From positions 1-64,000 of the forward strand of contig JAKSMX010000002.1 of NCBI GenBank assembly GCA_024400305.1: DNA of 64,000 nt, read 5' to 3'. Each line of letters begins with the position of its first letter. Position 1 is the first letter of the stretch. Below, one piece after another: positions 1 through 64,000 of this stretch. This stretch comes from Bacteroidales bacterium (GTDB lineage: Bacteria > Bacteroidota > Bacteroidia > Bacteroidales > F082). Under the pieces are notes generated by a model. That model searched no databases, had not been told where the DNA came from, and was given only the letters and a program-made list of their open reading frames with translations. A program made the position numbers and the translations under genes.

Positions 1-40
1 CCTGTATTTACAAGGGGTTGAGAGGTGCTGTATCCTGCAA

Positions 41-73
41 TTTGACCTATAGACCAAAGTTTTTATATCTTTG
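41..73 (+). promoter_or_regulatory. Promoter and probable operator of the vapBC-like pair
   Basis: A Bacteroidetes -7 box (TATCTTTG, 66-73) lies 28 bp before the antitoxin start. A TTTG that fits a -33 element sits at 41-44. The 18 bp 41-58 (TTTGACCTATAGACCAAA) form an imperfect palindrome with 7 of 9 pairs matching, overlapping the -33 region. Toxin-antitoxin operons are usually repressed by their own antitoxin, so this palindrome is a reasonable operator; that role is inferred. Confidence 0.55.
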
Positions 74-100
74 CAGTTTATAATTTAATCGGGAGAATAA

Positions 101-379
101 ATGGAAACGGAATATCTTATAGACAAACATACGAACAACAGCACCTTGCGAATATACATCACACTTGAGGACGACTCAATGCTCGCTGAAATCAAGGATG
201 TACTCAAAATGATCAAGGGAATCGCATCAGTGAATGTCGCAAAAGTTGCGGCAAATGAAACCGAAGCAGATCCGTTTGCAGAACTCGACACAAGCTGGGG
301 CGGCGACCGCGATGCAAATGAAATTGCAGAGGAATTGCATTCCCAAAGAGGCAATTTGCACGAAAATGTAACATGGTGA
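101..379 (+). CDS. Probable antitoxin of a VapBC-like pair
   Basis: A 92-residue acidic protein that ends 4 bp before a PIN-domain toxin, the usual order for a type II antitoxin. The C-terminal third (DPFAELDTSWGGDRDANEIA and what follows) is the sort of acidic extended-plus-helix segment that wraps a toxin. Residues about 14-50 alternate strand-helix-strand (IYITLEDD, then MLAEIKDVLKMIKGIASVNV), more like a small ACT or HMA-type fold than the AbrB or ribbon-helix-helix DNA-binding domains of classical VapB. I do not recognise a named family; the antitoxin call rests on position and composition. Confidence 0.65.
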   Translation: METEYLIDKHTNNSTLRIYITLEDDSMLAEIKDVLKMIKGIASVNVAKVAANETEADPFAELDTSWGGDRDANEIAEELHSQRGNLHENVTW

Positions 380-383
380 ACAG

Positions 384-776
384 ATGAAATACTTGTTTGA
401 CACGAATGTTCTGATATCAATGTTTAAAAATCAGCACGGTGTCCGGGAGAAAATCATTTCGGTCGGCTTTGACTCCTGTTTTGTCAGTGAATTAACCTTG
501 GCGGAACTTTATGTCGGTGCCTATAAAGGCGGAAATCCAAAACAATTAAAGGAGGTCGAATTTGTGAAATCAAACTTTCAAATAATTCCAGACAGCATTG
601 CCATTGAAAGATACGCCAAGGTTCGTGCCGAACTTGAACAATCCGGGAACGTCATCGACAGCATTGATTGTCTGATTGGCAGCACAGCATTGGAATGTGG
701 TTTCACAATGGTCACAAACAACAGAAAACACTTTGAGCGAATACCGAACATTAAAATTGAAGATTGGCAAAAGTGA
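384..776 (+). CDS. vapC: PIN-domain ribonuclease toxin, VapC-like
   Basis: This 130-residue protein has the length and order of motifs of VapC toxins, Mg-dependent endoribonucleases that usually cut tRNA or rRNA. The acidic PIN residues are visible: D6 in LFDTN, E41 in LAELY, D92/D95 in VIDSIDCLIGS, and N112 in VTNNRKHF, where many relatives have Asp. It is translated 4 bp after the antitoxin and presumably co-transcribed with it. The frame is intact, so the toxin may be active. Its last 60 bp are part of a repeat found again near 22.95 kb, where only the tail of the toxin survives. Confidence 0.85.
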   Translation: MKYLFDTNVLISMFKNQHGVREKIISVGFDSCFVSELTLAELYVGAYKGGNPKQLKEVEFVKSNFQIIPDSIAIERYAKVRAELEQSGNVIDSIDCLIGSTALECGFTMVTNNRKHFERIPNIKIEDWQK

Positions 777-921
777 TTCAACATTATGCGTATTTCGCCG
801 AGAACACGCCGTTTTTGAGACAAGAGACTCTATACCCCGTATTTGCAAACGTATTCGGGAGCAATGTCAATCGCAACCTTATCATCTTGATATTCAGCAT
901 GGAAATGCAGCGAATCATGGC
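717..921. repeat. Repeat copy A shared with the 22.95-23.51 kb patch
   Basis: Bases 717-874 match 22951-23107 with about a dozen differences. Bases 875-921 match 23462-23508. The 354 bp that separate the two blocks in the second copy are absent here. The repeat covers the end of vapC, the following spacer, and parts of DUF2442 and DUF4160 on the other strand. Copy A is therefore a deletion derivative of the longer arrangement. Confidence 0.85.
830..921 (-). pseudogene. Remnant of DUF4160 joined to DUF2442
   Basis: On the minus strand the frame reads HFHAEYQDDKV, then directly AIDIAPEYVCKYGV and a stop. The first piece matches the middle of the intact DUF4160 protein at 23303-23560, and the second matches the C-terminus of the DUF2442 protein at 23063-23302. 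The missing 354 bp are exactly 118 codons, so the two remnants were joined in frame. There is no plausible start or N-terminus for the DUF4160 part, so this is called a relic. Confidence 0.7.
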
Positions 922-922
922 C

Positions 923-1018
923 GGCAACTGCCAGATGCTTTGCCGCGAGTGCAACCGCAGGAAGTCGGGGGATGATACGACAGCCCAAGAAGAACTGGCG
1001 CACTACAACGCGAGATTT
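923..1018 (+). pseudogene. Remnant of an HNH endonuclease C-terminus
   Basis: The plus frame reads GNCQMLCRECNRRKSGD, which looks like the last helix and CxxC(N) metal-knuckle of HNH nucleases (usual form NxQxLCxxCNxxKG). Nothing recognisable as the rest of an HNH domain precedes it, because the sequence upstream belongs to the DUF4160 remnant. It is best read as a fragment left where two foreign pieces met. The match is short, so confidence is limited. Confidence 0.4.
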
Positions 1019-1042
1019 CTCAACAAGTGCGCCAGCCTCTCT
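995..1042. repeat. Hairpin with GCGCCAGCC arm
   Basis: CTGGCGCAC (995-1003) and GTGCGCCAG (1027-1035) are perfect 9 bp inverted arms, followed by CCTCTCT. A hairpin with the same 3' arm and tail (TGCGCCAGCCTCTCT) occurs at 51541-51576. It may act as a terminator between the convergent units here, but no clear T-run is seen. Confidence 0.5.
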
Positions 1043-1055
1043 CATCTCTCATCTA

Positions 1056-1475
1056 TTATTTCTCATCTTCATCTTCCCAGTCTTCCGGCATCGGTTCAGC
1101 CCAGTCCTCGTCGTAGAACTCCTCGCCCACCAGCTCTTTGTCGGACTTGTCCTGACCGCCGAGCATCTGGCGCATTATCTTCGAGGGGATTGGCAGAATC
1201 TGTCCTTCGGGACCCGCCGGCACCGCGATTCCGATCTTGTCCTCATCGAGCTCGCGTGTCCAGCCGATGAACTCGGCGAGGCTCATGTTGGCGACGGTGT
1301 AGTCGGCCCAGTCGTCGCAGATGCTGGTTTTTGCGTCGTCTTCGGTGGCGTAAACCGCGACGTATGAGTTCTCGCTTCCGTCTTCAAGCATCGCAAAAAG
1401 GCCCGGTTTGGCTTCAAGGAGCCACAACATTCCGTTTTCGTTGATTGTCTGTAAAAATCTCTGTAGTTCTTCCAT
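1056..1475 (-). CDS. DUF2750-like protein
   Basis: A 139-residue, very acidic protein. The order of features resembles DUF2750 proteins: an N-terminal helix, a segment on wasting or monitoring type repeats (LWLLEAKPGLFAMLEDG), an acidic middle with SLAEFIGWTRELDEDKIGIA, then a P-rich strand (PAGPEGQILPIPSKI). The tail is almost all Asp, Glu and Trp. The function of the family is unknown. It starts 2 bp after the RhuM stop on the same strand, so the two are probably co-transcribed. Being cytosolic is inferred from the lack of signal or membrane segments. Confidence 0.55.
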   Translation of the reverse strand: MEELQRFLQTINENGMLWLLEAKPGLFAMLEDGSENSYVAVYATEDDAKTSICDDWADYTVANMSLAEFIGWTRELDEDKIGIAVPAGPEGQILPIPSKIMRQMLGGQDKSDKELVGEEFYDEDWAEPMPEDWEDEDEK

Positions 1476-1477
1476 AG

Positions 1478-2488
1478 TTATTTATTTCCTTTACTATTTT
1501 TCTTTGCCAATTTCGCGACTTCATTAATGGTCTGCAGATATGCTTCCTCCACAGGACTAACGGTGTTCGCAACGAACTTCTTATACTCTTCATTAGCCTT
1601 TTCCATCGCTGCAATGTGACTTACAGTGCCGGATCCAGTAAGCAGTTGTCTTCCATTAGAAGAGAGTATGGTATCAAGTTGCTGAATGTAATCGTGCATA
1701 TACATCGGTTTGTGTTCTATGGCACTGATTTCGGCAAAATCAAAATATCCCGAAACAAGGTTGTTCAGTATTTTTAGTTCAGTTTCTGAAAGATAATTTT
1801 TCGCCACCGATATATCTTTCTTTGTCGGATAGCCGCCAGAAAAAGACAAAAGACCCATAAAAGGCTTTTCTGCATTGGCACGTTCATATATCAATTCGGC
1901 TGCTGTATGTCCGTGCGCCGCAAAATGCAATTTGTTTTGCACTATTTTGAAAAATTCTATCGACTCGTCAGCCTTTGGGTTATAATCAACACTCGTGGCA
2001 TAGAGGTCAAGAACCTGACGGTAAAGCACTTTCTCTGATGAACGAATATCGCGGATACGATTCAACAACTCATACCAATAATTTCCGCTGCCATTACCCT
2101 TAAGTCGCTGGTCGTCAAGTGTGAAGCCTTTAATCAGATATTCATGAATACGCCGAGTTGCCCATTGACGAAATTGCGTTCCACGAAGAGACTTCACACG
2201 ATAACCAACCGAGATAATTACATCAAGATTATAATATGTAATCTCGTAGCTTCGTTCTCGTGTATCAGGTACGAATGCAAATTTTGCACTTGTACTTTCC
2301 TGTAACAGTTCACCCTCTTTGTAAACATTTTGTATATGACGCGTTATCACAGATTTATCACGCTGAAATAACTCAGCCATCTGCTCTTGCGTCAGCCAGA
2401 CCGTTTCATCTTCAAATTTAACGTCAATTTTCGTAAGTCCGTCATTAGTCTGATAGATTACAATTTCACCTTTGTTTTGATTTTCCAT
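1478..2488 (-). CDS. RhuM family protein
   Basis: 336 residues with the full layout of RhuM proteins, first described from a Salmonella pathogenicity island and since found widely in accessory regions. The N-terminal block is typical: VKFEDETVWLTQEQMAELF, RDKSVITRHIQNVYKEGEL, then YYNLDVIISVGYRVKS and GTQFRQWATRRIHEYLIKGF, an arrangement that suggests DNA binding. The C-terminal half (about 190-310) holds HGHTAAELIYERANAEKPFM, which resembles the Fic/Doc-associated part of some relatives. The biochemical role is not established. Its neighbours are toxin-antitoxin relics, which fits an accessory island. Confidence 0.8.
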   Translation of the reverse strand: MENQNKGEIVIYQTNDGLTKIDVKFEDETVWLTQEQMAELFQRDKSVITRHIQNVYKEGELLQESTSAKFAFVPDTRERSYEITYYNLDVIISVGYRVKSLRGTQFRQWATRRIHEYLIKGFTLDDQRLKGNGSGNYWYELLNRIRDIRSSEKVLYRQVLDLYATSVDYNPKADESIEFFKIVQNKLHFAAHGHTAAELIYERANAEKPFMGLLSFSGGYPTKKDISVAKNYLSETELKILNNLVSGYFDFAEISAIEHKPMYMHDYIQQLDTILSSNGRQLLTGSGTVSHIAAMEKANEEYKKFVANTVSPVEEAYLQTINEVAKLAKKNSKGNK

Positions 2489-2518
2489 GTTTCAAAATTT
2501 TGATTATTACTATGATTC

Positions 2519-4375
2519 TTATATTTCATCCAATTCCAGCCATCTTAACTCCTTCTCGTCAAGCAAATCGTTTATTTCGTTCAGACGTTTGCCGATTTTG
2601 TCAATCTCCTGATAATCAGTCTGATTTTCAAGTCTTGCTGTAAGTTCTATCTTTTCGTTTTCGAGGTTTTCGATGTCGATGGCAAGTTGTTCATATTCTT
2701 TCTGTTCCTTGAACGAGCGTTTCCTGTTGCGCTCGGTCGCGGAAGGGCGGTTTTCGCGGGTATCGACTTTCGCCGCCGCCTGAATCTTATGTTCTTCTTT
2801 TGATTTCTCAACGAGCCACTCGTGATATTGCGAATAATTTCCCATGAAGCCTTTCACCTTGCCTTCGCCTTCAAAGACGAAGAGCTGGTCAACGGTCTGG
2901 TCGAGGAAATAGCGGTCGTGCGAGACGACGATAAGGCAGCCTTTATAGTCTTTCAAGAAATCTTCAAGTTTCTGCAACGTCAAGATATCCAGGTCGTTAG
3001 TCGGCTCGTCGAGGATGAGGAAGTTCGGGTTACTCATCAGTATCGTGAGCAGGTAGAGTCTCCTTTTCTCGCCGCCGCTCAGCAGCGACACCGGCTGGCG
3101 GTGCATGGTGTAAGGGAACATGAAATGCGCAAGGAGCTTGTCGGCGGTATATACACAGTCTTTTCCGTAGTGGACGACCTCGGCGATGTTGCGGATTGTG
3201 TCGAGCACGGTCATGCTTTCATCGAACTTGATGCCGCCTTGGGTGTAATAGCCGTAAACGACGGTCTGCCCTGTTGTTATCGTGCCAGAGTCGCATGGTT
3301 CGTTGCCGGTGATCATATTCAGGAACGTGGATTTGCCGATGCCGTTTTTCCCGACTATCCCGATGCGTTCGCCGCGTTTGAAGATATAATCGAAGTCTTT
3401 GAGGATAAACGTATTATCGTATTTTTTCGTAACGTTGTGCATCTCAAGGATCATTCCGCCGAGGCGTTGCATATCGACACCGAACTGAATCTCGGTGTGG
3501 TCGCGAATCATCTTGGCTTTCTCCTTGAGGTCGTAAAACGCATCAATGCGGGCGCGGGCCTTGCCGGTGCGGGCCTGCGGGGTGGCGCGTATCCATTCCA
3601 GTTCATGCTTCACCATCTGCCCTGCCTTCTCCGCGGCGATGCGTTTGTTTTCCTCACGTTCGCGGCTCTTCCTGACGTAATAATCGAAGTTCCCGTTGTG
3701 CGTATAGACGACTCCGTGATACATCTCCAGAATCTTATTGCACACTCTGTCAAGGAAATAGCGGTCGTGAGTGACCATGAAAAGCGTGACGTTCGACTGT
3801 GTGAGGTAGTTTTCGAGCCATTCCACCATCTGCATGTCGAGATGGTTTGTCGGCTCGTCGAGAAAAAGCATGTCGGGGTCATCGAGAAGCACCATAGCCA
3901 AGGCGAGGCGTTTCACCTGTCCGCCAGACAGCGTCCCGACTTTCTGGCTCAAGTCGTTGATTTCAAAAGTGGAGAGGAGCTGTTTCAGGCGAAGCTCGTA
4001 GTCCCACGCCTGGTTCGCGTCCATCGCCGCCATCGCTTTCTCAAGATTCATCTGATTCACAAGTGCTTCCTCGTAGTTTCTGATGACGCGCATGATGTCG
4101 GTGTGGCCTGTTGAGATGACGTCTTCGATGGTTAGATTCGGGTCGAATTGCGGGAGTTGTTCGAGATAGCCGACACGGACGCCTTCGTTGAAAGCGATTT
4201 TACCGCCGTCGGCTTCTTCTTTCCCGACGAGGATACGCATCATCGTGCTTTTGCCGGTGCCGTTGGCGGCGATTAATGCGGTCTTGTCGCCTTTATCGAT
4301 ACCGAAAGAGAGGTTTTCGAATAACAGCTTGTCACTGAATGCCTTGGATAAATTTTCAACTGAAAGGTAATTCAT
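2519..4375 (-). CDS. ABC-F family ATPase, Uup-like
   Basis: 618 residues with two ABC ATPase domains and no membrane segments, the hallmark of ABC-F proteins, which act on ribosomes. The first domain has Walker A AANGTGKST (36-44), signature LSGGQVKRLALA and Walker B LFLDEPTNHLD. The second has GKNGIGKST, LSGGEKRRLYLL and LILDEPTNDLD. Between them is the Arg/Lys-rich linker (ARTGKARARIDAFYDLKEK). A charged coiled coil occupies about residues 560-618, as in Uup, where it binds branched nucleic acid. Whether this is Uup or another ABC-F subtype cannot be settled by eye. Confidence 0.9.
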   Translation of the reverse strand: MNYLSVENLSKAFSDKLLFENLSFGIDKGDKTALIAANGTGKSTMMRILVGKEEADGGKIAFNEGVRVGYLEQLPQFDPNLTIEDVISTGHTDIMRVIRNYEEALVNQMNLEKAMAAMDANQAWDYELRLKQLLSTFEINDLSQKVGTLSGGQVKRLALAMVLLDDPDMLFLDEPTNHLDMQMVEWLENYLTQSNVTLFMVTHDRYFLDRVCNKILEMYHGVVYTHNGNFDYYVRKSREREENKRIAAEKAGQMVKHELEWIRATPQARTGKARARIDAFYDLKEKAKMIRDHTEIQFGVDMQRLGGMILEMHNVTKKYDNTFILKDFDYIFKRGERIGIVGKNGIGKSTFLNMITGNEPCDSGTITTGQTVVYGYYTQGGIKFDESMTVLDTIRNIAEVVHYGKDCVYTADKLLAHFMFPYTMHRQPVSLLSGGEKRRLYLLTILMSNPNFLILDEPTNDLDILTLQKLEDFLKDYKGCLIVVSHDRYFLDQTVDQLFVFEGEGKVKGFMGNYSQYHEWLVEKSKEEHKIQAAAKVDTRENRPSATERNRKRSFKEQKEYEQLAIDIENLENEKIELTARLENQTDYQEIDKIGKRLNEINDLLDEKELRWLELDEI

Positions 4376-4401
4376 TTTTTAACACAAGTTTCACAAGTTT
4401 T

Positions 4402-4716
4402 TTAGTTGCTTTCTTCGTCCAATGCCTCAATCAGAAAGCTGACAGGCCGGAAGCCGTCGTTGCATGAAATCATCGCCGACTTCTCGTTTTTCATCCAGCC
4501 GTCATAGAAATTCTTGCCGCCATGCGCCAGCGTCATCACGAAAGGCGACATGACTTCCCATGCGCTCTCGCACAATCCTTCAGGACGCTGCCATCCGTTG
4601 GCAATGAACACTTTACCTTCAACCAAATCGCAGGCGTGTTCAATAGGATTCTCATATTTCTCCATCAAGTCCTTGTAGCAGGCCTTGCGGATAACGGTGA
4701 TTTTGACTTTCTTCAT
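4402..4716 (-). CDS. TIGR04076 family protein
   Basis: 104 residues starting at MKKVKITVIRK. The in-frame start further upstream at 4821 would lie before the promoter box at 4735-4742, so the internal Met at 4716 is preferred. Conserved family features are visible: the KITVIRKACYKDLMEKY start, a Cys-rich middle (HACDLVEGKVF, GLCESAWEVMSPFV) and the HGGKNFYDGWMKN / SCNDGFRPVSF end. The function is unknown; the conserved Cys residues suggest metal or redox chemistry, but that is a guess. Confidence 0.75.
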   Translation of the reverse strand: MKKVKITVIRKACYKDLMEKYENPIEHACDLVEGKVFIANGWQRPEGLCESAWEVMSPFVMTLAHGGKNFYDGWMKNEKSAMISCNDGFRPVSFLIEALDEESN

Positions 4717-4734
4717 AAACAATATTTTAAGTTG

Positions 4735-4742
4735 CAAAAATA
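4735..4742 (-). promoter_or_regulatory. -7 box of the TIGR04076 gene
   Basis: On the minus strand the sequence is TATTTTTG, a full match to TAnnTTTG, 18 bp upstream of the chosen ATG. It decides the start, because it lies inside the longer reading frame. Confidence 0.6.
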
Positions 4743-4877
4743 ATAAAAAAAAAGAAGTTGACAGGTTCAGATAAAGTGGAATTATTAGTTTTACGTTCCA
4801 AATGATTGACAAGCAACGCACTGACGAAAAACCATTAATTCAGAAAAGCCACGCCCCATGACAAAATAAATTCTGAT

Positions 4878-5579
4878 TCAGATGTAAAGGCATATCCCTT
4901 TTCTGCGATACGTCTCGATTCGCAATCCGGATATGCATTTATCTTCAAGGTTCTTACGAAGCTTGCAAAGAATCACCTTCATGCTGTTCATTGCGTCAAC
5001 ATTATTGCCGTTTGAATTAAGACATTCATTCAAGATCTCATCGAAAGTGACAATCTGGCCCTTATTTTGGAGAAGACGTTTCACTATCGAAGCCTGGGTT
5101 TTTGTCATCTGGCAAACCCTTCCGTTCTCACAGATGCAATTTGAGATGAAATCAAAACAGACCCCGTTGATTTGAACATATTCATTTTCACTGACTTGCA
5201 GACTTTGGAACTTCTTTTCAGGCAATTGGTTTTTCATTCTCACCAACAGCTCACGAAGTTCAACAGGCTTACGGATATAATCGTTGCCACCAGCCTCGAA
5301 GCAGTTCACGACCTCATTGACATCGCCGTCAGAAGAAAAGAAAACGACTGGGGTTGTGATATTCAGTCTCCTTATTTCACGAATGATTTCACGGCCGCTG
5401 ACAACGGGTAACTCACTGTTTATCAATATCAAATCAGGCGCATTTCTGACAATTTGATCCACACCGTCAACGCCCGTAAACCTGACGACGACGTTGTAAC
5501 CACACACTTCAAGGTCTTTTTTCAGAATGACTGAAAAAGTCCTGTCTTCATCAAAAATCATCACCTTGACCATAAACAA
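4878..5579 (-). CDS. OmpR-family response regulator with altered receiver
   Basis: 233 residues: a receiver domain (about 1-115) and a C-terminal winged helix (about 135-233) with the usual LLQNKGQIVTFDEIL and VILCKLRKNLED helices. In the receiver the acidic pair (D10, E11/D12) and K104 (RKP) are present, but the phospho-acceptor position is Asn54 (DLILINSELP, codon AAC) where functional receivers have Asp. It therefore probably cannot be phosphorylated in the normal way. No histidine kinase gene is nearby. It lies downstream of the acyl-CoA synthetase pair on the same strand with a 57 bp gap and might be read through from them. Confidence 0.85.
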   Translation of the reverse strand: MFMVKVMIFDEDRTFSVILKKDLEVCGYNVVVRFTGVDGVDQIVRNAPDLILINSELPVVSGREIIREIRRLNITTPVVFFSSDGDVNEVVNCFEAGGNDYIRKPVELRELLVRMKNQLPEKKFQSLQVSENEYVQINGVCFDFISNCICENGRVCQMTKTQASIVKRLLQNKGQIVTFDEILNECLNSNGNNVDAMNSMKVILCKLRKNLEDKCISGLRIETYRRKGICLYI

Positions 5580-5636
5580 ACATTACATTATTGTCAGCGA
5601 CATTAGCAAATGTTCAGCACAAGGTGCCAAAGCAGC

Positions 5637-7400
5637 TTAACTGAACATTTTTTCAATAAGGTCGCCATATTTCTCCATCACGACTTTTCTCTTCACCTTC
5701 AACGTAGGTGTCATGATGCCGTTAGCGATAGACCATTCGTCTGCGACGAGTTCGTATCTCTTGATTTTTTCAACTTCACCGAGGCCTTCATTAAGAAGTT
5801 TCACTTCTTTTGCATAACGTTTCATAACAAGTTCATTATGAATCATTTCCTCGTTTGTAGTATATTTTATAAGGTGTCTCTTGCACCATTCCTTAAGGAA
5901 AACAAAATCCGGGCGAATCAAAGCGGCGGCGTATTTCTGGCTTTCGCCGAGCACGACGATTTGCTCAATGAACCCCGAATTGATGAATTTCCCTTCGATC
6001 ACGTCTGGATTGATATATTTTCCAAGAGATGTCTTGAAGAGATTCTTTTTTCTTCCAGTGATGAAAAGCAGTCCGTGCTCGTCGAAATGACCGAGGTCGC
6101 CAGTATGGAACCAGCCGTCCTTGTCGATGACTTCCGCTGTGAGTTCCGGCTGTTTGTAATAGCCCATCATGACGTTATGGCCGCGGCAGATGATCTCGCC
6201 TGTCTCATCTATTTTCACTTCGACGCCAGGAAGCGGTCTGCCCACAGCTCCCACTTCCCTGCCATATTTTCCTCTCGCGCTCACCGCAATGACAGGCGAA
6301 GTTTCAGTAAGGCCGTAGCCTTCAAAGACAGGCATTTTTATTGCCGAGAAGAATCCGCTTGTCTTCTTCGTTATTGAAGCGGCTCCGGAAACGATAATAT
6401 CGAAGTTTTCGGCACCGAGTTTTGTACGTATCTTACTGTAAACCAACTTGTCAGCGATTTTCAATTTGATGTCATATATTTTGGAACGATTCTCGATTCT
6501 GTATTTTTCGGTAAGACCCATCGCCCAATAGAAGATGGCTTTCGAAAGTCCTTTCATGTTCTTTCCTGATCCATAGATCTTCTCATAGAATTTTTCAAGG
6601 ACACGAGGCACGGCGCACATCATCGTGGGATGAATCTCCTGCATGTTGTCGGCTATGGTCGCAATGCTTTCCGCATAATATATCGACATGCCAAGATAGT
6701 GATACATATAGATTAATGCGCGTTCGTAAGCGTGGCATATCGGCAGGAAACTGAACGCCTTCTTCGACCACGGAGCCGGAGTCTGACAGAAATTCTTGAA
6801 CTGGCTCATCAGGTTACGATGAGAAAGCATCACGCCTTTTGGGACTCCTGTCGTACCTGAAGTGTAAATTATTGTTGCGCAAGACATTTCGTCGACGGAG
6901 GCTTTCCGCTGTTCAATTTCTTCAGTATGAGGATGTTCCTTGCCGAGTTCGATGAGATTTGCGAAAAACGGATAATTGCCTCTCTCCACAAAAGTGTAAA
7001 TGCTCTTAAGTGTCGGGGTTTCCGGCTTGATAGCCTCTATTTTGTTAAGCACCGCGATGCCTTCGAGAATACAGATTCCAGCTTCGCAATTGTTCAAAAT
7101 GACCTTGTAATCCTCCTCACTGATTGTCGGGTAGATTGGAACCATGATCGCTCCGATCTGCGTGATCGCCATGTCGAGCATGTTCCATTCCGGGCGGTTG
7201 CTGCATATAACGGCAATCTTATCCTGTGGTTTGACACCTAATTCAATGAAAGCCCCGCTGAGAATATTTGTCAGTTCAATATATTCATCAATGCTGTATT
7301 CGCGCCATTTACCATTACTTTTTCCGGCGAGAGCCACTTTCTGGTCAGGGTAATGTTCCTTGTAATATGGCAGCAAATCAAAAACTCTTTTAACTTCCAT
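5637..7400 (-). CDS. Long-chain acyl-CoA synthetase (AMP-forming), copy 2
   Basis: 587 residues of the ANL superfamily: it activates fatty acids to acyl-AMP and then acyl-CoA. The P-loop TIIYTSGTTGVPKGV, the GYGLTETSP motif, GDLGHFDEHGLLFITGRKKN and the C-terminal lysine region (TPTLKVKRKVV) are all present. It has the same length as the gene just upstream and is clearly its tandem duplicate. The 19 bp gap and shared strand point to one operon, driven from the promoter near 9.22 kb. The substrate chain length cannot be told from sequence; the two copies may differ in this. Confidence 0.9.
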   Translation of the reverse strand: MEVKRVFDLLPYYKEHYPDQKVALAGKSNGKWREYSIDEYIELTNILSGAFIELGVKPQDKIAVICSNRPEWNMLDMAITQIGAIMVPIYPTISEEDYKVILNNCEAGICILEGIAVLNKIEAIKPETPTLKSIYTFVERGNYPFFANLIELGKEHPHTEEIEQRKASVDEMSCATIIYTSGTTGVPKGVMLSHRNLMSQFKNFCQTPAPWSKKAFSFLPICHAYERALIYMYHYLGMSIYYAESIATIADNMQEIHPTMMCAVPRVLEKFYEKIYGSGKNMKGLSKAIFYWAMGLTEKYRIENRSKIYDIKLKIADKLVYSKIRTKLGAENFDIIVSGAASITKKTSGFFSAIKMPVFEGYGLTETSPVIAVSARGKYGREVGAVGRPLPGVEVKIDETGEIICRGHNVMMGYYKQPELTAEVIDKDGWFHTGDLGHFDEHGLLFITGRKKNLFKTSLGKYINPDVIEGKFINSGFIEQIVVLGESQKYAAALIRPDFVFLKEWCKRHLIKYTTNEEMIHNELVMKRYAKEVKLLNEGLGEVEKIKRYELVADEWSIANGIMTPTLKVKRKVVMEKYGDLIEKMFS

Positions 7401-7419
7401 GTCAAAAAAATATTTCTTA

Positions 7420-9183
7420 TTAGCTAAATAATTTCACTATAACATTTTCATATTTCATCATCACCACCCTTCGCTTCACTTTGAGAGTCGGGGTGAGAAT
7501 GCCGTTCTGGACGGTCCATTCGTCGGCGATGAGTTCAAATCTTTTTATTTTCTCGACTTCACCGAGCGATTCGTTAAGATATTTCACCTCCTTGCCGATG
7601 CGCTTGATGACATTTTCGTTATGAATCATCTCCTCTGGTGTCGTGAATTTGATATTATGTTTCTTGCACCATTGTTTCAGGAAGTTGAAGTCGGGATGAA
7701 TTATGGCAGCGGCGAATTTCTGGTTTTCGCCGAACACCACGATATTCTCTATGAAACCTGAATTAAGGAATTTGCCTTCGATGAGATCGGGGTTGATGTA
7801 TTTTCCGAGCGATGTCTTGAACAGGTTTTTCATCCTGCCGGTGATTTGCAGGAGGCCGTGTTCGTTGAAACGTCCGAGGTCGCCGGTATGGAGCCAGCCG
7901 TCCTTGTCGATGACTTCGGCTGTGAGTTCCGGGTGTTTGTAATAGCCCATCATGACGTTATGGCCGCGGCAGATGATTTCGCCTTCGTCGGTGATTTTCA
8001 CTTCGACGCCCGGAAGCGGTTCTCCCACGTAACCGACTTCGCGACCGTATCTGTTCCTCGTGCTCACCGTGATGACCGGCGACGTCTCCGTCAAGCCGTA
8101 GCCTTCAATCAAAGTGATGCCGATGGCCGAGAAGAACCCGCTGACATGCTTGGATATCGCAGCGGCGCCGGAGACGATGATATCAAGCTTATCCATTCCG
8201 ATTTTCTCGCGTATCTTTCTGAAAACCAACTTATTTGCAAGTTTCAATTCGAGGTTATAGAATTTCGTGCGGCCTTCAATCCTGTAATATTTCGTAAGAT
8301 CCATCGCCCAATAGAAAATCATCCTGTTGAGACCTTTCAGGCTTCTGCCCGAATTATATATTTTGTCATAGAACTTTTCGAGGATTCTCGGCACGGCACA
8401 CATCATGGTCGGACGGATCTCAAGCATGTTGTCGGCAATAGTAGCCAGATTTTCGGCGTAATAGATTGACATTCCGAGATAATGATACATGTAGATGAGT
8501 GCGCGTTCGTAAGCGTGGCACATCGGCAGGAAGCTGAACGCCTTGTTCGACCACGGCTTCGGCGTGTGGCAGAATCCCTTGAACTGACTCATCAAGTTCT
8601 TGTGCGACAACATCACGCCCTTCGGCATCCCAGTCGTACCGGAAGTGTAAATGATTGTTGCGCAGTCTGTCTCCTTCACTTCCGCCTTACGTCTCTCAAT
8701 CTCTTCAGTATGAGGATGTTCCCTGCCTAATTCTATGAGATTTTCCAAGAAAGGATATTTGTCTCTATTGACAAAAGTGTATATTTTCTTCAATGAAGGT
8801 GTTTCAGGCAAAATCGATTCGATCTTGTTCATCACGACACTGCCTTCAAGAATGCAGATCTCCGCTTCGCAATTATTCAGAATTATTTTGTAGTCCGCCT
8901 CGCTGATGGTAGGATATATCGGCACCATGACGGCACCAATCTGAGTGATTGCCATGTCGAGCATATTCCATTCAGGACGGTTTCCTGAAATGACGGCGAT
9001 TTTGTCTTGAGGCTTCACCCCGAGTTCAATGAGTGCGCCGCTGAGAATATTTGACAAATCAATATATTCATCGATGCCATATTCGCGCCATCTGCCGTTT
9101 TGTTTTGCTGCAAGGGCCACTTTCTGATTCGGAAACTTTTCCTTGTAGTGCGGCAACAAATCAAAAACTCTTTTTACTTCCAT
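7420..9183 (-). CDS. Long-chain acyl-CoA synthetase (AMP-forming), copy 1
   Basis: 587 residues with the same motifs as its downstream twin: TIIYTSGTTGMPKGV, GYGLTETSPVI, HTGDLGRFNEHGLLQITGR and the C-terminal PTLKVKRRVV. The two proteins align end to end without gaps that can be seen. It is the promoter-proximal gene of the pair. There is no signal peptide, so both act in the cytosol or on the inner face of the membrane. A 90 bp stretch (7894-7983) is almost identical in DNA to 6111-6200 of the other copy. Confidence 0.9.
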   Translation of the reverse strand: MEVKRVFDLLPHYKEKFPNQKVALAAKQNGRWREYGIDEYIDLSNILSGALIELGVKPQDKIAVISGNRPEWNMLDMAITQIGAVMVPIYPTISEADYKIILNNCEAEICILEGSVVMNKIESILPETPSLKKIYTFVNRDKYPFLENLIELGREHPHTEEIERRKAEVKETDCATIIYTSGTTGMPKGVMLSHKNLMSQFKGFCHTPKPWSNKAFSFLPMCHAYERALIYMYHYLGMSIYYAENLATIADNMLEIRPTMMCAVPRILEKFYDKIYNSGRSLKGLNRMIFYWAMDLTKYYRIEGRTKFYNLELKLANKLVFRKIREKIGMDKLDIIVSGAAAISKHVSGFFSAIGITLIEGYGLTETSPVITVSTRNRYGREVGYVGEPLPGVEVKITDEGEIICRGHNVMMGYYKHPELTAEVIDKDGWLHTGDLGRFNEHGLLQITGRMKNLFKTSLGKYINPDLIEGKFLNSGFIENIVVFGENQKFAAAIIHPDFNFLKQWCKKHNIKFTTPEEMIHNENVIKRIGKEVKYLNESLGEVEKIKRFELIADEWTVQNGILTPTLKVKRRVVMMKYENVIVKLFS

Positions 9184-9220
9184 ATTGTATGACTTAAGAG
9201 TATATTCAATCTAAATTTTG

Positions 9221-9228
9221 CAAAAATA
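9221..9228 (-). promoter_or_regulatory. -7 box of the acyl-CoA synthetase operon
   Basis: The minus strand reads TATTTTTG 37 bp upstream of the first acyl-CoA synthetase start, a full match to the Bacteroidetes -7 consensus. Confidence 0.6.
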
Positions 9229-9261
9229 CACAATTAGTTTTTACAAACAAAGAAAAAAAAA

Positions 9262-9293
9262 TAAAAAAAGGGAATATGTTTTAACATATCCCC
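9262..9293 (-). terminator. Terminator of hppA
   Basis: On the minus strand a stem GGGATATGTT / AACATATTCCC with an A/T loop is followed by TTTTTTTATTTT. It lies just after the hppA stop and before the promoter of the acyl-CoA synthetases, separating the two units. Confidence 0.7.
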
Positions 9294-9324
9294 TGATATT
9301 TTCATCTATATAATTATCAACAAC

Positions 9325-11505
9325 TTAAATGAGATGGAATGCGACTGTGAGACCAGCCATGACGATTGACACCATGCTCATAAGCTTGATAAGGATGTTC
9401 AATGACGGGCCTGATGTGTCTTTGAACGGGTCACCGACAGTGTCGCCGACGACGGTAGCCTTGTGATTGTCAGAACCCTTGCCACCGAAGTTGCCTTCTT
9501 CAACATATTTCTTTGCATTGTCCCATGCTCCGCCTGCGTTAGCCATGAAGACTGCGAGTACGAAGCCGCATGAGAGGCCGCCGATGAGAAGTCCGAGGAC
9601 GCCAGGGACACCAAGGATGAGACCTGTCGCGATTGGAACAACGATTGCGAGGACAGAAGGGACAAGCATTTCGTGCTGTGCACCCTTTGTTGAAATCTCA
9701 ACGCAGCGTTCGTAGTCAGGTTCCGCCTTGCCTTCGAGGATGCCCTTGATTGTTCTGAACTGACGACGCACTTCCTCCACCATCTTCTGTGCCGCACGGC
9801 CGACGGCGTTCATCGTCATTCCGCAGAACACGAATGCCATCATCGCGCCGATGAACACGCCGACGAGGACGATCGGGTTCATGAGATTGACATTATAAGC
9901 TTCCATGAAGTCAACGAGGGTAGCCTTTGCAGCTTCGACACCGTTCGGGAGATCTTGACCGACACGAATCAGAGCGATCTTAATTTCCTCGACGTATGAG
10001 GCGAGGAGTGCGAGTGCTGTGAGAGCCGCCGAGCCGATGGCGAAGCCCTTACCTGTAGCCGCCGTAGTGTTGCCGAGAGCGTCGAGGGCGTCGGTGCGTT
10101 TGCGGACTTCAGGGTCGAGGCCGCTCATCTCGGCGTTGCCGCCCGCGTTGTCGGCGATAGGGCCGTAAGCGTCTGTAGCGAGTGTGATGCCGAGCGTCGA
10201 GAGCATGCCGACAGCGGCGATACCGATGCCATAGAGACCCATTGAAAGGTTCTGTGCGTTGAACTCAACATTGAAGCCGTTTGCGCAGAGGTAAGCGAGG
10301 ATGATTGCCACGCCCACTGTCACAACCGGGATCGCTGTCGAAAGCATACCGAGACCGAGACCGGAGATGATGACTGTCGCAGGGCCTGTCTTTGAGCTTT
10401 CAGCGACTTTCTGTGTCGGTCTGAAAGTCTGTGATGTATAGTATTCCGTTGATTTACCGATGATTACGCCAGCGAGAAGACCGACAACGACAGAGAATGA
10501 GATGCCGACCCAATTCTCGATTCCGAGTGCCCAGAAAATAACGAATGTGGCGATTGCGATAAGCACTGAGCTTGTGTTTGTGCCGCGGCTTAAAGCACCG
10601 AGGAGCTGTTTCATGCCGGCACCCTCTTTTGTCTTAACTAAAAAGATACCGATTAGTGAGAGCAACACGCCGACCGCTGCGATGAGCATCGGGGCGAACA
10701 CAGCCTTGAGCTGCATGCCTTCAACCGCTGACGTGGCAAAAGCCGAGGCGCCGAGAGCTGCCGTGGCGAGGATTGAACCTGCGTATGACTCATAAAGGTC
10801 GGCGCCCATGCCGGCGACGTCACCGACGTTGTCACCGACATTGTCAGCGATTGTCGCAGGGTTACGCGGGTCGTCTTCAGGGATGTTGTATTCTGTCTTT
10901 CCGACGAGGTCAGCGCCGACGTCAGCGGCTTTTGTGTAGATACCGCCACCGACACGTGCGAACAAAGCCTGTGTCGAGGCACCCATGCCGAAAGTCAGCA
11001 TTGTAGTCGTAATGATGACAAGATGATTTTCCGCTGGGATGAAATGATCGAGGACCAAAAACCACACGCTGATGTCGAGCAATGCGAGACCGACGACGGT
11101 GAGTCCCATGACGGCACCGGAGCGAAATGCTACCTGAAGGCCGTCATTCAACGACTTACGCGCCGCATTGGCTGTACGAGCCGAAGCGTAAGTGGCGGTT
11201 TTCATTCCGAAGAAACCTGCCAAACCTGAGAAGAAACCGCCGGTTAGGAATGCAAACCACACCCAGCCGTTCTGGAGGCCGAATATCGACATCACGCCGA
11301 ATATGGCGGCCAAGATGACAAACACGATGATGACCACTTTGTATTGCTGTTTCAAATAAGCCATCGCACCTTTTCTCACGTACAATGCGATCTTTTTCAT
11401 CAAATCTGTTCCCTCATCTTCCTTCAGCATCCGCTTGTAGAAATAAAAAGCGAATCCCAAAGCCAATACAGATGCTGCGAGAACCAAGTAAATTACGTTT
11501 TCCAT
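9325..11505 (-). CDS. hppA: Membrane-bound ion-pumping pyrophosphatase, K+-dependent type
   Basis: 726 residues with about 16 membrane helices. It hydrolyses pyrophosphate and exports H+ and/or Na+. The substrate motif DVGADLVGK is at 195-203, followed by [19 protein letters not shown], and the C-terminal [17 protein letters not shown] motif is intact. The segment [10 protein letters not shown] (478-487) has Ala in the position that is Lys in K+-independent enzymes, so it belongs to the K+-dependent branch. Na+ versus H+ specificity depends on the position of a membrane Glu and cannot be settled here. Bacteroides relatives include enzymes that move both ions. Confidence 0.95.
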
Positions 11506-11660
11506 AAAGCTAATTTTGAGTTAATAAATATTTTATTTCGTTTATCATTTCACGCCATTAATTTAGATTGCAAATTTCTGAAAAAAAGTTTTTCAGTCGG
11601 TAAAAAAATTGAATTTTTATCAAAATTTATTTTTCAATGATAACATATAAGTATTTTATC

Positions 11661-11668
11661 TATTTTTG
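11661..11668 (+). promoter_or_regulatory. -7 box before the bifunctional nuclease gene
   Basis: TATTTTTG is a full consensus match, but it ends only 4 bp before the ATG at 11673. With the usual 5-8 bp to the start of transcription, the message would have almost no leader. Confidence 0.45.
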
Positions 11669-11672
11669 TAGA

Positions 11673-12236
11673 ATGAATAAAATTGTACTTGAAGTAATCG
11701 GATTAACGCATTCTTTGTCGCTTAATGAGGCGTTTGCGCTTGTTTTAGCTGATAAAAAATCCAATCTGAAACTTCCCATCATCATCGGAAGCGTTGAGGC
11801 TCAATCAATTGCAATGGCATTGGAAAAGTACGAGAGTCGAAGACCACTGACACACGACCTTTTCAAGAATTTCGCCGACAACTACAATATTAATATAAAG
11901 GAGGTGGTAATCAACCGGTTCAGGGAGGGTGTTTTCTTCTCGCAGCTTGTATGTGAGAAGGACGGGGAGACCTGTGTTTTTGATGCCAGAGCGTCAGATT
12001 CCGTCGCATTGGCGTTAAGATTCAGATGTCCGATTTACACAAATCAGCAGGTCTTGGACGAAGCCGGCGTAATGATCGGCGAAGACGAAAACACCGACGA
12101 CAACTATCAAAATGACGACTTCAAGGAACGCAGCATCGAGGAACTGAAAGACATGATGGAGAAAGCCGTCGAAGAAGAAGACTACGAACTCGCTTCAATA
12201 TTAAGAGATGAAATAAAATCGAAAGAAAATCAATAA
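11673..12236 (+). CDS. Bifunctional nuclease (DUF151) family protein with UVR motif
   Basis: 187 residues from MNKIVLEVIGL, the usual family start; the longer frame from 11637 would begin before the promoter box. Residues 1-125 form the DUF151 domain (LPIIIGSVEAQSIAMALE, RPLTHDLFKN, ARASDSVALALRFRCPIY), described in plants as a dual RNase/DNase. The end (ELKDMMEKAVEEEDYELASILRDEIK) is a UVR motif like that of UvrB/UvrC and Clp adaptors. The combination is common in Bacteroidetes. It sits 26 bp before the nucleoside transporter gene and may share its transcript. Confidence 0.85.
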   Translation: MNKIVLEVIGLTHSLSLNEAFALVLADKKSNLKLPIIIGSVEAQSIAMALEKYESRRPLTHDLFKNFADNYNINIKEVVINRFREGVFFSQLVCEKDGETCVFDARASDSVALALRFRCPIYTNQQVLDEAGVMIGEDENTDDNYQNDDFKERSIEELKDMMEKAVEEEDYELASILRDEIKSKENQ

Positions 12237-12262
12237 AATATTTACAACTAAAATCTAATAAA

Positions 12263-13543
12263 ATGAAAGGTATCAAATTTCGTTTAATCCTGATGAATTT
12301 CCTGCAATTTGCAGTTTGGGGAGCTTATCTCACATGCATGGGGACTTACCTTGCGACACACGGATTGGCTTCACACATCGGCTTGTTTTATTCAATTCAG
12401 GGCGTCGTTTCCATTTTCATGCCCGCATTGATAGGAATCATCGCTGACAGATGGATTCCGGCACAAAAATGTCTTGGTTTCTGCCACGTCATCTCCGGCA
12501 TCGCGATGCTTGCCGCCGCCTACTACGGCCTGACAGTCGGCGACGCGGTTCAATTCGGACCGTTGTTCACCTTATATACTATAGGTGTGGCGTTTTACAT
12601 GCCGACGCTCGCCATCTCCAACTCCGTGGCTTACAACGCGCTGGAGAAATCCGGTCTTGACACCATCAAGCATTTCCCGCCGATAAGGGTTTTCGGCACC
12701 GTCGGTTTCATCTGCTCCATGTGGGCCGTTGACCTTCTCGGTTTCCAGCCGACGGCGGCGCAGTTCGCAGTCAGCGGCGGGCTCGGAATTATCCTCGGAA
12801 TCTATTCGCTGACATTGCCAAGCTGCCCTACAAGCCCTACAAGCACCGCGTCTTTTGTTGACAAACTCGGACTCCGCGCCTTCACCTTGTTCAAAGACAA
12901 AAGAATGGCGTTTTTCTTCATTTTCTCAATGCTTCTCGGAGTGTCTTTGCAAATCACCAACGGTTTCGCCAACCCGTTCATCACGAGTTTCGGCGACATT
13001 GAGATTTACAAAGGCACCTTCGGCGTTGAACACGCCAACATCCTCATTTCGCTGTCACAAGTGTCTGAGACATTATGTATCTTATTGATTCCATTCGTCT
13101 TACGCAAGTTCGGCATCAAGAAAGTCATGCTTATCGCCATGTTCGCATGGGTTCTCCGTTTTGCATTCTTCGGACTCGGCAACCCCGGCAGCGGCGTATG
13201 GCTCTTCGTCCTCTCTTGCATCGTTTACGGCGTCGCCTTCGACTTCTTCAACATCAGCGGCTCTCTCTTCGTTGACAAAGAAACCGACACAAGCATCCGT
13301 TCATCGGCGCAGGGGCTTTTCTTCTTGATGACAAACGGCATCGGGGCGACAGTCGGGACATTAAGTGCCCAAGCCATTGTAAATCACTTCGTTTACAATC
13401 CGCAGGCAAGCGGTGCGACACCGGAGTTGATAGCTCAAGGCTGGCAAAGCGCATGGTATGTCTTCGCCGCTTACGCACTCGTGGTGGCAGTCGTTTTCGC
13501 CATCGTTTTCAAATACAAACACAATCCTGAAGCAGCAAAATGA
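12263..13543 (+). CDS. MFS nucleoside transporter, NupG-like
   Basis: 426 residues with about 12 membrane helices. The first helix ([22 protein letters not shown]) is typical of the nucleoside:H+ symporter family of NupG and XapB. It would import nucleosides across the inner membrane. Its stop codon overlaps the thyA start (ATGA), so the two are translationally coupled; together with folA this makes a thymidylate supply unit, fed by both salvage and synthesis. Confidence 0.85.
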
Positions 13544-14367
13544 GACAATATTTAGACTTGCTTCAAACGATATTGGACAAAGGCGTTCAGAAAGGCGACC
13601 GCACCGGCACCGGCACGAAGAGCATCTTCGGCTATCAGATGCGTTTCGACCTTTCTGAAGGCTTTCCGCTCGTCACCACGAAGAAAGTCCATTTGAAATC
13701 AATCATTTACGAACTTCTCTGGCTGATAAGCGGAGACACCAACATCAAATATCTGCACGACAACAAAGTGAGCATCTGGGACGAATGGGCCGACGGAAAC
13801 GGCGACCTCGGCCCCATCTATGGCGCACAGTGGCGCAACTGGAACAACGAAGGCATCGACCAGATTCAGGATGTCATCGACAGCATCAAAGGCAACCCCA
13901 ACAGCCGCCGTCATATCGTGACAGCCTGGAACCCGAGTGTCCTGCCCGACGAACACGAGAAAAACTTCTCAAAAAACGTCGCCGCCGGAAAAGCGGCACT
14001 GCCTCCCTGCCACGCTTTCTTCCAGTTCTACGTCGCCGACGGGAAACTCTCGTGCCAGCTCTATCAGCGCTCCGCTGACGTTTTCCTCGGTGTCCCGTTC
14101 AACATCGCATCGTATTCACTGCTCACCATGATGATGGCGCAGGTGTGCGACCTCAAGCCCGGCGACTTCGTCCATACCTTCGGCGACGTACACATTTACA
14201 ACAATCATGTTGAACAAGTGAAACTTCAGCTCTCGCGTGAACCGAGGCCGTTGCCTACAATGAAGCTGAATCTTGAAGTCAGAAATCTTTTTGACTTCAG
14301 ATACGAAGATTTCACCTTGGAAAACTACAACCCTTACGATGCCATAAAAGCGGAAGTATCGATTTAA
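13540..14367 (+). CDS. thyA: Thymidylate synthase
   Basis: 275 residues. It methylates dUMP to dTMP using methylene-tetrahydrofolate, leaving dihydrofolate. The active-site Cys157 lies in [12 protein letters not shown], and the dUMP-binding [16 protein letters not shown] and HIYNNH motifs are complete. An extra segment (about residues 134-150, [15 protein letters not shown]) compared with the 264-residue E. coli enzyme is common in this phylum. It overlaps the transporter gene upstream by 4 bp and is followed 39 bp later by folA, which recycles its product. Confidence 0.97.
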
Positions 14368-14378
14368 TAAACGTACAT

Positions 14379-14409
14379 CCAATCACCTAATCACCTCAAT
14401 CACCTAATG
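14379..14409. repeat. AATCACCT repeat before folA
   Basis: Four near-copies of an octamer (AATCACCT, AATCACCT, CAATCACCT) run up to and into the folA start codon. The same degenerate unit recurs at the tilS start (55420-55460) and at the end of the GH2 gene (62354-62421). Confidence 0.6.
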
Positions 14410-14901
14410 AAACTATCAATAATTGCAGCGGTGGCAAAGAACCGCGCCATAGGCAAAGGCGGCGACCTCATCTGGCACATTTCCAACGATTTGAAACATT
14501 TCAAGGAAATCACGACAGGAGGCTGCGTGCTGATGGGCTACAACACTTACGCATCACTTCCAAGCAAAAAAGCACTTCCTAAACGCCGCAACATAATACT
14601 TTCAAGTCGCATCGTGACCGCGCCTGAAGGATTTGAAGTCGTTTCGTCAATACGACAGGCTCTTGAGCTTCTCAAAGATGTCCCTGAAATTTTCGTCATC
14701 GGCGGCGGCATGATATACGAGCAGTTCCTGCCTATCGCCGACAAACTTTATCTGACAAGGATAGACAAGAGATTTGAAGCCGACACCTTCTTCCCTATCG
14801 TGAATTTTGACGAATGGGAACTGACAGAACTCCAAGTCATTGACGATGACCCGCAGATTGACTGCGAATACAGATTCGAGACCTGGGAAAGGAAAAGATA
14901 A
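14407..14901 (+). CDS. folA: Dihydrofolate reductase
   Basis: 164 residues, the usual size. It reduces dihydrofolate made by ThyA back to tetrahydrofolate with NADPH. Visible motifs are IIAAVAKNRAIGKGGDLIWH at the start, the catalytic Asp in ISNDLKHFKEIT, the NADPH-binding GGCVLMGYNTY and VIGGGMIYEQFL, and the C-terminal YLTRIDKRFEADTFFP. It starts within a short AATCACCT repeat. A strong hairpin follows the gene. Confidence 0.97.
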   Translation: MKLSIIAAVAKNRAIGKGGDLIWHISNDLKHFKEITTGGCVLMGYNTYASLPSKKALPKRRNIILSSRIVTAPEGFEVVSSIRQALELLKDVPEIFVIGGGMIYEQFLPIADKLYLTRIDKRFEADTFFPIVNFDEWELTELQVIDDDPQIDCEYRFETWERKR

Positions 14902-14931
14902 CATTTTGTTAAGTTTCAATACCTAAAAATA

Positions 14932-14993
14932 GCCCAAACCAAAAACTGCTGACGCATCTTGTGTTGCGCCAGCAGTTTTGATTTGGGTTTTAG
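14932..14993. terminator. Bidirectional terminator between folA and the C10 protease gene
   Basis: AAAACTGCTG (14942-14951) pairs with CAGCAGTTTT (14970-14979), extended inward by CGCA/TGCG and outward by CCCAAA/TTTGGG. T-runs on both sides suit both converging genes. Confidence 0.75.
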
Positions 14994-15023
14994 TTTAAAT
15001 TCAGTTTAGATTTCCGTCAGAGA

Positions 15024-17585
15024 TTAACGAGCAACCGAAATCTTCTTTGTCACTTCGCCGCTGTTTGTCATGATCTTCACCATGTAAATTCCAGCCTCGA
15101 AGCCGCTTATATTAATAAGGTGTTCGCTGGCATTGACATCCTCCGCATAGACTCTCTGTCCGAGTGAGTTGAAGATTGCGATGCCGCTGATGTTTTCAGC
15201 TTCAACTGTCAACATATCTTTTGCAGGATTCGGATAGACGCTTACGCCATTGAGTTCGTTTTCTTCAATTGCATCAAGCGAATAGAAATATTTCACGAAG
15301 AAATCTGTGCCGTACAATGCCTGTGCCGGAGCTGCGTTGCAATCGATGTCCTGATAATAGGCGACGACTTTGTAGTAGTACCAGGTGTTATCCTCCAATG
15401 TCTTTGTCTCCTTATACTCTGTCTTGTTGGCACCGACAATCTTTGCACGTTCCCACTCTCCGTCTGCATTTTCTTTTCTGTAAATATAGAAGCCGCTCAA
15501 CGGCACTGATGTCTCTTCCGGCAACGTCCATTTGATGATTGGTTTGCCGTTTGCCTGAAGTTCATACCAGAGATCTTTTGCCGGGTCGCAGCCTTCGCCG
15601 GCTGTTCCGCAAGTTTCTACGGTAAGTGCGCTTTCGCCATCATTGCAGAACGTGCAGATCTGGTAGCAATGTCCGCCGACTTCCGGGGCGACGTCCGTGA
15701 ATGAATTGCCTTGCACGAGGGCGTAGAGCAAGCCTTCACGATAGACGTTGAAGCCGTATCCCGCCATTTCACCATCCCAAGTGACCACGATGTCGTCACC
15801 GACTCTTTCCGCCGACGGATTTGAAGGAGCGGCGCATGATGCGGTCTGACCTGCATTGTTAAGTGCCTCGCAGATAACACCTTCAGCGAGGTCATTGACG
15901 TTCCCTGAATATTCATAGACCACGTTTCCTTCAGAATCCTTGATCTTGATTGAGATTGTCTCGCTGGCAGTATAACCGCTGCCGGCTTTCCAGACGAAAT
16001 TGATCTTATGTCCGAAAGGAGCGTTGATCTTGGCTGTGGCAGGAGTTGAGTTTGTCATTGTGACCTTAGCGTACATGTTGCCGGCTGCGTCGAAGCATTT
16101 CACCGAGCCGCCGCGCCAGCCCTGCATTGAGGAGGCCGTCGTGATGACCTTCCATTCCGTTGTCGGGCCGAACTGTTCTGAAGCCTCGGCGTAATTGCCA
16201 CGGACACCGTCTTTCATTGCATAGACGGTATATGTGAATGTGCTGTAGCAAGGGACGTTTTCGTCAACGTATGTCATATTTGCGCCGACCTGAGCGTCGA
16301 GTGTCGCGATGACCTTGCCGTTTCTCTCAACGACGATTGCGTCAATTGCCGAGACTGCGACATCAGACATTGTCTTTGAAGGGTTCTTCCATGTCAAAGT
16401 CGCACTCTGTGCTGTTTCGCTTGCTTTTGTCACCGTGAGGTTGGCAGGAGCCTGCACTGTGTTGTTATAGACAGTTGTAGGGACGTAGTTGAAGATGGCG
16501 GCTGCGCTGCCTGTGTAGTCGATTCCGTCAACGAGATACCAGCCGTCGTCAGAGCCGCTCCAGCCGAAGTTGAAGTGCATGAGGTCGTTTTCATCGTAAC
16601 CGTCGCAGACGAAAGCGTGACCGCCGTCAGAACTCTGACCGCCGTAATAGACAGGACGGCCGAGGTCGAACTCGTCTCTCAACATCTGATTCCACACGTC
16701 TGTTGCGTATGACTGTCTCATTTTCCTGACGCAATAGTCATAGTCGAAATAGTTTCTCATGGCATTCGGGACATCTTCTGAATAGGCACCGCTGCCTTTC
16801 TCGCCGTCATAGTCCATGTCAACAGCAACGCCGCAGTGATACATGAGCAATGCGACGGCTTCAATCTGTTCCTGCGTGGCGTTGTTTAATGTCGTAGGCA
16901 TCTTATCCCACTCGTATGTCGCTGACGAGAAGTCAACTGACAAGTGATGATGATGTGTTTTTGTATAATATGAATGCGAGCCTTCACCGTGAAGCGGAGC
17001 ATTCCAGAACTTCATCACCTGACTCATTGCCGTGGCGACGCAGCCGGCGTAAGCTCTTCCGCCCGGACCATGGGCATCGGCCGGTGCATACAAGTTATAC
17101 GGGCTGTCCTGATTCCACTTTGTCGTGCAGAGAGGACCGACTTTCTCGGCTCTGTTTGCGTTGAGTCTGCCTGTCTTTTCAAGCATCGCCCATTCAGCGG
17201 CCGCTTCCGGCATTGCTGCGTTGCCATTGCTGATGGCGTTCGCAATGTCCAGTCTGAAGTTTTCAAGCAGGAACATAGCACCGTTGTGTTCGTTGCTCAT
17301 GTCAAAATTGCTTTCCTCCGAATAAGCGAGAATCGGGTGATAATTGTCGGCCGCCGAAATGATGACGAAGCCGTTTTCACCAACATTGAATACATAGAAA
17401 CAGTCATCACCATTGTCTGATGTGACTGTCGTAACCAACTGTAAATCAGTGGTGTTTACCTTTTCAAAATTTGCATAGACAAATTTCTGTCCGAGTGTTC
17501 TGGCCGTATTGACATCAACGGATTTCGCGGACATCGTCCCGAATCCGAACATCACGGCAACAACCAATAATAAGAATTTTTTCAT
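15024..17585 (-). CDS. C10 family cysteine protease with type IX sorting domain, copy 1
   Basis: 853 residues, secreted. A signal peptide (1-20) is followed by a Spi-like inhibitory propeptide (about 25-150) and a streptopain-type protease domain with catalytic Cys182 (YAGCVATAMSQVMKFW) and His323 (GGHAFVCDGYDEN), plus the HFNFGWSGSDDGWY motif. Then come fibronectin-like domains, a GWRGG module at about 480-570, and a C-terminal sorting domain (about 775-853: VYPNPAKDMLTVEAE to KISVAR) for the type IX system. It has its own promoter and is cut off from the two upstream copies by a terminator. It may degrade host or dietary protein. Confidence 0.9.
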   Translation of the reverse strand: MKKFLLLVVAVMFGFGTMSAKSVDVNTARTLGQKFVYANFEKVNTTDLQLVTTVTSDNGDDCFYVFNVGENGFVIISAADNYHPILAYSEESNFDMSNEHNGAMFLLENFRLDIANAISNGNAAMPEAAAEWAMLEKTGRLNANRAEKVGPLCTTKWNQDSPYNLYAPADAHGPGGRAYAGCVATAMSQVMKFWNAPLHGEGSHSYYTKTHHHHLSVDFSSATYEWDKMPTTLNNATQEQIEAVALLMYHCGVAVDMDYDGEKGSGAYSEDVPNAMRNYFDYDYCVRKMRQSYATDVWNQMLRDEFDLGRPVYYGGQSSDGGHAFVCDGYDENDLMHFNFGWSGSDDGWYLVDGIDYTGSAAAIFNYVPTTVYNNTVQAPANLTVTKASETAQSATLTWKNPSKTMSDVAVSAIDAIVVERNGKVIATLDAQVGANMTYVDENVPCYSTFTYTVYAMKDGVRGNYAEASEQFGPTTEWKVITTASSMQGWRGGSVKCFDAAGNMYAKVTMTNSTPATAKINAPFGHKINFVWKAGSGYTASETISIKIKDSEGNVVYEYSGNVNDLAEGVICEALNNAGQTASCAAPSNPSAERVGDDIVVTWDGEMAGYGFNVYREGLLYALVQGNSFTDVAPEVGGHCYQICTFCNDGESALTVETCGTAGEGCDPAKDLWYELQANGKPIIKWTLPEETSVPLSGFYIYRKENADGEWERAKIVGANKTEYKETKTLEDNTWYYYKVVAYYQDIDCNAAPAQALYGTDFFVKYFYSLDAIEENELNGVSVYPNPAKDMLTVEAENISGIAIFNSLGQRVYAEDVNASEHLINISGFEAGIYMVKIMTNSGEVTKKISVAR

Positions 17586-17644
17586 TTTTGTTGTAATTTA
17601 ATTTATTATTACTGTGATTTGATTTTTCAAAAAATTTAAACGTG

Positions 17645-17652
17645 CAAATTTA
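17645..17652 (-). promoter_or_regulatory. -7 box of C10 protease copy 1
   Basis: The minus strand reads TAAATTTG, a full consensus match, 60 bp upstream of the start codon. Confidence 0.55.
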
Positions 17653-17698
17653 TAAAAAAATATGTAACTACAGTGACTAAAATTCACATTTTTATTAA

Positions 17699-17728
17699 TA
17701 AAAAAAGGACGGCTCGCAAACCGTCCTT
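17699..17728 (-). terminator. Terminator of C10 protease copy 2
   Basis: AAGGACGG (17705-17712) and CCGTCCTT (17721-17728) form a perfect 8 bp stem. On the minus strand it is followed by a run of T, 20 bp after the stop codon of copy 2. Confidence 0.85.
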
Positions 17729-17748
17729 CACTATTTGGAGAAAAAATT

Positions 17749-20022
17749 TTAATCAATGACAGAAACTTTCTGGGTCATCATGCCGTTTTCAGTCTCAATC
17801 CTGATCATATAAACGCCGTTACCAAACTGTTTCACATCAATAACATATTGATTTTCATTGACATTCTGTTCAAAGACTTTCTGTCCTACAACATTGAAGA
17901 CCGAGACATTATTGATTGATTCGGCTTCAATCATGATGACACCGTTTGTCGGGTTAGGATAGATTCGTGCGTTGATTTCATTTTCCTCGACGGCGAGGAC
18001 TTCAACCTGAACGTAGTCATTGTCATCGGCGGTGATTGCCGGTGTTGACTCGCAGAATGAGTTGAAAGCTGTCACTTGATAGAAATATGTGTTCACATCG
18101 TCAACTGCGTCGAAATATTCGCGGAGTGTGTTTTCGATCTTGGCAATCTCTTCATATTCAACGCCATCGACACTTCTGTAAATCTTGAAGTTCTGAGGTT
18201 CGTAGTCGCAAGTCCAAGTGAGGCGTGCGCCGTCGTGTCCATCCTGATATGCGTATTCACCGGCGAGATTCTCCGGGCTTGTGCAGCTCTCGCAGTCGTT
18301 GTCGCCGGAATAAATCGTTCCGTTGATTTGCGTCGATGAGCCTGAGAAGTTGTAAACCTGTGTGTTAGCAGAATTTTTCAATGAGATTGACATTGTGGCG
18401 ACCGCTGTGGCAGGCTGGTTCCAAACCAATGAGAAATCGCCTCCCGGCATCTGGAATTTCTCGCTTAATGGCGATGAGCTTGTCATTGTAACTTCCTCGA
18501 TGACAACACCTTCATTGTTTTTCACCTGAAGAAGTCCACCGTTCCAGCCTTGGAAGTTCGATGTCGTGCAGACGAGTTTCCACGTGCAGTTAGGACCGTA
18601 AATCACAGTTAATTTTGACGTTTCGCCAACGTAATTGTTGTTATATCCGCAAAGTGAATATTCGTAAGCACCGAAATCATTCACTTGATCTTCATAAACC
18701 AATGTCTCACCTGGTGTAGGGTTATTAAAGGTCTTGATAATCTGATTATTACGTCTCAATTCCATCTTTTCTATTGATGTAAGCGGGTCGCCCGACATGG
18801 AGACCGCAGGAACCGTGAATGTCACGATGCCGGTCTTTGTCAAGGTGTTTTCAATTTCAACATCGAAGTCCTCAACTACCGGTATGAGTACATTGTAGAT
18901 ATAATCAGGAATCATGTTCACGATGACTCTCTGGTTGAGGTTGAAGGTGCCGTTCATGGTGTTCAACGCATCGATTGCGAAAAAGCCGTCGCACCAGCCG
19001 CTCCAGCCCCAGTTGAAGTGGAACTTGCGCTGTGCGTCGTATCCATCGCAGTTGAACGCATGTCCCATCTGCTCGTCGGTGCCGGCATAAGCCGCCGGAT
19101 ACCCGCGGTCAAACTGGTCAATCAGAATGTCTTCCCATGCCGTTTTCGTATATGATTCACGTGAGAGTATCTCTGTGGCGGAGCAATACTTGAAGTAGTT
19201 TTTCGCCGCATCCACGACCTTATACGTCTGAGAGCCGCTGCCATCGTAATTGAAATCCATATCGACCGACACGCCGCAGTGGTACATGAGGAGTGCTATA
19301 GCCTGCGGGCTGCCGCTCGGGATGGTGTTAGGCATGTTGCTCCAGTTGTATGTAGTCTCGCCGAAGTTAGCCGACAATGTTCCGCCGACAGTGCTTGTGC
19401 TGTATGAATGTTCACCGACACCCTGGTCAGGCCAGCTCCAGAACCTCATCACCTGACTCATTGACGTGGCGACGCAACCGGCGTAGCAACGGCCGCCCGG
19501 ACCGTAATTATGAGCCGGAGCGTAATAGTTATAAGGATAATCCTGGTTCCATCTTGTGGTGATAAGCGGATTCACGATACGGTCCATCCTTGTTCTCGAA
19601 GTGATGCCTTCTGTGCGGAGAAGTTCCCATTGCTCGGCAATTTCTTCTTCTGCAACAAAGTCATTTTCAATAGCATACTGAATCTCATCGCTGTAATGGC
19701 CGAGATAATATACAAGACCTTCCGGAAGATGGTTCACATCGAAAATGCTCTCTTCCGAATATGCGAGGATAGGATAAGCGCGGTCGTCGGCAGCGACAAT
19801 AACATAACCGTTTTCGTAGTTGAAAACATAAAGGCTCGGAATGCCGTTGTCGCCAGACACTGTGTAAACATGGTCAACATCAGTGATTGACTTGGCGGAT
19901 GCCACATTGTTTTTCAAATAGCTCACTCCGAGTTTCTTCGCCGTCGCGACATCAACCGGAGCCGCGAACATCTGTCCCGCAAAAACGAGCAGGGCAACGA
20001 CTGTCAGTAAAAATCTTTTCAT
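17749..20022 (-). CDS. C10 family cysteine protease with type IX sorting domain, copy 2
   Basis: 757 residues with the same plan as its neighbours: signal peptide (1-20), inhibitory propeptide, protease domain with Cys183 (YAGCVATSMSQVMRFW) and His321 (MGHAFNCDGYDAQ), and HFNWGWSGWCDGFF. A single fibronectin-like unit and a GWNGG module follow, then another fibronectin-like unit and the sorting domain (IYPNPTNGVIMIEAES to QKVSVID). It begins only 11 bp after the stop of copy 3, so the two are probably one transcript. All catalytic residues are intact. Confidence 0.9.
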   Translation of the reverse strand: MKRFLLTVVALLVFAGQMFAAPVDVATAKKLGVSYLKNNVASAKSITDVDHVYTVSGDNGIPSLYVFNYENGYVIVAADDRAYPILAYSEESIFDVNHLPEGLVYYLGHYSDEIQYAIENDFVAEEEIAEQWELLRTEGITSRTRMDRIVNPLITTRWNQDYPYNYYAPAHNYGPGGRCYAGCVATSMSQVMRFWSWPDQGVGEHSYSTSTVGGTLSANFGETTYNWSNMPNTIPSGSPQAIALLMYHCGVSVDMDFNYDGSGSQTYKVVDAAKNYFKYCSATEILSRESYTKTAWEDILIDQFDRGYPAAYAGTDEQMGHAFNCDGYDAQRKFHFNWGWSGWCDGFFAIDALNTMNGTFNLNQRVIVNMIPDYIYNVLIPVVEDFDVEIENTLTKTGIVTFTVPAVSMSGDPLTSIEKMELRRNNQIIKTFNNPTPGETLVYEDQVNDFGAYEYSLCGYNNNYVGETSKLTVIYGPNCTWKLVCTTSNFQGWNGGLLQVKNNEGVVIEEVTMTSSSPLSEKFQMPGGDFSLVWNQPATAVATMSISLKNSANTQVYNFSGSSTQINGTIYSGDNDCESCTSPENLAGEYAYQDGHDGARLTWTCDYEPQNFKIYRSVDGVEYEEIAKIENTLREYFDAVDDVNTYFYQVTAFNSFCESTPAITADDNDYVQVEVLAVEENEINARIYPNPTNGVIMIEAESINNVSVFNVVGQKVFEQNVNENQYVIDVKQFGNGVYMIRIETENGMMTQKVSVID

Positions 20023-20033
20023 TTTTTTAATGT

Positions 20034-22085
20034 TTAGTTATTATTTATAATTATTTTCTTGGAAATCAAGCCATTAGCAGTTTCTACCGAAATAAGATAC
20101 ACTCCATCGGCAAAACGTTCCGTATCAAGTGTGACTTCATCTTCCCTGACCTGAACATTCACAACTTCCTGACCCACAATGTCATATACTTTAACGTTAT
20201 TCATTCCCTTGGCGGAAATCGTCATCTGGTTTCTGACAGGATTCGGGAAGACATTAAGAGCAGTTGAATTATGCTGGGTCTCTCCGACAGACGTCGTATC
20301 TTGGCACATATTCGTATAGTCGAACAGACGTCCGGCGATCAACGAGTCGGGCGATGAGTACAGCAGTTCGTCGTTGGCGTCGTATATATTAAAGGAGATT
20401 TCATCTTCAGTGTAATAGTCTCCGCTGAACCATGCCTTGTTCCAGATGAAGGTGAGGTCGCCCTGGAGCATCGGGACGACACGCGTCTCCGAAGAGCCTT
20501 CCTCCAATGTTATTTTCGCGATGCGCACGCCGTCTCTCGCTATCGAGACCGAGCCGCCTTTCCAGCCGTCGCCGCCTTCATCGTTCAACTCGAAGACAAG
20601 GTCACATTTCGGGCCGACCATGATTCTCTGATAGACAGGAATACTGTAACCATATTGATTATGAACGAGAACCGAATACTCATAGTTGCCGTCTTCATCG
20701 AGTTCATCGGCATAATTCATTGATTCACCGGCTGTTGCATCTGTAAAGCAAGCCACCGTCTCGAAGTTTCTCCTGACGATGACGCTGTCAATCTGTCCGA
20801 GACTTTCGCCAAGCATGTTCTCCGCCGGATTTTTCCAATTTATTGTGACTGAGAAATTGCCGTCCGCATCCGTCTCGTTTTCAACAAGTTCCATATCAAC
20901 GACCTTTGCGGGACGCTGGTAATATTCATCATCAATCGGATAGAAACCCTGAATGACGAGATTGAAGACATTGAAGGCGTATTTTGTAGTGTTGAGTGCA
21001 CCCATCGCACACCATGCGTTGTCTTTTCCGTCCCAGCCCCAGTTGAAGTGGAAATAGTCGTTTTCATCGTAGCCGTCGCAGACGAAAGCGTGACCGCCGC
21101 CGCCACCATCGTCCTGACCTGAATAATACAATGGGCGTCCGAGGTCGAGTTCACTCTTGAGCATCTCGCTGAAGTCATCTTTCCAGTACCAGTCTTTGTA
21201 AAGGACTTCCGCATCCGGGTTGTAGCCGAAATAGCTGCCGATTACATTCGGCACGTCCTCAGAATAGGCGCCGCTGCCGTCGGGTCCGTACATCATCTCC
21301 ACGCCGACGCCGCAGTGCCATTGCAGCTGGGCGATATAGAAAATATCCTCTTCGGTGCTTGTCGAGTCGAGTTGCATGGGCATACGCTCGAAGTTGTAGA
21401 ATGTCTCGCCGAAATTTGCGGTCTGAGTCGGGTAATAAGGATGTCCCCAACCGCCAGGCGTATATGAATGAGAGCCGGTGCCTTGCACGGGATGGTTGAA
21501 ATATTTCATCACCTGCGCCATCGCCGTGGCGACGCAGCCGGCATAGACGTGTCCGCCGCTGCCGCCGCCGTCTGCCGGGCAGAGCGCGTTATACGGGTAG
21601 TTCTGATTCCATAATGTCTCAAGCAAAATCGGCACGGTGCGTGTGTTGCGGACCGCTTTCACGCAGCCGGTCTTTTCGACGCGTGTCCATTCATCGGCGA
21701 TGTCGGCAAGACGCTCAACGTTGTTTTCTCTAATATATTGAATTTCATCGGTATAGCTCTTGACAGTAAGGTTAAAAGCCGGAGCGATGTTTTCCACGCT
21801 GAACGTCCCTTCCGTCGAATAAGCGAGAATCGGCTTCACGCGGTCTTCCGCGGAGACGGCGACGAAACCCGCCCCGCTGACGTTGAAGACATATATATAA
21901 GGTGTACCTTCAGCGTCTGAATAAGTGTAAACAAGTTCCGAAGAAACGCTGCGATCTCTGAACGAAGTGCTTTCCTTCATGAATTTCTCGCCGATGCGCT
22001 GCGCCTTCCTGACATCAACGTTTCCGGCGTAAAGTGTTGAGAATGTAAACGTTGCAATTACTGCAAGTAATAAAAACCTTTTCAT
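20034..22085 (-). CDS. C10 family cysteine protease with type IX sorting domain, copy 3
   Basis: 683 residues, the shortest and first-transcribed of the three. It has a signal peptide (1-20), propeptide, Cys184 (YAGCVATAMAQVMKYF) and His332 (GGHAFVCDGYDEN), with HFNWGWDGKDNAWC. It carries one fibronectin-like unit, a GWKGG module (preceded by LNDEGGDG) and a sorting domain (VFPNPVRNQMTISAKG to KKIIINN). Upstream on the minus strand only a weak -7 box (TAATTTTA) is seen. Divergence in the C-terminal modules compared with the well kept catalytic parts suggests different targets. Confidence 0.9.
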   Translation of the reverse strand: MKRFLLLAVIATFTFSTLYAGNVDVRKAQRIGEKFMKESTSFRDRSVSSELVYTYSDAEGTPYIYVFNVSGAGFVAVSAEDRVKPILAYSTEGTFSVENIAPAFNLTVKSYTDEIQYIRENNVERLADIADEWTRVEKTGCVKAVRNTRTVPILLETLWNQNYPYNALCPADGGGSGGHVYAGCVATAMAQVMKYFNHPVQGTGSHSYTPGGWGHPYYPTQTANFGETFYNFERMPMQLDSTSTEEDIFYIAQLQWHCGVGVEMMYGPDGSGAYSEDVPNVIGSYFGYNPDAEVLYKDWYWKDDFSEMLKSELDLGRPLYYSGQDDGGGGGHAFVCDGYDENDYFHFNWGWDGKDNAWCAMGALNTTKYAFNVFNLVIQGFYPIDDEYYQRPAKVVDMELVENETDADGNFSVTINWKNPAENMLGESLGQIDSVIVRRNFETVACFTDATAGESMNYADELDEDGNYEYSVLVHNQYGYSIPVYQRIMVGPKCDLVFELNDEGGDGWKGGSVSIARDGVRIAKITLEEGSSETRVVPMLQGDLTFIWNKAWFSGDYYTEDEISFNIYDANDELLYSSPDSLIAGRLFDYTNMCQDTTSVGETQHNSTALNVFPNPVRNQMTISAKGMNNVKVYDIVGQEVVNVQVREDEVTLDTERFADGVYLISVETANGLISKKIIINNN

Positions 22086-22147
22086 CTTTTAAAAATATTT
22101 TAGCGTGTAAAATTATAAAAAAAAATCACACAAGGCGTTTTTTTTCG

Positions 22148-22155
22148 TATTTTTG
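22148..22155 (+). promoter_or_regulatory. -7 box of the 22.18 kb gene
   Basis: TATTTTTG, a full match, 22 bp before the GTG start. It supports the short version of the gene over the frame starting at 22052. Confidence 0.55.
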
Positions 22156-22177
22156 CACTTTAAAAATTAGATTTACC

Positions 22178-22648
22178 GTGGATCACAAGTTTTATGATTT
22201 TTACATGCGTTTCCCGAGCAAGGCTGACGCGCTGAAAGCAGAGGATTTTTATTACGAGACACATCGCCCGCGCATCGGCGGCAGGTTCAAGATCAACGAC
22301 AACGGAGTGTGTTCGCTCTCGTTGCAAGACGAGTGCGAGCTTATCACCGACCTCTATCAGTTCGGGATGCGGCGTTTCATCGTGACCGACAACTTCCACG
22401 GCGTGCGCAAGGAACACGGCAAGGACATCTTCGACTTCTTCACCGACAGCGACCGTTACTTCCATTGGGACATGACACCCGACATCTTCGACAAACTCAA
22501 CGACTTCTTAATTAACGAGATACAGAAGGACGGCTACGAACACGCCGATGGCACGCACGCGCCTTTCATCCAGAGGACATTGGACGAGATGGGCATCGAC
22601 GACCTGTTCAACATGCTCAACGTTGACGCGCCGGGATTGGATATTTAA
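22178..22648 (+). CDS. Unrecognised conserved-looking protein
   Basis: 156 residues from a GTG (VDHKFYDFYMRF); a later ATG at 22205 is also possible. The start was chosen because the promoter box at 22148-22155 excludes the longer frame. The protein is acidic and rich in aromatic residues, with no signal peptide or membrane segment. I do not recognise the family. Notable strings are FYYETHRPRIGGRFKIND, ITDLYQFGMRRFIVTDNFHG and FFTDSDRYFHWDMTPDIFDK. It ends immediately before a nuclease relic and is divergent from the C10 proteases. Confidence 0.6.
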   Translation: MDHKFYDFYMRFPSKADALKAEDFYYETHRPRIGGRFKINDNGVCSLSLQDECELITDLYQFGMRRFIVTDNFHGVRKEHGKDIFDFFTDSDRYFHWDMTPDIFDKLNDFLINEIQKDGYEHADGTHAPFIQRTLDEMGIDDLFNMLNVDAPGLDI

Positions 22649-22652
22649 AGAG

Positions 22653-22918
22653 GCAGACGCATCTGCTATCAATATTGCAATGGTTTATACTTATTTTAAA
22701 GTAGGTAGAATTATCGTGGATGACGAGCAGAATGGTAATCCTCATGCCGAATACGGAAAAGAAGTTCTAAAAACCTTTCCGAAAAGTTGACCCAAAAGTT
22801 TGGCAAAGGCTTTTCTGTCACTAATCTTAAGCAAATGAGAGACTTACATCAATCGTACTCAATTGGTCAGACACTGTCTGACCAATTTTGCCAGACAAGC
22901 AAAGCCTCACCAAATTGA
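22653..22918 (+). pseudogene. Broken DUF1016 (YhcG-type) nuclease gene, N-terminal part
   Basis: The sequence reads AINIAMVYTYFKVGRIIVDD, then EEQNGN-like and AEYGKEVLK in one frame, and continues in the next frame as LSEKLTQKFGKGFSVTNLKQ and MRDLHQSYS. These are the usual N-terminal motifs of DUF1016 / PDDEXK nuclease-domain proteins. The frames are separated by what looks like loss of one A in an A-run near 22772. The catalytic C-terminal part is missing and the start codon is lost. The remnant runs to a stop at 22918. Confidence 0.75.
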
Positions 22919-22950
22919 TCCTTGATAAATAAACATCATATAATTCAAAA

Positions 22951-23107
22951 AACAACAGAAAACACTTGAGCGAATACCGAATGTTAAAATTGAAGATTGG
23001 CAAAAATGATTCAACATCATGCGGATTTCGCCGAGAACACGCCGTTTTTGGGACATGAGGCTCTATACCCCGTGTTCGTAAACGTATTCGGGAGCAATGT
23101 CAATCGC
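22951..23107. repeat. Repeat copy B, with a vapC tail remnant
   Basis: This matches 717-874 with about a dozen changes, including a 1 bp deletion (CACTTGAG for CACTTTGAG). The first 59 bp encode the last 19 residues of a VapC like that at 384-776 (NNRKH, then KLKIGKN), now frameshifted and with no body to the gene. The rest overlaps the end of the DUF2442 gene on the other strand. Confidence 0.85.
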
Positions 23108-23302
23108 GCCATCCTCCCATTCCAAAGTGTCGGTGACATTGAATTTTCTGAATGAATCAACATTTTGAAGAGGCTTGAAAACCGGATATTTACGAACTAC
23201 ATCCGTGAAATCCATCTCTTTCACGATTCCATCGTTGAACACGACCCTCAACCGATAGCCGTCAACATATTCAGCTTCCGTGATCTCAAGAAACATAATC
23301 AT
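23063..23302 (-). CDS. DUF2442 protein
   Basis: 79 residues with the DUF2442 pattern: a strand set (YVDGYRLRVVFNDGIVKEMDF), a short helix (VVRKYPVFKPLQNVDSF) and the end (DTLEWEDGAIDIAPEYVYEHG). The family is often found next to DUF4160, as here, and such pairs have been proposed as toxin-antitoxin like; no activity is established to my knowledge. It starts right after the DUF4160 stop, so the two are co-translated. The C-terminal 14 codons have a relic counterpart at 830-874. Confidence 0.85.
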   Translation of the reverse strand: MIMFLEITEAEYVDGYRLRVVFNDGIVKEMDFTDVVRKYPVFKPLQNVDSFRKFNVTDTLEWEDGAIDIAPEYVYEHGV

Positions 23303-23560
23303 TCATTTTAAAGGTTCAATAAATCCCGGCTCTTCACCGGCCGCAGCCCTGTCCCAAGCATCTTTCACTTCATCACGATGGATCTCAAGCCATTCGAAAA
23401 TCAAACGCAACGCTCTCTCCGACATCACGCCCCTCACCTTGCCGTTCTCAATTTCAATCGTAACCTTATCATCTTGATATTCAGCATGGAAATGCGGCGG
23501 ATTATGATCTAAAAAACGGATATATATAATTATACCGAAAAATTTTGATATTTGTGGCAT
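23303..23560 (-). CDS. DUF4160 protein
   Basis: 85 residues from MPQISKFFG. The longer frame to 23605 is rejected because the -7 box lies at 23579-23586. The family signature is clear: FFGIIIYIRFLDHNPPHFHA, then EYQDDKVTIEIENGKVRG and the ERALRLIFEWLEIHRDEV helix. The function is unknown; it is the first gene of the pair with DUF2442. A remnant of its middle survives at 875-921. It is divergent from the LexA-like regulator, with 223 bp between the two start codons. Confidence 0.85.
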   Translation of the reverse strand: MPQISKFFGIIIYIRFLDHNPPHFHAEYQDDKVTIEIENGKVRGVMSERALRLIFEWLEIHRDEVKDAWDRAAAGEEPGFIEPLK

Positions 23561-23578
23561 GTTATTATTTTTAGTCTG

Positions 23579-23586
23579 CAAAGATA
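23579..23586 (-). promoter_or_regulatory. -7 box of the DUF4160-DUF2442 pair
   Basis: The minus strand reads TATCTTTG, a full match, 18 bp before the chosen ATG at 23560. Confidence 0.6.
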
Positions 23587-23702
23587 ATGCAAACTTTTCA
23601 ATCAAGCCGTTGGTTTTATGAAAAAAAATGAATCATTTACAGATGAAAAGGCGACTTGTTGATTTTTTTCAATTTTTTTCTTTCCAATTCAAAAATTATT
23701 CG

Positions 23703-23740
23703 TAATTTTGACGCGTTTTTAATCATGTTATATGATTAAA
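23703..23740 (+). promoter_or_regulatory. Promoter and perfect palindrome before the LexA-like regulator
   Basis: A -7 box TAATTTTG lies at 23703-23710. Eight bases on, TTTAATCAT (23718-23726) and ATGATTAAA (23732-23740) are perfect 9 bp inverted arms with a 5 bp spacer. The palindrome would cover the start of transcription, the natural place for a repressor to block its own promoter. Confidence 0.65.
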
Positions 23741-23783
23741 AACTAATCGTTTAATTTTAACTTTTGTCATAAAAATATATGCC

Positions 23784-24590
23784 ATGTACTTCAGTACCAA
23801 CATAAAACTATTGAGAAAAAAACGTTCCAAGACACAGGACGATGTCGCATTCGCACTCGGGATGAAGCGTTCCACGCTCAGCGGATATGAAAATGAGATC
23901 TCGGAACCTAACATCGAAGCGCTGATGGCACTGTCGAAATATTTCAACGTCGCGATAGACACATTAATAAAAGTGGATCTATCGAAAGTCGGCGACATGC
24001 AGCTGAACCAGCTTGAACGCGGCTACGACGTCCATCTGAAAGGCACTAACATACGAGTGCTCGCCACCACCGTTGACAGCAGCAACAACGAGAACATCGA
24101 GCTTGTCACCGAGAAGGCGAAGGCCGGATACACAACAGGTTACGCCGATCCGGAATACATAAAAGTGCTTCCGACATTCCAGCTTCCGTTCCTTTCAAAA
24201 GAGAGGAAATACCGCACCTTCCAGATCAGCGGCGACTCGATGCTGCCGATTCCCGACAAGTCGTACGTCACCGGTGAGTACATCGTTGACTGGCATGACA
24301 TCCGCGACAGGCAGGCGTATATCGTGCTCACGATGGACGACGGCATCGTCTTCAAAGTCGCAGAAAATCACCTCGACCAAGGCTTTCTGAAAATGCACTC
24401 GCTGAACCCGCTTTACAGCCCGTTTGAAATTCCTGTCAACGAAATCAAGGAGGTCTGGAAGTTTGTACATTATATCAGTTCACAAATACCTGAAAATCAA
24501 AACGTTCCAAGAGAGCAACAACTTCTCGACACGATTAACGAACTGAAAAAAGAAGTCAAAGAGATTCAACTCAAATTAAATCTCAACTAA
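23784..24590 (+). CDS. LexA-like repressor: XRE helix-turn-helix plus S24 peptidase domain
   Basis: 268 residues. An XRE helix-turn-helix occupies 5-65 (KTQDDVAFALGMKRSTLSGY). The C-terminal S24 domain has the catalytic pair Ser152 (ISGDSML) and Lys191 (IVFKVAE), and an Ala114-Gly115 bond (AKAGY). The spacing of 37 and 39 residues is close to that of LexA (34 and 37), so RecA-stimulated self-cleavage is plausible. A coiled coil ends the protein (LLDTINELKKEVKEIQLKL). A palindrome at its promoter suggests autoregulation. No phage genes are near; targets other than itself are unknown. Confidence 0.85.
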   Translation: MYFSTNIKLLRKKRSKTQDDVAFALGMKRSTLSGYENEISEPNIEALMALSKYFNVAIDTLIKVDLSKVGDMQLNQLERGYDVHLKGTNIRVLATTVDSSNNENIELVTEKAKAGYTTGYADPEYIKVLPTFQLPFLSKERKYRTFQISGDSMLPIPDKSYVTGEYIVDWHDIRDRQAYIVLTMDDGIVFKVAENHLDQGFLKMHSLNPLYSPFEIPVNEIKEVWKFVHYISSQIPENQNVPREQQLLDTINELKKEVKEIQLKLNLN

Positions 24591-24625
24591 ACAAATTTTT
24601 AAACATTTCCAATCAGAAAAATCAC

Positions 24626-24633
24626 TATTTTTG
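24626..24633 (+). promoter_or_regulatory. -7 box of the lipoprotein-GH20 operon
   Basis: TATTTTTG, a full match, 25 bp before the ATG at 24658. It excludes the alternative start at 24631. Confidence 0.65.
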
Positions 24634-24657
24634 CGCAAAATAAAAAATCACATTCAA

Positions 24658-26130
24658 ATGAAAAAAGCATTATCAACAACTTTAATTATCGTATTGTCAG
24701 CGATTTTTATCTTCACGTCATGCAAAAAAGACAAAGATGACGAGCCTACACCAACAGTCAGCAACCCGACATTCACCATGCCGTCCGGCACATACGACAA
24801 CGACATAAGCGTTGGCATGACCTGTGCAACAGACGGAGCATCAATATATTACACCACAGACGGCTCAACACCAAGCAGTACGTCAACAAAATTCACGTCC
24901 AACATAACCATTTCAGAAACGACAACACTGAAAGCCATTTCATGCAAGGACGGGTACAACGACAGCGGCATAGTTGAGGCAACATATACAATCGAAAAAC
25001 ATACAGACAAGATTGAAACACCTGAAATAAAGCCGGGTTCATGTACGTTTTCAGAATCTATTCTTGTCTCAATCTCATGTGCAACCCAAGGAGTCACAAT
25101 ACGTTACACCTTGGATGGCAGTGAACCTGGAGCATCCTCTGAAGAATATAAATTCCCATTGACTTTCACGGAGACAACGACAGTGAAAGCCAAGGCTTTT
25201 GCCGAAGGAATGCTTCCAAGCGAAACGGCAGATGCGACCTTCACAAAGGAATCAGCAGGCATACACGCTCCTGAATTCATATATCCGGGCGGAACATTTG
25301 TCGGCTCGAAGGTCATCGCCATAAGATGCACAACAGAAGGCGCAGCGATTTATTACACCACTGACGGCAGCACCCCTACAACCAGTTCAACACAATACAT
25401 CACCTCATTCAAAATCACCGAGTCGGCAACCATAAAGGCGATTGCCTACAAGGACGGTCTCGGATACAGCGATGTGGCGGAAGAGCATTACGAAATAATC
25501 AACGAAACAGTGGCGAACCCGACTTTCTCAATTTCAGGAGGCACATTCGACGAACCGATAAAAAACCTCATCATCTCGTGCGCCACAGAAGAAGCCACAA
25601 TACACTTCACATTGAACGGAAGCGAACCGACAGAATCAAGTCCGGTTTATTCACAGCCGCTTTCATTTTCGGAAACGGTGACGGTAAAAGCCAGAGCATT
25701 TAAAAACGAATACGAACCAAGCGACATCGTCGAACAGACCTACATAATAGAAATTTCAACCGACGGCTTGATCACAGTGGTCAACTCAACAGGCACCCAC
25801 GAATTTGTGATTTCATACGTGGCAAGAAAAGGCCTAAACACATTAGTAGTCAAGACAGAAGAAGAAAACGAAATGACACTAAACTTCGAGCATCTTGAAA
25901 CCGGAACATATAATTTTCCAACATCTGAAAACGACCCAAACGCAACCTGCACCGGAACATTTGTGTATCCAAGAACAACATTGAAATTCATCAACGGAGG
26001 TGAAATCTCGGTTATTAAAGACGGAAACAATTACACATTGACAATCGACAATGTGGAGGCGACAGATGTCAACACTTTGATTCCGGCCATCCAACACGTC
26101 TCACTGTCTTTTACAGGAACCGTTTTGTGA
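24658..26130 (+). CDS. Lipoprotein with four chitobiase C-terminal-like repeats
   Basis: 490 residues. A lipoprotein signal peptide ends in IFTSC. Four repeats of about 80 residues follow (about 38-370), each with a glycine-rich turn (PSGTYDN, PGSCTF, PGGTF, SGGTF), a cysteine strand (SCAT) and the signature IYYTTDGSTP / IRYTLDGSEP of the CHB_HEX_C domain of hexosaminidases. The last 110 residues form a unique domain with no recognised family. It sits 24 bp before a GH20 hexosaminidase that carries one copy of the same domain, so a role in binding or presenting N-acetylhexosamine glycans at the surface is a fair inference. Confidence 0.8.
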   Translation: MKKALSTTLIIVLSAIFIFTSCKKDKDDEPTPTVSNPTFTMPSGTYDNDISVGMTCATDGASIYYTTDGSTPSSTSTKFTSNITISETTTLKAISCKDGYNDSGIVEATYTIEKHTDKIETPEIKPGSCTFSESILVSISCATQGVTIRYTLDGSEPGASSEEYKFPLTFTETTTVKAKAFAEGMLPSETADATFTKESAGIHAPEFIYPGGTFVGSKVIAIRCTTEGAAIYYTTDGSTPTTSSTQYITSFKITESATIKAIAYKDGLGYSDVAEEHYEIINETVANPTFSISGGTFDEPIKNLIISCATEEATIHFTLNGSEPTESSPVYSQPLSFSETVTVKARAFKNEYEPSDIVEQTYIIEISTDGLITVVNSTGTHEFVISYVARKGLNTLVVKTEEENEMTLNFEHLETGTYNFPTSENDPNATCTGTFVYPRTTLKFINGGEISVIKDGNNYTLTIDNVEATDVNTLIPAIQHVSLSFTGTVL

Positions 26131-26153
26131 ACATTTAAAAAAGAAGCGACTCC

Positions 26154-28670
26154 ATGAAAAAATCATCTCTGACACTTTTGATCTGCCTGCTTTCAATGAT
26201 TGTGTTTTCGCAAGAGACAGGCATCATTCCAAAGCCGCAACAAGTTGAATATCAGCGAGGAACATTTTCATGGAGTTCTGATTCTTTGAAAAACGAAAAA
26301 AATATCAAGGCGAAACTTGTCAGACATATTCCTGCAAAGGAAAACGAGAGCCAGGCTTACGTAATAAAAATCACACCGAAAAAAATTTTTCTTCAGGCCA
26401 CGACCGGACAAGGTCTTTTTTACGCAAGGCAGAGTCTCAATCAAATTGTTAAATATCAGAATGTTACAACGGGAAAAACAGAATTTGAGATTCCATGCAT
26501 GACGATTACCGACTGGCCTGCGCTTGAATATCGCGGCTGGATGGATGACATCAGTCGCGGCCCGATTCCGACAATGGATTTCATAAAGAAAGAGATACGG
26601 ACACTCGCGGCGTATAAGATGAACTTTTTCCAGCTTTACACCGAACACGTCTTCAAACTTGAAAGTCATCCCGACATTGCACCTACAGACGGACTCACAT
26701 CACAGGAGATCAAAGAGTTGACAGAATACGCAAAGCAATATCACGTCGAGTTCATAGGAAACCAACAATGTTTCGCGCACGCCGAGAAAACGCTACGCAT
26801 TCCGTTTTATTGCAATGAAATCGGCGACACGAAAAGCAACTTCGACCCTTCAAATCCAAAGACATACAAGTTTCTGGAAGACGTTTTCAGCGAGGTGTTG
26901 CCGGCATACGAATCGGAATACTTCAACATCAATTGCGATGAAACAGAAGGACTTGGTTCGGGGAAAGCCAAGGAATACGTCGAGAAAACAGGAAAAGACG
27001 AGGCCTATTGCGAACATATAAACAAAGTATATGACATCTTGAAAAAACACGGCAAAACTGTCATGATGTGGGGCGACATTATCGCGAAAAATCCCGCGAT
27101 GATTGACAGACTGCCAGAAGACGTGCAGTTCGTGGTCTGGAGCTACGGTGCGAGAGACAGCTTCATGGAGATGCTGAAACCTTTCAAGGAATCAGGTCAC
27201 ACGTTCTGGGTCGCAACTGGCGCAAACTGCTGGAACACGGTTTCACCTGACATTCAGATATATATGAACAACATCGCCAACTTCGCTCGCGACGCACACG
27301 CAAGCGGCGCAAAAGGTCTGATGAACACCGCATGGGACGACTACGGCGAATCAATGTTTTCAAGCACCTGGCATTCAATGATCTGGGCTGCGGAAATGGC
27401 ATGGAATCCAAAACCCGGACTTGACTATGAAGAGAAATTCAACAAACTCTTTGAAATCCAATATTTTAACAAAAAGACAGAAAACAAGGACGCAGTCACA
27501 GCACTTTACAGTCTCAATGAAATAAACATGAGTTTAGACGAACTTGACAAACCGTTGCTTGAGTTTTATCCAGACCAGGTCAGCAAAGAAAACACTTTGA
27601 AATTCGAATCAGCAAAAGACAAGAGCTGCGATATTCATAAAAAGATTTCAGAGCTGATTGAAGAAAATTACGATGACGGCATTTTGCGTTGCGCCCATGT
27701 CGCAGCATTCAGGATTCATGTGGCGGAATGCAAAAACATATTGAAAGCGCAGATTTACAACACATTGCAGAATCCGTGCATTGAAAATGTCAACGAAACG
27801 AAAAAAGCGATGGCCGATTTTTCAGAAAAGCTAATTGCCTTAAAAGACATGACGTGCCGACTTTGGGACACAGAAAGCCGGGCCTATTCACGCGATATCG
27901 TGGAAGCACGCTTTGACAAAATAATTCAAGACATCAATGATACCGACAAGAAAGTATTTATATTCAATGAGTTACAAGACGGCAAACCAGTCATTTCATT
28001 GAAAACCATCTTCAACGACAAGAAAATTTATTACACGACAGACGGCAAAGAACCAAACAAAAACTCACAACTTTACGACAGACCTTTTGCCATCAACAGT
28101 TCTTGCATCGTGAAAGCGATAAGTTATGACGAAAACGGCGACAGCGTCATTTCAGAACGCAGCTTCCTGTATCACAAAGGATTGGGGCATTTGAAGAGAT
28201 TAAACAGCCCAGCGGGGAACTATCGTCCGGAATATTCCGGCGGTGGCGACGACGCGCTTCTGAACGGAGTGACAGGAAGCGAGAACTACAAAGACGGCAA
28301 CTGGCAGGGATTCTACGGCTGCAACGCCGACATTGAACTTGATTTCAGCAAAGCTGAAGTTGTCAATTCACTGACAATCAATTTCATGACAAATCCTTTT
28401 GACTGGATTATGATGCCTGCGAAAGTGAGAGTCTATGCATTCCCTGTTGACACCACGCCTGACATGCCCGACACTTGGGTCAAGACATTCACCTTTGATG
28501 ACAAAGTGCCGGTGTCAGGCAACCATATTTTCAGCAAGACATTGGATCTCAAGGGAGTAAAGACGAAGTATCTGCGTGTTGTAATAGAAAACCCAGGAGT
28601 GCTTCCTGCCGGAACGCCCGGTGCAGGTTACGACTCCTGGATCTTCATGGATGAAATTGTGGTGGAATAG
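26154..28670 (+). CDS. GH20 beta-N-acetylhexosaminidase
   Basis: 838 residues with a signal peptide (1-20). The N-terminal GH20b domain (23-120) and the GH20 barrel (about 124-440) are followed by a helical region, a CHB_HEX_C-like unit (about 620-670, IYYTTDGKEPNK) and a discoidin/F5-8C-like carbohydrate-binding domain (about 690-838, DIELDFSKAEVVNSLTINF). The catalytic pair is Asp262-Glu263 in NINCDETEG, in place of the usual GGDE; the second-half MMWGDI strand is present. It would release terminal GlcNAc or GalNAc from glycans by substrate-assisted catalysis. It is co-transcribed with the CHB_HEX lipoprotein. Confidence 0.9.
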   Translation: MKKSSLTLLICLLSMIVFSQETGIIPKPQQVEYQRGTFSWSSDSLKNEKNIKAKLVRHIPAKENESQAYVIKITPKKIFLQATTGQGLFYARQSLNQIVKYQNVTTGKTEFEIPCMTITDWPALEYRGWMDDISRGPIPTMDFIKKEIRTLAAYKMNFFQLYTEHVFKLESHPDIAPTDGLTSQEIKELTEYAKQYHVEFIGNQQCFAHAEKTLRIPFYCNEIGDTKSNFDPSNPKTYKFLEDVFSEVLPAYESEYFNINCDETEGLGSGKAKEYVEKTGKDEAYCEHINKVYDILKKHGKTVMMWGDIIAKNPAMIDRLPEDVQFVVWSYGARDSFMEMLKPFKESGHTFWVATGANCWNTVSPDIQIYMNNIANFARDAHASGAKGLMNTAWDDYGESMFSSTWHSMIWAAEMAWNPKPGLDYEEKFNKLFEIQYFNKKTENKDAVTALYSLNEINMSLDELDKPLLEFYPDQVSKENTLKFESAKDKSCDIHKKISELIEENYDDGILRCAHVAAFRIHVAECKNILKAQIYNTLQNPCIENVNETKKAMADFSEKLIALKDMTCRLWDTESRAYSRDIVEARFDKIIQDINDTDKKVFIFNELQDGKPVISLKTIFNDKKIYYTTDGKEPNKNSQLYDRPFAINSSCIVKAISYDENGDSVISERSFLYHKGLGHLKRLNSPAGNYRPEYSGGGDDALLNGVTGSENYKDGNWQGFYGCNADIELDFSKAEVVNSLTINFMTNPFDWIMMPAKVRVYAFPVDTTPDMPDTWVKTFTFDDKVPVSGNHIFSKTLDLKGVKTKYLRVVIENPGVLPAGTPGAGYDSWIFMDEIVVE

Positions 28671-28671
28671 C

Positions 28672-31600
28672 TTATTTACCCCAATATTCAAACTCATCAA
28701 CTTCCTTTAGCAGTTCCTTCACCGCAGCTTCGAGTTGTTCATCGATGCCTTGTGCGAGTTTCTCTGGTGTGTTCTTCACCTTGATATCAGGCTCCAACTG
28801 ACTGTTTTCCAAATAATTACCTTCTTGTGTACGGTAGCCGATAACAGGGAGTCCGAAATACAGAGAGTTGTCCTGCAGTGTCTCCCAAGTAACGCTGCTC
28901 ATCGTACCCGGAACAGGCATGCCGACGAGCTTGCCAATGCCTTTGTGCTTGTAAACCCACGGTGTCCCGTGCGCATTGCTGTAATTCGCATCGCCGATAA
29001 TCATGATTGAAGGCTTGTTGTAACGGCGCGACGGCATCACACAGGCGACGGAGTCGCGAATGACCTGTTCGAGATATTTCTCGCCAGAGAAAAGAATCTC
29101 TATGTCTTCATGCAAACGGCCTCCACCATTGAAACGAGTGTCGATGACGACACCCTCGCGTTTGTTGTATTTTCCGAGAATGTCGGCATAGACATCTCGG
29201 TAACTCGCATCGCCCATGCTTTTGATGTGGACATAGCCGAGACGGCCATTCGACAGACTGTCAACAACTTGTGCATTATGTTTTATCCAACGTTTGTACA
29301 GCAAATCATTTTGAGCCCCTCTTGAAATCGGTTTCACTACCTCTTCCCAACGGTCTTTCGATCCGGGGCTGTAAACCGAAACGAGAACCTTCTTGCCTGA
29401 TTTCTTGTTCAGAAGCGGGAAATAATCCATGTTTTTCTTGATTTCAACGCCGTCAATCTTTTCAATGATGTCGCCGGCTTTAACTTTTGAAATCTTCTTG
29501 TCGAAAGGGCCGTATTCGAGAACCTCCTCAACGAGAAGTCCGTCTTTTTCATAGTTCCAATCGAAAAGAAGTCCGAGTTGCGCTGTAGCATCGCCATCAT
29601 TATCAGGACGATAGCCCGAACCGGAATGAGAAACGTTGAGTTCACCGAGGACTTCGCTCAACAATTCAGCGAAATCGTAATTGTTGTTGATATGTTCGAG
29701 GAACGGATAGAAATCCTCCTTGATCCGTTCAAAATCAGCACCATTGTGGTCACGACGGAAAAGACGTTTGTTTTCCTGAAGGAACACGTGATTATACATG
29801 TATTCACGTTCGGCAGCGCGGTCAAGCTCCATCGTCGCGTCATATCTAATAGGTGTGGACTTTCCGCCTTTCACCTCAATTTTCTGAAGGTTGCCGCCGC
29901 TTAAGACATAAATCTTATCACCTTTTTTGTTAAGGACAAGCTCCGCACCACCGCCGCCGAGCTTCTTCAAGATCTTCGTTGACTTCTCACGGACATCGAG
30001 TTCCCAAAGGTCGTAGCCTTTCTCGAAAGCACTCATGAAATAAAGTTTGTCGCCTTCCTTTGAGAGGACGGCACCAGAAAGACGCGATGACATCGGGGTA
30101 AGTCGAATGATACGCTCGTCAAGTCTATCCAATTCAATTTCAATCGGTTTCGTTTCTTCCTTCTTGTCCTTTTTATCTTTTTTCTCGTCTTTTTTCTCGG
30201 TTTCCTTATTTTTGTTCAAAGCTTTCTCCTCTTCTTTCATCAATTCGTAATCTTCCTTTGAAAGACGGAACTTATCGTAAGCATCCTGATTCATGAAACA
30301 GATGAAAGCGTCATTTTGGCTGCCCCAAGAAGCATGCGAGCGCATTCCGTAACGATTTGAATAGAAAGTGATTGCGTTTCCGTCCAAAGCCCAGTGCGGG
30401 CCGCCGGTGATGTAACCGTCGTTAGTGATATTATGTATTTTCATATCACCGTCAGCGGAGACGATTCCGACATCGGAATATGGGTGGCGCATATTTGTAA
30501 TGAGCGTCAAAGCAAACCATTTCCCATCGGGAGACCATTGATAATCAATTTCATAATAAGAATTGTCATAATGTTGCGTGCCGTCGGTAATTTGACGGAC
30601 TTTCTTTGTTTCGAGATTTACGACTTTCAAGACACTGCGGTTTTCGATGAAAGCCACCTCCTTCCCGTCGGGCGAGAACTGCGGGACGGTGCGCTCAATT
30701 CCGTCGTCACCGAAAAGCGGCTCTTCCTCAATGAGCGTCGCGTATGCGAAATTCAGGTCTTCCTTGCGAGGCATCTTCGCAATGTAAAGGTTGTAATAAC
30801 CGTCACGTTCTGAAGTGTAAATCAACGACTTACCATCAGGAGAGAAACATGGTTGCCCTTCAGCCTCGGCGGTGTGGGTGATTTGTTTTGTGGTCTGATA
30901 TTCATCTGCCGTCACGAAGATCTCCCCTCGTGAAACGAAAGCGATTATGTCGCCGTCAGGAGTGATTGTGAGTTCGGAAGCGCCGCCGAATTTATCGCAT
31001 TCAACCGTATTTTCCTGATCATTAATAATTTGAATATCAACCTTTTGAGGCTCCTCGCCAATCATCTGCGTATAAATCTCACCTTGATAGCCGTAGCAAA
31101 GCATTCCGTTGTTGGCCATGCTCAAAAATCTCACAGGATAAGTCTGGAAATCAGTTACTTGTGCAATCATCGGAAGCGGAATTGTTTTACCTTTCCCGTT
31201 GGTGTCAGCCTCGCCGTTGACTTTCGCACGCGGGAACGGCATTGTATAGACGTTCTGGCTTCTTCCGTCGCGTTCGCTGAGGAAAACGATGTTTTTATGG
31301 TCGGGCGTAAAAATCGGGTCACGGTCCTCGCCGGCGTTGGAAGTCAATATCTTATGTATTTTTTCTTTGGCGTTGTAATAGACGATGTCGCGGGCCACTG
31401 ACGAAGTCTGATGTTTGCGCCAGATATTTTCGCTGCCTTTTCTGTCATAATAAAGGAAAGATTCGCCGTCTTCGTCAAATGAAACCGAACACACCGTGGC
31501 GGCTGTCACCTGCTGCGGGCGGCCGCCATCGACCGACACCTTATATAATTCGGTGAGCCAGCCAGAAGCGAATTGGACATTAGCAGCGTCTTTTTGGATG

Positions 31601-31974
31601 TAAGCCGAATAATAGATTTCGGTGTCATCAGGCGAAAAAGCAAGCGGAGTCTCGTTGGCCGAGTTCGTCGTTACACGCTTGGCCACGCCGCCATTTACAG
31701 AAACGGTGTAAATGTCAAAATTTCCGTTGCGGTCAGTGGCGAAGGCGATTGTCTTGCCGTCGTGTGACCAGACCGGACAGTAATCGTAAGAGGCGTTTGT
31801 AGTCAGTTGAAAAGCCGTACCGCCTTTAGAATCAACGACATAAACATCGCCTTTATAAGCGAATGCGATTTTGTCGCCATTTGGGGAAATCGTGTTGTAG
31901 CGCATCCACAGAGGCTGCGACAACGATGTCATTGCATAAAAAATGACAGCCAAAGTAAAAAATAATTTTCTCAT
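28672..31974 (-). CDS. Tricorn-like S41 family protease
   Basis: 1100 residues from MRKLFFTLAVIF, with a signal peptide to SLSQ. The upstream start at 32037 is excluded by the promoter box. The N-terminal half is a beta-propeller of PD40 repeats (FSPDGKSLIYTSERDGYYN, WSPDGKWFAL), followed by a charged Lys/Glu linker, a second propeller part, a PDZ domain (SKVKAGDIIEKIDGVE) and the S41 peptidase core. Catalytic candidates are the Ser-His of NVSHSGSG and the nucleophile Ser in ANYSNAHG. Such exported proteins are common in Bacteroidetes and degrade peptides in the periplasm or outside. It is convergent with the GH20 gene, 1 bp apart. Confidence 0.88.
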   Translation of the reverse strand: MRKLFFTLAVIFYAMTSLSQPLWMRYNTISPNGDKIAFAYKGDVYVVDSKGGTAFQLTTNASYDYCPVWSHDGKTIAFATDRNGNFDIYTVSVNGGVAKRVTTNSANETPLAFSPDDTEIYYSAYIQKDAANVQFASGWLTELYKVSVDGGRPQQVTAATVCSVSFDEDGESFLYYDRKGSENIWRKHQTSSVARDIVYYNAKEKIHKILTSNAGEDRDPIFTPDHKNIVFLSERDGRSQNVYTMPFPRAKVNGEADTNGKGKTIPLPMIAQVTDFQTYPVRFLSMANNGMLCYGYQGEIYTQMIGEEPQKVDIQIINDQENTVECDKFGGASELTITPDGDIIAFVSRGEIFVTADEYQTTKQITHTAEAEGQPCFSPDGKSLIYTSERDGYYNLYIAKMPRKEDLNFAYATLIEEEPLFGDDGIERTVPQFSPDGKEVAFIENRSVLKVVNLETKKVRQITDGTQHYDNSYYEIDYQWSPDGKWFALTLITNMRHPYSDVGIVSADGDMKIHNITNDGYITGGPHWALDGNAITFYSNRYGMRSHASWGSQNDAFICFMNQDAYDKFRLSKEDYELMKEEEKALNKNKETEKKDEKKDKKDKKEETKPIEIELDRLDERIIRLTPMSSRLSGAVLSKEGDKLYFMSAFEKGYDLWELDVREKSTKILKKLGGGGAELVLNKKGDKIYVLSGGNLQKIEVKGGKSTPIRYDATMELDRAAEREYMYNHVFLQENKRLFRRDHNGADFERIKEDFYPFLEHINNNYDFAELLSEVLGELNVSHSGSGYRPDNDGDATAQLGLLFDWNYEKDGLLVEEVLEYGPFDKKISKVKAGDIIEKIDGVEIKKNMDYFPLLNKKSGKKVLVSVYSPGSKDRWEEVVKPISRGAQNDLLYKRWIKHNAQVVDSLSNGRLGYVHIKSMGDASYRDVYADILGKYNKREGVVIDTRFNGGGRLHEDIEILFSGEKYLEQVIRDSVACVMPSRRYNKPSIMIIGDANYSNAHGTPWVYKHKGIGKLVGMPVPGTMSSVTWETLQDNSLYFGLPVIGYRTQEGNYLENSQLEPDIKVKNTPEKLAQGIDEQLEAAVKELLKEVDEFEYWGK

Positions 31975-31994
31975 TGCAATAGAATTTACCGGTG

Positions 31995-32002
31995 CAAAGG
32001 TA
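31995..32002 (-). promoter_or_regulatory. -7 box of the tricorn-like protease gene
   Basis: The minus strand reads TACCTTTG, a full match, 20 bp before the start at 31974. Confidence 0.6.
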
Positions 32003-32093
32003 GTGAATTTTACAATATTCAAAAAAATTTTCGCCAATCATGTAACATTTTGAAATTTTCTGTACTTTTACATGACTTTAAAATGTAAGGAAC

Positions 32094-32906
32094 ATGAAAT
32101 TAAACTTAAAACGACCAATAGCGTTTTTTGATTTGGAGACGACTGGCTTGAACCAGGTTCACGACAGAATCGTTGAAGTCAGTGTATTGAGAATCAATGT
32201 CAACGGTACTGAAGAGCAGCGAACATGGCGCATCAATCCAGAATGTCCGATTCCGCCGGAGACGACAGCAGTTCATGGAATCACAAATGAAGATGTTGCA
32301 AAAGAAAAGACTTTCAAGCAACTTGCGCCGGAGATTTCAAGATTTTTCGGTAACTGCGACCTCGCCGGATATAACATCTTGAAATTCGACCTGCCGATGT
32401 TGGTTGAAGAATTCATTCGTGCGGGAATAAATTTCGATTTGAAAGACCGCCAGCTCATTGATGTAATGAACATCTTCATGAAAATGGAGCCGAGGACACT
32501 TCGTGGAGCATACAGATTTTTCATGCACAAGGACTTCGACAACGCCCATTCGGCCAACGCCGACACCATGGCAACTTACGAAGTGCTGATGGCGATGCTC
32601 GACAAATATGAAGGCTCGGAATATACTGACAATAAAGGCATTACAACAAAACCGATAGTCAACGACATGAAAGAATTGGCTAAATTCTCATCACATCATC
32701 AGAACGTTGACTTGATGGGTCAAATAGTCTATGACGATGCGGGGAAGCCAGTCTTCAAATTCGGGAAACACAAAGACGAACGCGTGGAGGATGTTTTCAA
32801 AAAAGAGCCGCAATATTATGATTGGATTATGAAAAGCGATTTCCCCGAATACACGAAACGTGTCATCACCAAACTCAGGTATCCGAACAGGAATATTTCG
32901 TTTTAA
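32094..32906 (+). CDS. DnaQ-like 3'-5' exonuclease with ExoX-type C-terminal domain
   Basis: 270 residues. A DEDDh exonuclease domain (about 8-175) shows Exo I FFDLETTGL (11-19), Exo II (NILKFDLPML) and Exo III HSANADTMATYEVL with the His-Asp pair. A second small domain (about 215-265: FKFGKHKDERVEDVF, YYDWIMKSDFPEYTKRVI) resembles the C-terminal domain of exonuclease X. It would trim single-strand ends in repair or act as a proofreading nuclease. The upstream box TACTTTTA (32063-32070) is a weak promoter match. Confidence 0.85.
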   Translation: MKLNLKRPIAFFDLETTGLNQVHDRIVEVSVLRINVNGTEEQRTWRINPECPIPPETTAVHGITNEDVAKEKTFKQLAPEISRFFGNCDLAGYNILKFDLPMLVEEFIRAGINFDLKDRQLIDVMNIFMKMEPRTLRGAYRFFMHKDFDNAHSANADTMATYEVLMAMLDKYEGSEYTDNKGITTKPIVNDMKELAKFSSHHQNVDLMGQIVYDDAGKPVFKFGKHKDERVEDVFKKEPQYYDWIMKSDFPEYTKRVITKLRYPNRNISF

Positions 32907-32913
32907 AGAAGAA

Positions 32914-32938
32914 GCGCCTCCGCTGGGAACGGAGACGC
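32914..32938 (+). terminator. Hairpin after the exonuclease gene
   Basis: GCGCCTCCG and CGGAGACGC form a 9 bp stem with one mismatch, 8 bp after the stop codon. There is no T-run, so termination is uncertain. Confidence 0.35.
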
Positions 32939-33079
32939 TCACTTACTTTGAGAAAATTGAAATGTATAACCAAAACTGAACATAGAACAACACTGCTTGA
33001 AAAATGTTCACAAGAAACACATCTTGAAAAAAATTTTCACAAAGAATTATTTTTTTAGCTTGCATATTCAATTTTTTTC

Positions 33080-33087
33080 TACTTTTG
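33080..33087 (+). promoter_or_regulatory. -7 box of the DUF3276 gene
   Basis: TACTTTTG, a full match, 26 bp before the ATG. Confidence 0.6.
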
Positions 33088-33112
33088 CAGCCAATATCAA
33101 ACAGGAACAGTA

Positions 33113-33469
33113 ATGGAAGAAAAAGACAAGATGAACCGTGAGGAATTGTTTTCAAGACCGGTACGCGCAGGAAAGCGCACTTATTTTTTCGATGTGAAAA
33201 CTACAAGAAGTGACGAGAAATATATCACAATCACAGAGAGCAAACGCCGCTTCAGCGATGACCAGACTCATTTCACCTACGAGAAGCACAAGATTTTCCT
33301 ATATAAAGAAGATTTCGAGAAGTTTGCGACAGCGTTGAAGGAGACTCTGAACTACATCGAGACAGGCGAGTACCCGGAAGGTTATTTTGATGAACCGAAG
33401 GACTACGAAGACCAGAAGGAACCAAAAGACGATGTGGAAGATTGGTTCGACAGTTTGGATAACAAGTGA
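33113..33469 (+). CDS. DUF3276 (PUR-alpha-like) nucleic-acid-binding protein
   Basis: 118 residues. The core (about 10-80: SRPVRAGKRTYFFDVKTTRS, KYITITESKRRF, KHKIFLYKEDFEKF) has the strand-rich pattern of the bacterial PUR domain, known in Borrelia as BpuR, which binds single-stranded DNA and RNA. The last 30 residues are an acidic tail (YEDQKEPKDDVEDWFDSLD). It stands alone between its own promoter and a strong terminator. Confidence 0.85.
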   Translation: MEEKDKMNREELFSRPVRAGKRTYFFDVKTTRSDEKYITITESKRRFSDDQTHFTYEKHKIFLYKEDFEKFATALKETLNYIETGEYPEGYFDEPKDYEDQKEPKDDVEDWFDSLDNK

Positions 33470-33489
33470 TTTTCATTGCATAACATTTT

Positions 33490-33530
33490 GAGTTTCTGGG
33501 ATTTATAGCAATTCCAGAAATTCTTTTTTT
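33490..33530 (+). terminator. Terminator of the DUF3276 gene
   Basis: GAGTTTCTGGGATT (33490-33503) pairs with AATTCCAGAAATTC (33510-33523), allowing G-U pairs, and is followed by TTTTTTT. Confidence 0.8.
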
Positions 33531-33633
33531 GCTGTTTCTTCAGCTTCTCAATCCATCAGAGACAATTCAGGTGATGACTTCAAAAAGTTGAAAACTTCAA
33601 AAAAAAATCATATAGCCGATACAAAATTTTACA

Positions 33634-33641
33634 TATCTTTG
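33634..33641 (+). promoter_or_regulatory. -7 box of the parA operon
   Basis: TATCTTTG, a full match, 32 bp before the parA ATG. It is the only clear promoter seen before the run of genes to 42.7 kb. Confidence 0.6.
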
Positions 33642-33672
33642 TACGTTTTATTTTCAGGCAAAATTCAAGAAA

Positions 33673-34467
33673 ATGGGAAAGATTATCGCGATAGCAAATC
33701 AGAAAGGCGGAGTTGGCAAGACAACGACCTCGATAAATCTGGCTGCAAGCCTTGCTGTGCTGGAACACAAGACGTTACTTATTGACGCCGACCCGCAGGC
33801 GAACTCAACTTCAGGTGTAGGTTTCGACCCGAACACGATAGAAAGCAGCATTTATGAATGCATCATCGACGGTCTTGACCCACGCACAATCATAAAAGAG
33901 ACGGAAACACCAAACCTTTATCTTCTGCCGGCGCACATCGACCTCGTAGGAGCCGAGATAGAAATCATCAACCTGCCTCAGCGCGAGCAGATGATGCGCA
34001 GAGCCTTGGATCCGATAAAAGACGAATATGATTTCATCATCATCGACTGCTCACCGTCGCTCGGACTCATCACCGTCAACGCGCTGACAGCCGCCGACTC
34101 GGTAATCATCCCTGTGCAATGCCAGTATTTCGCGCTCGAAGGTCTCGGCAAATTGTTGAATACCATCAAGATAGTTCAAACGAGATTCAATCACAACCTT
34201 GACATTGAAGGCATTTTGCTGACAATGTTCGACAGCCGCACGAGAATCTCGAAGCAGGTCGTTGATGAAGTGAAGACCCATTTCCAGTCGATAGTGTTCG
34301 ACACCATCATCAGCACGAACACGAGGCTCAGCGAGGCTCCGAGTTACGGGCAGACCATCATCATGCATGACGCCGCAAGTTCCGGCGCCATCAATCACTT
34401 GAATCTCGCAAGAGAAATTTTGAAACGCAACAATCTTGACAATGACAACAGCGAACAACAACAATAA
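33673..34467 (+). CDS. parA: Chromosome partitioning ATPase ParA/Soj
   Basis: 264 residues. The deviant Walker A is QKGGVGKTTTSINLAASLA (9-27), with LLIDADPQANST and IIIDCSPSLGLITVNAL as the A' and B motifs. It drives origin segregation with ParB by ATP-dependent DNA binding. It is the first gene of a long same-strand run. The stop overlaps the start of parB by 26 bp. Confidence 0.97.
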   Translation: MGKIIAIANQKGGVGKTTTSINLAASLAVLEHKTLLIDADPQANSTSGVGFDPNTIESSIYECIIDGLDPRTIIKETETPNLYLLPAHIDLVGAEIEIINLPQREQMMRRALDPIKDEYDFIIIDCSPSLGLITVNALTAADSVIIPVQCQYFALEGLGKLLNTIKIVQTRFNHNLDIEGILLTMFDSRTRISKQVVDEVKTHFQSIVFDTIISTNTRLSEAPSYGQTIIMHDAASSGAINHLNLAREILKRNNLDNDNSEQQQ

Positions 34468-35350
34468 AAAAAGAGGCCTCGGACGCGGCCTCGACGCAAT
34501 CTTGCAAAGCCCTGACACTGACATCACATCGGCTGACATCTCCGGCAACTATGTGGCCGGCGCGATAGCGGAACTCGACATCGACAAAATCGAGACGAAC
34601 CCGTTCCAGCCACGCACTGATTTTGACGAAACGGCATTGAATGAACTCTCGGAATCCATCAAGACTCAAGGTGTCATCCAACCGGTGACGGTCCGCAAGA
34701 TGGGTTACGACAAATATCAGCTCATCTCCGGCGAACGCCGTCTCCGCGCTTCAAAACTCGCCGGAATGAAGAAAATCCCGGTGTTCATCCGCGTCGCCAA
34801 CGACGAACAGATGCTTGAAATGGCACTTATCGAGAACATACACCGCGAAAGCCTCAACGCCATCGAAGTGGCGATTTCATACCAACGTCTCGTCGATGAG
34901 TGCAATCTTACCCAAGACCAATTAAGCGAAAAGGTCGGAAAAGACCGTTCCACTGTCGCCAACTTCTTGAGACTGTTGAAGTTACCGGCAGAAATCCAAA
35001 TCGCAATACGCGACGGATTCATCTCCATGGGACATGCCAGAGCCATCATCTCCGTTGAAGACAAGACACAGCAGCTGCTGATTCTCAAGAGGATAATCGA
35101 CGAGAACCTGAACGTGAGGCAAGTTGAAGACATAGTCAGAGGTGTCAACAGTAAAGACATCAAAAAAATCGCGAAAAACAAAGACGTCATTCCTGAAAGT
35201 TTCAAGAAACACGCAGGAAATCTTTCCAAAGCTCTCAACATGAACGTGAAAGTGAACCGTAACAGCAGAGGCAAGGGCAGCCTGACAATAAGTTTCAAAA
35301 ACGACCAGGAATTTGACCGTTTGATGGAATACATAAACAATGGCAATTGA
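34442..35350 (+). CDS. parB: Chromosome partitioning protein ParB
   Basis: 302 residues from the ATG at 34442 (a TTG two codons earlier is possible). The N-terminus (KKRGLGRGLDAIL) is the ParA-stimulating peptide. The CTPase/parS domain follows, with NPFQPRTDFDE, GERRLRASKLAGM and ENIHRESLNAIE, then the helix-turn-helix (LSEKVGKDRSTVANFLRLL). The C-terminal dimer domain ends near 302. It loads on parS sites and slides as a CTP clamp. A weak parS-like site is in lpxC, 8 kb away. Confidence 0.97.
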   Translation: MTTANNNNKKRGLGRGLDAILQSPDTDITSADISGNYVAGAIAELDIDKIETNPFQPRTDFDETALNELSESIKTQGVIQPVTVRKMGYDKYQLISGERRLRASKLAGMKKIPVFIRVANDEQMLEMALIENIHRESLNAIEVAISYQRLVDECNLTQDQLSEKVGKDRSTVANFLRLLKLPAEIQIAIRDGFISMGHARAIISVEDKTQQLLILKRIIDENLNVRQVEDIVRGVNSKDIKKIAKNKDVIPESFKKHAGNLSKALNMNVKVNRNSRGKGSLTISFKNDQEFDRLMEYINNGN

Positions 35351-35352
35351 TT

Positions 35353-35997
35353 ATGAAGCGTTTGTGGGTTCTGATATTAATACTTTTGATTACCATGTCA
35401 GGCTTGCAAGCTCAAGACATGGCGACGCATGAACATTCGAACCGCACGGAAATCCTAATCAAGAAACCAAAAGAAAAGAAGAGAAAAGAAAAGACGGAAA
35501 GACAGGTCATACCGGCGAACCACGACCCGAAAAGAGCCACGTGGCTTGCATTGATCCCCGGTGCGGGACAGGCTTACAACAGGAAATACTGGAAGATGCC
35601 GATAGTCTATGCCGGATTTTTCGCCACCGGATATTTAGGCGTCACGAACGGCAACGACTACAGACTTTACCGCGACGCATACGATTTCAAAACAGGTGTA
35701 AATCCCGACGTGAGCGAGAAGGCCAAGGAAATCGCGGGGAAATATACAGGCGAGAACCTGACGACTCTCCGCGACTATTACCGCCGCAACATGGAGTTGA
35801 GCTGGATCATCATGGCGGCCTGGTACGCGGTGCAAATCATCGACGCAAGCGTTGACGCGCATTTCATGTATTATGAAATCGACGACGACCTGACAATACA
35901 GGTTGACCCGAAATGGGAGCCGAGTTTCACTGACTGCGCATACGGATATGGCAACGGACTCGGAACCGCCGGATTAAGTGTGAAACTTAATTTTTAA
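35353..35997 (+). CDS. DUF5683 protein
   Basis: 214 residues with a signal peptide (MKRLWVLILILLITMSGLQA). After a Lys-rich stretch comes the family motif ATWLALIPGAGQAYNRKYWK, with a probable membrane segment at IVYAGFFATGYLGV and another at MELSWIIMAAWYAVQIIDAS. The ATG at 35353 overlaps nothing of parB beyond a 2 bp gap. The function is unknown, but the parB-DUF5683-dapB-lepB order is common in Bacteroidetes, which suggests a cell-envelope or division role. Confidence 0.85.
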   Translation: MKRLWVLILILLITMSGLQAQDMATHEHSNRTEILIKKPKEKKRKEKTERQVIPANHDPKRATWLALIPGAGQAYNRKYWKMPIVYAGFFATGYLGVTNGNDYRLYRDAYDFKTGVNPDVSEKAKEIAGKYTGENLTTLRDYYRRNMELSWIIMAAWYAVQIIDASVDAHFMYYEIDDDLTIQVDPKWEPSFTDCAYGYGNGLGTAGLSVKLNF

Positions 35998-36001
35998 AAA
36001 C

Positions 36002-36709
36002 ATGAAGATAGTAATTTTAGGTTATGGGAAAATGGGTCACGAGGTGGAGCAGGTCGCTCTTTCCCGTGGTCACGAAGTTTTGTATCGAATTGATACAGAA
36101 GAAGAATGGAATACAAACAAAGAAGCCGTTTCAAAATGCGATGTCGTTGTTGAATTCAGCACTCCAGCGACAGTTATAGGAAACATCAACAAATGTTTTG
36201 ACATCAACATTCCTATTGTTGTCGGGACGACAGGCTGGTACGATTCTCTTAACGAAATCGAAAAAAGATGCAAAAGCGGAGGACACTCGTTGTTTTACGC
36301 CCCAAACTTCAGCATCGGGATGAATTTTGTTTTCCAGCTCAACAAACAAATTGCAAAATTCGCGCAACAACATGATTATCAGCTTGAAATAACGGAGACG
36401 CACCATATCCACAAACTCGACAGACCAAGCGGCACAGCCGTGAAACTCGCGAACGACATAATCACTAACAACAGCGGCTACGAAAATTGGAAACTTGACG
36501 AATCCGGAGAAAAGATATTGAAAGTCAACGCCATCCGTGAAGGCGAGGTTTTCGGAATCCACGAGATAAAAGCCTTGTCGGGATGCGACAGCATCACCTT
36601 AAGACACGAGGCGTTCAGCAGAGAAGGATTCGCCACAGGAGCAGTCGTAGCAGCCGAGTTCCTGAACGGCAGGAAAGGCGTCTTCACAATGGATGATCTG
36701 ATTAGTTGA
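36002..36709 (+). CDS. dapB: 4-hydroxy-tetrahydrodipicolinate reductase
   Basis: 235 residues, the short Bacteroidetes form. It reduces the lysine/diaminopimelate precursor with NAD(P)H. Seen are the nucleotide-binding GYGKMG (8-13), VVEFSTPATVIGNI, GTTGW, the catalytic ETHHIHKLDRPSGTA segment (His-His and Lys) and a conserved FGIHEIKALSGCDSITLRHEA. It starts 4 bp after DUF5683 and precedes lepB, as in many relatives. Confidence 0.95.
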   Translation: MKIVILGYGKMGHEVEQVALSRGHEVLYRIDTEEEWNTNKEAVSKCDVVVEFSTPATVIGNINKCFDINIPIVVGTTGWYDSLNEIEKRCKSGGHSLFYAPNFSIGMNFVFQLNKQIAKFAQQHDYQLEITETHHIHKLDRPSGTAVKLANDIITNNSGYENWKLDESGEKILKVNAIREGEVFGIHEIKALSGCDSITLRHEAFSREGFATGAVVAAEFLNGRKGVFTMDDLIS

Positions 36710-36760
36710 AAAGTCAAAAATACGAAAGAACTTTATTAATAACGATAAAATTTTAGCAAA

Positions 36761-38275
36761 ATGAGCATGATTCTGACAATGATACTCCTCCCACTGATTT
36801 TTTCAGTGTTCACAATGACATGTGTCACATTTTTTGAAAAAGCCGGACGCAAACGCATTGAAGCGTTCATACCATATTATAATTTGCATGTTCTCGCAAG
36901 AATCATCGGATGGAACAAATGGTGGTGCTATTTACTCCTAATATTCCCTTACATGAATTTCTTCATGATAATGCTGATGTTCATCGAGTTAGCAAAATGT
37001 TTCGCACGATATGATTTCGGTGAAATCATTGCCGCAGCACTTTTCCCATACGTTTACTTCCCGATTCTGAGCAAAAAAGACGTCAAATATCAAGACCCGA
37101 AAACGACAGTCAGGCCGCCAAAGGGCTGGGTTCGCGACTGGCTTGACGCGATTTTGTGGGCTGTGGTCGCCGCATTCATCGTCAGGACTTTCGTTTTCGA
37201 GGCCTATAAAATCCCGTCATCGAGTATGGAAGGCACCTTGCTGACCGGCGACCATCTGATGGTCAGCAAAATCGGATACGGCCCCCGTATTCCGAACACA
37301 CCGCTTGCCATCCCGTTCATGCACAACACTTTACCTTGGTCAAAGACAGCAAAGTCGTACATCGAACACCCGCAAATCGGCTATCACCGCCTTCCTGGTT
37401 TCACGAAGATAAAACGTAACGACCCGATAGTCTTCAACTTCCCGGCAGGAGACACATTAAGTGAAACTTATCAAAGCAATGTCACTTATTATCAACTTGT
37501 CAGAGCTTTCGGAAGAGATTATGTCAACAACAACAAACTTCAGTTCGGCGACATCATAACCCGTCCGGTTGACAAGCGCGAGAATTATGTCAAACGCCTT
37601 ATAGGAATGCCTGGCGACAAAGTGCAGATCATCGACGGCATCGTTTATATCAATGATGAGATCGGCTACCAGCCGGAACACATGCAGCACAATTATTTCG
37701 TGAAAATCAACGGGACGGCGATAAATCAGAAAATCCTCGACAAATTCGGCATCAGCGAAGGCTACAGGACGCCTGTCCCGAACGAATTTGTACTTAACAT
37801 GAGCGCTTCGACAGCCGAGGAATTCAAGAAACAGCCTTTCGTGATTGAAGTGACGAGAGCAAACGCTCCGGCAGGGACTGAGGTCTCACAGGAAATCTTC
37901 CCGAACGACACACTTCATTTCAGATGGAATGTTGACAACTTCGGCCCGATTGTGATTCCCCAGGAAGGTGCGACCGTGCAAATCACGCCCGAAAACATTG
38001 CACTTTACGAGCGTTGCATCACAGCTTACGAGCATAACAAGTTGGAAATCAAAGACGGGAAAATATTCATTAACGGCATAGAGACTGACGAATACACTTT
38101 CGCCATGGATTATTATTGGATGATGGGTGATAACCGTCACAACTCACAAGACTCACGTTTCTGGGGCTACGTGCCTGTTGACCACATCATCGGAACACCT
38201 TTATTCGTTTGGTTGTCAAGGGATTTGAAATCAGGGAAGATTCGTTTTGACAGATTTTTTAAATTTCCAAAATGA
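36761..38275 (+). CDS. lepB: Signal peptidase I, large form
   Basis: 504 residues. The N-terminal part (1-100) has three membrane segments and shows a DUF5684-like character, followed by an anchor at 128-145 and the catalytic domain. The nucleophile is Ser155 (IPSSSMEGTLL) and the general base Lys278 (NYVKRLIGMPGD). The Gly-Asp-Asn-Arg box (YYWMMGDNRHNSQDSRFWG) is near the end. The long region at 300-440 is extra relative to E. coli LepB and typical of Bacteroidetes. It cleaves signal peptides at the outer face of the inner membrane. Confidence 0.95.
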   Translation: MSMILTMILLPLIFSVFTMTCVTFFEKAGRKRIEAFIPYYNLHVLARIIGWNKWWCYLLLIFPYMNFFMIMLMFIELAKCFARYDFGEIIAAALFPYVYFPILSKKDVKYQDPKTTVRPPKGWVRDWLDAILWAVVAAFIVRTFVFEAYKIPSSSMEGTLLTGDHLMVSKIGYGPRIPNTPLAIPFMHNTLPWSKTAKSYIEHPQIGYHRLPGFTKIKRNDPIVFNFPAGDTLSETYQSNVTYYQLVRAFGRDYVNNNKLQFGDIITRPVDKRENYVKRLIGMPGDKVQIIDGIVYINDEIGYQPEHMQHNYFVKINGTAINQKILDKFGISEGYRTPVPNEFVLNMSASTAEEFKKQPFVIEVTRANAPAGTEVSQEIFPNDTLHFRWNVDNFGPIVIPQEGATVQITPENIALYERCITAYEHNKLEIKDGKIFINGIETDEYTFAMDYYWMMGDNRHNSQDSRFWGYVPVDHIIGTPLFVWLSRDLKSGKIRFDRFFKFPK

Positions 38276-38281
38276 TGAGAA

Positions 38282-40903
38282 ATGGCAGAAAACAAGAATA
38301 AATTAAGAGTGCCGGAGCCGATTCCAGAAGAGAAGCCGGCTGTCGAATCTAAAGAAAAGAAGAGAAGCAAGACGAAGGCGACTGACACGAAGAAAAGCGC
38401 AAAGAAACCGGCAAACAAGGTGGCGAAACGCAAGAAAGAATCCGACGGCAGGACGAGGATTTGCTGCGGTCTGTTCTTTGTTTTGGTAGGAATATTTTTC
38501 CTGATAGCTTATCTGCGACCATATTTCGGTCAGGACAAAACCGAAGGAATCGGCAAATTCATTGTTGACATCGGCAAATTCATGAGCGAGGAGATGTTCG
38601 GAATCGGTACGATTTATCTCATTTTCCTCTGGCTTTATTTCAGCGTCAAGATTTTGTTCAAAAAAATCAACATCAACAGTTGGCTTCTGTGGAAATACTC
38701 GCTCGTGTTACTTGTCTGGATTCCGCTCTTCATGGCATTGATTCTCAACACAAACAATCCCGAACACACCATATACATCGGCAGATTCGGAGCTACTTTG
38801 TACAATGTTTACCTTTTCCCGTACATCGGCCTTGTCGGTGTGATTTTGATTTTGGTTTTCACGGCTTTGATATTCGTGATTTTCACTTTCAACATCAAAT
38901 TCGATTTTCTTAAGAAGAAAGAGTGTGCTGCTGAAGATGCAGAAGATTCTGAAGATGAAGGAAATGAAGCAGATGCGCCCGCTACCCAAGATCCCGTTTC
39001 AGGCGGAAACAGATTGATTGAGAATCAAAATGAAATTGAATTTGAAGTCGAAGACAACTCAAGAGAAGAAGAGACTGATGAAGACGAAGAAGATGTTGAG
39101 ATTACCGTAATAAAGAAACAGAATTTACAGCAAGTCAGCGAACCGGAAGTTGCGCAACCAGAAGAAGACCGTGAGACGAACGATGATGATTTCGAGACCG
39201 TTAGCGTGGACTTGGAACAGAATGAAAAGGATTTTGAAACCTTTAAAAAAGAGGATTCAGTGGCAGAGACTGAAAAAGAGGAGTTGACGATAGAGGTCTC
39301 GGAAAACGAAGAAGAAAAAGTTGTAAGTAAAAACGGCGAGCATTTCGGTCTCGACACTTTATACGACCCGAAGTTTGAGCTTTCTTCGTACAAGCTCCCA
39401 ACTTTAGACTTATTGAAAGACCACGGTGACGGCAACGCTGTCGTTGACCGTAATGAATTGGAAGCCAACAAGAACCGTATTGTCGAGACGCTCAAGAACT
39501 ACTCAATTTCGATTGACAAAATTAAGGCGACAATCGGACCTACCGTCACTCTTTACGAAATCGTCCCTGCGGCGGGGGTCAGGATTTCGAAAATCAAAGG
39601 ACTGCAGGACGACATCGCGCTTTGCCTTTCCGCAATCGGCATACGCATCATCGCCCCGATTCCCGGAAAGGGGACCGTCGGCATCGAGGTTCCGAACCAA
39701 AAGCCGCAGATTGTTTCGATGCGTTCCATCATCAGTTCGGAGAAGTTCCAAAAAAGCAATTACGAATTGCCTTTCGGAATCGGAAAAACCATCACGAATG
39801 AGAGTTACGTCGCCGACCTCACGAAGATGCCTCACATCCTGATGGCTGGTGCCACAGGTCAAGGTAAGTCAGTGGGTATCAATGCGATAATAGCCTCCCT
39901 ACTCTATTGCAAGCATCCTTCGGAATTGAAATTCGTACTTGTTGACCCGAAAAAAGTAGAATTGAGTCTTTATCAAAAAATTGAACGTCATTACCTCGCT
40001 AAACTTCCTGATGCGGAAGAAGCCATCATCACAAATGTGAAGAATGTCGTCAGGACACTCAATTCGTTATGTATTGAGATGGACAACCGTTACGAGCTTC
40101 TGAAAGACGCAGGTGTGCGCAACATCAAGGAATACAATGCGAAATTCATCAGCCGGAAGCTGAATCCCTACGACGGGCATCATTTCATGCCATACATCGT
40201 ACTTGTCATCGATGAATTCGCCGACCTTATCATCACGGCGGGAAAGGAAGTCGAAACGCCAATCACGCGACTTGCGCAGCTTGCCCGTGCCATCGGCATA
40301 CATATCATCATTGCGACGCAGCGTCCTTCCGTCAATGTCATCACCGGCTTGATCAAAGCGAACTTCCCGGGACGTATCGCCTTCCGAGTGTTCTCGCGCA
40401 TTGACTCAATGACAATCCTCGACAGCAACGGAGCGGACCAGCTGGTCGGCCGCGGCGACATGCTCATCTCAACCGGCAACGACTTCGTCCGTCTGCAATG
40501 CCCGTTCATTGACACGCCTGAAGTTGAGGCGATATGCGATTATATCGGAAGCCAGCGTGCCTATCCGGAGGCGTTCCTGCTGCCCGAATGCCCTGACGAT
40601 CAAGAAGATGGCGGATCTTCAAAAGAATCAGTCGATGCCAACGAACGCGACCCATTGTTTGAAGAGGCGGCGAGAATCATCGTCCAGACACAGCAAGGCT
40701 CCACATCCATGCTTCAGCGCAAACTGAAACTCGGTTACAATAGAGCCGGACGAATCATCGACCAACTTGAAAAAGCCGGCATCGTCGGTCCTTTCGCAGG
40801 AAGCAAGCAACGTGAAGTGAAAGTGGCAACAGAATTCGCTCTCGAACAATTTTTGAAAGATTTGGATTTAGAAGATAACATTAAAAATAACGGAATACTA
40901 TGA
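38282..40903 (+). CDS. ftsK: DNA translocase FtsK
   Basis: 873 residues. A basic N-terminus (KKRSKTKATDTKK) is followed by four membrane segments (about 58-210), an acidic linker rich in Glu and Asp (about 220-350), and the motor. Walker A is GATGQGKSVG (about 521-530) and Walker B YIVLVIDEFADLI. The C-terminal gamma domain (about 800-865: QGSTSMLQRKLKLGYNRAGR) reads KOPS-like sequences. It pumps DNA at the septum so that dimers resolve. Its stop overlaps the lolA-like start (ATGA). Confidence 0.97.
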   Translation: MAENKNKLRVPEPIPEEKPAVESKEKKRSKTKATDTKKSAKKPANKVAKRKKESDGRTRICCGLFFVLVGIFFLIAYLRPYFGQDKTEGIGKFIVDIGKFMSEEMFGIGTIYLIFLWLYFSVKILFKKININSWLLWKYSLVLLVWIPLFMALILNTNNPEHTIYIGRFGATLYNVYLFPYIGLVGVILILVFTALIFVIFTFNIKFDFLKKKECAAEDAEDSEDEGNEADAPATQDPVSGGNRLIENQNEIEFEVEDNSREEETDEDEEDVEITVIKKQNLQQVSEPEVAQPEEDRETNDDDFETVSVDLEQNEKDFETFKKEDSVAETEKEELTIEVSENEEEKVVSKNGEHFGLDTLYDPKFELSSYKLPTLDLLKDHGDGNAVVDRNELEANKNRIVETLKNYSISIDKIKATIGPTVTLYEIVPAAGVRISKIKGLQDDIALCLSAIGIRIIAPIPGKGTVGIEVPNQKPQIVSMRSIISSEKFQKSNYELPFGIGKTITNESYVADLTKMPHILMAGATGQGKSVGINAIIASLLYCKHPSELKFVLVDPKKVELSLYQKIERHYLAKLPDAEEAIITNVKNVVRTLNSLCIEMDNRYELLKDAGVRNIKEYNAKFISRKLNPYDGHHFMPYIVLVIDEFADLIITAGKEVETPITRLAQLARAIGIHIIIATQRPSVNVITGLIKANFPGRIAFRVFSRIDSMTILDSNGADQLVGRGDMLISTGNDFVRLQCPFIDTPEVEAICDYIGSQRAYPEAFLLPECPDDQEDGGSSKESVDANERDPLFEEAARIIVQTQQGSTSMLQRKLKLGYNRAGRIIDQLEKAGIVGPFAGSKQREVKVATEFALEQFLKDLDLEDNIKNNGIL

Positions 40904-41523
40904 GAAAATATTTTTTATTGACAATCAGTATCTTAGCATTAAGTTTCTGTATTAAGGCACAAAACGCCGAACAGGTTTTCAAATCGGCGGTTGACAAACT
41001 CAAGTCATACGACAACATCGAAATCGCCTTTGATTACCAGATGAAAAACGCAGAAGCAGGCATCGACGAACTGATGACAGGCAGCGGTTTCCTTCAAGGT
41101 GACGCTTACAAAATCAACGTCGCCGGGCAAGACATGATTTGCGACGGAAAGACATTATGGACTTATCTCGCAGATTCTGAGGAAGTTATGATTAGTTCTG
41201 TAGATCCGGAAGAAAACAATTCACCTTTCGCGATGATTACTTCCTACTACGATAATGTCACCGCAAAATTCGTTGACAACGGCAATATTTCAAGAAAAAA
41301 CATTGAAATAACGCCGAAGACAGCCGACAACACATTTTCAAAATTGGTCGTTGTCATCGACGGCAAGACTTTGGATCTTAAAGAAGCGCATGTCTTCGAC
41401 AACAACGGAAGCGAGTTCATCTATAAGATCACGAAATTTGTCACGAACCAGACTTTACCAGCTAACACATTCATTTTCAGTGAAAAAGATTATCCAAATG
41501 CCGAGATAATCGACATGAGATAA
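40900..41523 (+). CDS. LolA-like outer-membrane lipoprotein carrier
   Basis: 207 residues with a signal peptide ending near CIKAQN. The rest is strand-rich (IEIAFDYQMKN, MICDGKTLWTYLADSEEVM), with the LolA-type pattern of paired Gly/Asp turns that form an open half-barrel. It carries lipoproteins across the periplasm from the Lol ABC exporter. Its start overlaps ftsK by 4 bp, so the two are translationally coupled. It could also be a related LolA-fold protein of other function. Confidence 0.85.
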   Translation: MRKYFLLTISILALSFCIKAQNAEQVFKSAVDKLKSYDNIEIAFDYQMKNAEAGIDELMTGSGFLQGDAYKINVAGQDMICDGKTLWTYLADSEEVMISSVDPEENNSPFAMITSYYDNVTAKFVDNGNISRKNIEITPKTADNTFSKLVVVIDGKTLDLKEAHVFDNNGSEFIYKITKFVTNQTLPANTFIFSEKDYPNAEIIDMR

Positions 41524-41529
41524 TGTCTG

Positions 41530-42681
41530 ATGACAGGCATGAGGCGACATATTGTTTTTTTAGCCCGTTGGTATCCACATCGTTATGACCCGATGTTCGG
41601 GTTGTTTGTGCAACGTCATGCGGAGGCGGCGGCGTTGTACAACGATGTCAGCGTGATTTACGTTCACGCCGATGAAAACGTCAAAGAAAAATATGAAATC
41701 GAACGCTCAACGTCAAATAACGTCAATACCATAAAGATTTATTACAGGAAGCCAAAGTCGAAGATAATCTCGCTGATACGCTTTTTCAACGCTAACAAAT
41801 TAGCACTCAAACAGTTAAAAAAGCCAGATTTAATACACGTGCATATTTTGACACGTTGCGGCGTGATTGCGCTTTGGCGGAAAATCGTTCACGGCACACC
41901 TTATATAATAACAGAACATTGGTCGAGATATTTGCCAGGAAACGATTTCAGCGGCTTTTTGAGAAAAACGATGACAAAAATCATCGTAAAAAATGCAACG
42001 GCGGTCACGACGGTGACGGAAAATCTTGCGAAAGCAATGCAAAATCACGGATTGAAGAACAAGAATTATGTTGTCTTACCGAATGTCGTTGACATCAATC
42101 TTTTCAAACCGATTGAAAAAAAGAACTCAAAAGCCAAAATCATTCACGTTTCGTGTTTTGAAGACAAGTCGAAAAACATCAGCGGCCTGATTGACGCCTT
42201 GGCAATTCTCGAAAGAAGAGATGTTGAATATCAATGCGTTTTCATCGGCGAAGGCATTGATTTTGAAGCGATGAAGGAATATGCCGCCACAAAACTAAAT
42301 CCGTTGGACATAAGATTCACAGGGCTTCTGCAAGGTCAAGCACTCGCCGACGAAATGGCATCGGGCGACTTTTTGGTTCTTTCGAGCAATTATGAGAACA
42401 TGCCTGTCGTAATTCTCGAAGCCCTCGCCTGCGGATTGCCTGTTGTGAGCACTGATGTCGGCGGAATAAAAGAAATGGTTGACGGAAACTGCGGCATTCT
42501 CGTTCCAGCCAAAGACTCCGAGAAACTTGCAGATGCCATGCAAACCATAATCACGAATTTGAATTATGACACCAACACATTGAGAAACAAGGTCTTAAGC
42601 AAATATTCGTACGAAGCGGTCGGGAAATTCCTCGACGATATCTACAAAAAAACGGCGGAAACAATTGATGTTTCCGCCTGA
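41530..42681 (+). CDS. Glycosyltransferase, GT4-like
   Basis: 383 residues of the GT-B fold. The N-terminal domain begins HIVFLARWYPHRYDPMFGLF and contains DLIHVHILTRCG and YIITEHWSRYL. The C-terminal domain has the nucleotide-sugar site FVVLSSNYENMPVVILEALACGLPVV and TDVGGIKEMV, typical of family 4. The sugar and acceptor are unknown; cell-surface polysaccharide or lipid sugar transfer is likely. The ATG lies 6 bp after the lolA stop. The last codons of the gene also form the terminator of lpxC on the other strand. Confidence 0.9.
   Translation: MTGMRRHIVFLARWYPHRYDPMFGLFVQRHAEAAALYNDVSVIYVHADENVKEKYEIERSTSNNVNTIKIYYRKPKSKIISLIRFFNANKLALKQLKKPDLIHVHILTRCGVIALWRKIVHGTPYIITEHWSRYLPGNDFSGFLRKTMTKIIVKNATAVTTVTENLAKAMQNHGLKNKNYVVLPNVVDINLFKPIEKKNSKAKIIHVSCFEDKSKNISGLIDALAILERRDVEYQCVFIGEGIDFEAMKEYAATKLNPLDIRFTGLLQGQALADEMASGDFLVLSSNYENMPVVILEALACGLPVVSTDVGGIKEMVDGNCGILVPAKDSEKLADAMQTIITNLNYDTNTLRNKVLSKYSYEAVGKFLDDIYKKTAETIDVSA
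42645..42678 (-). terminator. Terminator of lpxC, inside the glycosyltransferase gene
   Basis: GGCGGAAAC (42654-42662) and GTTTCCGCC (42670-42678) form a perfect 9 bp stem. On the minus strand it is followed by GTTTTTTT (42646-42653), a classic terminator. It is embedded in the last codons of the opposing gene. Confidence 0.85.
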
Positions 42682-42731
42682 TTGGAGTTGAAATTCAAAA
42701 AACAAAAAGATTAAAGTAAAATGTAAAAAAA

Positions 42732-43646
42732 TTAAAAAGTCATATCTTTGATGATCTGTTTTACAAACTCGGTATTCGCAAAATGACCTGGTTTGTACGC
42801 AGTTACTTTACCAATTATCGGTATTCCGATGAGTGTCAGGTCGCCAACAAGGTCAAGAAGTTTATGACGTGCCGGTTCATTCTCGAAGTAAAGTGTTGTG
42901 TTATTCAAGATTCCGCCCTCATGGACACCGACAGTTTCTTTATGGAAAAGTCTCGCAACGCGTTTCAAATCTTCTTCCGAAACATATTTTTCCACAAAAA
43001 CTATTGCATTTGACAAGTCGCCGCCCTTGATGAGATTGTTGTTCAGAAGTGCCTCAAGTTCCTGGAAAAAAACAAAGGTACGGCACGGAGCAAATTCCTT
43101 TTCAAACTCGCTGATGTCGTTCATGTGAGCTTCCTGCACATTGAGAACCTGTGACATATAATCAACTTTCACGTCAACGGAAAACTTGTCAGCCGGTTCA
43201 ACAATCATCTCGCAGCCGACCCTTGGATGTGTATATACGATTTTCTTGTTTATTTTCAAATACTTACGTTCAGCATCCTGTTCCACAATGCCTGCTTCTT
43301 TCAGGACCTTAATCATTGTACTTGAACTGCCGTCTTGAATCGGAGGCTCTTCACAATTAATATCAATAAGGACATTGTCGATATTCAAACCTCTCAATGA
43401 GGCCATGATATGTTCAACGGTATAAACTTTCACGCCATTTTGAGCGATTGTCGTTCCACGTGAAGTATCGATGACATTTTCAACGCGAGCATCTACAATC
43501 GGCTGACCATTCACATCAATTCTTCTGAATTTTATGCCATGATCAATATCAGCCGGATGGAAAGTCAGTGTCCCATGCTGACCCGTATGGAGACCTGTCC
43601 CGCTGATACTTACACTTTTAGCAATTGTATGTTGTTTCCCAAACAT
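42732..43646 (-). CDS. lpxC: UDP-3-O-acyl-N-acetylglucosamine deacetylase
   Basis: 304 residues, the size of a stand-alone LpxC, the zinc deacetylase that commits the cell to lipid A. Motifs include KSVSISGTGLHTGQ, EHIMASLRGL, the DGSSSTMI loop, FAPCRTFVFFQELEALL and the zinc/general-base segment ARHKLLDLVGDL. In most Bacteroidetes LpxC is fused to FabZ in a protein of about 460 residues; here the frame ends at KQIIKDMTF, without FabZ or a remnant of it. lpxD lies directly upstream. The fabZ and lpxA genes that normally follow are not in the window. Confidence 0.95.
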   Translation of the reverse strand: MFGKQHTIAKSVSISGTGLHTGQHGTLTFHPADIDHGIKFRRIDVNGQPIVDARVENVIDTSRGTTIAQNGVKVYTVEHIMASLRGLNIDNVLIDINCEEPPIQDGSSSTMIKVLKEAGIVEQDAERKYLKINKKIVYTHPRVGCEMIVEPADKFSVDVKVDYMSQVLNVQEAHMNDISEFEKEFAPCRTFVFFQELEALLNNNLIKGGDLSNAIVFVEKYVSEEDLKRVARLFHKETVGVHEGGILNNTTLYFENEPARHKLLDLVGDLTLIGIPIIGKVTAYKPGHFANTEFVKQIIKDMTF

Positions 43647-43674
43647 TATATTTCAACTTCTACAAAACAGGTTG

Positions 43675-43682
43675 CAAAATTA
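43675..43682 (-). promoter_or_regulatory. -7 box before lpxC
   Basis: The minus strand reads TAATTTTG, a full match, 28 bp before the lpxC start. It could give lpxC extra transcription beyond that coming from lpxD. Confidence 0.5.
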
Positions 43683-43695
43683 AAAAAATAAACAA

Positions 43696-44748
43696 TTACT
43701 TTGACAATAAAATTTCAAGTTTTTTCTCTAATTCTTCAATACGTTTTTCCAATTTATGAATGTTACGTTGTCTGACTGTATCTCTCAGATAAGTTTTGTA
43801 GTCGTAGGCCGGCGAGCCCATCAACATTTTACCCGGTTCGTTGACTCCGCCCATAACACCTGTCTGCGCCCCGAAAGTAGTACGGTCGGCGATGTGAAGA
43901 TGTCCGCTTATCCCGACTTGTCCGGCCACGATGCAGTTCTTTCCGAGGTGAGTCGAGCCGGCGACGCCTGACTGTGCGGCAATGGCGGTGTTTTCGCCAA
44001 GTTCCACATTATGAGCTATTTGGATTAGATTGTCGAGTTTTACGCCATCATGGATCTTGGTTGAATCCATTGTTGAACGGTCGATAGTTGTATTGGCGCC
44101 GATTTCGACATTGTCACCCACAAACACATTCCCGATTTGCGGGATTTTCTTGTAAGTGCCATCCGGTTGCGGTGCGAAACCGAATCCGTCGGCACCGAGA
44201 ACCGCGCCGGAATGCACGATGCAATTCTGACCGATATGTGTCATCGCATAAAGTTTCACGCCGGGATAGACGACGGTATTGTCGCCAATCATCGCATCGT
44301 CACCGACATAAACCTGCGGATATATTTTGACATTTTTTCCGATTCTCACTCTGTTTCCGATGAATGCAAACTCGCCGATGTAACAATTCTCGCCATATTC
44401 AGCGTCATCAGATATAAAAGCAAGAGAAGAAATTCCGACTTTGTTATTCGTATATTCTTGATACACAGCGAGAAGCTGTGCAAAAGCCTCGTATGCATCC
44501 GGCACGCGGACCATCGTCGCCTTCACCGGAGCTGTAGGAACAAAATCTTCATTCACGAGTACCACCGACGACTCCGTATTGTACAAATACTGTATATATT
44601 TAGGATTTGCGAGAAAACTGAGCATTCCGGGAGCACCATCCTCAATACGCGCCACATTCCAAACCTTAATTTCCGGATCTCCCTCGACTTTTCCGCCCAA
44701 CATTGCTGCAACTTGAGCAGCAGAAAATTCCATCTTCATGATTTTCAA
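43696..44748 (-). CDS. lpxD: UDP-3-O-acylglucosamine N-acyltransferase
   Basis: 350 residues. The N-terminal substrate domain (1-105) is followed by left-handed beta-helix hexapeptide repeats ([20 protein letters not shown] and others) with the catalytic His in [11 protein letters not shown]. It adds the N-linked acyl chain to UDP-glucosamine after LpxC has removed acetate. The C-terminal coiled coil ([19 protein letters not shown]) is usual. It is 49 bp upstream of lpxC and 11 bp downstream of a membrane-anchored protein gene; the three are likely one operon. Confidence 0.95.
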
Positions 44749-44759
44749 TATTTTAATAA

Positions 44760-45302
44760 TTATTCTAAAATTAAAAATGAATCAAATTCTTGTTTTATTC
44801 TTGTTATCGCCTTGTCCGCAAGCTGGTTTGGCATCGAACTTAAAATCACAGCCATCGCAGCGATGTCAGCATCATTATTTTCCTCAAAAACCCTGTTGAC
44901 AGTCTGAAGCACTTCATCTTTCGCGAGATTTACCAATTTCCAAGTGGCTTCCGTCACATACAAACGCTGGGCGAGGTTATGTTCAAACTCATCGTGCACA
45001 TTCTGCATGAGCGAAAACTGAAAATCGTCACGAGAAATACCAGGTTGGAAAACTCTCTTCACGAGAACCTGAAAACGTATTCTTTCGATAAAAAGAAGCA
45101 GACGTTCACATGCCTGAACACGCAGCGGAACAATGATTTTATACGATACAACTTTAAGATTATCAGCATTATCCACATTGTTTTGAATCTTTTCAAAATC
45201 TTCTTTGACACATGATTTACCATCCTTCCTCCTTGGGAGGAACATACCGATGATAAAAATCACTATCGCAGAAGCAACCAATATCAAAGTGACAGTTTTC
45301 AT
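44760..45302 (-). CDS. Membrane-anchored protein of unknown function
   Basis: 180 residues from [14 protein letters not shown]; the frame from 45332 is excluded by the -7 box. One N-terminal membrane anchor (2-22) is followed by a basic stretch (PRRKDGK) and a helical cytosolic domain ([40 protein letters not shown]). I have seen this type of protein in many Bacteroidetes without a known role. Its position as first gene of an operon with lpxD and lpxC is suggestive of an envelope function but is no proof. Confidence 0.75.
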
Positions 45303-45319
45303 CTCATAAAAATAATTTG

Positions 45320-45327
45320 CAAATTTA
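45320..45327 (-). promoter_or_regulatory. -7 box of the lpxD operon
   Basis: The minus strand reads TAAATTTG, a full match, 18 bp before the start at 45302. Confidence 0.6.
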
Positions 45328-45386
45328 GTCATTTATTTAAAATAAAACTATTTTTTCAATTAAAAGTTTTACAACAAAAAAAACAC

Positions 45387-45394
45387 TACCTTTG
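45387..45394 (+). promoter_or_regulatory. -7 box of the aminotransferase gene
   Basis: TACCTTTG, a full match, 80 bp before the ATG, so the leader would be about 75 nt. No riboswitch-like fold was recognised in it. Confidence 0.55.
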
Positions 45395-45474
45395 TAAAAT
45401 AAAATAAGTCACTATCTTTTTGATAATCAAATTGATTGTCAAGAAGTTATTATTAACTACATAAATATATTGAT

Positions 45475-46683
45475 ATGGAAACAACCCTATTATCACAGAG
45501 AGTCGTCAACATGGCGGAGTCAGCCACGTTGAAAATGACTGAAAAAAGCCGCGAACTGAAGGCTCAAGGCATTGACATAATCTCGTTAAGCATCGGCGAG
45601 CCGGACTTCAACACGCCGGAGAGTGCGAAACAGGGCGGCATTGCAGCCATAAACAACAACGACACCCATTATCCGCCGGTTCCGGGAACAGCCGCGTTGC
45701 GCAAAGCGATTGCGGAAAAACTGAGACGTGACAACGGCCTCGACTACGCCGACACGAACATCATCGTTTCCAACGGAGCAAAACAAGCGATAACCAACAC
45801 TTTCCTCGCAATTCTTGACAAAGGAGACGAAGTAATCATCCCGGCTCCATTCTGGGTCTCATATCCGGAGATGGTGAAACTTGCCGACGGAACGCCCGTG
45901 TTCATCAAGACGACGGCGGAACAACATTTCAAGATTAATGCAAAGCAACTCGAAGAGGCGATCACGCCTAACACCAAGGCATTCATTTTCAGCACTCCTT
46001 GCAACCCAAGCGGCTCCGTTTACACAAGAGACGAACTCGCAGCCCTCGTCGAGGTCTTCAAAAAACATCCGAGAATCATCATCATCTCCGATGAGATTTA
46101 CGAATTCATCCAATACGAGCACAAACACGAGTCGATGGGGCAGTTCACCGAATTGAAAGACCGCCTCGTAATAGTGAACGGCGTGGCGAAAGGCTATGCG
46201 ATGACAGGTTGGAGAATCGGTTACATCGCAGCACCGAAGGCAATCGTCAGCGCCTGCAACAAAATACAGGGACAATACACCTCCGGGATCTGCACCATAG
46301 CGCAAGCCGCGGCGCTGGAAGCGATGAAGCTCAGCCCCGAGAACTCCGAAGAAGTGAAAAACATGATCAAGGCGTTCAGACACCGCCGCGATATGTTCCA
46401 TGAACTGCTGACAGCCATTCCAGGCATCAAACTGAACATGCCGGCCGGAGCGTTCTACATGTTCCCTGAGGTCACATATTACTATGGAAAGAGCGACGGC
46501 GAAAACGTCATCAAAAACAGTGACGATCTTTGCATGTATCTGCTTTACAACGCACATGTGGCATGCGTGGCAGGAGGTCCTTTCGGTAATGACGACTGCA
46601 TCAGGCTTTCGTATGCGACATCAGAAGACAAACTCATCGAAGCCGCAAGACGCATCAAAGAAGCACTTGAGAAATTAAAATAA
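45475..46683 (+). CDS. Class I/II PLP-dependent aminotransferase, aspartate type
   Basis: 402 residues of fold type I. The PLP lysine is Lys239 (NGVAKGYAMTGWRIGY); N177 (STPCNPSGS), D206/Y209 (ISDEIYE) and the substrate-binding R247 are present. It is of the subgroup that transaminates aspartate with 2-oxoglutarate, though other amino acids cannot be excluded. The heptose kinase gene follows after 1 bp, but the two have no obvious shared pathway. Confidence 0.92.
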   Translation: METTLLSQRVVNMAESATLKMTEKSRELKAQGIDIISLSIGEPDFNTPESAKQGGIAAINNNDTHYPPVPGTAALRKAIAEKLRRDNGLDYADTNIIVSNGAKQAITNTFLAILDKGDEVIIPAPFWVSYPEMVKLADGTPVFIKTTAEQHFKINAKQLEEAITPNTKAFIFSTPCNPSGSVYTRDELAALVEVFKKHPRIIIISDEIYEFIQYEHKHESMGQFTELKDRLVIVNGVAKGYAMTGWRIGYIAAPKAIVSACNKIQGQYTSGICTIAQAAALEAMKLSPENSEEVKNMIKAFRHRRDMFHELLTAIPGIKLNMPAGAFYMFPEVTYYYGKSDGENVIKNSDDLCMYLLYNAHVACVAGGPFGNDDCIRLSYATSEDKLIEAARRIKEALEKLK

Positions 46684-46684
46684 G

Positions 46685-47686
46685 ATGCCGAAAGAAAATA
46701 TAGCAAAACTTTTCGATTCTTTTAACAGCAAGAGAATCATGATAATCGGAGACGTGATGCTCGACCTTTACCTCAACGGGAAGGTCGAGCGCATCTCTCC
46801 TGAGGCACCCGTCCCGATTGTGTCGGTGAAAGACCGTTTCATGCGTCTCGGCGGTGCGGCAAACGTGGCTCAAAACATCAAGGCGATGGGCGCAGAAGCG
46901 ATTCTCTGCTCAATAATCGGTGACGACAGCAAGTCGGTGGATTTCATGAAGTTGCTTGACAGCCATGAATTGCCGAAAAACGGCATCGTGAAAAGCAAAC
47001 ACCGCCGCACCACGGCAAAATACCGCATCATAGGGAATAACGCCCAAATGCTCAGAGTTGACGAGGAAGACACAGACAATCTTTCTGAAGATGAATATGT
47101 TACGCTCTGCAACAAGATTGATGAAATTTTGAAAACAGAGAAAATCGACGGCATAATACTTCAGGATTACAACAAAGGCGTACTTACCGAGCAACTGATA
47201 AAACACACCATCTCGGTGGCAAACGAGAAAAACATCCCTGTAGGCGTTGACCCGAAAAAAAACAATTTTCTGGCATACAAGAACTGCACTTTGTTCAAGC
47301 CAAACCTGAAAGAACTCAAAGAAGGCATCAGCATCGATTTCAAGACCGACACCATCGACGGCATCTTGGTTGGCGTGACCGCCTTGCAGGACAGGCTGCA
47401 ATGCCGTTTCGTGATGAACACCCTGTCTGAAAGAGGCGTTCTGATTCAGGAGAAACGCAGCGGAACAGCTCTGCATTGGCACATTCCCGCTCATCTTCGC
47501 AAGATCGCCGACGTATCTGGGGCTGGCGACACCGTGTTGAGCGTGGCGATGTTATGTCTTGTATGTCAGCAAGATGCATACAATATCGCCGCCATCTCAA
47601 ACCTTGCAGGCGGTTTGGTATGCGAAGAAATCGGCGCAGTGCCGGTCAACAAGGAACGTCTGCTAACAGAAACAGAAAAAATATAA
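46685..47686 (+). CDS. PfkB-type heptose 7-phosphate kinase (HldE kinase domain)
   Basis: 333 residues, a stand-alone copy of the kinase half of HldE/RfaE. It has MIIGDVMLDLYLNGKVERIS with PEAPVPIV, RLGGAANVAQNIKAMGAEA, DPKKNNFLAYKNCTLFKPNL and the catalytic GAGDTVLSVAML. It would phosphorylate heptose 7-phosphate at C1 for ADP-heptose and lipopolysaccharide core synthesis. The adenylyltransferase domain is absent, as usual when the two functions are split. It ends 30 bp before porT. Confidence 0.88.
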   Translation: MPKENIAKLFDSFNSKRIMIIGDVMLDLYLNGKVERISPEAPVPIVSVKDRFMRLGGAANVAQNIKAMGAEAILCSIIGDDSKSVDFMKLLDSHELPKNGIVKSKHRRTTAKYRIIGNNAQMLRVDEEDTDNLSEDEYVTLCNKIDEILKTEKIDGIILQDYNKGVLTEQLIKHTISVANEKNIPVGVDPKKNNFLAYKNCTLFKPNLKELKEGISIDFKTDTIDGILVGVTALQDRLQCRFVMNTLSERGVLIQEKRSGTALHWHIPAHLRKIADVSGAGDTVLSVAMLCLVCQQDAYNIAAISNLAGGLVCEEIGAVPVNKERLLTETEKI

Positions 47687-47716
47687 TAATTTCGGATTAT
47701 TTGCGTTAAGCAACTT

Positions 47717-48541
47717 ATGAGATTAAGATTTTTGTCAACAAATAAATTCATTGCAATAGCGGCCATACTGCTTCTGCTGCCTCAAAATCTTAAGGCGCAG
47801 AAGCAACCGAACAGGCTGCCCAACTACGACAATCAGTTGTATCACTTCGGTTTCATTCTGGCTTTCAACCAGATGTCGTTCAACATCGATTATATCAAAG
47901 ACTATCAGCTGCAACCATACCCTGGGGCGATGTCGAACAACGCCTGGGACAGCAACTGGAACGAAAACTACACGTATTATGTTGCGGGCGTGTCGTGCGT
48001 GCCGTCGCCAGGCTTCACTGTCGGCATCGTCGGAAACCTGAGGCTTGACAGATATTTCGACCTCCGTTTGATACCGTCGTTGAGTTTCGGCCGTCGCGAC
48101 CTCGTATATTATATGTACAGTCCCGACCTCACCGACAACCCGAAGACCGACAACGGCTTCTACAAAATCCAGGCTGGAAACTCAATGTGGGACGCTGTTG
48201 TGGTGGAGCTGCCGCTCCATGTGAAATACAGGTCAAAAAGGTTCAACAACTTCGGCGCATACCTTATCGGAGGCGGAAACCTGAAGTTTGACGCAACAGG
48301 CAGAAAAAACACTAACAAAACTGACAGCAACCAAGTCATCAAGGTTAAAACGAAATTATTGGATTTCGCCGCAGAAATAGGCGCCGGTGTTGACTTCTAC
48401 AACAACTATTTCAAGTTCGGAATTGAAGTGAAGATGAGCTGGGGTTTGGTGAACATTTTAGAGAAAGAAAACCAAATTTTAGACAACAGTTTCGACAGAT
48501 TACGTAACAACACGTTCCAAATTTCATTGACATTTGAATAA
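47717..48541 (+). CDS. porT: Type IX secretion protein PorT-like
   Basis: 274 residues with a signal peptide (to LKAQK) and an eight-strand type outer-membrane barrel. The start of the mature part (PNYDNQLYHFGFILAFNQMS) and the features FTVGIVGNLRLDRYFDLRLI and SLSFGRRDLVYYM agree with PorT/SprT, a component needed for type IX secretion. The three C10 proteases in the window end in sorting domains for that pathway. The call is by pattern only; a related outer-membrane barrel is the alternative. Confidence 0.8.
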   Translation: MRLRFLSTNKFIAIAAILLLLPQNLKAQKQPNRLPNYDNQLYHFGFILAFNQMSFNIDYIKDYQLQPYPGAMSNNAWDSNWNENYTYYVAGVSCVPSPGFTVGIVGNLRLDRYFDLRLIPSLSFGRRDLVYYMYSPDLTDNPKTDNGFYKIQAGNSMWDAVVVELPLHVKYRSKRFNNFGAYLIGGGNLKFDATGRKNTNKTDSNQVIKVKTKLLDFAAEIGAGVDFYNNYFKFGIEVKMSWGLVNILEKENQILDNSFDRLRNNTFQISLTFE

Positions 48542-48637
48542 AAAACAACAGCAACATACCACAACCAATTAGATCACAATAACTTACAAAATTTTTAAAA
48601 AATTTGATTTTTTTATTTTTTATATCAAAAATTGTTG

Positions 48638-48645
48638 TACCTTTG
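48638..48645 (+). promoter_or_regulatory. -7 box of the tRNA-Glu pair
   Basis: TACCTTTG, a full match, 16 bp before the first tRNA. Confidence 0.65.
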
Positions 48646-48661
48646 CAGCGTAAAAAATGAC

Positions 48662-48735
48662 GGTCTCTTCGTCTAGTCTGGTTAGGACGTCAGGTTTTCA
48701 TCCTGGTAACTCGGGTTCAAATCCCGGAGAGACTA
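48662..48735 (+). tRNA. tRNA-Glu (TTC), first copy
   Basis: 74 nt with a full cloverleaf: acceptor GGTCTCT / AGAGACT, anticodon stem CAGG / CCTG around the loop TTTTCAT (anticodon TTC), and T-loop GGGTTCAAATCCC. CCA is not encoded. Confidence 0.97.
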
Positions 48736-48803
48736 CAAATGAGTTGAAAGTTAGAAGGTCATAAAGTAATTCGACCGATTTTACGGTTTTCAACTGAAGA
48801 CGG

Positions 48804-48877
48804 GGTCTCTTCGTCTAGTCTGGTTAGGACGTCAGGTTTTCATCCTGGTAACTCGGGTTCAAATCCCGGAGAGACTA
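48804..48877 (+). tRNA. tRNA-Glu (TTC), second copy
   Basis: Identical over all 74 nt to the copy 68 bp upstream. The five bases before each copy are also alike (GACGG). It presumably shares one transcript with the first. Confidence 0.97.
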
Positions 48878-48964
48878 CAGAATATAAATAATATTGAATT
48901 CAGAAGACAGAAGTTATGCTTGAGGCTATGACGTTTGTTTTCTGTTTTTTTATGTAAATGTTTG

Positions 48965-49633
48965 ATGCCGAGAAATATATCTATAAATGACAAGTATTGT
49001 AGAAGGCTTTCGTCTTTTGTTATGATTTTGTTTCTCATTTTCAGTATGTTGAACAAAACAGAAGCCCAAAACCTCGACCAGTTCCATCTTGGGATGAGAC
49101 TTGCTCTCAACATGTCAACGCTCACACAAATAGAAGATTCCGGCTTGGAGTTGGGTTTCACTGCCGGCGCAGGAATCAAACATGAACTATCAGGAAGCAG
49201 CAGCGTATTGGCGGAAGTACTTTATTCTAGAAATGGGAAAAGTTCAAGCAGCACCATTATCAATTCAAGGGATAACATTAAGATTTACGACAAGATTCAC
49301 CTTCATTATCTAAAGATACCTGTTGTTTATCAATACTATTTCACGGATATATTAGGTCTTGAGATCGGGCCGCAATTCGGCTTTTGCCTCGGCGGAAAGA
49401 AGAAAACGAGAACCGGAAACGAAGACTGGTCGGCGACGAGGCTCACCTCGGATGAATATCACGTCTTCGACTTCGGAATTCTGACAGGAATATACACAAA
49501 CAAATTAACATCCGAGAACGACTTAATAGTCAGCCTGCGTGCCTATTTCGGTCTCACAAATGTGATGAGAGACGTAGGCGGAAACAAAAACGTCTGCATA
49601 CAGATCGGAATCGCATACATTATCGGGAAATAA
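48965..49633 (+). CDS. Outer-membrane beta-barrel protein, PorT/OmpW-like
   Basis: 222 residues from MPRNISINDKYCRRL; a later ATG at 49022 would leave a signal peptide without a positive head. The signal ends at KTEAQ. The mature part alternates strands and turns in the style of small porin-like barrels (GMRLALNMSTL, LELGFTAGAGIKHEL, VLAEVLYSRNG, YLKIPVVYQYYF, ILGLEIGPQFGFCLGGK) and ends in an aromatic-poor strand (IQIGIAYIIGK). The function is unknown. It lies after the tRNAs and 6 bp before lplA. Confidence 0.75.
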   Translation: MPRNISINDKYCRRLSSFVMILFLIFSMLNKTEAQNLDQFHLGMRLALNMSTLTQIEDSGLELGFTAGAGIKHELSGSSSVLAEVLYSRNGKSSSSTIINSRDNIKIYDKIHLHYLKIPVVYQYYFTDILGLEIGPQFGFCLGGKKKTRTGNEDWSATRLTSDEYHVFDFGILTGIYTNKLTSENDLIVSLRAYFGLTNVMRDVGGNKNVCIQIGIAYIIGK

Positions 49634-49639
49634 TATTTT

Positions 49640-50596
49640 ATGGAATACAAGACACAGATAATCATTGGAAATCAATACAATCCGCATTTAAATTTAGCAG
49701 TTGAGGGATCATTGCTGAACGACGGCGATGACGATTCGGTAACAATGTTCCTATGGAAAAACCAGCAGACGGTCGTCTATGGCTACAACCAGAATCCGTT
49801 CACGGAGTGCAATGTCGAACTTTTGCTAAACGAAGGCGGATATGCGGCACGGCGCAGGACAGGCGGCGGCGCAGTATATCACGACCTCGGAAACCTCAAT
49901 TTCTCCTTCGTGGCACATAAAAACAATTATGATGTAATGAAACAACTGAAAGTCATCCAGACGGCACTCGGATACATCGGTTTGGAAACAGAGATTTCGG
50001 GAAGAAACGACCTGACGTTTGACGGACGCAAATTTTCCGGAAACGCCTTCGGCTTCTACAAGGAACGAAGGCTTCACCACGGCACTATTCTCATAAAGAC
50101 CGACACCGAAAAACTGACGAAATACCTCAAAGTCAATCCGGCAAAACTTCAGAAACACGGCGTGAAATCGGTGGCGAGCAGAATCATAAATCTTTCAGAA
50201 GTCGTTGACATAACGTCAGATACGATAATTCCGCATCTCACAAGAGCTTTTGAGGAAGTGTACGAAATGCAGCCTGAAACGATATATTTCAACGACTTAC
50301 TTACAGATAACGTTTTGAGAACCAGAGATTTGTTTGCATCAGACGAATATCTTTTCGGCAAATGGCGTAATTTCCGTGCAAAAAAAAGCGAGCAGTTTTC
50401 ATGGGGGCTTGTTGAAATCGACATGAATATCAACGAGGAGAAAGGCATCATAGAGAGCATTTCCATCGCCTCCGACGGACTTGACCCGGAACTGATTGAT
50501 GAAACCGAGAAAATCCTGACAGGTGCAAGCATAAAGGAGAAACCTGATTTCGGAGACAACGATGTTGCAAGAGACATTGCTGGGATAATCTATTAA
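49640..50596 (+). CDS. lplA: Lipoate-protein ligase A
   Basis: 318 residues. It activates free lipoate with ATP and attaches it to lysines of 2-oxoacid dehydrogenases or GcvH. Motifs are NPHLNLAVEGSLL, VVYGYNQNPFTECN, ARRRTGGGAVYHDLGN, LTFDGRKFSGNAF and HHGTILIKTD. The C-terminal accessory domain (about 255-318) is present, so it is the two-domain form. It is 6 bp after the barrel gene. Confidence 0.93.
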   Translation: MEYKTQIIIGNQYNPHLNLAVEGSLLNDGDDDSVTMFLWKNQQTVVYGYNQNPFTECNVELLLNEGGYAARRRTGGGAVYHDLGNLNFSFVAHKNNYDVMKQLKVIQTALGYIGLETEISGRNDLTFDGRKFSGNAFGFYKERRLHHGTILIKTDTEKLTKYLKVNPAKLQKHGVKSVASRIINLSEVVDITSDTIIPHLTRAFEEVYEMQPETIYFNDLLTDNVLRTRDLFASDEYLFGKWRNFRAKKSEQFSWGLVEIDMNINEEKGIIESISIASDGLDPELIDETEKILTGASIKEKPDFGDNDVARDIAGIIY

Positions 50597-50710
50597 AAAT
50601 TTTCACGAAAAGCAAGCAAATGACCAGCTGATATAAGTAAAAATTTCAAACGAAGTCACACTTAATCAGCGAGTTAAACCTCATATTCACAAAAAACCGT
50701 TCCGGCATTT

Positions 50711-50736
50711 CATGTTTTTTCAGATTAAAAAACATG
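50711..50736. terminator. A/T-rich hairpin at the end of the SDR gene
   Basis: CATGTTTTTT and AAAAAACATG are perfect 10 bp arms with a 6 bp loop. The hairpin overlaps the SDR stop codon. It probably ends transcription coming from either side, although no separate T-run follows. Confidence 0.5.
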
Positions 50737-51513
50737 CCATCTTCTGACGAGACGAAGCACGCAGGTCGGGAGCAGACCAATTAGAAACAGAAGCACGTGG
50801 TTAAGGAAACCCGGCGTTATCTGCGCACGTTTACGGAACATCGCACGGACCGCCTTCTTGACCAATTTCTCCGGCGTGACGATATATCCGACCATCAATC
50901 CGGCTTTTACCGCCGACGGCTTCAAACTGTAAAGCGTCGTCGCGACGGCGCCGGGACGCACGCAGGTGACATAAACGCCTTTGTGATAAAGCTCTAAATG
51001 CGTAGAACGCGAGAAGTTCTTCAGGAAAGCCTTCGTCGCGCCGTATGCCGCAAGTCGTTGAACGGCAATGTCAGACGTGATGGAACTCATGTTGAGGATG
51101 TAGCCTTTGTGCCGCGCCGCCATGTCGTTGCCGAAATAATACGTGAGCATGGCTGGTGTTGTGACATGCAGGTTGAGGATGAGCATGTTGAAGTCTTCGG
51201 AGTCGCTGATGAAATCGCGGTCGTGATAAACGCCGGCGTTGTTAATCAGCACCTCGACTTCAATATCATTTTTCAAGCAATATTCGTGAAGTTCCTTTGC
51301 GGAATCCTGCCGCCCGAGGTCACGCATGAGAGCCACGACCTCGATGCAGAAATCCCGTTTCAGAATCTCGCCTTTCTCAACTATCGCATCAGCTTCGTTA
51401 CTGACAATCAAAAGGTTATATCCCCTACCCGCTATGACACGAGCATATTGATAACCGATGCCAGAGCTGGCACCGGTTATCAATGCGTATGGTTTATCAA
51501 TCATATTTTTCAA
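50725..51513 (-). CDS. Short-chain dehydrogenase/reductase
   Basis: 262 residues with a Rossmann fold: the glycine motif TGASSGIG (13-20), NNAG (VLINNAGVYHD), the catalytic Ser in ILNMSSITSD and Tyr-x3-Lys in YGATK. The C-terminal part (VKKAVRAMFRKRAQ, LLFLIGLLPTCVL) has a hydrophobic stretch, so it may sit on the membrane and act on a lipid. The substrate is unknown. Confidence 0.9.
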   Translation of the reverse strand: MKNMIDKPYALITGASSGIGYQYARVIAGRGYNLLIVSNEADAIVEKGEILKRDFCIEVVALMRDLGRQDSAKELHEYCLKNDIEVEVLINNAGVYHDRDFISDSEDFNMLILNLHVTTPAMLTYYFGNDMAARHKGYILNMSSITSDIAVQRLAAYGATKAFLKNFSRSTHLELYHKGVYVTCVRPGAVATTLYSLKPSAVKAGLMVGYIVTPEKLVKKAVRAMFRKRAQITPGFLNHVLLFLIGLLPTCVLRLVRRWHVF

Positions 51514-51540
51514 ACGTTAGTTCTGATTAATTCAAAGACA

Positions 51541-51569
51541 AGGCTGGTGCAAACAACATGCGCCAGCCT
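51541..51569 (-). terminator. Hairpin between the DsbD-like and SDR genes
   Basis: AGGCTGG (51541-51547) and CCAGCCT (51563-51569) form the outer stem; GC/GC pairs extend it. On the minus strand it follows the DsbD-like stop, with a weak T-rich stretch after it. Its right arm resembles that of the hairpin at 1027-1042. Confidence 0.5.
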
Positions 51570-51599
51570 CTCTTAACTTTACTCTATTAACGCTTAACG

Positions 51600-53984
51600 T
51601 TATTCGTTAATATTTCTCACGAATTCGCCGTTCTTGAAGTTCTCGATACCTTTCAAAAGGAACTGTCTGAATGCTTCGACATCGAGGTTATATGAGCGCG
51701 GGTCAACGAGAAGTTCGCCGTTGTTGCCCATGAGACAGTAGTACGGTTGAGCGTTGGCCTCGAATTTCGACACCTGAAATTCAGCGTTGATGGCACCGAG
51801 TGTCTTCTTCACCTTGCCATTTGCGCCTGTCACCCAATATTCTTCAGGAAGGGTTTTCTTGTCGTCAACATAAAGAGCCACAACGACATAGTCGTGTTTC
51901 AATATCTTCAGCACCTCTTTATCTGACCACACGCTCGACTCCATCTCGCGGCAGTTCACGCAGCCGTGGCCTGTGAAGTCAACGAAGATCGGCTTGTTCT
52001 GCGCCTTCGAGCAAGCGAGTGCCTGCTGATAGTCGAAGTAACCGTTTATTCCGTGAGGCAGATGGAGGAAATCGGCGTAAAGCGGTTCCTCGCAGAGAGC
52101 CTCCGTTTCTGTTGCAGTCTCATTCTGCACCAAAGCGCCTTGTTTCGCGAGTTCTTCGTATGTGGCAGCGACGTTGCCATAGTTGGTGCGTCCACTCTGT
52201 TCGAGGTTGAACTCCATTGTGTTAGCATCAGGCAACATCCACGACATCGCATTGAGAGGTGCGCCCCAGAGACCAGGAATCATATAAACAACAAACGAGA
52301 ATACTATTATACTGATTATCAAGCGGCCGAGAGAGATGAAACTCCAGTCCGGCCCTTTCTTGAGTTTGATTTTTCCGATGAGGAAGAAGCCGAGAAGCAA
52401 GCCGACGGCGATGAGGATGTAAAGCGCCATGGTGCGCGTCATAAACGGCTGTTCAGCGGCAGCTTGTGCCGTTTCCTGAACGAAAGTGTTCTGTTCAAGA
52501 CCTTCCATGTAGTTGATGACGGCCTCCGAATTTTCGCGGTCCATTCTCTGAAGGTCGAAATCGACGGTCTGGATTGGAGGGAGGTAGCCTGACAATGACT
52601 TGAGAGGTGCGCCCCACATTCCGGGTATGAGGTAGAACGCGAATGCGAACGACACAATCGCGAGGAATAGACGGAAACCTGAAATCTTCGTTACTTCGTC
52701 ATCGTTCTTGAATCTGATCTGGCCGAGGAGATAGAAGCCGAGCATCACAGCACAAACGATCCAGATAGCGAGATAGACCTCACGGTCGAGGATGCCCCAG
52801 TGATATGTCTGGTCTATGATACTCAGGAACTTGAAGCCGAGTGCGACCTCGACGAAGCCAAACACCACTTTCACTGAATTGAGCCAACCGCCGCTCTTCG
52901 GAAGTCTCTTCAACATTGAAGGGAACATCGCGAAAAGCGCAAACGGCAACGCGAATGTCACCGAATAAACCAACATTGTGAGGATTGGCGACCAGAAGTT
53001 ACCCGACACCGACTCGATGAGAACCGAACCGACGATAGGACCGGTGCATGCGAATGACACGAGCACGAGGGTGAGCGCCATGAAGAACACGCCGCCGAGA
53101 CCGCTGCCATTAGACTTCTCATCGCTCTTGTTGACCAAAGAACTTGGCATCATAATTTCAAACGCGCCGAAGAACGAGGCGGCGAACACCATGAACACGA
53201 TGAAGAAGATGATATTCGGAATCCAGTGTGTTGACAACCAGTTGAAAATGTTGACGATGCCTTCGTCGCCGCCGCCAAGCCACGTTATTAATATTATGAC
53301 CGCAATCGGGATGGTGTAGAGGCCGACAATGAACAGGAAATACATCAAGGCCTTGAAACGTCCCTGCGCCTTGTTCTCGCTTCCGTGGAGGAAGAACGAC
53401 ACCGTCATAGGGATCATCGGGAACACGCAAGGTGTGACAATTGCCGCCAGACCCCACAGGAACGCGGCGATGAGTGACGCCCAGAGACTCTTCGACGCCA
53501 TGCCGCCGGCATTCGCCGGAGCCGCCTCACCGAGTGTCACTTCAACTTCCTCGATTGTCGGAGGCAGACATTGCCCGTCGTTGCAGACCATGTATTCAAT
53601 TTCGCATTTGAAAACGACAGGTGTCTTGCCGAGGACCTTCACCTTCTGAGTGAAAATCGCCTCCTTTTCAAAGAAGCGAAGTTCCATGTCGAAGACCGGA
53701 TCCTGAAGAGTAATCGCTTCACTTTCAACAACTTCGCCAATTCTTTCGTAAATGGTGGTGTCATTGAAATAGAAAGCTGTCGGGATTGGCCCGCCTTCAT
53801 TGATGTTTTGTGAATAGACATGCCATCCGGCTTCAATCTCAGCCTTCATGATGACATTGTACTCGTTGTTTCCTAATGATTCCGACGAGAAGCTCCACTG
53901 GACAGGCTCATAAATCTGCCCGATAGAAACCACAGGGAGCAACATCGCGAAAAATGTAACTAAAGCGATTGTAAGTTTTTTCAT
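51600..53984 (-). CDS. DsbD-like thiol:disulfide interchange protein
   Basis: 794 residues from the ATG at 53984 (the TTG at 53990 is less likely). A signal peptide is followed by a periplasmic DsbD-alpha-like domain with Cys pair CNDGQCLPP, a membrane domain with ATPCVFPMIPMT and VSFACTGPIVGS carrying the redox cysteines, and a C-terminal thioredoxin domain with GHGCVNC. It brings electrons from cytosolic thioredoxin to the periplasm. Between the membrane core and the thioredoxin domain, a helix plus IPG-WGAPL segment occurs twice (near 52.6 and 52.26 kb), lengthening the protein well beyond E. coli DsbD (about 565). Confidence 0.88.
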   Translation of the reverse strand: MKKLTIALVTFFAMLLPVVSIGQIYEPVQWSFSSESLGNNEYNVIMKAEIEAGWHVYSQNINEGGPIPTAFYFNDTTIYERIGEVVESEAITLQDPVFDMELRFFEKEAIFTQKVKVLGKTPVVFKCEIEYMVCNDGQCLPPTIEEVEVTLGEAAPANAGGMASKSLWASLIAAFLWGLAAIVTPCVFPMIPMTVSFFLHGSENKAQGRFKALMYFLFIVGLYTIPIAVIILITWLGGGDEGIVNIFNWLSTHWIPNIIFFIVFMVFAASFFGAFEIMMPSSLVNKSDEKSNGSGLGGVFFMALTLVLVSFACTGPIVGSVLIESVSGNFWSPILTMLVYSVTFALPFALFAMFPSMLKRLPKSGGWLNSVKVVFGFVEVALGFKFLSIIDQTYHWGILDREVYLAIWIVCAVMLGFYLLGQIRFKNDDEVTKISGFRLFLAIVSFAFAFYLIPGMWGAPLKSLSGYLPPIQTVDFDLQRMDRENSEAVINYMEGLEQNTFVQETAQAAAEQPFMTRTMALYILIAVGLLLGFFLIGKIKLKKGPDWSFISLGRLIISIIVFSFVVYMIPGLWGAPLNAMSWMLPDANTMEFNLEQSGRTNYGNVAATYEELAKQGALVQNETATETEALCEEPLYADFLHLPHGINGYFDYQQALACSKAQNKPIFVDFTGHGCVNCREMESSVWSDKEVLKILKHDYVVVALYVDDKKTLPEEYWVTGANGKVKKTLGAINAEFQVSKFEANAQPYYCLMGNNGELLVDPRSYNLDVEAFRQFLLKGIENFKNGEFVRNINE

Positions 53985-54060
53985 ATTCAACTATTATTCA
54001 ATTATTTACAAATTATTATTCTTTAAATTTACAAAATGCAAATGTGCAAAATATTTTAAT

Positions 54061-55428
54061 TTAATGCAAATAAATTTCACAAATGCGAGTGGTTTTATTT
54101 GTTATCTTGAAACCATCGTCGATTCGATGTCCGACAATCCAGATTATTTTGTCGTCGGCATCAGTCAGAATATATGTTGTTTTCTTTTGGAACGCACTGA
54201 AATTCAGGTCATTGAAAAAATCCGACACAAGTTTTGAGCCGTGCATTCCGAGAGGACGGAAACGGTCGCCCTGACACCAATGACGCAGTTTAAGCGGGAA
54301 TTTTATTTTGTCGGCATCAAGTTGTGCAATATTCGGGTTGGATTTTTCGAGTTTGAAATCATCAGACTTTTCAAAGATCAATGAATTTACTCCACCCGAT
54401 GATTCGGACGATATTCTTGAGATTGCTCCGCTCCGCTGCGCTTCGGTCGCAATGACGTGTTCGCTTATTGATAGACTCCTCGGCTCGCTTCGCTCGCCGA
54501 GGTCTTTGGGGAAAATTTCCACAGTATTTTTTTCAACAACAAGTTGATAATCAGCCGAATAAAATTCCCTTCCCGATTCGGAGCAGATGACCGACATTAT
54601 GGTTTCGCATTGCGAAAAGCTGAAGCCGAAGCCGCGCGCCCACTCGAAAAGAAGCTGAAGATTGCCTTCGAAATCCGATTTTTTGATTGAATGCAAAACG
54701 CCGTCTATGCGTTCAATATGCGAAAGTTTCTCCTTGATAAGTTTTCTATATAATTGATTTTCAGAAGCCAAGTATTCGACAGACAGACCGATTTTCTCAC
54801 GTGCGTCTGATTTAATCTCATCAAGGACTGGAAGCAGTTCGTGTCGTATTTTGTTTCTGAAATAAACCGTCTCCTGATTGGTGCGGTCTTCGCGCCATTC
54901 AATGCCATTCTCGACAGCAAAGTTTTTTATCTCCTCGCGCGAAGCCCACAACAACGGTCTGATATACAATCCGTTAGCAGGTTGCATCGCCTTCAGTCCC
55001 TTGATGCCAGAACCACGGAGCAGGTTGATGAAAAACGTCTCAATCTGGTCGTCAGCGTGATGTGCGACGGCAAGTTTATGAAATCCTTTTTCTTTCAGCA
55101 GCTCGTCAAACCAAGAGTAGCGCAGCTCACGTGCCGCCATCTCTATTGAAATCTTATGATTTTCAGCGTATTGAGTAGTATCGAAATGTTTTACGAAAAG
55201 CTCCACCCCCACCCTTTCGGCGTAATCACACACAAAACGCTCATCACCGTCAGACTCATCTCCGCGAAGATGGAAATTGCAATGTGCGAAAGCTATGTCA
55301 TAACCGCTTCGACGCAGGAGTTCAGCGAGAACCATCGAGTCAACGCCCCCGCTCAAGGCGACGAGAACGCACTCATCTTTCCCGATAAGGTTATGATCTT
55401 CAATATATTGCTGAAACTTCCTAATCAC
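54061..55428 (-). CDS. tilS: tRNA(Ile)-lysidine synthetase
   Basis: 455 residues starting from a GTG inside a repeat. It modifies C34 of tRNA-Ile(CAU) to lysidine with ATP. The PP-loop is VALSGGVDSMV (26-31), followed by HCNFHLRGDESDGDE, AVAHHADDQIETFFINLLRGSG and IRPLLWASREEI. The C-terminal domain ends KLRHWCQGDRFRPLGMHGSK and SDFFNDLNFSAFQK. Residues about 305-345 (GERSEPRSLSIS, EHVIATEAQRSGAISRI) are encoded by a palindromic DNA element inserted in frame, in a linker between domains. Confidence 0.93.
   Translation of the reverse strand: MIRKFQQYIEDHNLIGKDECVLVALSGGVDSMVLAELLRRSGYDIAFAHCNFHLRGDESDGDERFVCDYAERVGVELFVKHFDTTQYAENHKISIEMAARELRYSWFDELLKEKGFHKLAVAHHADDQIETFFINLLRGSGIKGLKAMQPANGLYIRPLLWASREEIKNFAVENGIEWREDRTNQETVYFRNKIRHELLPVLDEIKSDAREKIGLSVEYLASENQLYRKLIKEKLSHIERIDGVLHSIKKSDFEGNLQLLFEWARGFGFSFSQCETIMSVICSESGREFYSADYQLVVEKNTVEIFPKDLGERSEPRSLSISEHVIATEAQRSGAISRISSESSGGVNSLIFEKSDDFKLEKSNPNIAQLDADKIKFPLKLRHWCQGDRFRPLGMHGSKLVSDFFNDLNFSAFQKKTTYILTDADDKIIWIVGHRIDDGFKITNKTTRICEIYLH
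54422..54502. repeat. Palindromic element inserted in tilS
   Basis: Two hairpins lie side by side. ATTGC (54422-54426) pairs with GCAAT (54449-54453) around a G/C-rich centre. CCTCGGC (54478-54484) pairs with GCCGAGG (54496-54502) around TCGCTTCGCTC. The base composition is much richer in G and C than the tilS sequence on either side. The element keeps the reading frame open. Confidence 0.7.
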
Positions 55429-55460
55429 CTTAAACCAATCACCTCAAACCCCTAATTACC
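55420..55460. repeat. AATCACCT-type repeat at the tilS start
   Basis: CCTAATCACCT, CCAATCACCT and CCTAATTACCT follow one another, spaced by TAAA and CAAACC. On the coding strand of tilS this is AGGTGATT, and the GTG start codon lies within it. Related runs are at 14379-14409 and 62354-62421. Confidence 0.6.
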
Positions 55461-56081
55461 TTTCCAATAATAGAAATATACGAGCAGGAATCCGATACCG
55501 AGGCCCACGACACCGCAGATGGCGTACCACATCAGTTTCTTGAGCGGCGACGCCTCTGGCGACAACGTCTCCTCCACCATTTTCGTCTTCGGAACGACAT
55601 CACCGACGATGACCTCCTCCTTCTCGTCAGGAACGGAAACCCCCGGCTCTTCAAAGACCAGACCCGAATTTTTAACCTGCTTGGCGTGACCTTTGAAACG
55701 GTATTCAACACAATAGTTGTTTTCAAGAAGCAGAATCACCGATGTGTTGTCGCCATCCAGACCCTTGGCGTAAATCTTCGCGCGACGACCGTAGTTCTGC
55801 TTCAGAAGAATTTCGTTGTCGTTAACCGTGACAAATGCCACAACTTCAACATCTTTCGTCACATCATTTTGTTCCTTGGCGGAATTGAGATAAATGACCA
55901 ACAGGCTGACAGCCAACGTACTCAAGTCATCGTGAAGCCCCACAACAACCTGATTGTCAAGTGTTTCATAAAACCAGAAATTCACTTCCGGATTGAAGGA
56001 ATGCGGATACAGTTTCAGCCATTCCTTGACCAACCCTTTAACTTCGTCTTTCGAGAGACCTTTTATTTTTATATAATCCAT
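55452..56081 (-). CDS. Tail-anchored protein of unknown function
   Basis: 209 residues, no signal peptide. The cytosolic part (1-140) begins with MDYIKIKGLSKDEVKGLVKE and includes NFWFYETLDNQVVVGLHDDL. A charged, Pro-rich linker (about 145-180) leads to one membrane helix near the C-terminus (YAICGVVGLGIGFLLVYFYY) and KGN. This is a C-tail anchor. I do not recognise the family. It ends 23 bp before the tilS start and may be in an operon with it. Confidence 0.65.
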   Translation of the reverse strand: MDYIKIKGLSKDEVKGLVKEWLKLYPHSFNPEVNFWFYETLDNQVVVGLHDDLSTLAVSLLVIYLNSAKEQNDVTKDVEVVAFVTVNDNEILLKQNYGRRAKIYAKGLDGDNTSVILLLENNYCVEYRFKGHAKQVKNSGLVFEEPGVSVPDEKEEVIVGDVVPKTKMVEETLSPEASPLKKLMWYAICGVVGLGIGFLLVYFYYWKGN

Positions 56082-56102
56082 AACTTTTATTTTTTATCGC
56101 CG

Positions 56103-56169
56103 CCGGGCACATGCCGACTTCGCCGTTTCTGTTGCCAGACACATGTCGGCTTCGCCTCCATGTACCCGG
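56103..56169. repeat. 67 bp palindromic element
   Basis: CCGGGCACATG (56103-56113) and CATGTACCCGG (56159-56169) are inverted arms with one mismatch. Inside, GCCGAC and GTCGGC form another inverted pair and ACTTCGCC / GCTTCGCC repeat directly. It lies in a noncoding gap of 121 bp and is G/C-rich relative to its flanks. Confidence 0.6.
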
Positions 56170-56202
56170 TTATTCAAGTAGTGCCTTACAGACACTGTGT
56201 TT

Positions 56203-56787
56203 TCATTTTTGAGCTCGTTTATGTTGTCTTTTCTCGACAGAAAAGCCGAACTTGCCGATTTTCTCGCCCAAGGTGTAGTATTTCCCGTGCGAATATGTTA
56301 TGAGCTCCGCCTGATTGAGCTGGAACTGTCCTGTTGACTGGTCGAAATATTTCTCATCGCCGCTGACGGCCACTACTTCGGCGATGAACATGTCGTGCGA
56401 ACCCAACTCCTTGACTTCGACCACTTTGCATTCGATATTCACCGGCGACTCGGCAATCAGCGGGGCGTTCACCACCTGCGCCTTCTCCGGCGTGAGGTGC
56501 ATCTCCTTGAATTTGTTGTGGTCCTTGCCGGAGCGCACGCCGCACCAGTCGGTGGCCTTGCAGAGCGGGTCGGTGGTGAGGTTTATCACGAACTCCTTGT
56601 TTTTCAATATAATGTCATGCGAGTGACGTTCTTTCCTCACGGAGATGAAGCACATCGGCGGGTCGGAGCAGATCGTCCCCGTCCACGCAACGGTTATGAT
56701 GTTATAATTCTCGGGGCTGTCGCCGCAGCTGACCATCACCACAGGCAACGGGTAAAGCATCGTGCCAGGTTTGAAAGATTTTTTCAT
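56203..56787 (-). CDS. Flavin reductase family protein
   Basis: 194 residues with the FMN-binding split-barrel pattern of flavoredoxins: PGTMLYPLPVVMVSCGD, YNIITVAWTGTICSDPPMCF, ISVRKERHSHDII, EFVINLTTD and AELITYSHGKYYTLGE. It would bind FMN and pass electrons from a reduced carrier; the partner is unknown. No signal peptide. It is 30 bp downstream of the methyltransferase gene but probably unrelated to it in function. Confidence 0.85.
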   Translation of the reverse strand: MKKSFKPGTMLYPLPVVMVSCGDSPENYNIITVAWTGTICSDPPMCFISVRKERHSHDIILKNKEFVINLTTDPLCKATDWCGVRSGKDHNKFKEMHLTPEKAQVVNAPLIAESPVNIECKVVEVKELGSHDMFIAEVVAVSGDEKYFDQSTGQFQLNQAELITYSHGKYYTLGEKIGKFGFSVEKRQHKRAQK

Positions 56788-56817
56788 TGTTAAAGAATAT
56801 TTTATTATCTCTTGACT

Positions 56818-57762
56818 TTATTTGCCTATATTAAAACATTTGCAATGATTTTTTGAAATGTCTTGTGGTGTTTCACCAATATTTTTCAAGATTGCAGTAG
56901 CAATAAATTTTCCAAGATTCACCGGAACAGCATTTCCAATCATCTGTTCTTGATCTGTCTTTGTTCCTTCGAATATGAATTCTGGCGGAAACGTCTGAAT
57001 CATACTCCTTTCTTTGGTCGTCAACGGTCTGATTCCCTCCAGCGAATCGGTCGGATCCCCATCATGAAGCTCATAACCACTTGGCATGGGACGATTCACG
57101 CCTCTGATTGTAGGGCTTGGCTCATCAACACTAAATATTCCTCTTCTGACATAACTTCTCGGATGGCGATAGTAGTATTTTATCTCAAGCGAATCTCCAA
57201 AATAATCAGCCACTGACATTTCTTTATCTGAAATATTTGCAATGAGATCGTCCATGATAAAATCATCTTTTGCGCCGAGTTTACCTATCATCACAAATCT
57301 TTTCCTTTTTTGAGGTACCCCGCATTTACTGGCATCAAGAACTGTATAAGTCAGTCCATATCCAGCCTTTTTCAAAATATCTTTGGCTTCAACAAACTTC
57401 TGCGTTTTAAGTATTCGTGCAACATTCTCCATAACAAACCAAATCGGACGTGATTTTGAGATTATCTTAGCATACGACACTGTCAGGTCGCCACGTCCAT
57501 TATCCTCATTACGCTTCCCGGCCGAGGAAAAATCTTGACACGGAGGGCCGCCTATTATCATGTCTGGATTCAACGTAGCAATTTTTTCAACTGCCTCGTC
57601 AACATTACTCAGATCCAATTTATTAACAGGATGAGAAAAATTTTTCTTATAAACCTCAATTGCGTCATCCCAATTGTCAAAAGCACCGACAATATCAATT
57701 CCAGCCTTTAGGAAACCGAGGCTGAGACCACCGCATCCACAAAACAAATCAACAGCTTTCAT
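56818..57762 (-). CDS. DNA (cytosine-5) methyltransferase of a type II system
   Basis: 314 residues. Motif I is VDLFCGCGGLSLGF, motif IV GGPPCQDFSSAGKR with catalytic Cys75, motif VI ENV (112-114), motif VIII QKRKRFVMIG and motif X EQMIGNAVPVNL. The variable target domain lies between about 185 and 270. Its ATG overlaps the TGA of the endonuclease gene, so the two are translated together. It protects host DNA from the partner enzyme. Recognition may be GRCGYC if the partner is a true HindVP relative, which is inference. Confidence 0.95.
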   Translation of the reverse strand: MKAVDLFCGCGGLSLGFLKAGIDIVGAFDNWDDAIEVYKKNFSHPVNKLDLSNVDEAVEKIATLNPDMIIGGPPCQDFSSAGKRNEDNGRGDLTVSYAKIISKSRPIWFVMENVARILKTQKFVEAKDILKKAGYGLTYTVLDASKCGVPQKRKRFVMIGKLGAKDDFIMDDLIANISDKEMSVADYFGDSLEIKYYYRHPRSYVRRGIFSVDEPSPTIRGVNRPMPSGYELHDGDPTDSLEGIRPLTTKERSMIQTFPPEFIFEGTKTDQEQMIGNAVPVNLGKFIATAILKNIGETPQDISKNHCKCFNIGK

Positions 57763-58862
57763 AATTTGAAAATTTCAGGATGACTAACCAAATAAGCATC
57801 AAATCGTCTTTCCGGACGCAATAATTTCTGTCCGTTTCCAAGAATAATGTTTTTTATTTCGTATTTTGAAATTCTTGGTTTCTCAAGTTCTTCACATCTC
57901 ATCAATGGATTGGTCAACTTACCGCTGATTGCAAAAGCTTTGTCGGTCTTGTAATCGTAAGCCAATTCATTCACGATGTCTGTGTAGTTAAATTTACCAT
58001 ACAGCGAAAAATCCCACAGCATTTTATACAACCAAATTATAGTCCTTTGATTGCGTGAGATGTTGTCATCATCATTACTTTCCCGCAAACACATCTGAAT
58101 GACAGACAAATTCGACCACACAAAAACGTCCAAGCAGTTTTCGTCCAAATCAGTCAATGTCCTGTCAGTCTTCCAAATCGGCTGGATTATCAAAGGTGTC
58201 TGCTCTCCACAAATTTCAGAAGACACCGCTAAAACTGCTTTCTTAATCGCTTCATAATGAGGGAGAACAAACTTTTTCTCACTCCAATTTTTAATTTCAG
58301 CACCGATTGTATTAAGAATATCATGTAGTTTGTTTTTACCTTCAGGTGAGTCAAAACAAGCGCACATGCTACACGCCAAAAACAGAATCGTGGGCGAACG
58401 AACAACTATTTCACTACCATAGTCAGCTTCAAGAGAATCTTTCGTCGTACTGTCGGGCAATGTTGTCAACTTCACCTCTAAACCACTCACATCAAATCCA
58501 GTTTCCCGATTAACCATCACCAAATCAATCTTTTCCCGTTTTTTTGCAGAATAATATTTTTCGTATGGATAATAACCAGCTTCAAAGCTATAATACGCAT
58601 TTTCATTCAAAGGATTAATTCCAAGCAATTCTTCCGCCGAGATAAAGCCATGAATGACATTGTTTTTTTTATCAGTTAGCAAATAAACTGGCTCAATGTT
58701 TTTGCTGCACATATACGCCACAAGTGATGCAGGAAAAGAGCTGTTGAACTGGTTTTTGCCCCAGGAATCAGCCAAGTTGTAGTCTCTATTTGAATGTTTT
58801 TGACCAAACAACCCAGGCTGTTCGCCATCAACTATATACATCATTTTATTAGATTTTGCCAT
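57759..58862 (-). CDS. Probable type II restriction endonuclease, HindVP-like
   Basis: 367 residues from MAKSNKMMYIVDG; the start at 58892 lies within the promoter box and is rejected. The PD-(D/E)xK core is visible: Asp113 (KIDLVMVNRE), Glu129 and Lys131 (SGLEVKLTTLPD). The segment YYSFEAGYYPYEKYYS before it and the SWGKNQFNSSFPASLVAYM start remind me of the HindVP family (target GRCGYC); I am not certain of that. It is the first gene of the pair, with the methyltransferase after it. No controller gene is present. Confidence 0.8.
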   Translation of the reverse strand: MAKSNKMMYIVDGEQPGLFGQKHSNRDYNLADSWGKNQFNSSFPASLVAYMCSKNIEPVYLLTDKKNNVIHGFISAEELLGINPLNENAYYSFEAGYYPYEKYYSAKKREKIDLVMVNRETGFDVSGLEVKLTTLPDSTTKDSLEADYGSEIVVRSPTILFLACSMCACFDSPEGKNKLHDILNTIGAEIKNWSEKKFVLPHYEAIKKAVLAVSSEICGEQTPLIIQPIWKTDRTLTDLDENCLDVFVWSNLSVIQMCLRESNDDDNISRNQRTIIWLYKMLWDFSLYGKFNYTDIVNELAYDYKTDKAFAISGKLTNPLMRCEELEKPRISKYEIKNIILGNGQKLLRPERRFDAYLVSHPEIFKL

Positions 58863-58889
58863 ATTAAAATTCTTTTCATTTTCGAAATG

Positions 58890-58897
58890 CAAAAATA
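58890..58897 (-). promoter_or_regulatory. -7 box of the restriction-modification operon
   Basis: The minus strand reads TATTTTTG, a full match, 27 bp before the chosen start. It directly abuts the terminator of korAB. Confidence 0.6.
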
Positions 58898-58929
58898 AAA
58901 AATTCCGCCCAATAAGAACGGAATTTTTT
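58897..58929 (-). terminator. Terminator of korAB
   Basis: AAAAAATTCCG (58897-58907) and CGGAATTTTTT (58919-58929) form an 11 bp stem with a T-rich 3' side on either strand. It lies 41 bp after the korB stop. Confidence 0.75.
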
Positions 58930-58970
58930 CACTTTTATTAATTTGTTGTCGAAGTCTTTTCGACTTTCGG

Positions 58971-60014
58971 CTATTCAATCGTCCAGGTCGTGCCTGAATT
59001 GAGCAGGTCGTCAACGGTCTGAATCTTGGCTTTCGCCGATTCGTTGGCGATGACGTCGGTGAGGCAGTCGTCGTATGTCGGAGCCTCGACGTTGCGGATG
59101 ACGCCCATTGCCACAGGATATTGAGGCGGCATCATCTGTGCGAGCATCATGTGGATGCCGGTGCTCTTCTCCTTTGCGTCGTGAACGAGGATGTCCTTTT
59201 CGGTGATGCCGTTCTCGCCGATTGTGACGACTTCGAGGCTGTTTCCGTTAAGGCGGATACCTTTGTCGCGGTTCTTTCCGAAGATAAGAGGCTGGCCGTC
59301 AATGCACTTCACCTGCATGTCGTCACGGACATCCGGTGCCGTGATGTTGGCGTGGACACCGTTTGAGAAGATCATGCAGTTCTGGAAGATCTCGACGACC
59401 GACATGCCGTCGTGGTTCTTGGCGGCTGTGCAGGTCTCGATGAGGTCTTTCGTGTTGATGTCAACGCCGCGGGCGAAGAACTGGCCGCCTGCGCCGATGA
59501 CAAGTGCGCCGACGTTGAACGGGTCTTCGTATGTTCCCTGCGGTGAGGTCTTCGTGACCGTGCCGCGGAATGTGCAAGGTGAGAACTGTCCTTTTGTCAT
59601 GCCGTAGATACGGTTGTTGAAAAGTAGGAGGTTCATGTCCATATTACGGCGGACAGCGTGGATGAAGTGGTTGCCACCGATGGCGGTGCAGTCGCCGTCG
59701 CCAGTGACAATCCACACTGAAAGTTTCGGATTGGCGAGCTTCACGCCCGTTGCGATGGCGCAGGCGCGGCCGTGGATGCTGTGGAATCCGTATGTGTTCA
59801 TGTAATATGGGAAACGTGATGAGCAGCCGATACCCGAGACGACGACGATGTCTTCTTTTCTTCTGCCGAGTTTCGGGAAAACGTCTTCAACTGCCTTGAG
59901 GATAGCGTGGTCGCCGCAGCCGGGGCACCATTTCACTATCTGGTCGCTTACGAAATCTTCTTTTGTAAGATTAATAACCTGATTATCGATATTTGTGTTT
60001 TCCATGGTATTCAT
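58971..60014 (-). CDS. korB: 2-oxoacid:ferredoxin oxidoreductase, beta subunit
   Basis: 347 residues. It carries the thiamine diphosphate site: WCPGCGDHAILKAVE, SGIGCSSRFPYYMNTYGFHS, GDGDCTAIGGNHFIHAVRRN with the Gly-Asp-Gly motif, and NNRIYGMTKGQFSP. With the alpha subunit it converts 2-oxoglutarate (or a like acid) plus CoA to the acyl-CoA, reducing ferredoxin. It starts on the last base of the alpha gene. An in-frame ATG at 60005 is an alternative start. Confidence 0.95.
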   Translation of the reverse strand: MNTMENTNIDNQVINLTKEDFVSDQIVKWCPGCGDHAILKAVEDVFPKLGRRKEDIVVVSGIGCSSRFPYYMNTYGFHSIHGRACAIATGVKLANPKLSVWIVTGDGDCTAIGGNHFIHAVRRNMDMNLLLFNNRIYGMTKGQFSPCTFRGTVTKTSPQGTYEDPFNVGALVIGAGGQFFARGVDINTKDLIETCTAAKNHDGMSVVEIFQNCMIFSNGVHANITAPDVRDDMQVKCIDGQPLIFGKNRDKGIRLNGNSLEVVTIGENGITEKDILVHDAKEKSTGIHMMLAQMMPPQYPVAMGVIRNVEAPTYDDCLTDVIANESAKAKIQTVDDLLNSGTTWTIE

Positions 60015-61855
60015 TATTTTAAAAGGTCATTAAACTTATCTTCCAATTCCGCCGTGAGGAATGGGAGACCCTGGACTTTGTTGTACTGTTCGTATCTGAA
60101 GTCAGGCTGTTTCTCTCTGAGGTAGTTCGCGAACTGGCCTCTGTTGTTCTCGACGACGACGATTTTCTTATGTCCCGAAAGGACTTCGTGAGTGTTCTTC
60201 GGCAATGGCATGATGTGGCGGAAGTGTGCGTGAGCCACCGACTTGCCTTCTTCGATCATCTTTTCGACGACCGAGAGGACAACGCCGTAAGTGCCGCCCC
60301 AGCTGACGACGAGAAGGTCAGCGTTCGGGTCGCCGGTGATTTCCTGTTCAGCGATGTAGTTGGCCACGCGGTTTACTTTCTCCTCGCGGAGGTAAGTCAT
60401 GCGCTCGTGGTTCTTAGGCTCTGTGGTGAGGTTGCCGAGGCCGTCGGCTTTCTCAAGACCGCCGATGCGGTGGCGGAGACCTTCTGTCCCAGGCAATGCC
60501 CACTGACGTGCGAGTGTCTCCTCGTTACGTCTATATGGCTGATATTCAGGGTCGTTTGCTTTTGCGATAGGAGGAACGATAGCCGGGAGGTCGGCCACTC
60601 TCGGGATGCGGAATATCTCCGAACCGTTGCCAAGTGAGCCGTCTGACAGCATGATGACAGGAGTCATGTGTTCCATTGCGAGCTTGCAGGCCTCGTATGC
60701 TGTGTAGAAACAGTCCGCGGAGCTGCGTGCCGCGATGACGATAAGAGGAGCGTCGCCGTTACGTCCGTAGAGAGCCTGCATGAGGTCGCTCTGTTCGGCC
60801 TTTGTCGGGAGACCTGTCGAAGGGCCGCCGCGCTGAACGTCGATGAGGACGAGCGGAAGCTCTGTCATGACCGCGAGGCCGAGGGCTTCTGACTTAAGTG
60901 AGAGTCCTGGGCCTGATGTCGTGGTGACTGCGAGGCAGCCGGCGAATGCGGCGCCGAGTGATGATGTGATGCCCGCGATCTCGTCTTCAGCCTGATAAGC
61001 CTTGACTTTCAGGTTCTTGTACTTCGTGAGTTCGGCGAGGATGTCTGTTGCAGGAGTTATAGGATACGAGCCGCAGAAGAGCTGGCGTCCGGAACGTTCC
61101 GAAGCAGCCATCAAGCCCCATGCCGCCGCCACGTTACCCGTGATGTCACGGTATTTGCCTTTCTGAAGGTCAGCCGGTTCGATGCGGTAAGTGTTGGCGA
61201 AAATCTCCATTGCGTCGGCGTAGCTGTAACCTGCCGCGACGACTTCCTGGTTAGCCTTGATGACATCCGGTTTGTTCTTGAATTTATTGTTGAAATATGC
61301 ATTGAGCACAGTGATGTCACGGTTGAAGAGGTACATCACGATGCCGAGTGCGAACATATTCTTCGATTTGAGCATGGCCTTGCGGTCCCAGCCGAAGTCT
61401 TTCAAAGCCTCGAGTGTCAATGATGTGATCGGAGCCTTGACGAGTTTGTACTGGCTGAGGGTATCGTCTTGTGTAGGGTCTGATGTGTAGCCAGCTTTCT
61501 CCAAAGCCTTGTCATTCAACGAGTCGATGTCGAAGATGATTGTCGTACCAGGTTTGAGCCAACGCATGTTTGCCTTGATAGAAGCAGGGTTCATCGCGAC
61601 GAGTACATCGCAGAGGTCGCCTGTTGTGTGGACTGGTTTGTGTCCGAAATGCACCTGGAATCCAGATACGCCAGACACAGTTCCTTGTGGTGGACGGATT
61701 TCCCCCGGATAATCCGGGAAAGTGGCGAAGTCATTGCCTGCCAGAGCTGTCGAATCGGAAAAGAGGTTTCCGGTCAGCTGCATACCGTCACCAGAGTCAC
61801 CCGCAAAACGGATGACAACGTGTTCAAGTTCTACAACTTTTGTTCTGTTAGCCAT
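60014..61855 (-). CDS. korA: 2-oxoacid:ferredoxin oxidoreductase, fused gamma-alpha subunit
   Basis: 613 residues. The gamma domain (about 8-195) begins VIRFAGDSGDGMQLTGNLF. The alpha domain follows with GSYPITPATDILAEL, AYQAEDEIAGITSSLGAAFA, TTTSGPGLSLKSEALGLAVM and QRGGPSTGLPTKAEQSDLMQ, the last typical of 2-oxoglutarate types. No iron-sulfur motif is in either subunit gene beyond beta CPGC, so the small ferredoxin gene next to it, on the other strand, is a likely electron acceptor. Confidence 0.95.
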   Translation of the reverse strand: MANRTKVVELEHVVIRFAGDSGDGMQLTGNLFSDSTALAGNDFATFPDYPGEIRPPQGTVSGVSGFQVHFGHKPVHTTGDLCDVLVAMNPASIKANMRWLKPGTTIIFDIDSLNDKALEKAGYTSDPTQDDTLSQYKLVKAPITSLTLEALKDFGWDRKAMLKSKNMFALGIVMYLFNRDITVLNAYFNNKFKNKPDVIKANQEVVAAGYSYADAMEIFANTYRIEPADLQKGKYRDITGNVAAAWGLMAASERSGRQLFCGSYPITPATDILAELTKYKNLKVKAYQAEDEIAGITSSLGAAFAGCLAVTTTSGPGLSLKSEALGLAVMTELPLVLIDVQRGGPSTGLPTKAEQSDLMQALYGRNGDAPLIVIAARSSADCFYTAYEACKLAMEHMTPVIMLSDGSLGNGSEIFRIPRVADLPAIVPPIAKANDPEYQPYRRNEETLARQWALPGTEGLRHRIGGLEKADGLGNLTTEPKNHERMTYLREEKVNRVANYIAEQEITGDPNADLLVVSWGGTYGVVLSVVEKMIEEGKSVAHAHFRHIMPLPKNTHEVLSGHKKIVVVENNRGQFANYLREKQPDFRYEQYNKVQGLPFLTAELEDKFNDLLK

Positions 61856-61934
61856 AAGAAATTGAATTTAATTTGTTCTTTTATAATTTGTTATAGATAA
61901 TTCAACCGAATATGGTCGCCCATAAAATTCCGTG

Positions 61935-61942
61935 CAAAGGTA
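61935..61942 (-). promoter_or_regulatory. -7 box of korAB
   Basis: The minus strand reads TACCTTTG, a full match, 80 bp before korA. It is back to back with the ferredoxin promoter, 142 bp away. Confidence 0.6.
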
Positions 61943-62083
61943 CGGTTAATTTCAATATGAAAAGGTGTTTGTCGCAAATTTATTTTTCATGACATAAACA
62001 CTGTCAATTATGATGAATATCAATATTTTTATTTAAATTTATTCTAAATTAAGAAAAACTGTTTTACGTATCATTCAAAGATA

Positions 62084-62091
62084 TATCTTTG
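62084..62091 (+). promoter_or_regulatory. -7 box of the ferredoxin gene
   Basis: TATCTTTG, a full match, 31 bp before the ATG. Confidence 0.65.
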
Positions 62092-62122
62092 CAAAAATTT
62101 TTAACTAATAAAAAAAAGTATT

Positions 62123-62290
62123 ATGGCTTACAAAATCACAGACAAATGCGTTGCTTGCGGTACTTGCATTGACGAGTGCCCAGTTGGAGCAATTTCAGAA
62201 GGTAGCATCTATTCAATTGACCCTGACACATGTGTTTCATGCGGCACATGCGCCGGTGCATGTCCTAACGACGCTATCGTAGAAGACTAA
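62123..62290 (+). CDS. 2[4Fe-4S] ferredoxin
   Basis: 55 residues (MAYKITDKCVACGTCIDECP and on). Two CxxCxxCxxxCP motifs, at Cys9-12-15-19 and Cys37-40-43-47, each bind one 4Fe-4S cluster. The small size and both clusters mark a clostridial-type ferredoxin, a low-potential electron carrier. It is divergent from korAB, whose product electrons it could take. It is monocistronic, with its own promoter and terminator. Confidence 0.97.
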   Translation: MAYKITDKCVACGTCIDECPVGAISEGSIYSIDPDTCVSCGTCAGACPNDAIVED

Positions 62291-62314
62291 TTATTCTTAG
62301 TGCATTTTAAACGG

Positions 62315-62346
62315 GAAAAAAGCTCACTTTTGGTGAGCTTTTTTTT
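62315..62346 (+). terminator. Terminator of the ferredoxin gene
   Basis: AAAAGCTCAC and GTGAGCTTTT form a perfect stem with loop TTTTG, followed by TTTT. It stands 24 bp after the stop. Confidence 0.9.
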
Positions 62347-62353
62347 AGTTGTT

Positions 62354-62421
62354 CAGGTGTTTGAGGAATTTAAGATGTTTAAGGAATCAAACTCCTGACT
62401 ACCTCAAACTCCTAATCACCT
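62354..62421. repeat. Degenerate CAAACTCCTAATCACCT repeats at the GH2 end
   Basis: Copies such as CTGACTACCTCAAACT and CCTAATCACCT alternate; further left, AGGTGTTTGAGGAATTTAAG is a diverged copy in the other direction. The right half overlaps the last codons and stop of the GH2 gene. Related runs occur before folA and at the tilS start. Confidence 0.5.
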
Positions 62422-64000
62422 TCTGATTTATCTCTCTGATTCTCTGTTCGTTGAGTTTGATGACTTCCCTGTCGTAAGTCATCAGGCCGTTGAGTTCGAC
62501 CTCGCAGTCGGTGGTCTGTGTGTAAACCGCGGCGGAGAATCCTCTTTCTATCAACTTAATCAGCATTTCAGCATATTCGATATAGGTATCGGTGACTTTC
62601 TCCTCGGTGTCGTATTCTACGTATCCCCAGCCTTGCGACGGCACCCACGTGTGGCCTTCGACTTTCCTTCCGATTCCGCCATATTCACCGAGGACGGTGA
62701 CGCGACAGGCATCGTAGAAATACAGTTTCGGCTCCGGATAATTATGTAAATCAAGGATGTCGCCGACAGGATAGTGGTTGCCGCCGGAAGCCGGGTTGAC
62801 AAGACGCGACGGGTCGTACACCTTCGTCCAATTCACAATCTCAGGTGTGTTGAACTGTCCCCACGACTCGTTGAACGGCACCCACACTCCGATACAAGGC
62901 GCAGAATACAGATAATCAATGATTTCCTTCCATTCCTTTTTATAAGTGGCTTCCGATTCCGGCGTGCGTTTGCTCATCGGCCCGTCGAAATAACGCGTTG
63001 TGACCCATCCGGGTCCGCGGCCGCCACTCGGCATGTCCTGCCAGACAATCATTCCGAGACGGTCGCAGTGATAGTACCAGCGTGCAGGCTCCACTTTCAC
63101 GTGTTTTCTTATCATATTGAAACCGAAGTCTTTGGTTTTCTGAATGTCAAACGCCAACGCCTCGTCTGTCGGGGCGGTGTAAAGTCCGTCGCACCACCAA
63201 CCCTGGTCGAGCGGGCCGAACATGAAAACCGGCTCGTTGTTGAGTTGCAGACGCACGATTCCGTTCTCATCCTTCGCCGTGCTGAACTTGCGCATCGCGA
63301 AATAGCTTTCAACCTCATCGACGACCTTGCCGCCTTTGTAGAGCTTCACTTTCATCGAATAGAGATACGGGTCGTCGGGCGACCACAGACGTGCGTCTTC
63401 CGGCATTTCAACCTCAACGGCCTCGCCGTTTATCGATTTCGCCGACGCAACAAAAGTCTCCCTTGACGCTGATTTTTCATAAACAACGACTTCAATCATA
63501 TCATCGTCACAAAGCGAAGCGATTTCAGCATCCACTTTTACAATGTGACTGTCAATGTCTGGAACGGTCTTTAAATCCTTGATATAGTTGTTGTTGACAG
63601 GTTCCATCCACACCGTCTGCCAGATTCCAGTGACCGGCGTGTACCATATTCCGTGAGGTTTTACGTGTTGCTTTCCGGTCGGCTGCTCGCCTTCGTCAGT
63701 CGGGTCCCAGACACGCACCACGAGATTGTTGCTTTTCTTCTTCAAAGCCTGCGTGATGTCAATCGTAAACGGAGTGTAACCGCCAGTGTGTGAGCCGACT
63801 TTCACGTCATTCACCCAGATGTCGCCTTTCCAGTCAACGGCACCGAAATGAAGAAGGACGCGGCGTCCGTTCCACGATGACGGCACTTCAAAATCACGCT
63901 GATACCAAAGCTCATTGTCTTTCCCAACATATTTCTGGACACCCGAAAGCGACGACTCGATGCAAAACGGGACTAAAATCTTCCCGTCAAAATTTTCAAT
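62399..64000 (-). CDS. Glycoside hydrolase family 2 protein, 5' end outside the window
   Basis: 533 residues are visible; the frame is open to the window edge. The GUG at 63886 is internal, since conserved sequence (ILVPFCIESSLSGV, ELWYQRDFEVP) precedes it. A jelly-roll sugar-binding domain, an immunoglobulin-like domain and a TIM barrel follow in order. The acid/base Glu is in VPFNESWGQF and the nucleophile probably in LGEYGGIG. The family includes beta-galactosidases, mannosidases and glucuronidases; the specificity is not evident. Whether a signal peptide exists cannot be seen. Confidence 0.9.
   Translation of the reverse strand: MENFDGKILVPFCIESSLSGVQKYVGKDNELWYQRDFEVPSSWNGRRVLLHFGAVDWKGDIWVNDVKVGSHTGGYTPFTIDITQALKKKSNNLVVRVWDPTDEGEQPTGKQHVKPHGIWYTPVTGIWQTVWMEPVNNNYIKDLKTVPDIDSHIVKVDAEIASLCDDDMIEVVVYEKSASRETFVASAKSINGEAVEVEMPEDARLWSPDDPYLYSMKVKLYKGGKVVDEVESYFAMRKFSTAKDENGIVRLQLNNEPVFMFGPLDQGWWCDGLYTAPTDEALAFDIQKTKDFGFNMIRKHVKVEPARWYYHCDRLGMIVWQDMPSGGRGPGWVTTRYFDGPMSKRTPESEATYKKEWKEIIDYLYSAPCIGVWVPFNESWGQFNTPEIVNWTKVYDPSRLVNPASGGNHYPVGDILDLHNYPEPKLYFYDACRVTVLGEYGGIGRKVEGHTWVPSQGWGYVEYDTEEKVTDTYIEYAEMLIKLIERGFSAAVYTQTTDCEVELNGLMTYDREVIKLNEQRIREINQKVIRSLR

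Follow-up and report, generated by a model that had tools for sequence, protein, structure and literature searches.

Two accessory patches of a Bacteroidales contig carry complementary remains of a VapBC and a DhiTA-like gene arrangement

The window, a 64,000-nucleotide stretch at the start of contig JAKSMX010000002.1 from a Bacteroidales bacterium (genome G000), carries two accessory patches, which lie 22 kb apart in the same orientation. Patch 1 begins with the right end of an insertion sequence (1-54), an element inside which the contig starts; its 22-bp terminal inverted repeat lies at 31-52. The same IS end occurs at 9 places in 5 relatives (G045, G085, G086, G088 and G092). Next to this end, L042, L107 and L108 have a transposase-like gene, for which Pfam matches are weak and below cut-off; one copy (L044) shows the inverted repeat at either end. 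A vapB-like antitoxin gene (101-379, plus strand, 92 residues), which matches no Pfam or NCBIfam family, starts less than 50 bp past the IS end and terminates 4 bp before vapC. Relatives of this gene were detected with an iterated profile in the flanking stretch of 52 of 77 other VapC loci, directly upstream of vapC where displayed.

The vapC gene (384-776, plus strand) is whole and encodes a 130-residue PIN-domain toxin (PF01850, E = 6e-16), which matches 6ifc_A, the chain of a VapC tRNA(fMet) endonuclease, across residues 1-128 (E = 6e-16). By its sequence, the protein is a VapC-type PIN protein outside three named NCBIfam groups, as it scores below the VapC cut-offs of the three matched models (102.6 of 140, 63.8 of 143 and 32.2 of 80 bits). 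Cleavage of initiator tRNA is predicted from the names of solved relatives. Translation and mapping of the minus-strand ORF at 830-1045 revealed a fused remnant made of antisense HNH sequence, residues 18-33 of DUF4160 and, fused to these in frame, the DUF2442 tail from residue 66; the ORF is presumably a pseudogene. On the plus strand, 916-970 corresponds to the 3' end of a GmrSD_N (DUF262)-HNH gene (PF01844, a weak match below cut-off, E = 0.0045). The motif of this remnant ends long ORFs in relatives at 19 of the 27 loci scanned, and Pfam confirms GmrSD_N plus HNH in one of them (L045).

Patch 2 occupies a slot bordered on the left by a conserved neighbour (22190-22648, plus strand, no Pfam or NCBIfam match) and on the right by an HTH/S24-peptidase-type regulator identified by Pfam (23784-24590, plus strand). 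The flanks are common to G045 and G088 (83-92% identity): the left alignment extends to 22649 in G045 and to 22667 in G088, and both alignments resume at 23663. The contents differ. For instance, the G045 slot holds a Schlafen/AlbA protein, two DUF1016 genes, an EcoRI-type methyltransferase and a GmrSD-HNH-type gene, the last recognized by motif. In the window, the slot starts with a DUF1016/YhcG remnant (22664-22942, plus strand), in which a 5' piece (22664-22887) is joined to the 3' end of the gene and its flank; the remnant is 88-90% identical to an intact G045 gene assigned by Pfam. Next comes a vapC tail (22950-23009, plus strand; aligned with 716-776), which starts at about codon 111 and is frameshifted by a 1-bp deletion. 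The DUF2442 gene (23063-23302, minus strand, 79 residues; PF10387, E = 1e-12) and the DUF4160 gene (23303-23560, minus strand; PF13711, E = 6e-18) are whole and encode a predicted DhiA-like antitoxin and a predicted DhiT-like toxin, respectively. The latter spans 85 residues from an internal ATG, where most aligned relatives also begin.

Self-comparison of the window by BLAST revealed that the patches share two repeat pieces, which a first-pass annotation had placed correctly to within a few bases. Piece 1, comprising the vapC 3' end, a spacer and the DUF2442 3' end, matches 716-874 to 22950-23107 (92.5% over 159 columns, E = 2e-60). Piece 2, an internal DUF4160 fragment, matches 862-919 to 23449-23506 (91.4% over 58 columns, E = 6e-16). 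Similarity between 384-1060 and 22640-23610 is far above chance, the top score being 230 bits against a top score of 32.8 for 200 dinucleotide shuffles. In patch 1 the two pieces overlap by 13 bp (862-874; common core CAATnTCAATCG) at the site of a deletion, as 354 bp (118 codons) of patch 2 are absent from patch 1.

Alignments and the inventory of whole and broken genes bear out the earlier view that a single arrangement, with vapC convergent with DUF2442-DUF4160, left complementary remains at the two loci. At 0.7 kb vapC is whole and the DUF pair is reduced to scraps fused in frame; at 23 kb the DUF pair is whole and the vapC tail alone persists. In its present state neither copy can have given rise to the other, and so the simplest source is an ancestor in which vapC and DUF2442 lay tail-to-tail. 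The evidence for this adjacency consists of two ruined copies in one genome and one in G092. Third codon positions hold most of the differences between vapC and L167 (36/23/84 at the three positions), DUF2442 and G086 (9/4/40) and DUF4160 and G050 (19/12/45), which suggests that the proteins of both pairs have been maintained.

The suggestion that the DUF pair is a second toxin-antitoxin set agrees with published work. DUF4160-DUF2442 has been described as the type II toxin-antitoxin system dhiTA of Dickeya dadantii 3937, for which growth inhibition by the toxin (in E. coli), neutralisation by the antitoxin and autoregulation of the operon were demonstrated (PMC8198452). In Thermus, the pair acts as a toxin-antitoxin within a plasmid persistence-enhancing module; in E. 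coli, the deletion plasmids were without effect (PMC12724237). The available portions of the two reports do not mention vapBC beside the pair (PMC8198452, PMC12724237). Resembling dhiTA, the DUF pair needs no vapBC partner. The other role proposed for it, that of an immunity factor for VapC, fits neither its autonomy in Dickeya and Thermus nor its genomic neighbours, among which vapBC was not encountered at the other loci examined.

The occurrence of the two pairs together was surveyed from both sides. VapBC of the window's group was found beside none of 110 other DUF4160 loci in the family and none of 30 DUF2442 loci in the order, and the DUF pair was found beside none of the 77 other VapC loci. 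An intact four-gene neighbourhood was present in no genome examined, and the module did not recur in other genomes at the loci inspected. The DUF4160 loci, drawn from at least 150 places, leave out patch 2 and its G092 twin, and include a second locus of the window genome and two loci of G092. The VapC set includes one locus in the window genome (G000:C67); at order level, 49 VapC and 30 DUF2442 loci were examined, each out of at least 150 places, and one of the latter shares its place with the family set. Flanks were inspected over at most 1.5 or 2 kb, less at contig ends and, at a few loci, over just 200-400 bp downstream of the pair; the profiles cover VapC of the window's group, not every PIN toxin. 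By eye, the smallest distance between VapC and DUF2442 on the same contig is 7.4 kb (G435:C51) among the matches listed.

Profiles recognized a DUF4160-DUF2442 pair at 85 of the 110 family loci, with the toxin gene first in all 85. This is an undercount, since at least one of the 25 other loci (G000:C34) has a Pfam DUF2442. For the first ORF downstream of 83 pairs, chosen by length and so in some cases perhaps not a gene, the most frequent Pfam families are metabolic (phosphotransacetylase, 8; PEP carboxykinase, 6; glycosyltransferases, 5); two pairs had no such ORF within the stretch. A PIN family is not among the best 25 of the 75 families matched, which is compatible with a single PIN neighbour. 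No plasmid matched the DNA at 300-1100; VapC-like proteins are common on plasmids (2464 records, all below 60% identity), and DUF2442-like proteins occur in 3. On viral contigs, two DUF2442 relatives were found but none of VapC; one of the two lies next to a DUF4160 gene, and profiles detected vapBC beside neither. The protein database contains close relatives of DUF2442 (P0002, 91% identical) and DUF4160 (P0012, 92% identical). The accessible text of the literature searched for DUF2442, DUF4160 and VapC contained no report of a vapBC-dhiTA link; DUF2442 and VapC co-occur in a table of marine toxin-antitoxin annotations.

The DNA junction between vapC and DUF2442 was found in only two of the 173 family genomes, G000 and its nearest relative, G092. 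For the 393 order genomes, only G000 is among the matches listed; G092 is not visible in that listed part. Patch 2 of G092 is the same (97.5-100% identity per 200 bp), vapC tail included, and G092 has this version only. At the patch-1 position, it features sequences of a type II restriction enzyme, a cytosine methyltransferase and DUF1016. The two patches differ by about 8%, and the patch-2 copies of G092 and G000 by about 1%, values that may fit several orders of events (an old split, import or uneven decay).

The first-pass annotation had derived both loci from one mobile or linked four-gene unit. That the four genes form a functional module, with the DUF pair as partner of or immunity to VapBC, is favoured by the presence of the junction in two copies in the window genome and in one copy in G092. 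The module, searched for from both sides, was nevertheless discarded on the counts of 0/110, 0/30 and 0/77; moreover, each surviving copy has lost the partner, and the DUF pair has been reported to act as a toxin-antitoxin on its own (PMC8198452, PMC12724237). We regard such a module as highly improbable. A recent duplication within the window lineage, which the annotation had named as the alternative, would account for two patches in one genome, 22 kb apart and equally oriented. Each patch, however, keeps intact sequence that is missing from the other, which means that neither in its present form can have served as the source; the patches are about 8% divergent, and G092, which already has the decayed patch 2, shows no patch 1. 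Such a recent duplication is accordingly very unlikely. Also very unlikely is a lineage-restricted double-addiction element, in which VapBC and the DhiTA-like pair would be inherited as one block, relief from one toxin would let its pair decay and the other would anchor each copy, leaving two opposite survivors.

We consider it probable that a VapBC and a DhiTA-type pair came to lie side by side by chance in one ancestral patch, and that reciprocal losses through short-match deletions followed. Two independent pairs would have fallen together once, tail to tail; copying or import would then have carried the vapC/DUF2442 junction into two slots, and each patch would have lost the opposite pair, that is, most of the DUF pair in patch 1 and most of vapC in patch 2. 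It is possible, if doubtful, that patch-1 vapBC and the DUF scraps were imported from a relative independently of patch 2, perhaps aided by the neighbouring IS, which would be one version of the copying step within the chance-adjacency history and not its denial. The start of vapB less than 50 bp past the IS end is in line with such an import, as are the lack of any match to the vapBC DNA in the other family genomes (173 searched) and the 68% identity of the closest VapC found, from Candidatus Scybalocola fimicaballi. Against it, no donor locus was found, and the contig ends inside the IS, so that it contains just one side of the element. The deletions probably occurred at short matching sequences: the 13-bp overlap at the 354-bp deletion is the single measured case, chance can produce such overlaps, and the remaining breakpoints are less well defined. 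Each surviving pair would still work alone: VapBC as a PIN toxin predicted to cut tRNA, together with its antitoxin, and the DhiTA-like pair as a DUF4160 toxin predicted to inhibit growth, together with the DUF2442 antitoxin.

The repeat thus likely reflects ordinary gene turnover and not a four-gene system, illustrating that turnover in accessory slots can leave behind a conspicuous repeat of gene fragments. The comparison connects DUF2442 and DUF4160 proteins of this lineage, labelled as of unknown function, with a toxin-antitoxin family that has been described recently. If two toxin-antitoxin pairs did survive reciprocally from a single junction, the patches would preserve, on a small scale, a record in nature of the way these pairs outlast their neighbours.

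Among known systems, the patch-1 pair resembles VapBC of the tRNA(fMet)-endonuclease group (PDB 6ifc, 3tnd and others) in its full-length PIN-domain toxin, with the domain over residues 1-128, and in the antitoxin-like gene directly upstream; it differs in that VapC falls below the NCBIfam cut-offs and the antitoxin gene belongs to no Pfam or NCBIfam family. The patch-2 pair shares with dhiTA of Dickeya and Thermus the two Pfam domains, the reversed order, in which the toxin gene comes first, and the direct adjacency of the genes. It scores under the NCBIfam DhiT/DhiA cut-offs (NF048015, 61.3 of 100 bits; NF048016, 33.3 of 200 bits) and, judged on these models, is DhiTA-like and not a DhiTA equivalog. 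Patch 2 as a whole is similar to the accessory and defence-gene slots found between conserved neighbours, with conserved flanks and variable content; in contrast to slots elsewhere, it has shrunk to gene scraps and the DUF pair.

Two accessory patches of the window share a two-part repeat. Self-comparison of the window aligned positions 716-874 with 22950-23107 (92.5% identity) and 862-919 with 23449-23506 (91.4% identity), and the patch-to-patch match scored 230 bits, the best of 200 shuffles reaching 32.8 bits. The repeat reported in the first-pass annotation is therefore real, and its coordinates were nearly exact.

Patch 1 contains an intact vapC (384-776), preceded by a vapB-like gene (101-379); vapC encodes a PIN domain protein, whose closest solved structures carry the name VapC tRNA(fMet) endonuclease. 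Directly 3' of vapC, a 354-bp deletion with ends overlapping by 13 bp has joined the terminal codons of DUF2442 in frame to a fragment from within DUF4160. The contig starts inside an insertion sequence whose right end flanks the patch on one side; on the other side, the patch borders ~55 bp from the 3' end of a GmrSD-HNH-type gene. Upstream of vapB, the insertion sequence end (31-52) carries TTTG at 41-44, and TATCTTTG (66-73) follows after an interval of 21 bp; by the Bacteroides promoter consensus, this end may give vapBC its -33 box. Genes for a DUF2750 protein (1056-1475) and a RhuM-family protein (1478-2488) adjoin the patch, and are also found together in two relatives, G086 and G087 (loci L040 and L041).

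In patch 2, whole DUF4160 (23303-23560) and DUF2442 (23063-23302) genes follow one another in that order on the minus strand, and vapC is reduced to about its last 20 codons, with one base missing. For the DUF4160 protein, structure prediction gave five strands and one long helix; the protein has a conserved HNPPHFHA motif, and its predicted fold found no solid match to solved structures. The slot is bounded on the left by a conserved gene, whose last base is 22648, and on the right by an HTH/S24 regulator. Flank homology stops on the left at 22649 in the relative G045 or at 22667 in the relative G088, and restarts on the right at 23663 in both. In G045, the same slot holds genes for a Schlafen/AlbA protein, two DUF1016/YhcG proteins and an EcoRI-type methyltransferase, a small gene and, as judged by motif, a GmrSD-HNH-type gene. 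The window retains DUF1016 scraps (22664-22887), followed by the 3' end and flank of that gene and directly by the vapC tail; compared with G045, the remnant has an internal gap of about 645 bp. A near-perfect palindrome (22861-22887) lies within the remnant at the edge of this gap, and reverse-strand matches to it are present in several relatives. Elsewhere, the window features two identical 76-bp copies in direct orientation (48662-48737 and 48804-48879) and, at 5666-7400 and 7449-9183, a gene-sized duplication in tandem with 75% identity.

Short 3'-end remnants of GmrSD-HNH-type genes (window ~916-970; L097, about 9490-9548; L103, 12593-12643) occur in three genomes at two positions, namely the patch-1 position in the window and in its nearest relative, G092, and the patch-2 slot in G088. 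A long ORF ending in the HNH motif was found at 19 of the 27 loci scanned. Sequence exchange may occur preferentially at the conserved HNH end.

In G092, the counterpart of window 916 is occupied by a type II restriction enzyme, a cytosine methyltransferase and DUF1016 sequence, and patch 1 was not found. Patch 2 is present in this genome, with 97.5-100% identity per 200 bp (window 22601-23600); over 2 kb on each side, identity is 86-99% on the left and 78.5-93% on the right. The drop on the right suggests that the two species recently exchanged this sequence.

The proposal of one ancestral linked or mobile four-gene unit, with vapBC convergent to DUF2442-DUF4160, found no recurrence in the loci examined. 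In family F082, DUF4160 occurs in 103 of 172 genomes and VapC relatives in 23, G092 not being among the latter. Patch 2 and its G092 twin excluded, none of 110 family DUF4160 loci had a vapB- or vapC-like ORF within the stretch examined; profiles recognized the tandem DUF pair in 85, DUF4160 being first in all of them. Likewise, vapBC was absent from 30 DUF2442 loci drawn from the order search (Bacteroidales), and neither DUF occurred in the flanks of 77 VapC loci besides that of the window (27 from the family, 49 from the order and one from the genome's own contigs). At the DNA level, the vapC/DUF2442 junction was detected only in the window's genome and G092 among 173 family genomes, and only in the former among 393 order genomes, where two other hits were chance-like matches of 22 and 24 bases. 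Among the best 25 of 75 families of first ORFs downstream of DUF pairs, the commonest were phosphotransacetylase, PEP carboxykinase and glycosyltransferases; RuvC, RecG and Card1 ranked lower. On contig G435:C51, VapC and DUF2442 genes lie 7.4 kb apart, the nearest such pair among the matches listed outside the window's genome and G092. At a G086 locus (L102, about 5640-5950), the toxin-like DUF4160 gene has an internal stop and the adjacent antitoxin-like DUF2442 gene is open.

The two patches are nonetheless complementary ruins of one arrangement, as had been proposed: vapBC is whole in one and the DUF pair in the other, each being intact where its counterpart has decayed. Given that each retains intact the material missing from its counterpart, neither patch, as it now stands, can have served as the template for the other. 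The most economical scenario would start from an ancestral patch, with vapBC and a DhiTA-like pair tail to tail, that either already occupied two accessory slots or was brought into them. Separate deletions would have followed in each copy: patch 1 would have lost the 354 bp at the short overlap and been cut off at the HNH remnant, and patch 2 would have lost vapB and most of vapC, as far as the DUF1016 flank. Import and copying within the genome are both possible sources of the second copy. The patch-1 and patch-2 copies differ by 8%, whereas patch 2 differs by about 1% between the window's genome and G092, which argues against recent local copying; patch 2 itself, however, may have been exchanged between these species. 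Codon-position counts suggest that both surviving pairs are kept as proteins. We regard the explanation as mostly ordinary, i.e., reciprocal decay of two independent toxin-antitoxin pairs of known kinds in accessory slots, and leave a low probability that the block was at some time transmitted as a unit.

The DUF pair had been viewed as either a second toxin-antitoxin set or an immunity factor for VapC. The former reading gains from dhiTA, the DUF4160-DUF2442 domain pair shown in Dickeya dadantii to be a type II toxin-antitoxin system, in which DhiT is the toxin, inhibiting E. coli, and DhiA the antitoxin (PMC8198452). On Thermus plasmids, a second report states that such a pair increases persistence, that no Thermus transformants were obtained with a plasmid from which the second gene alone was missing, and that deletion of either gene left E. 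coli unaffected (PMC12724237). Since the pair is itself a predicted toxin-antitoxin set, a role in immunity to VapC is not needed. The window proteins share the domains of the dhiTA products and hit the NCBIfam models for DhiT and DhiA at scores under the cut-offs, and the pair is consequently called DhiTA-like.
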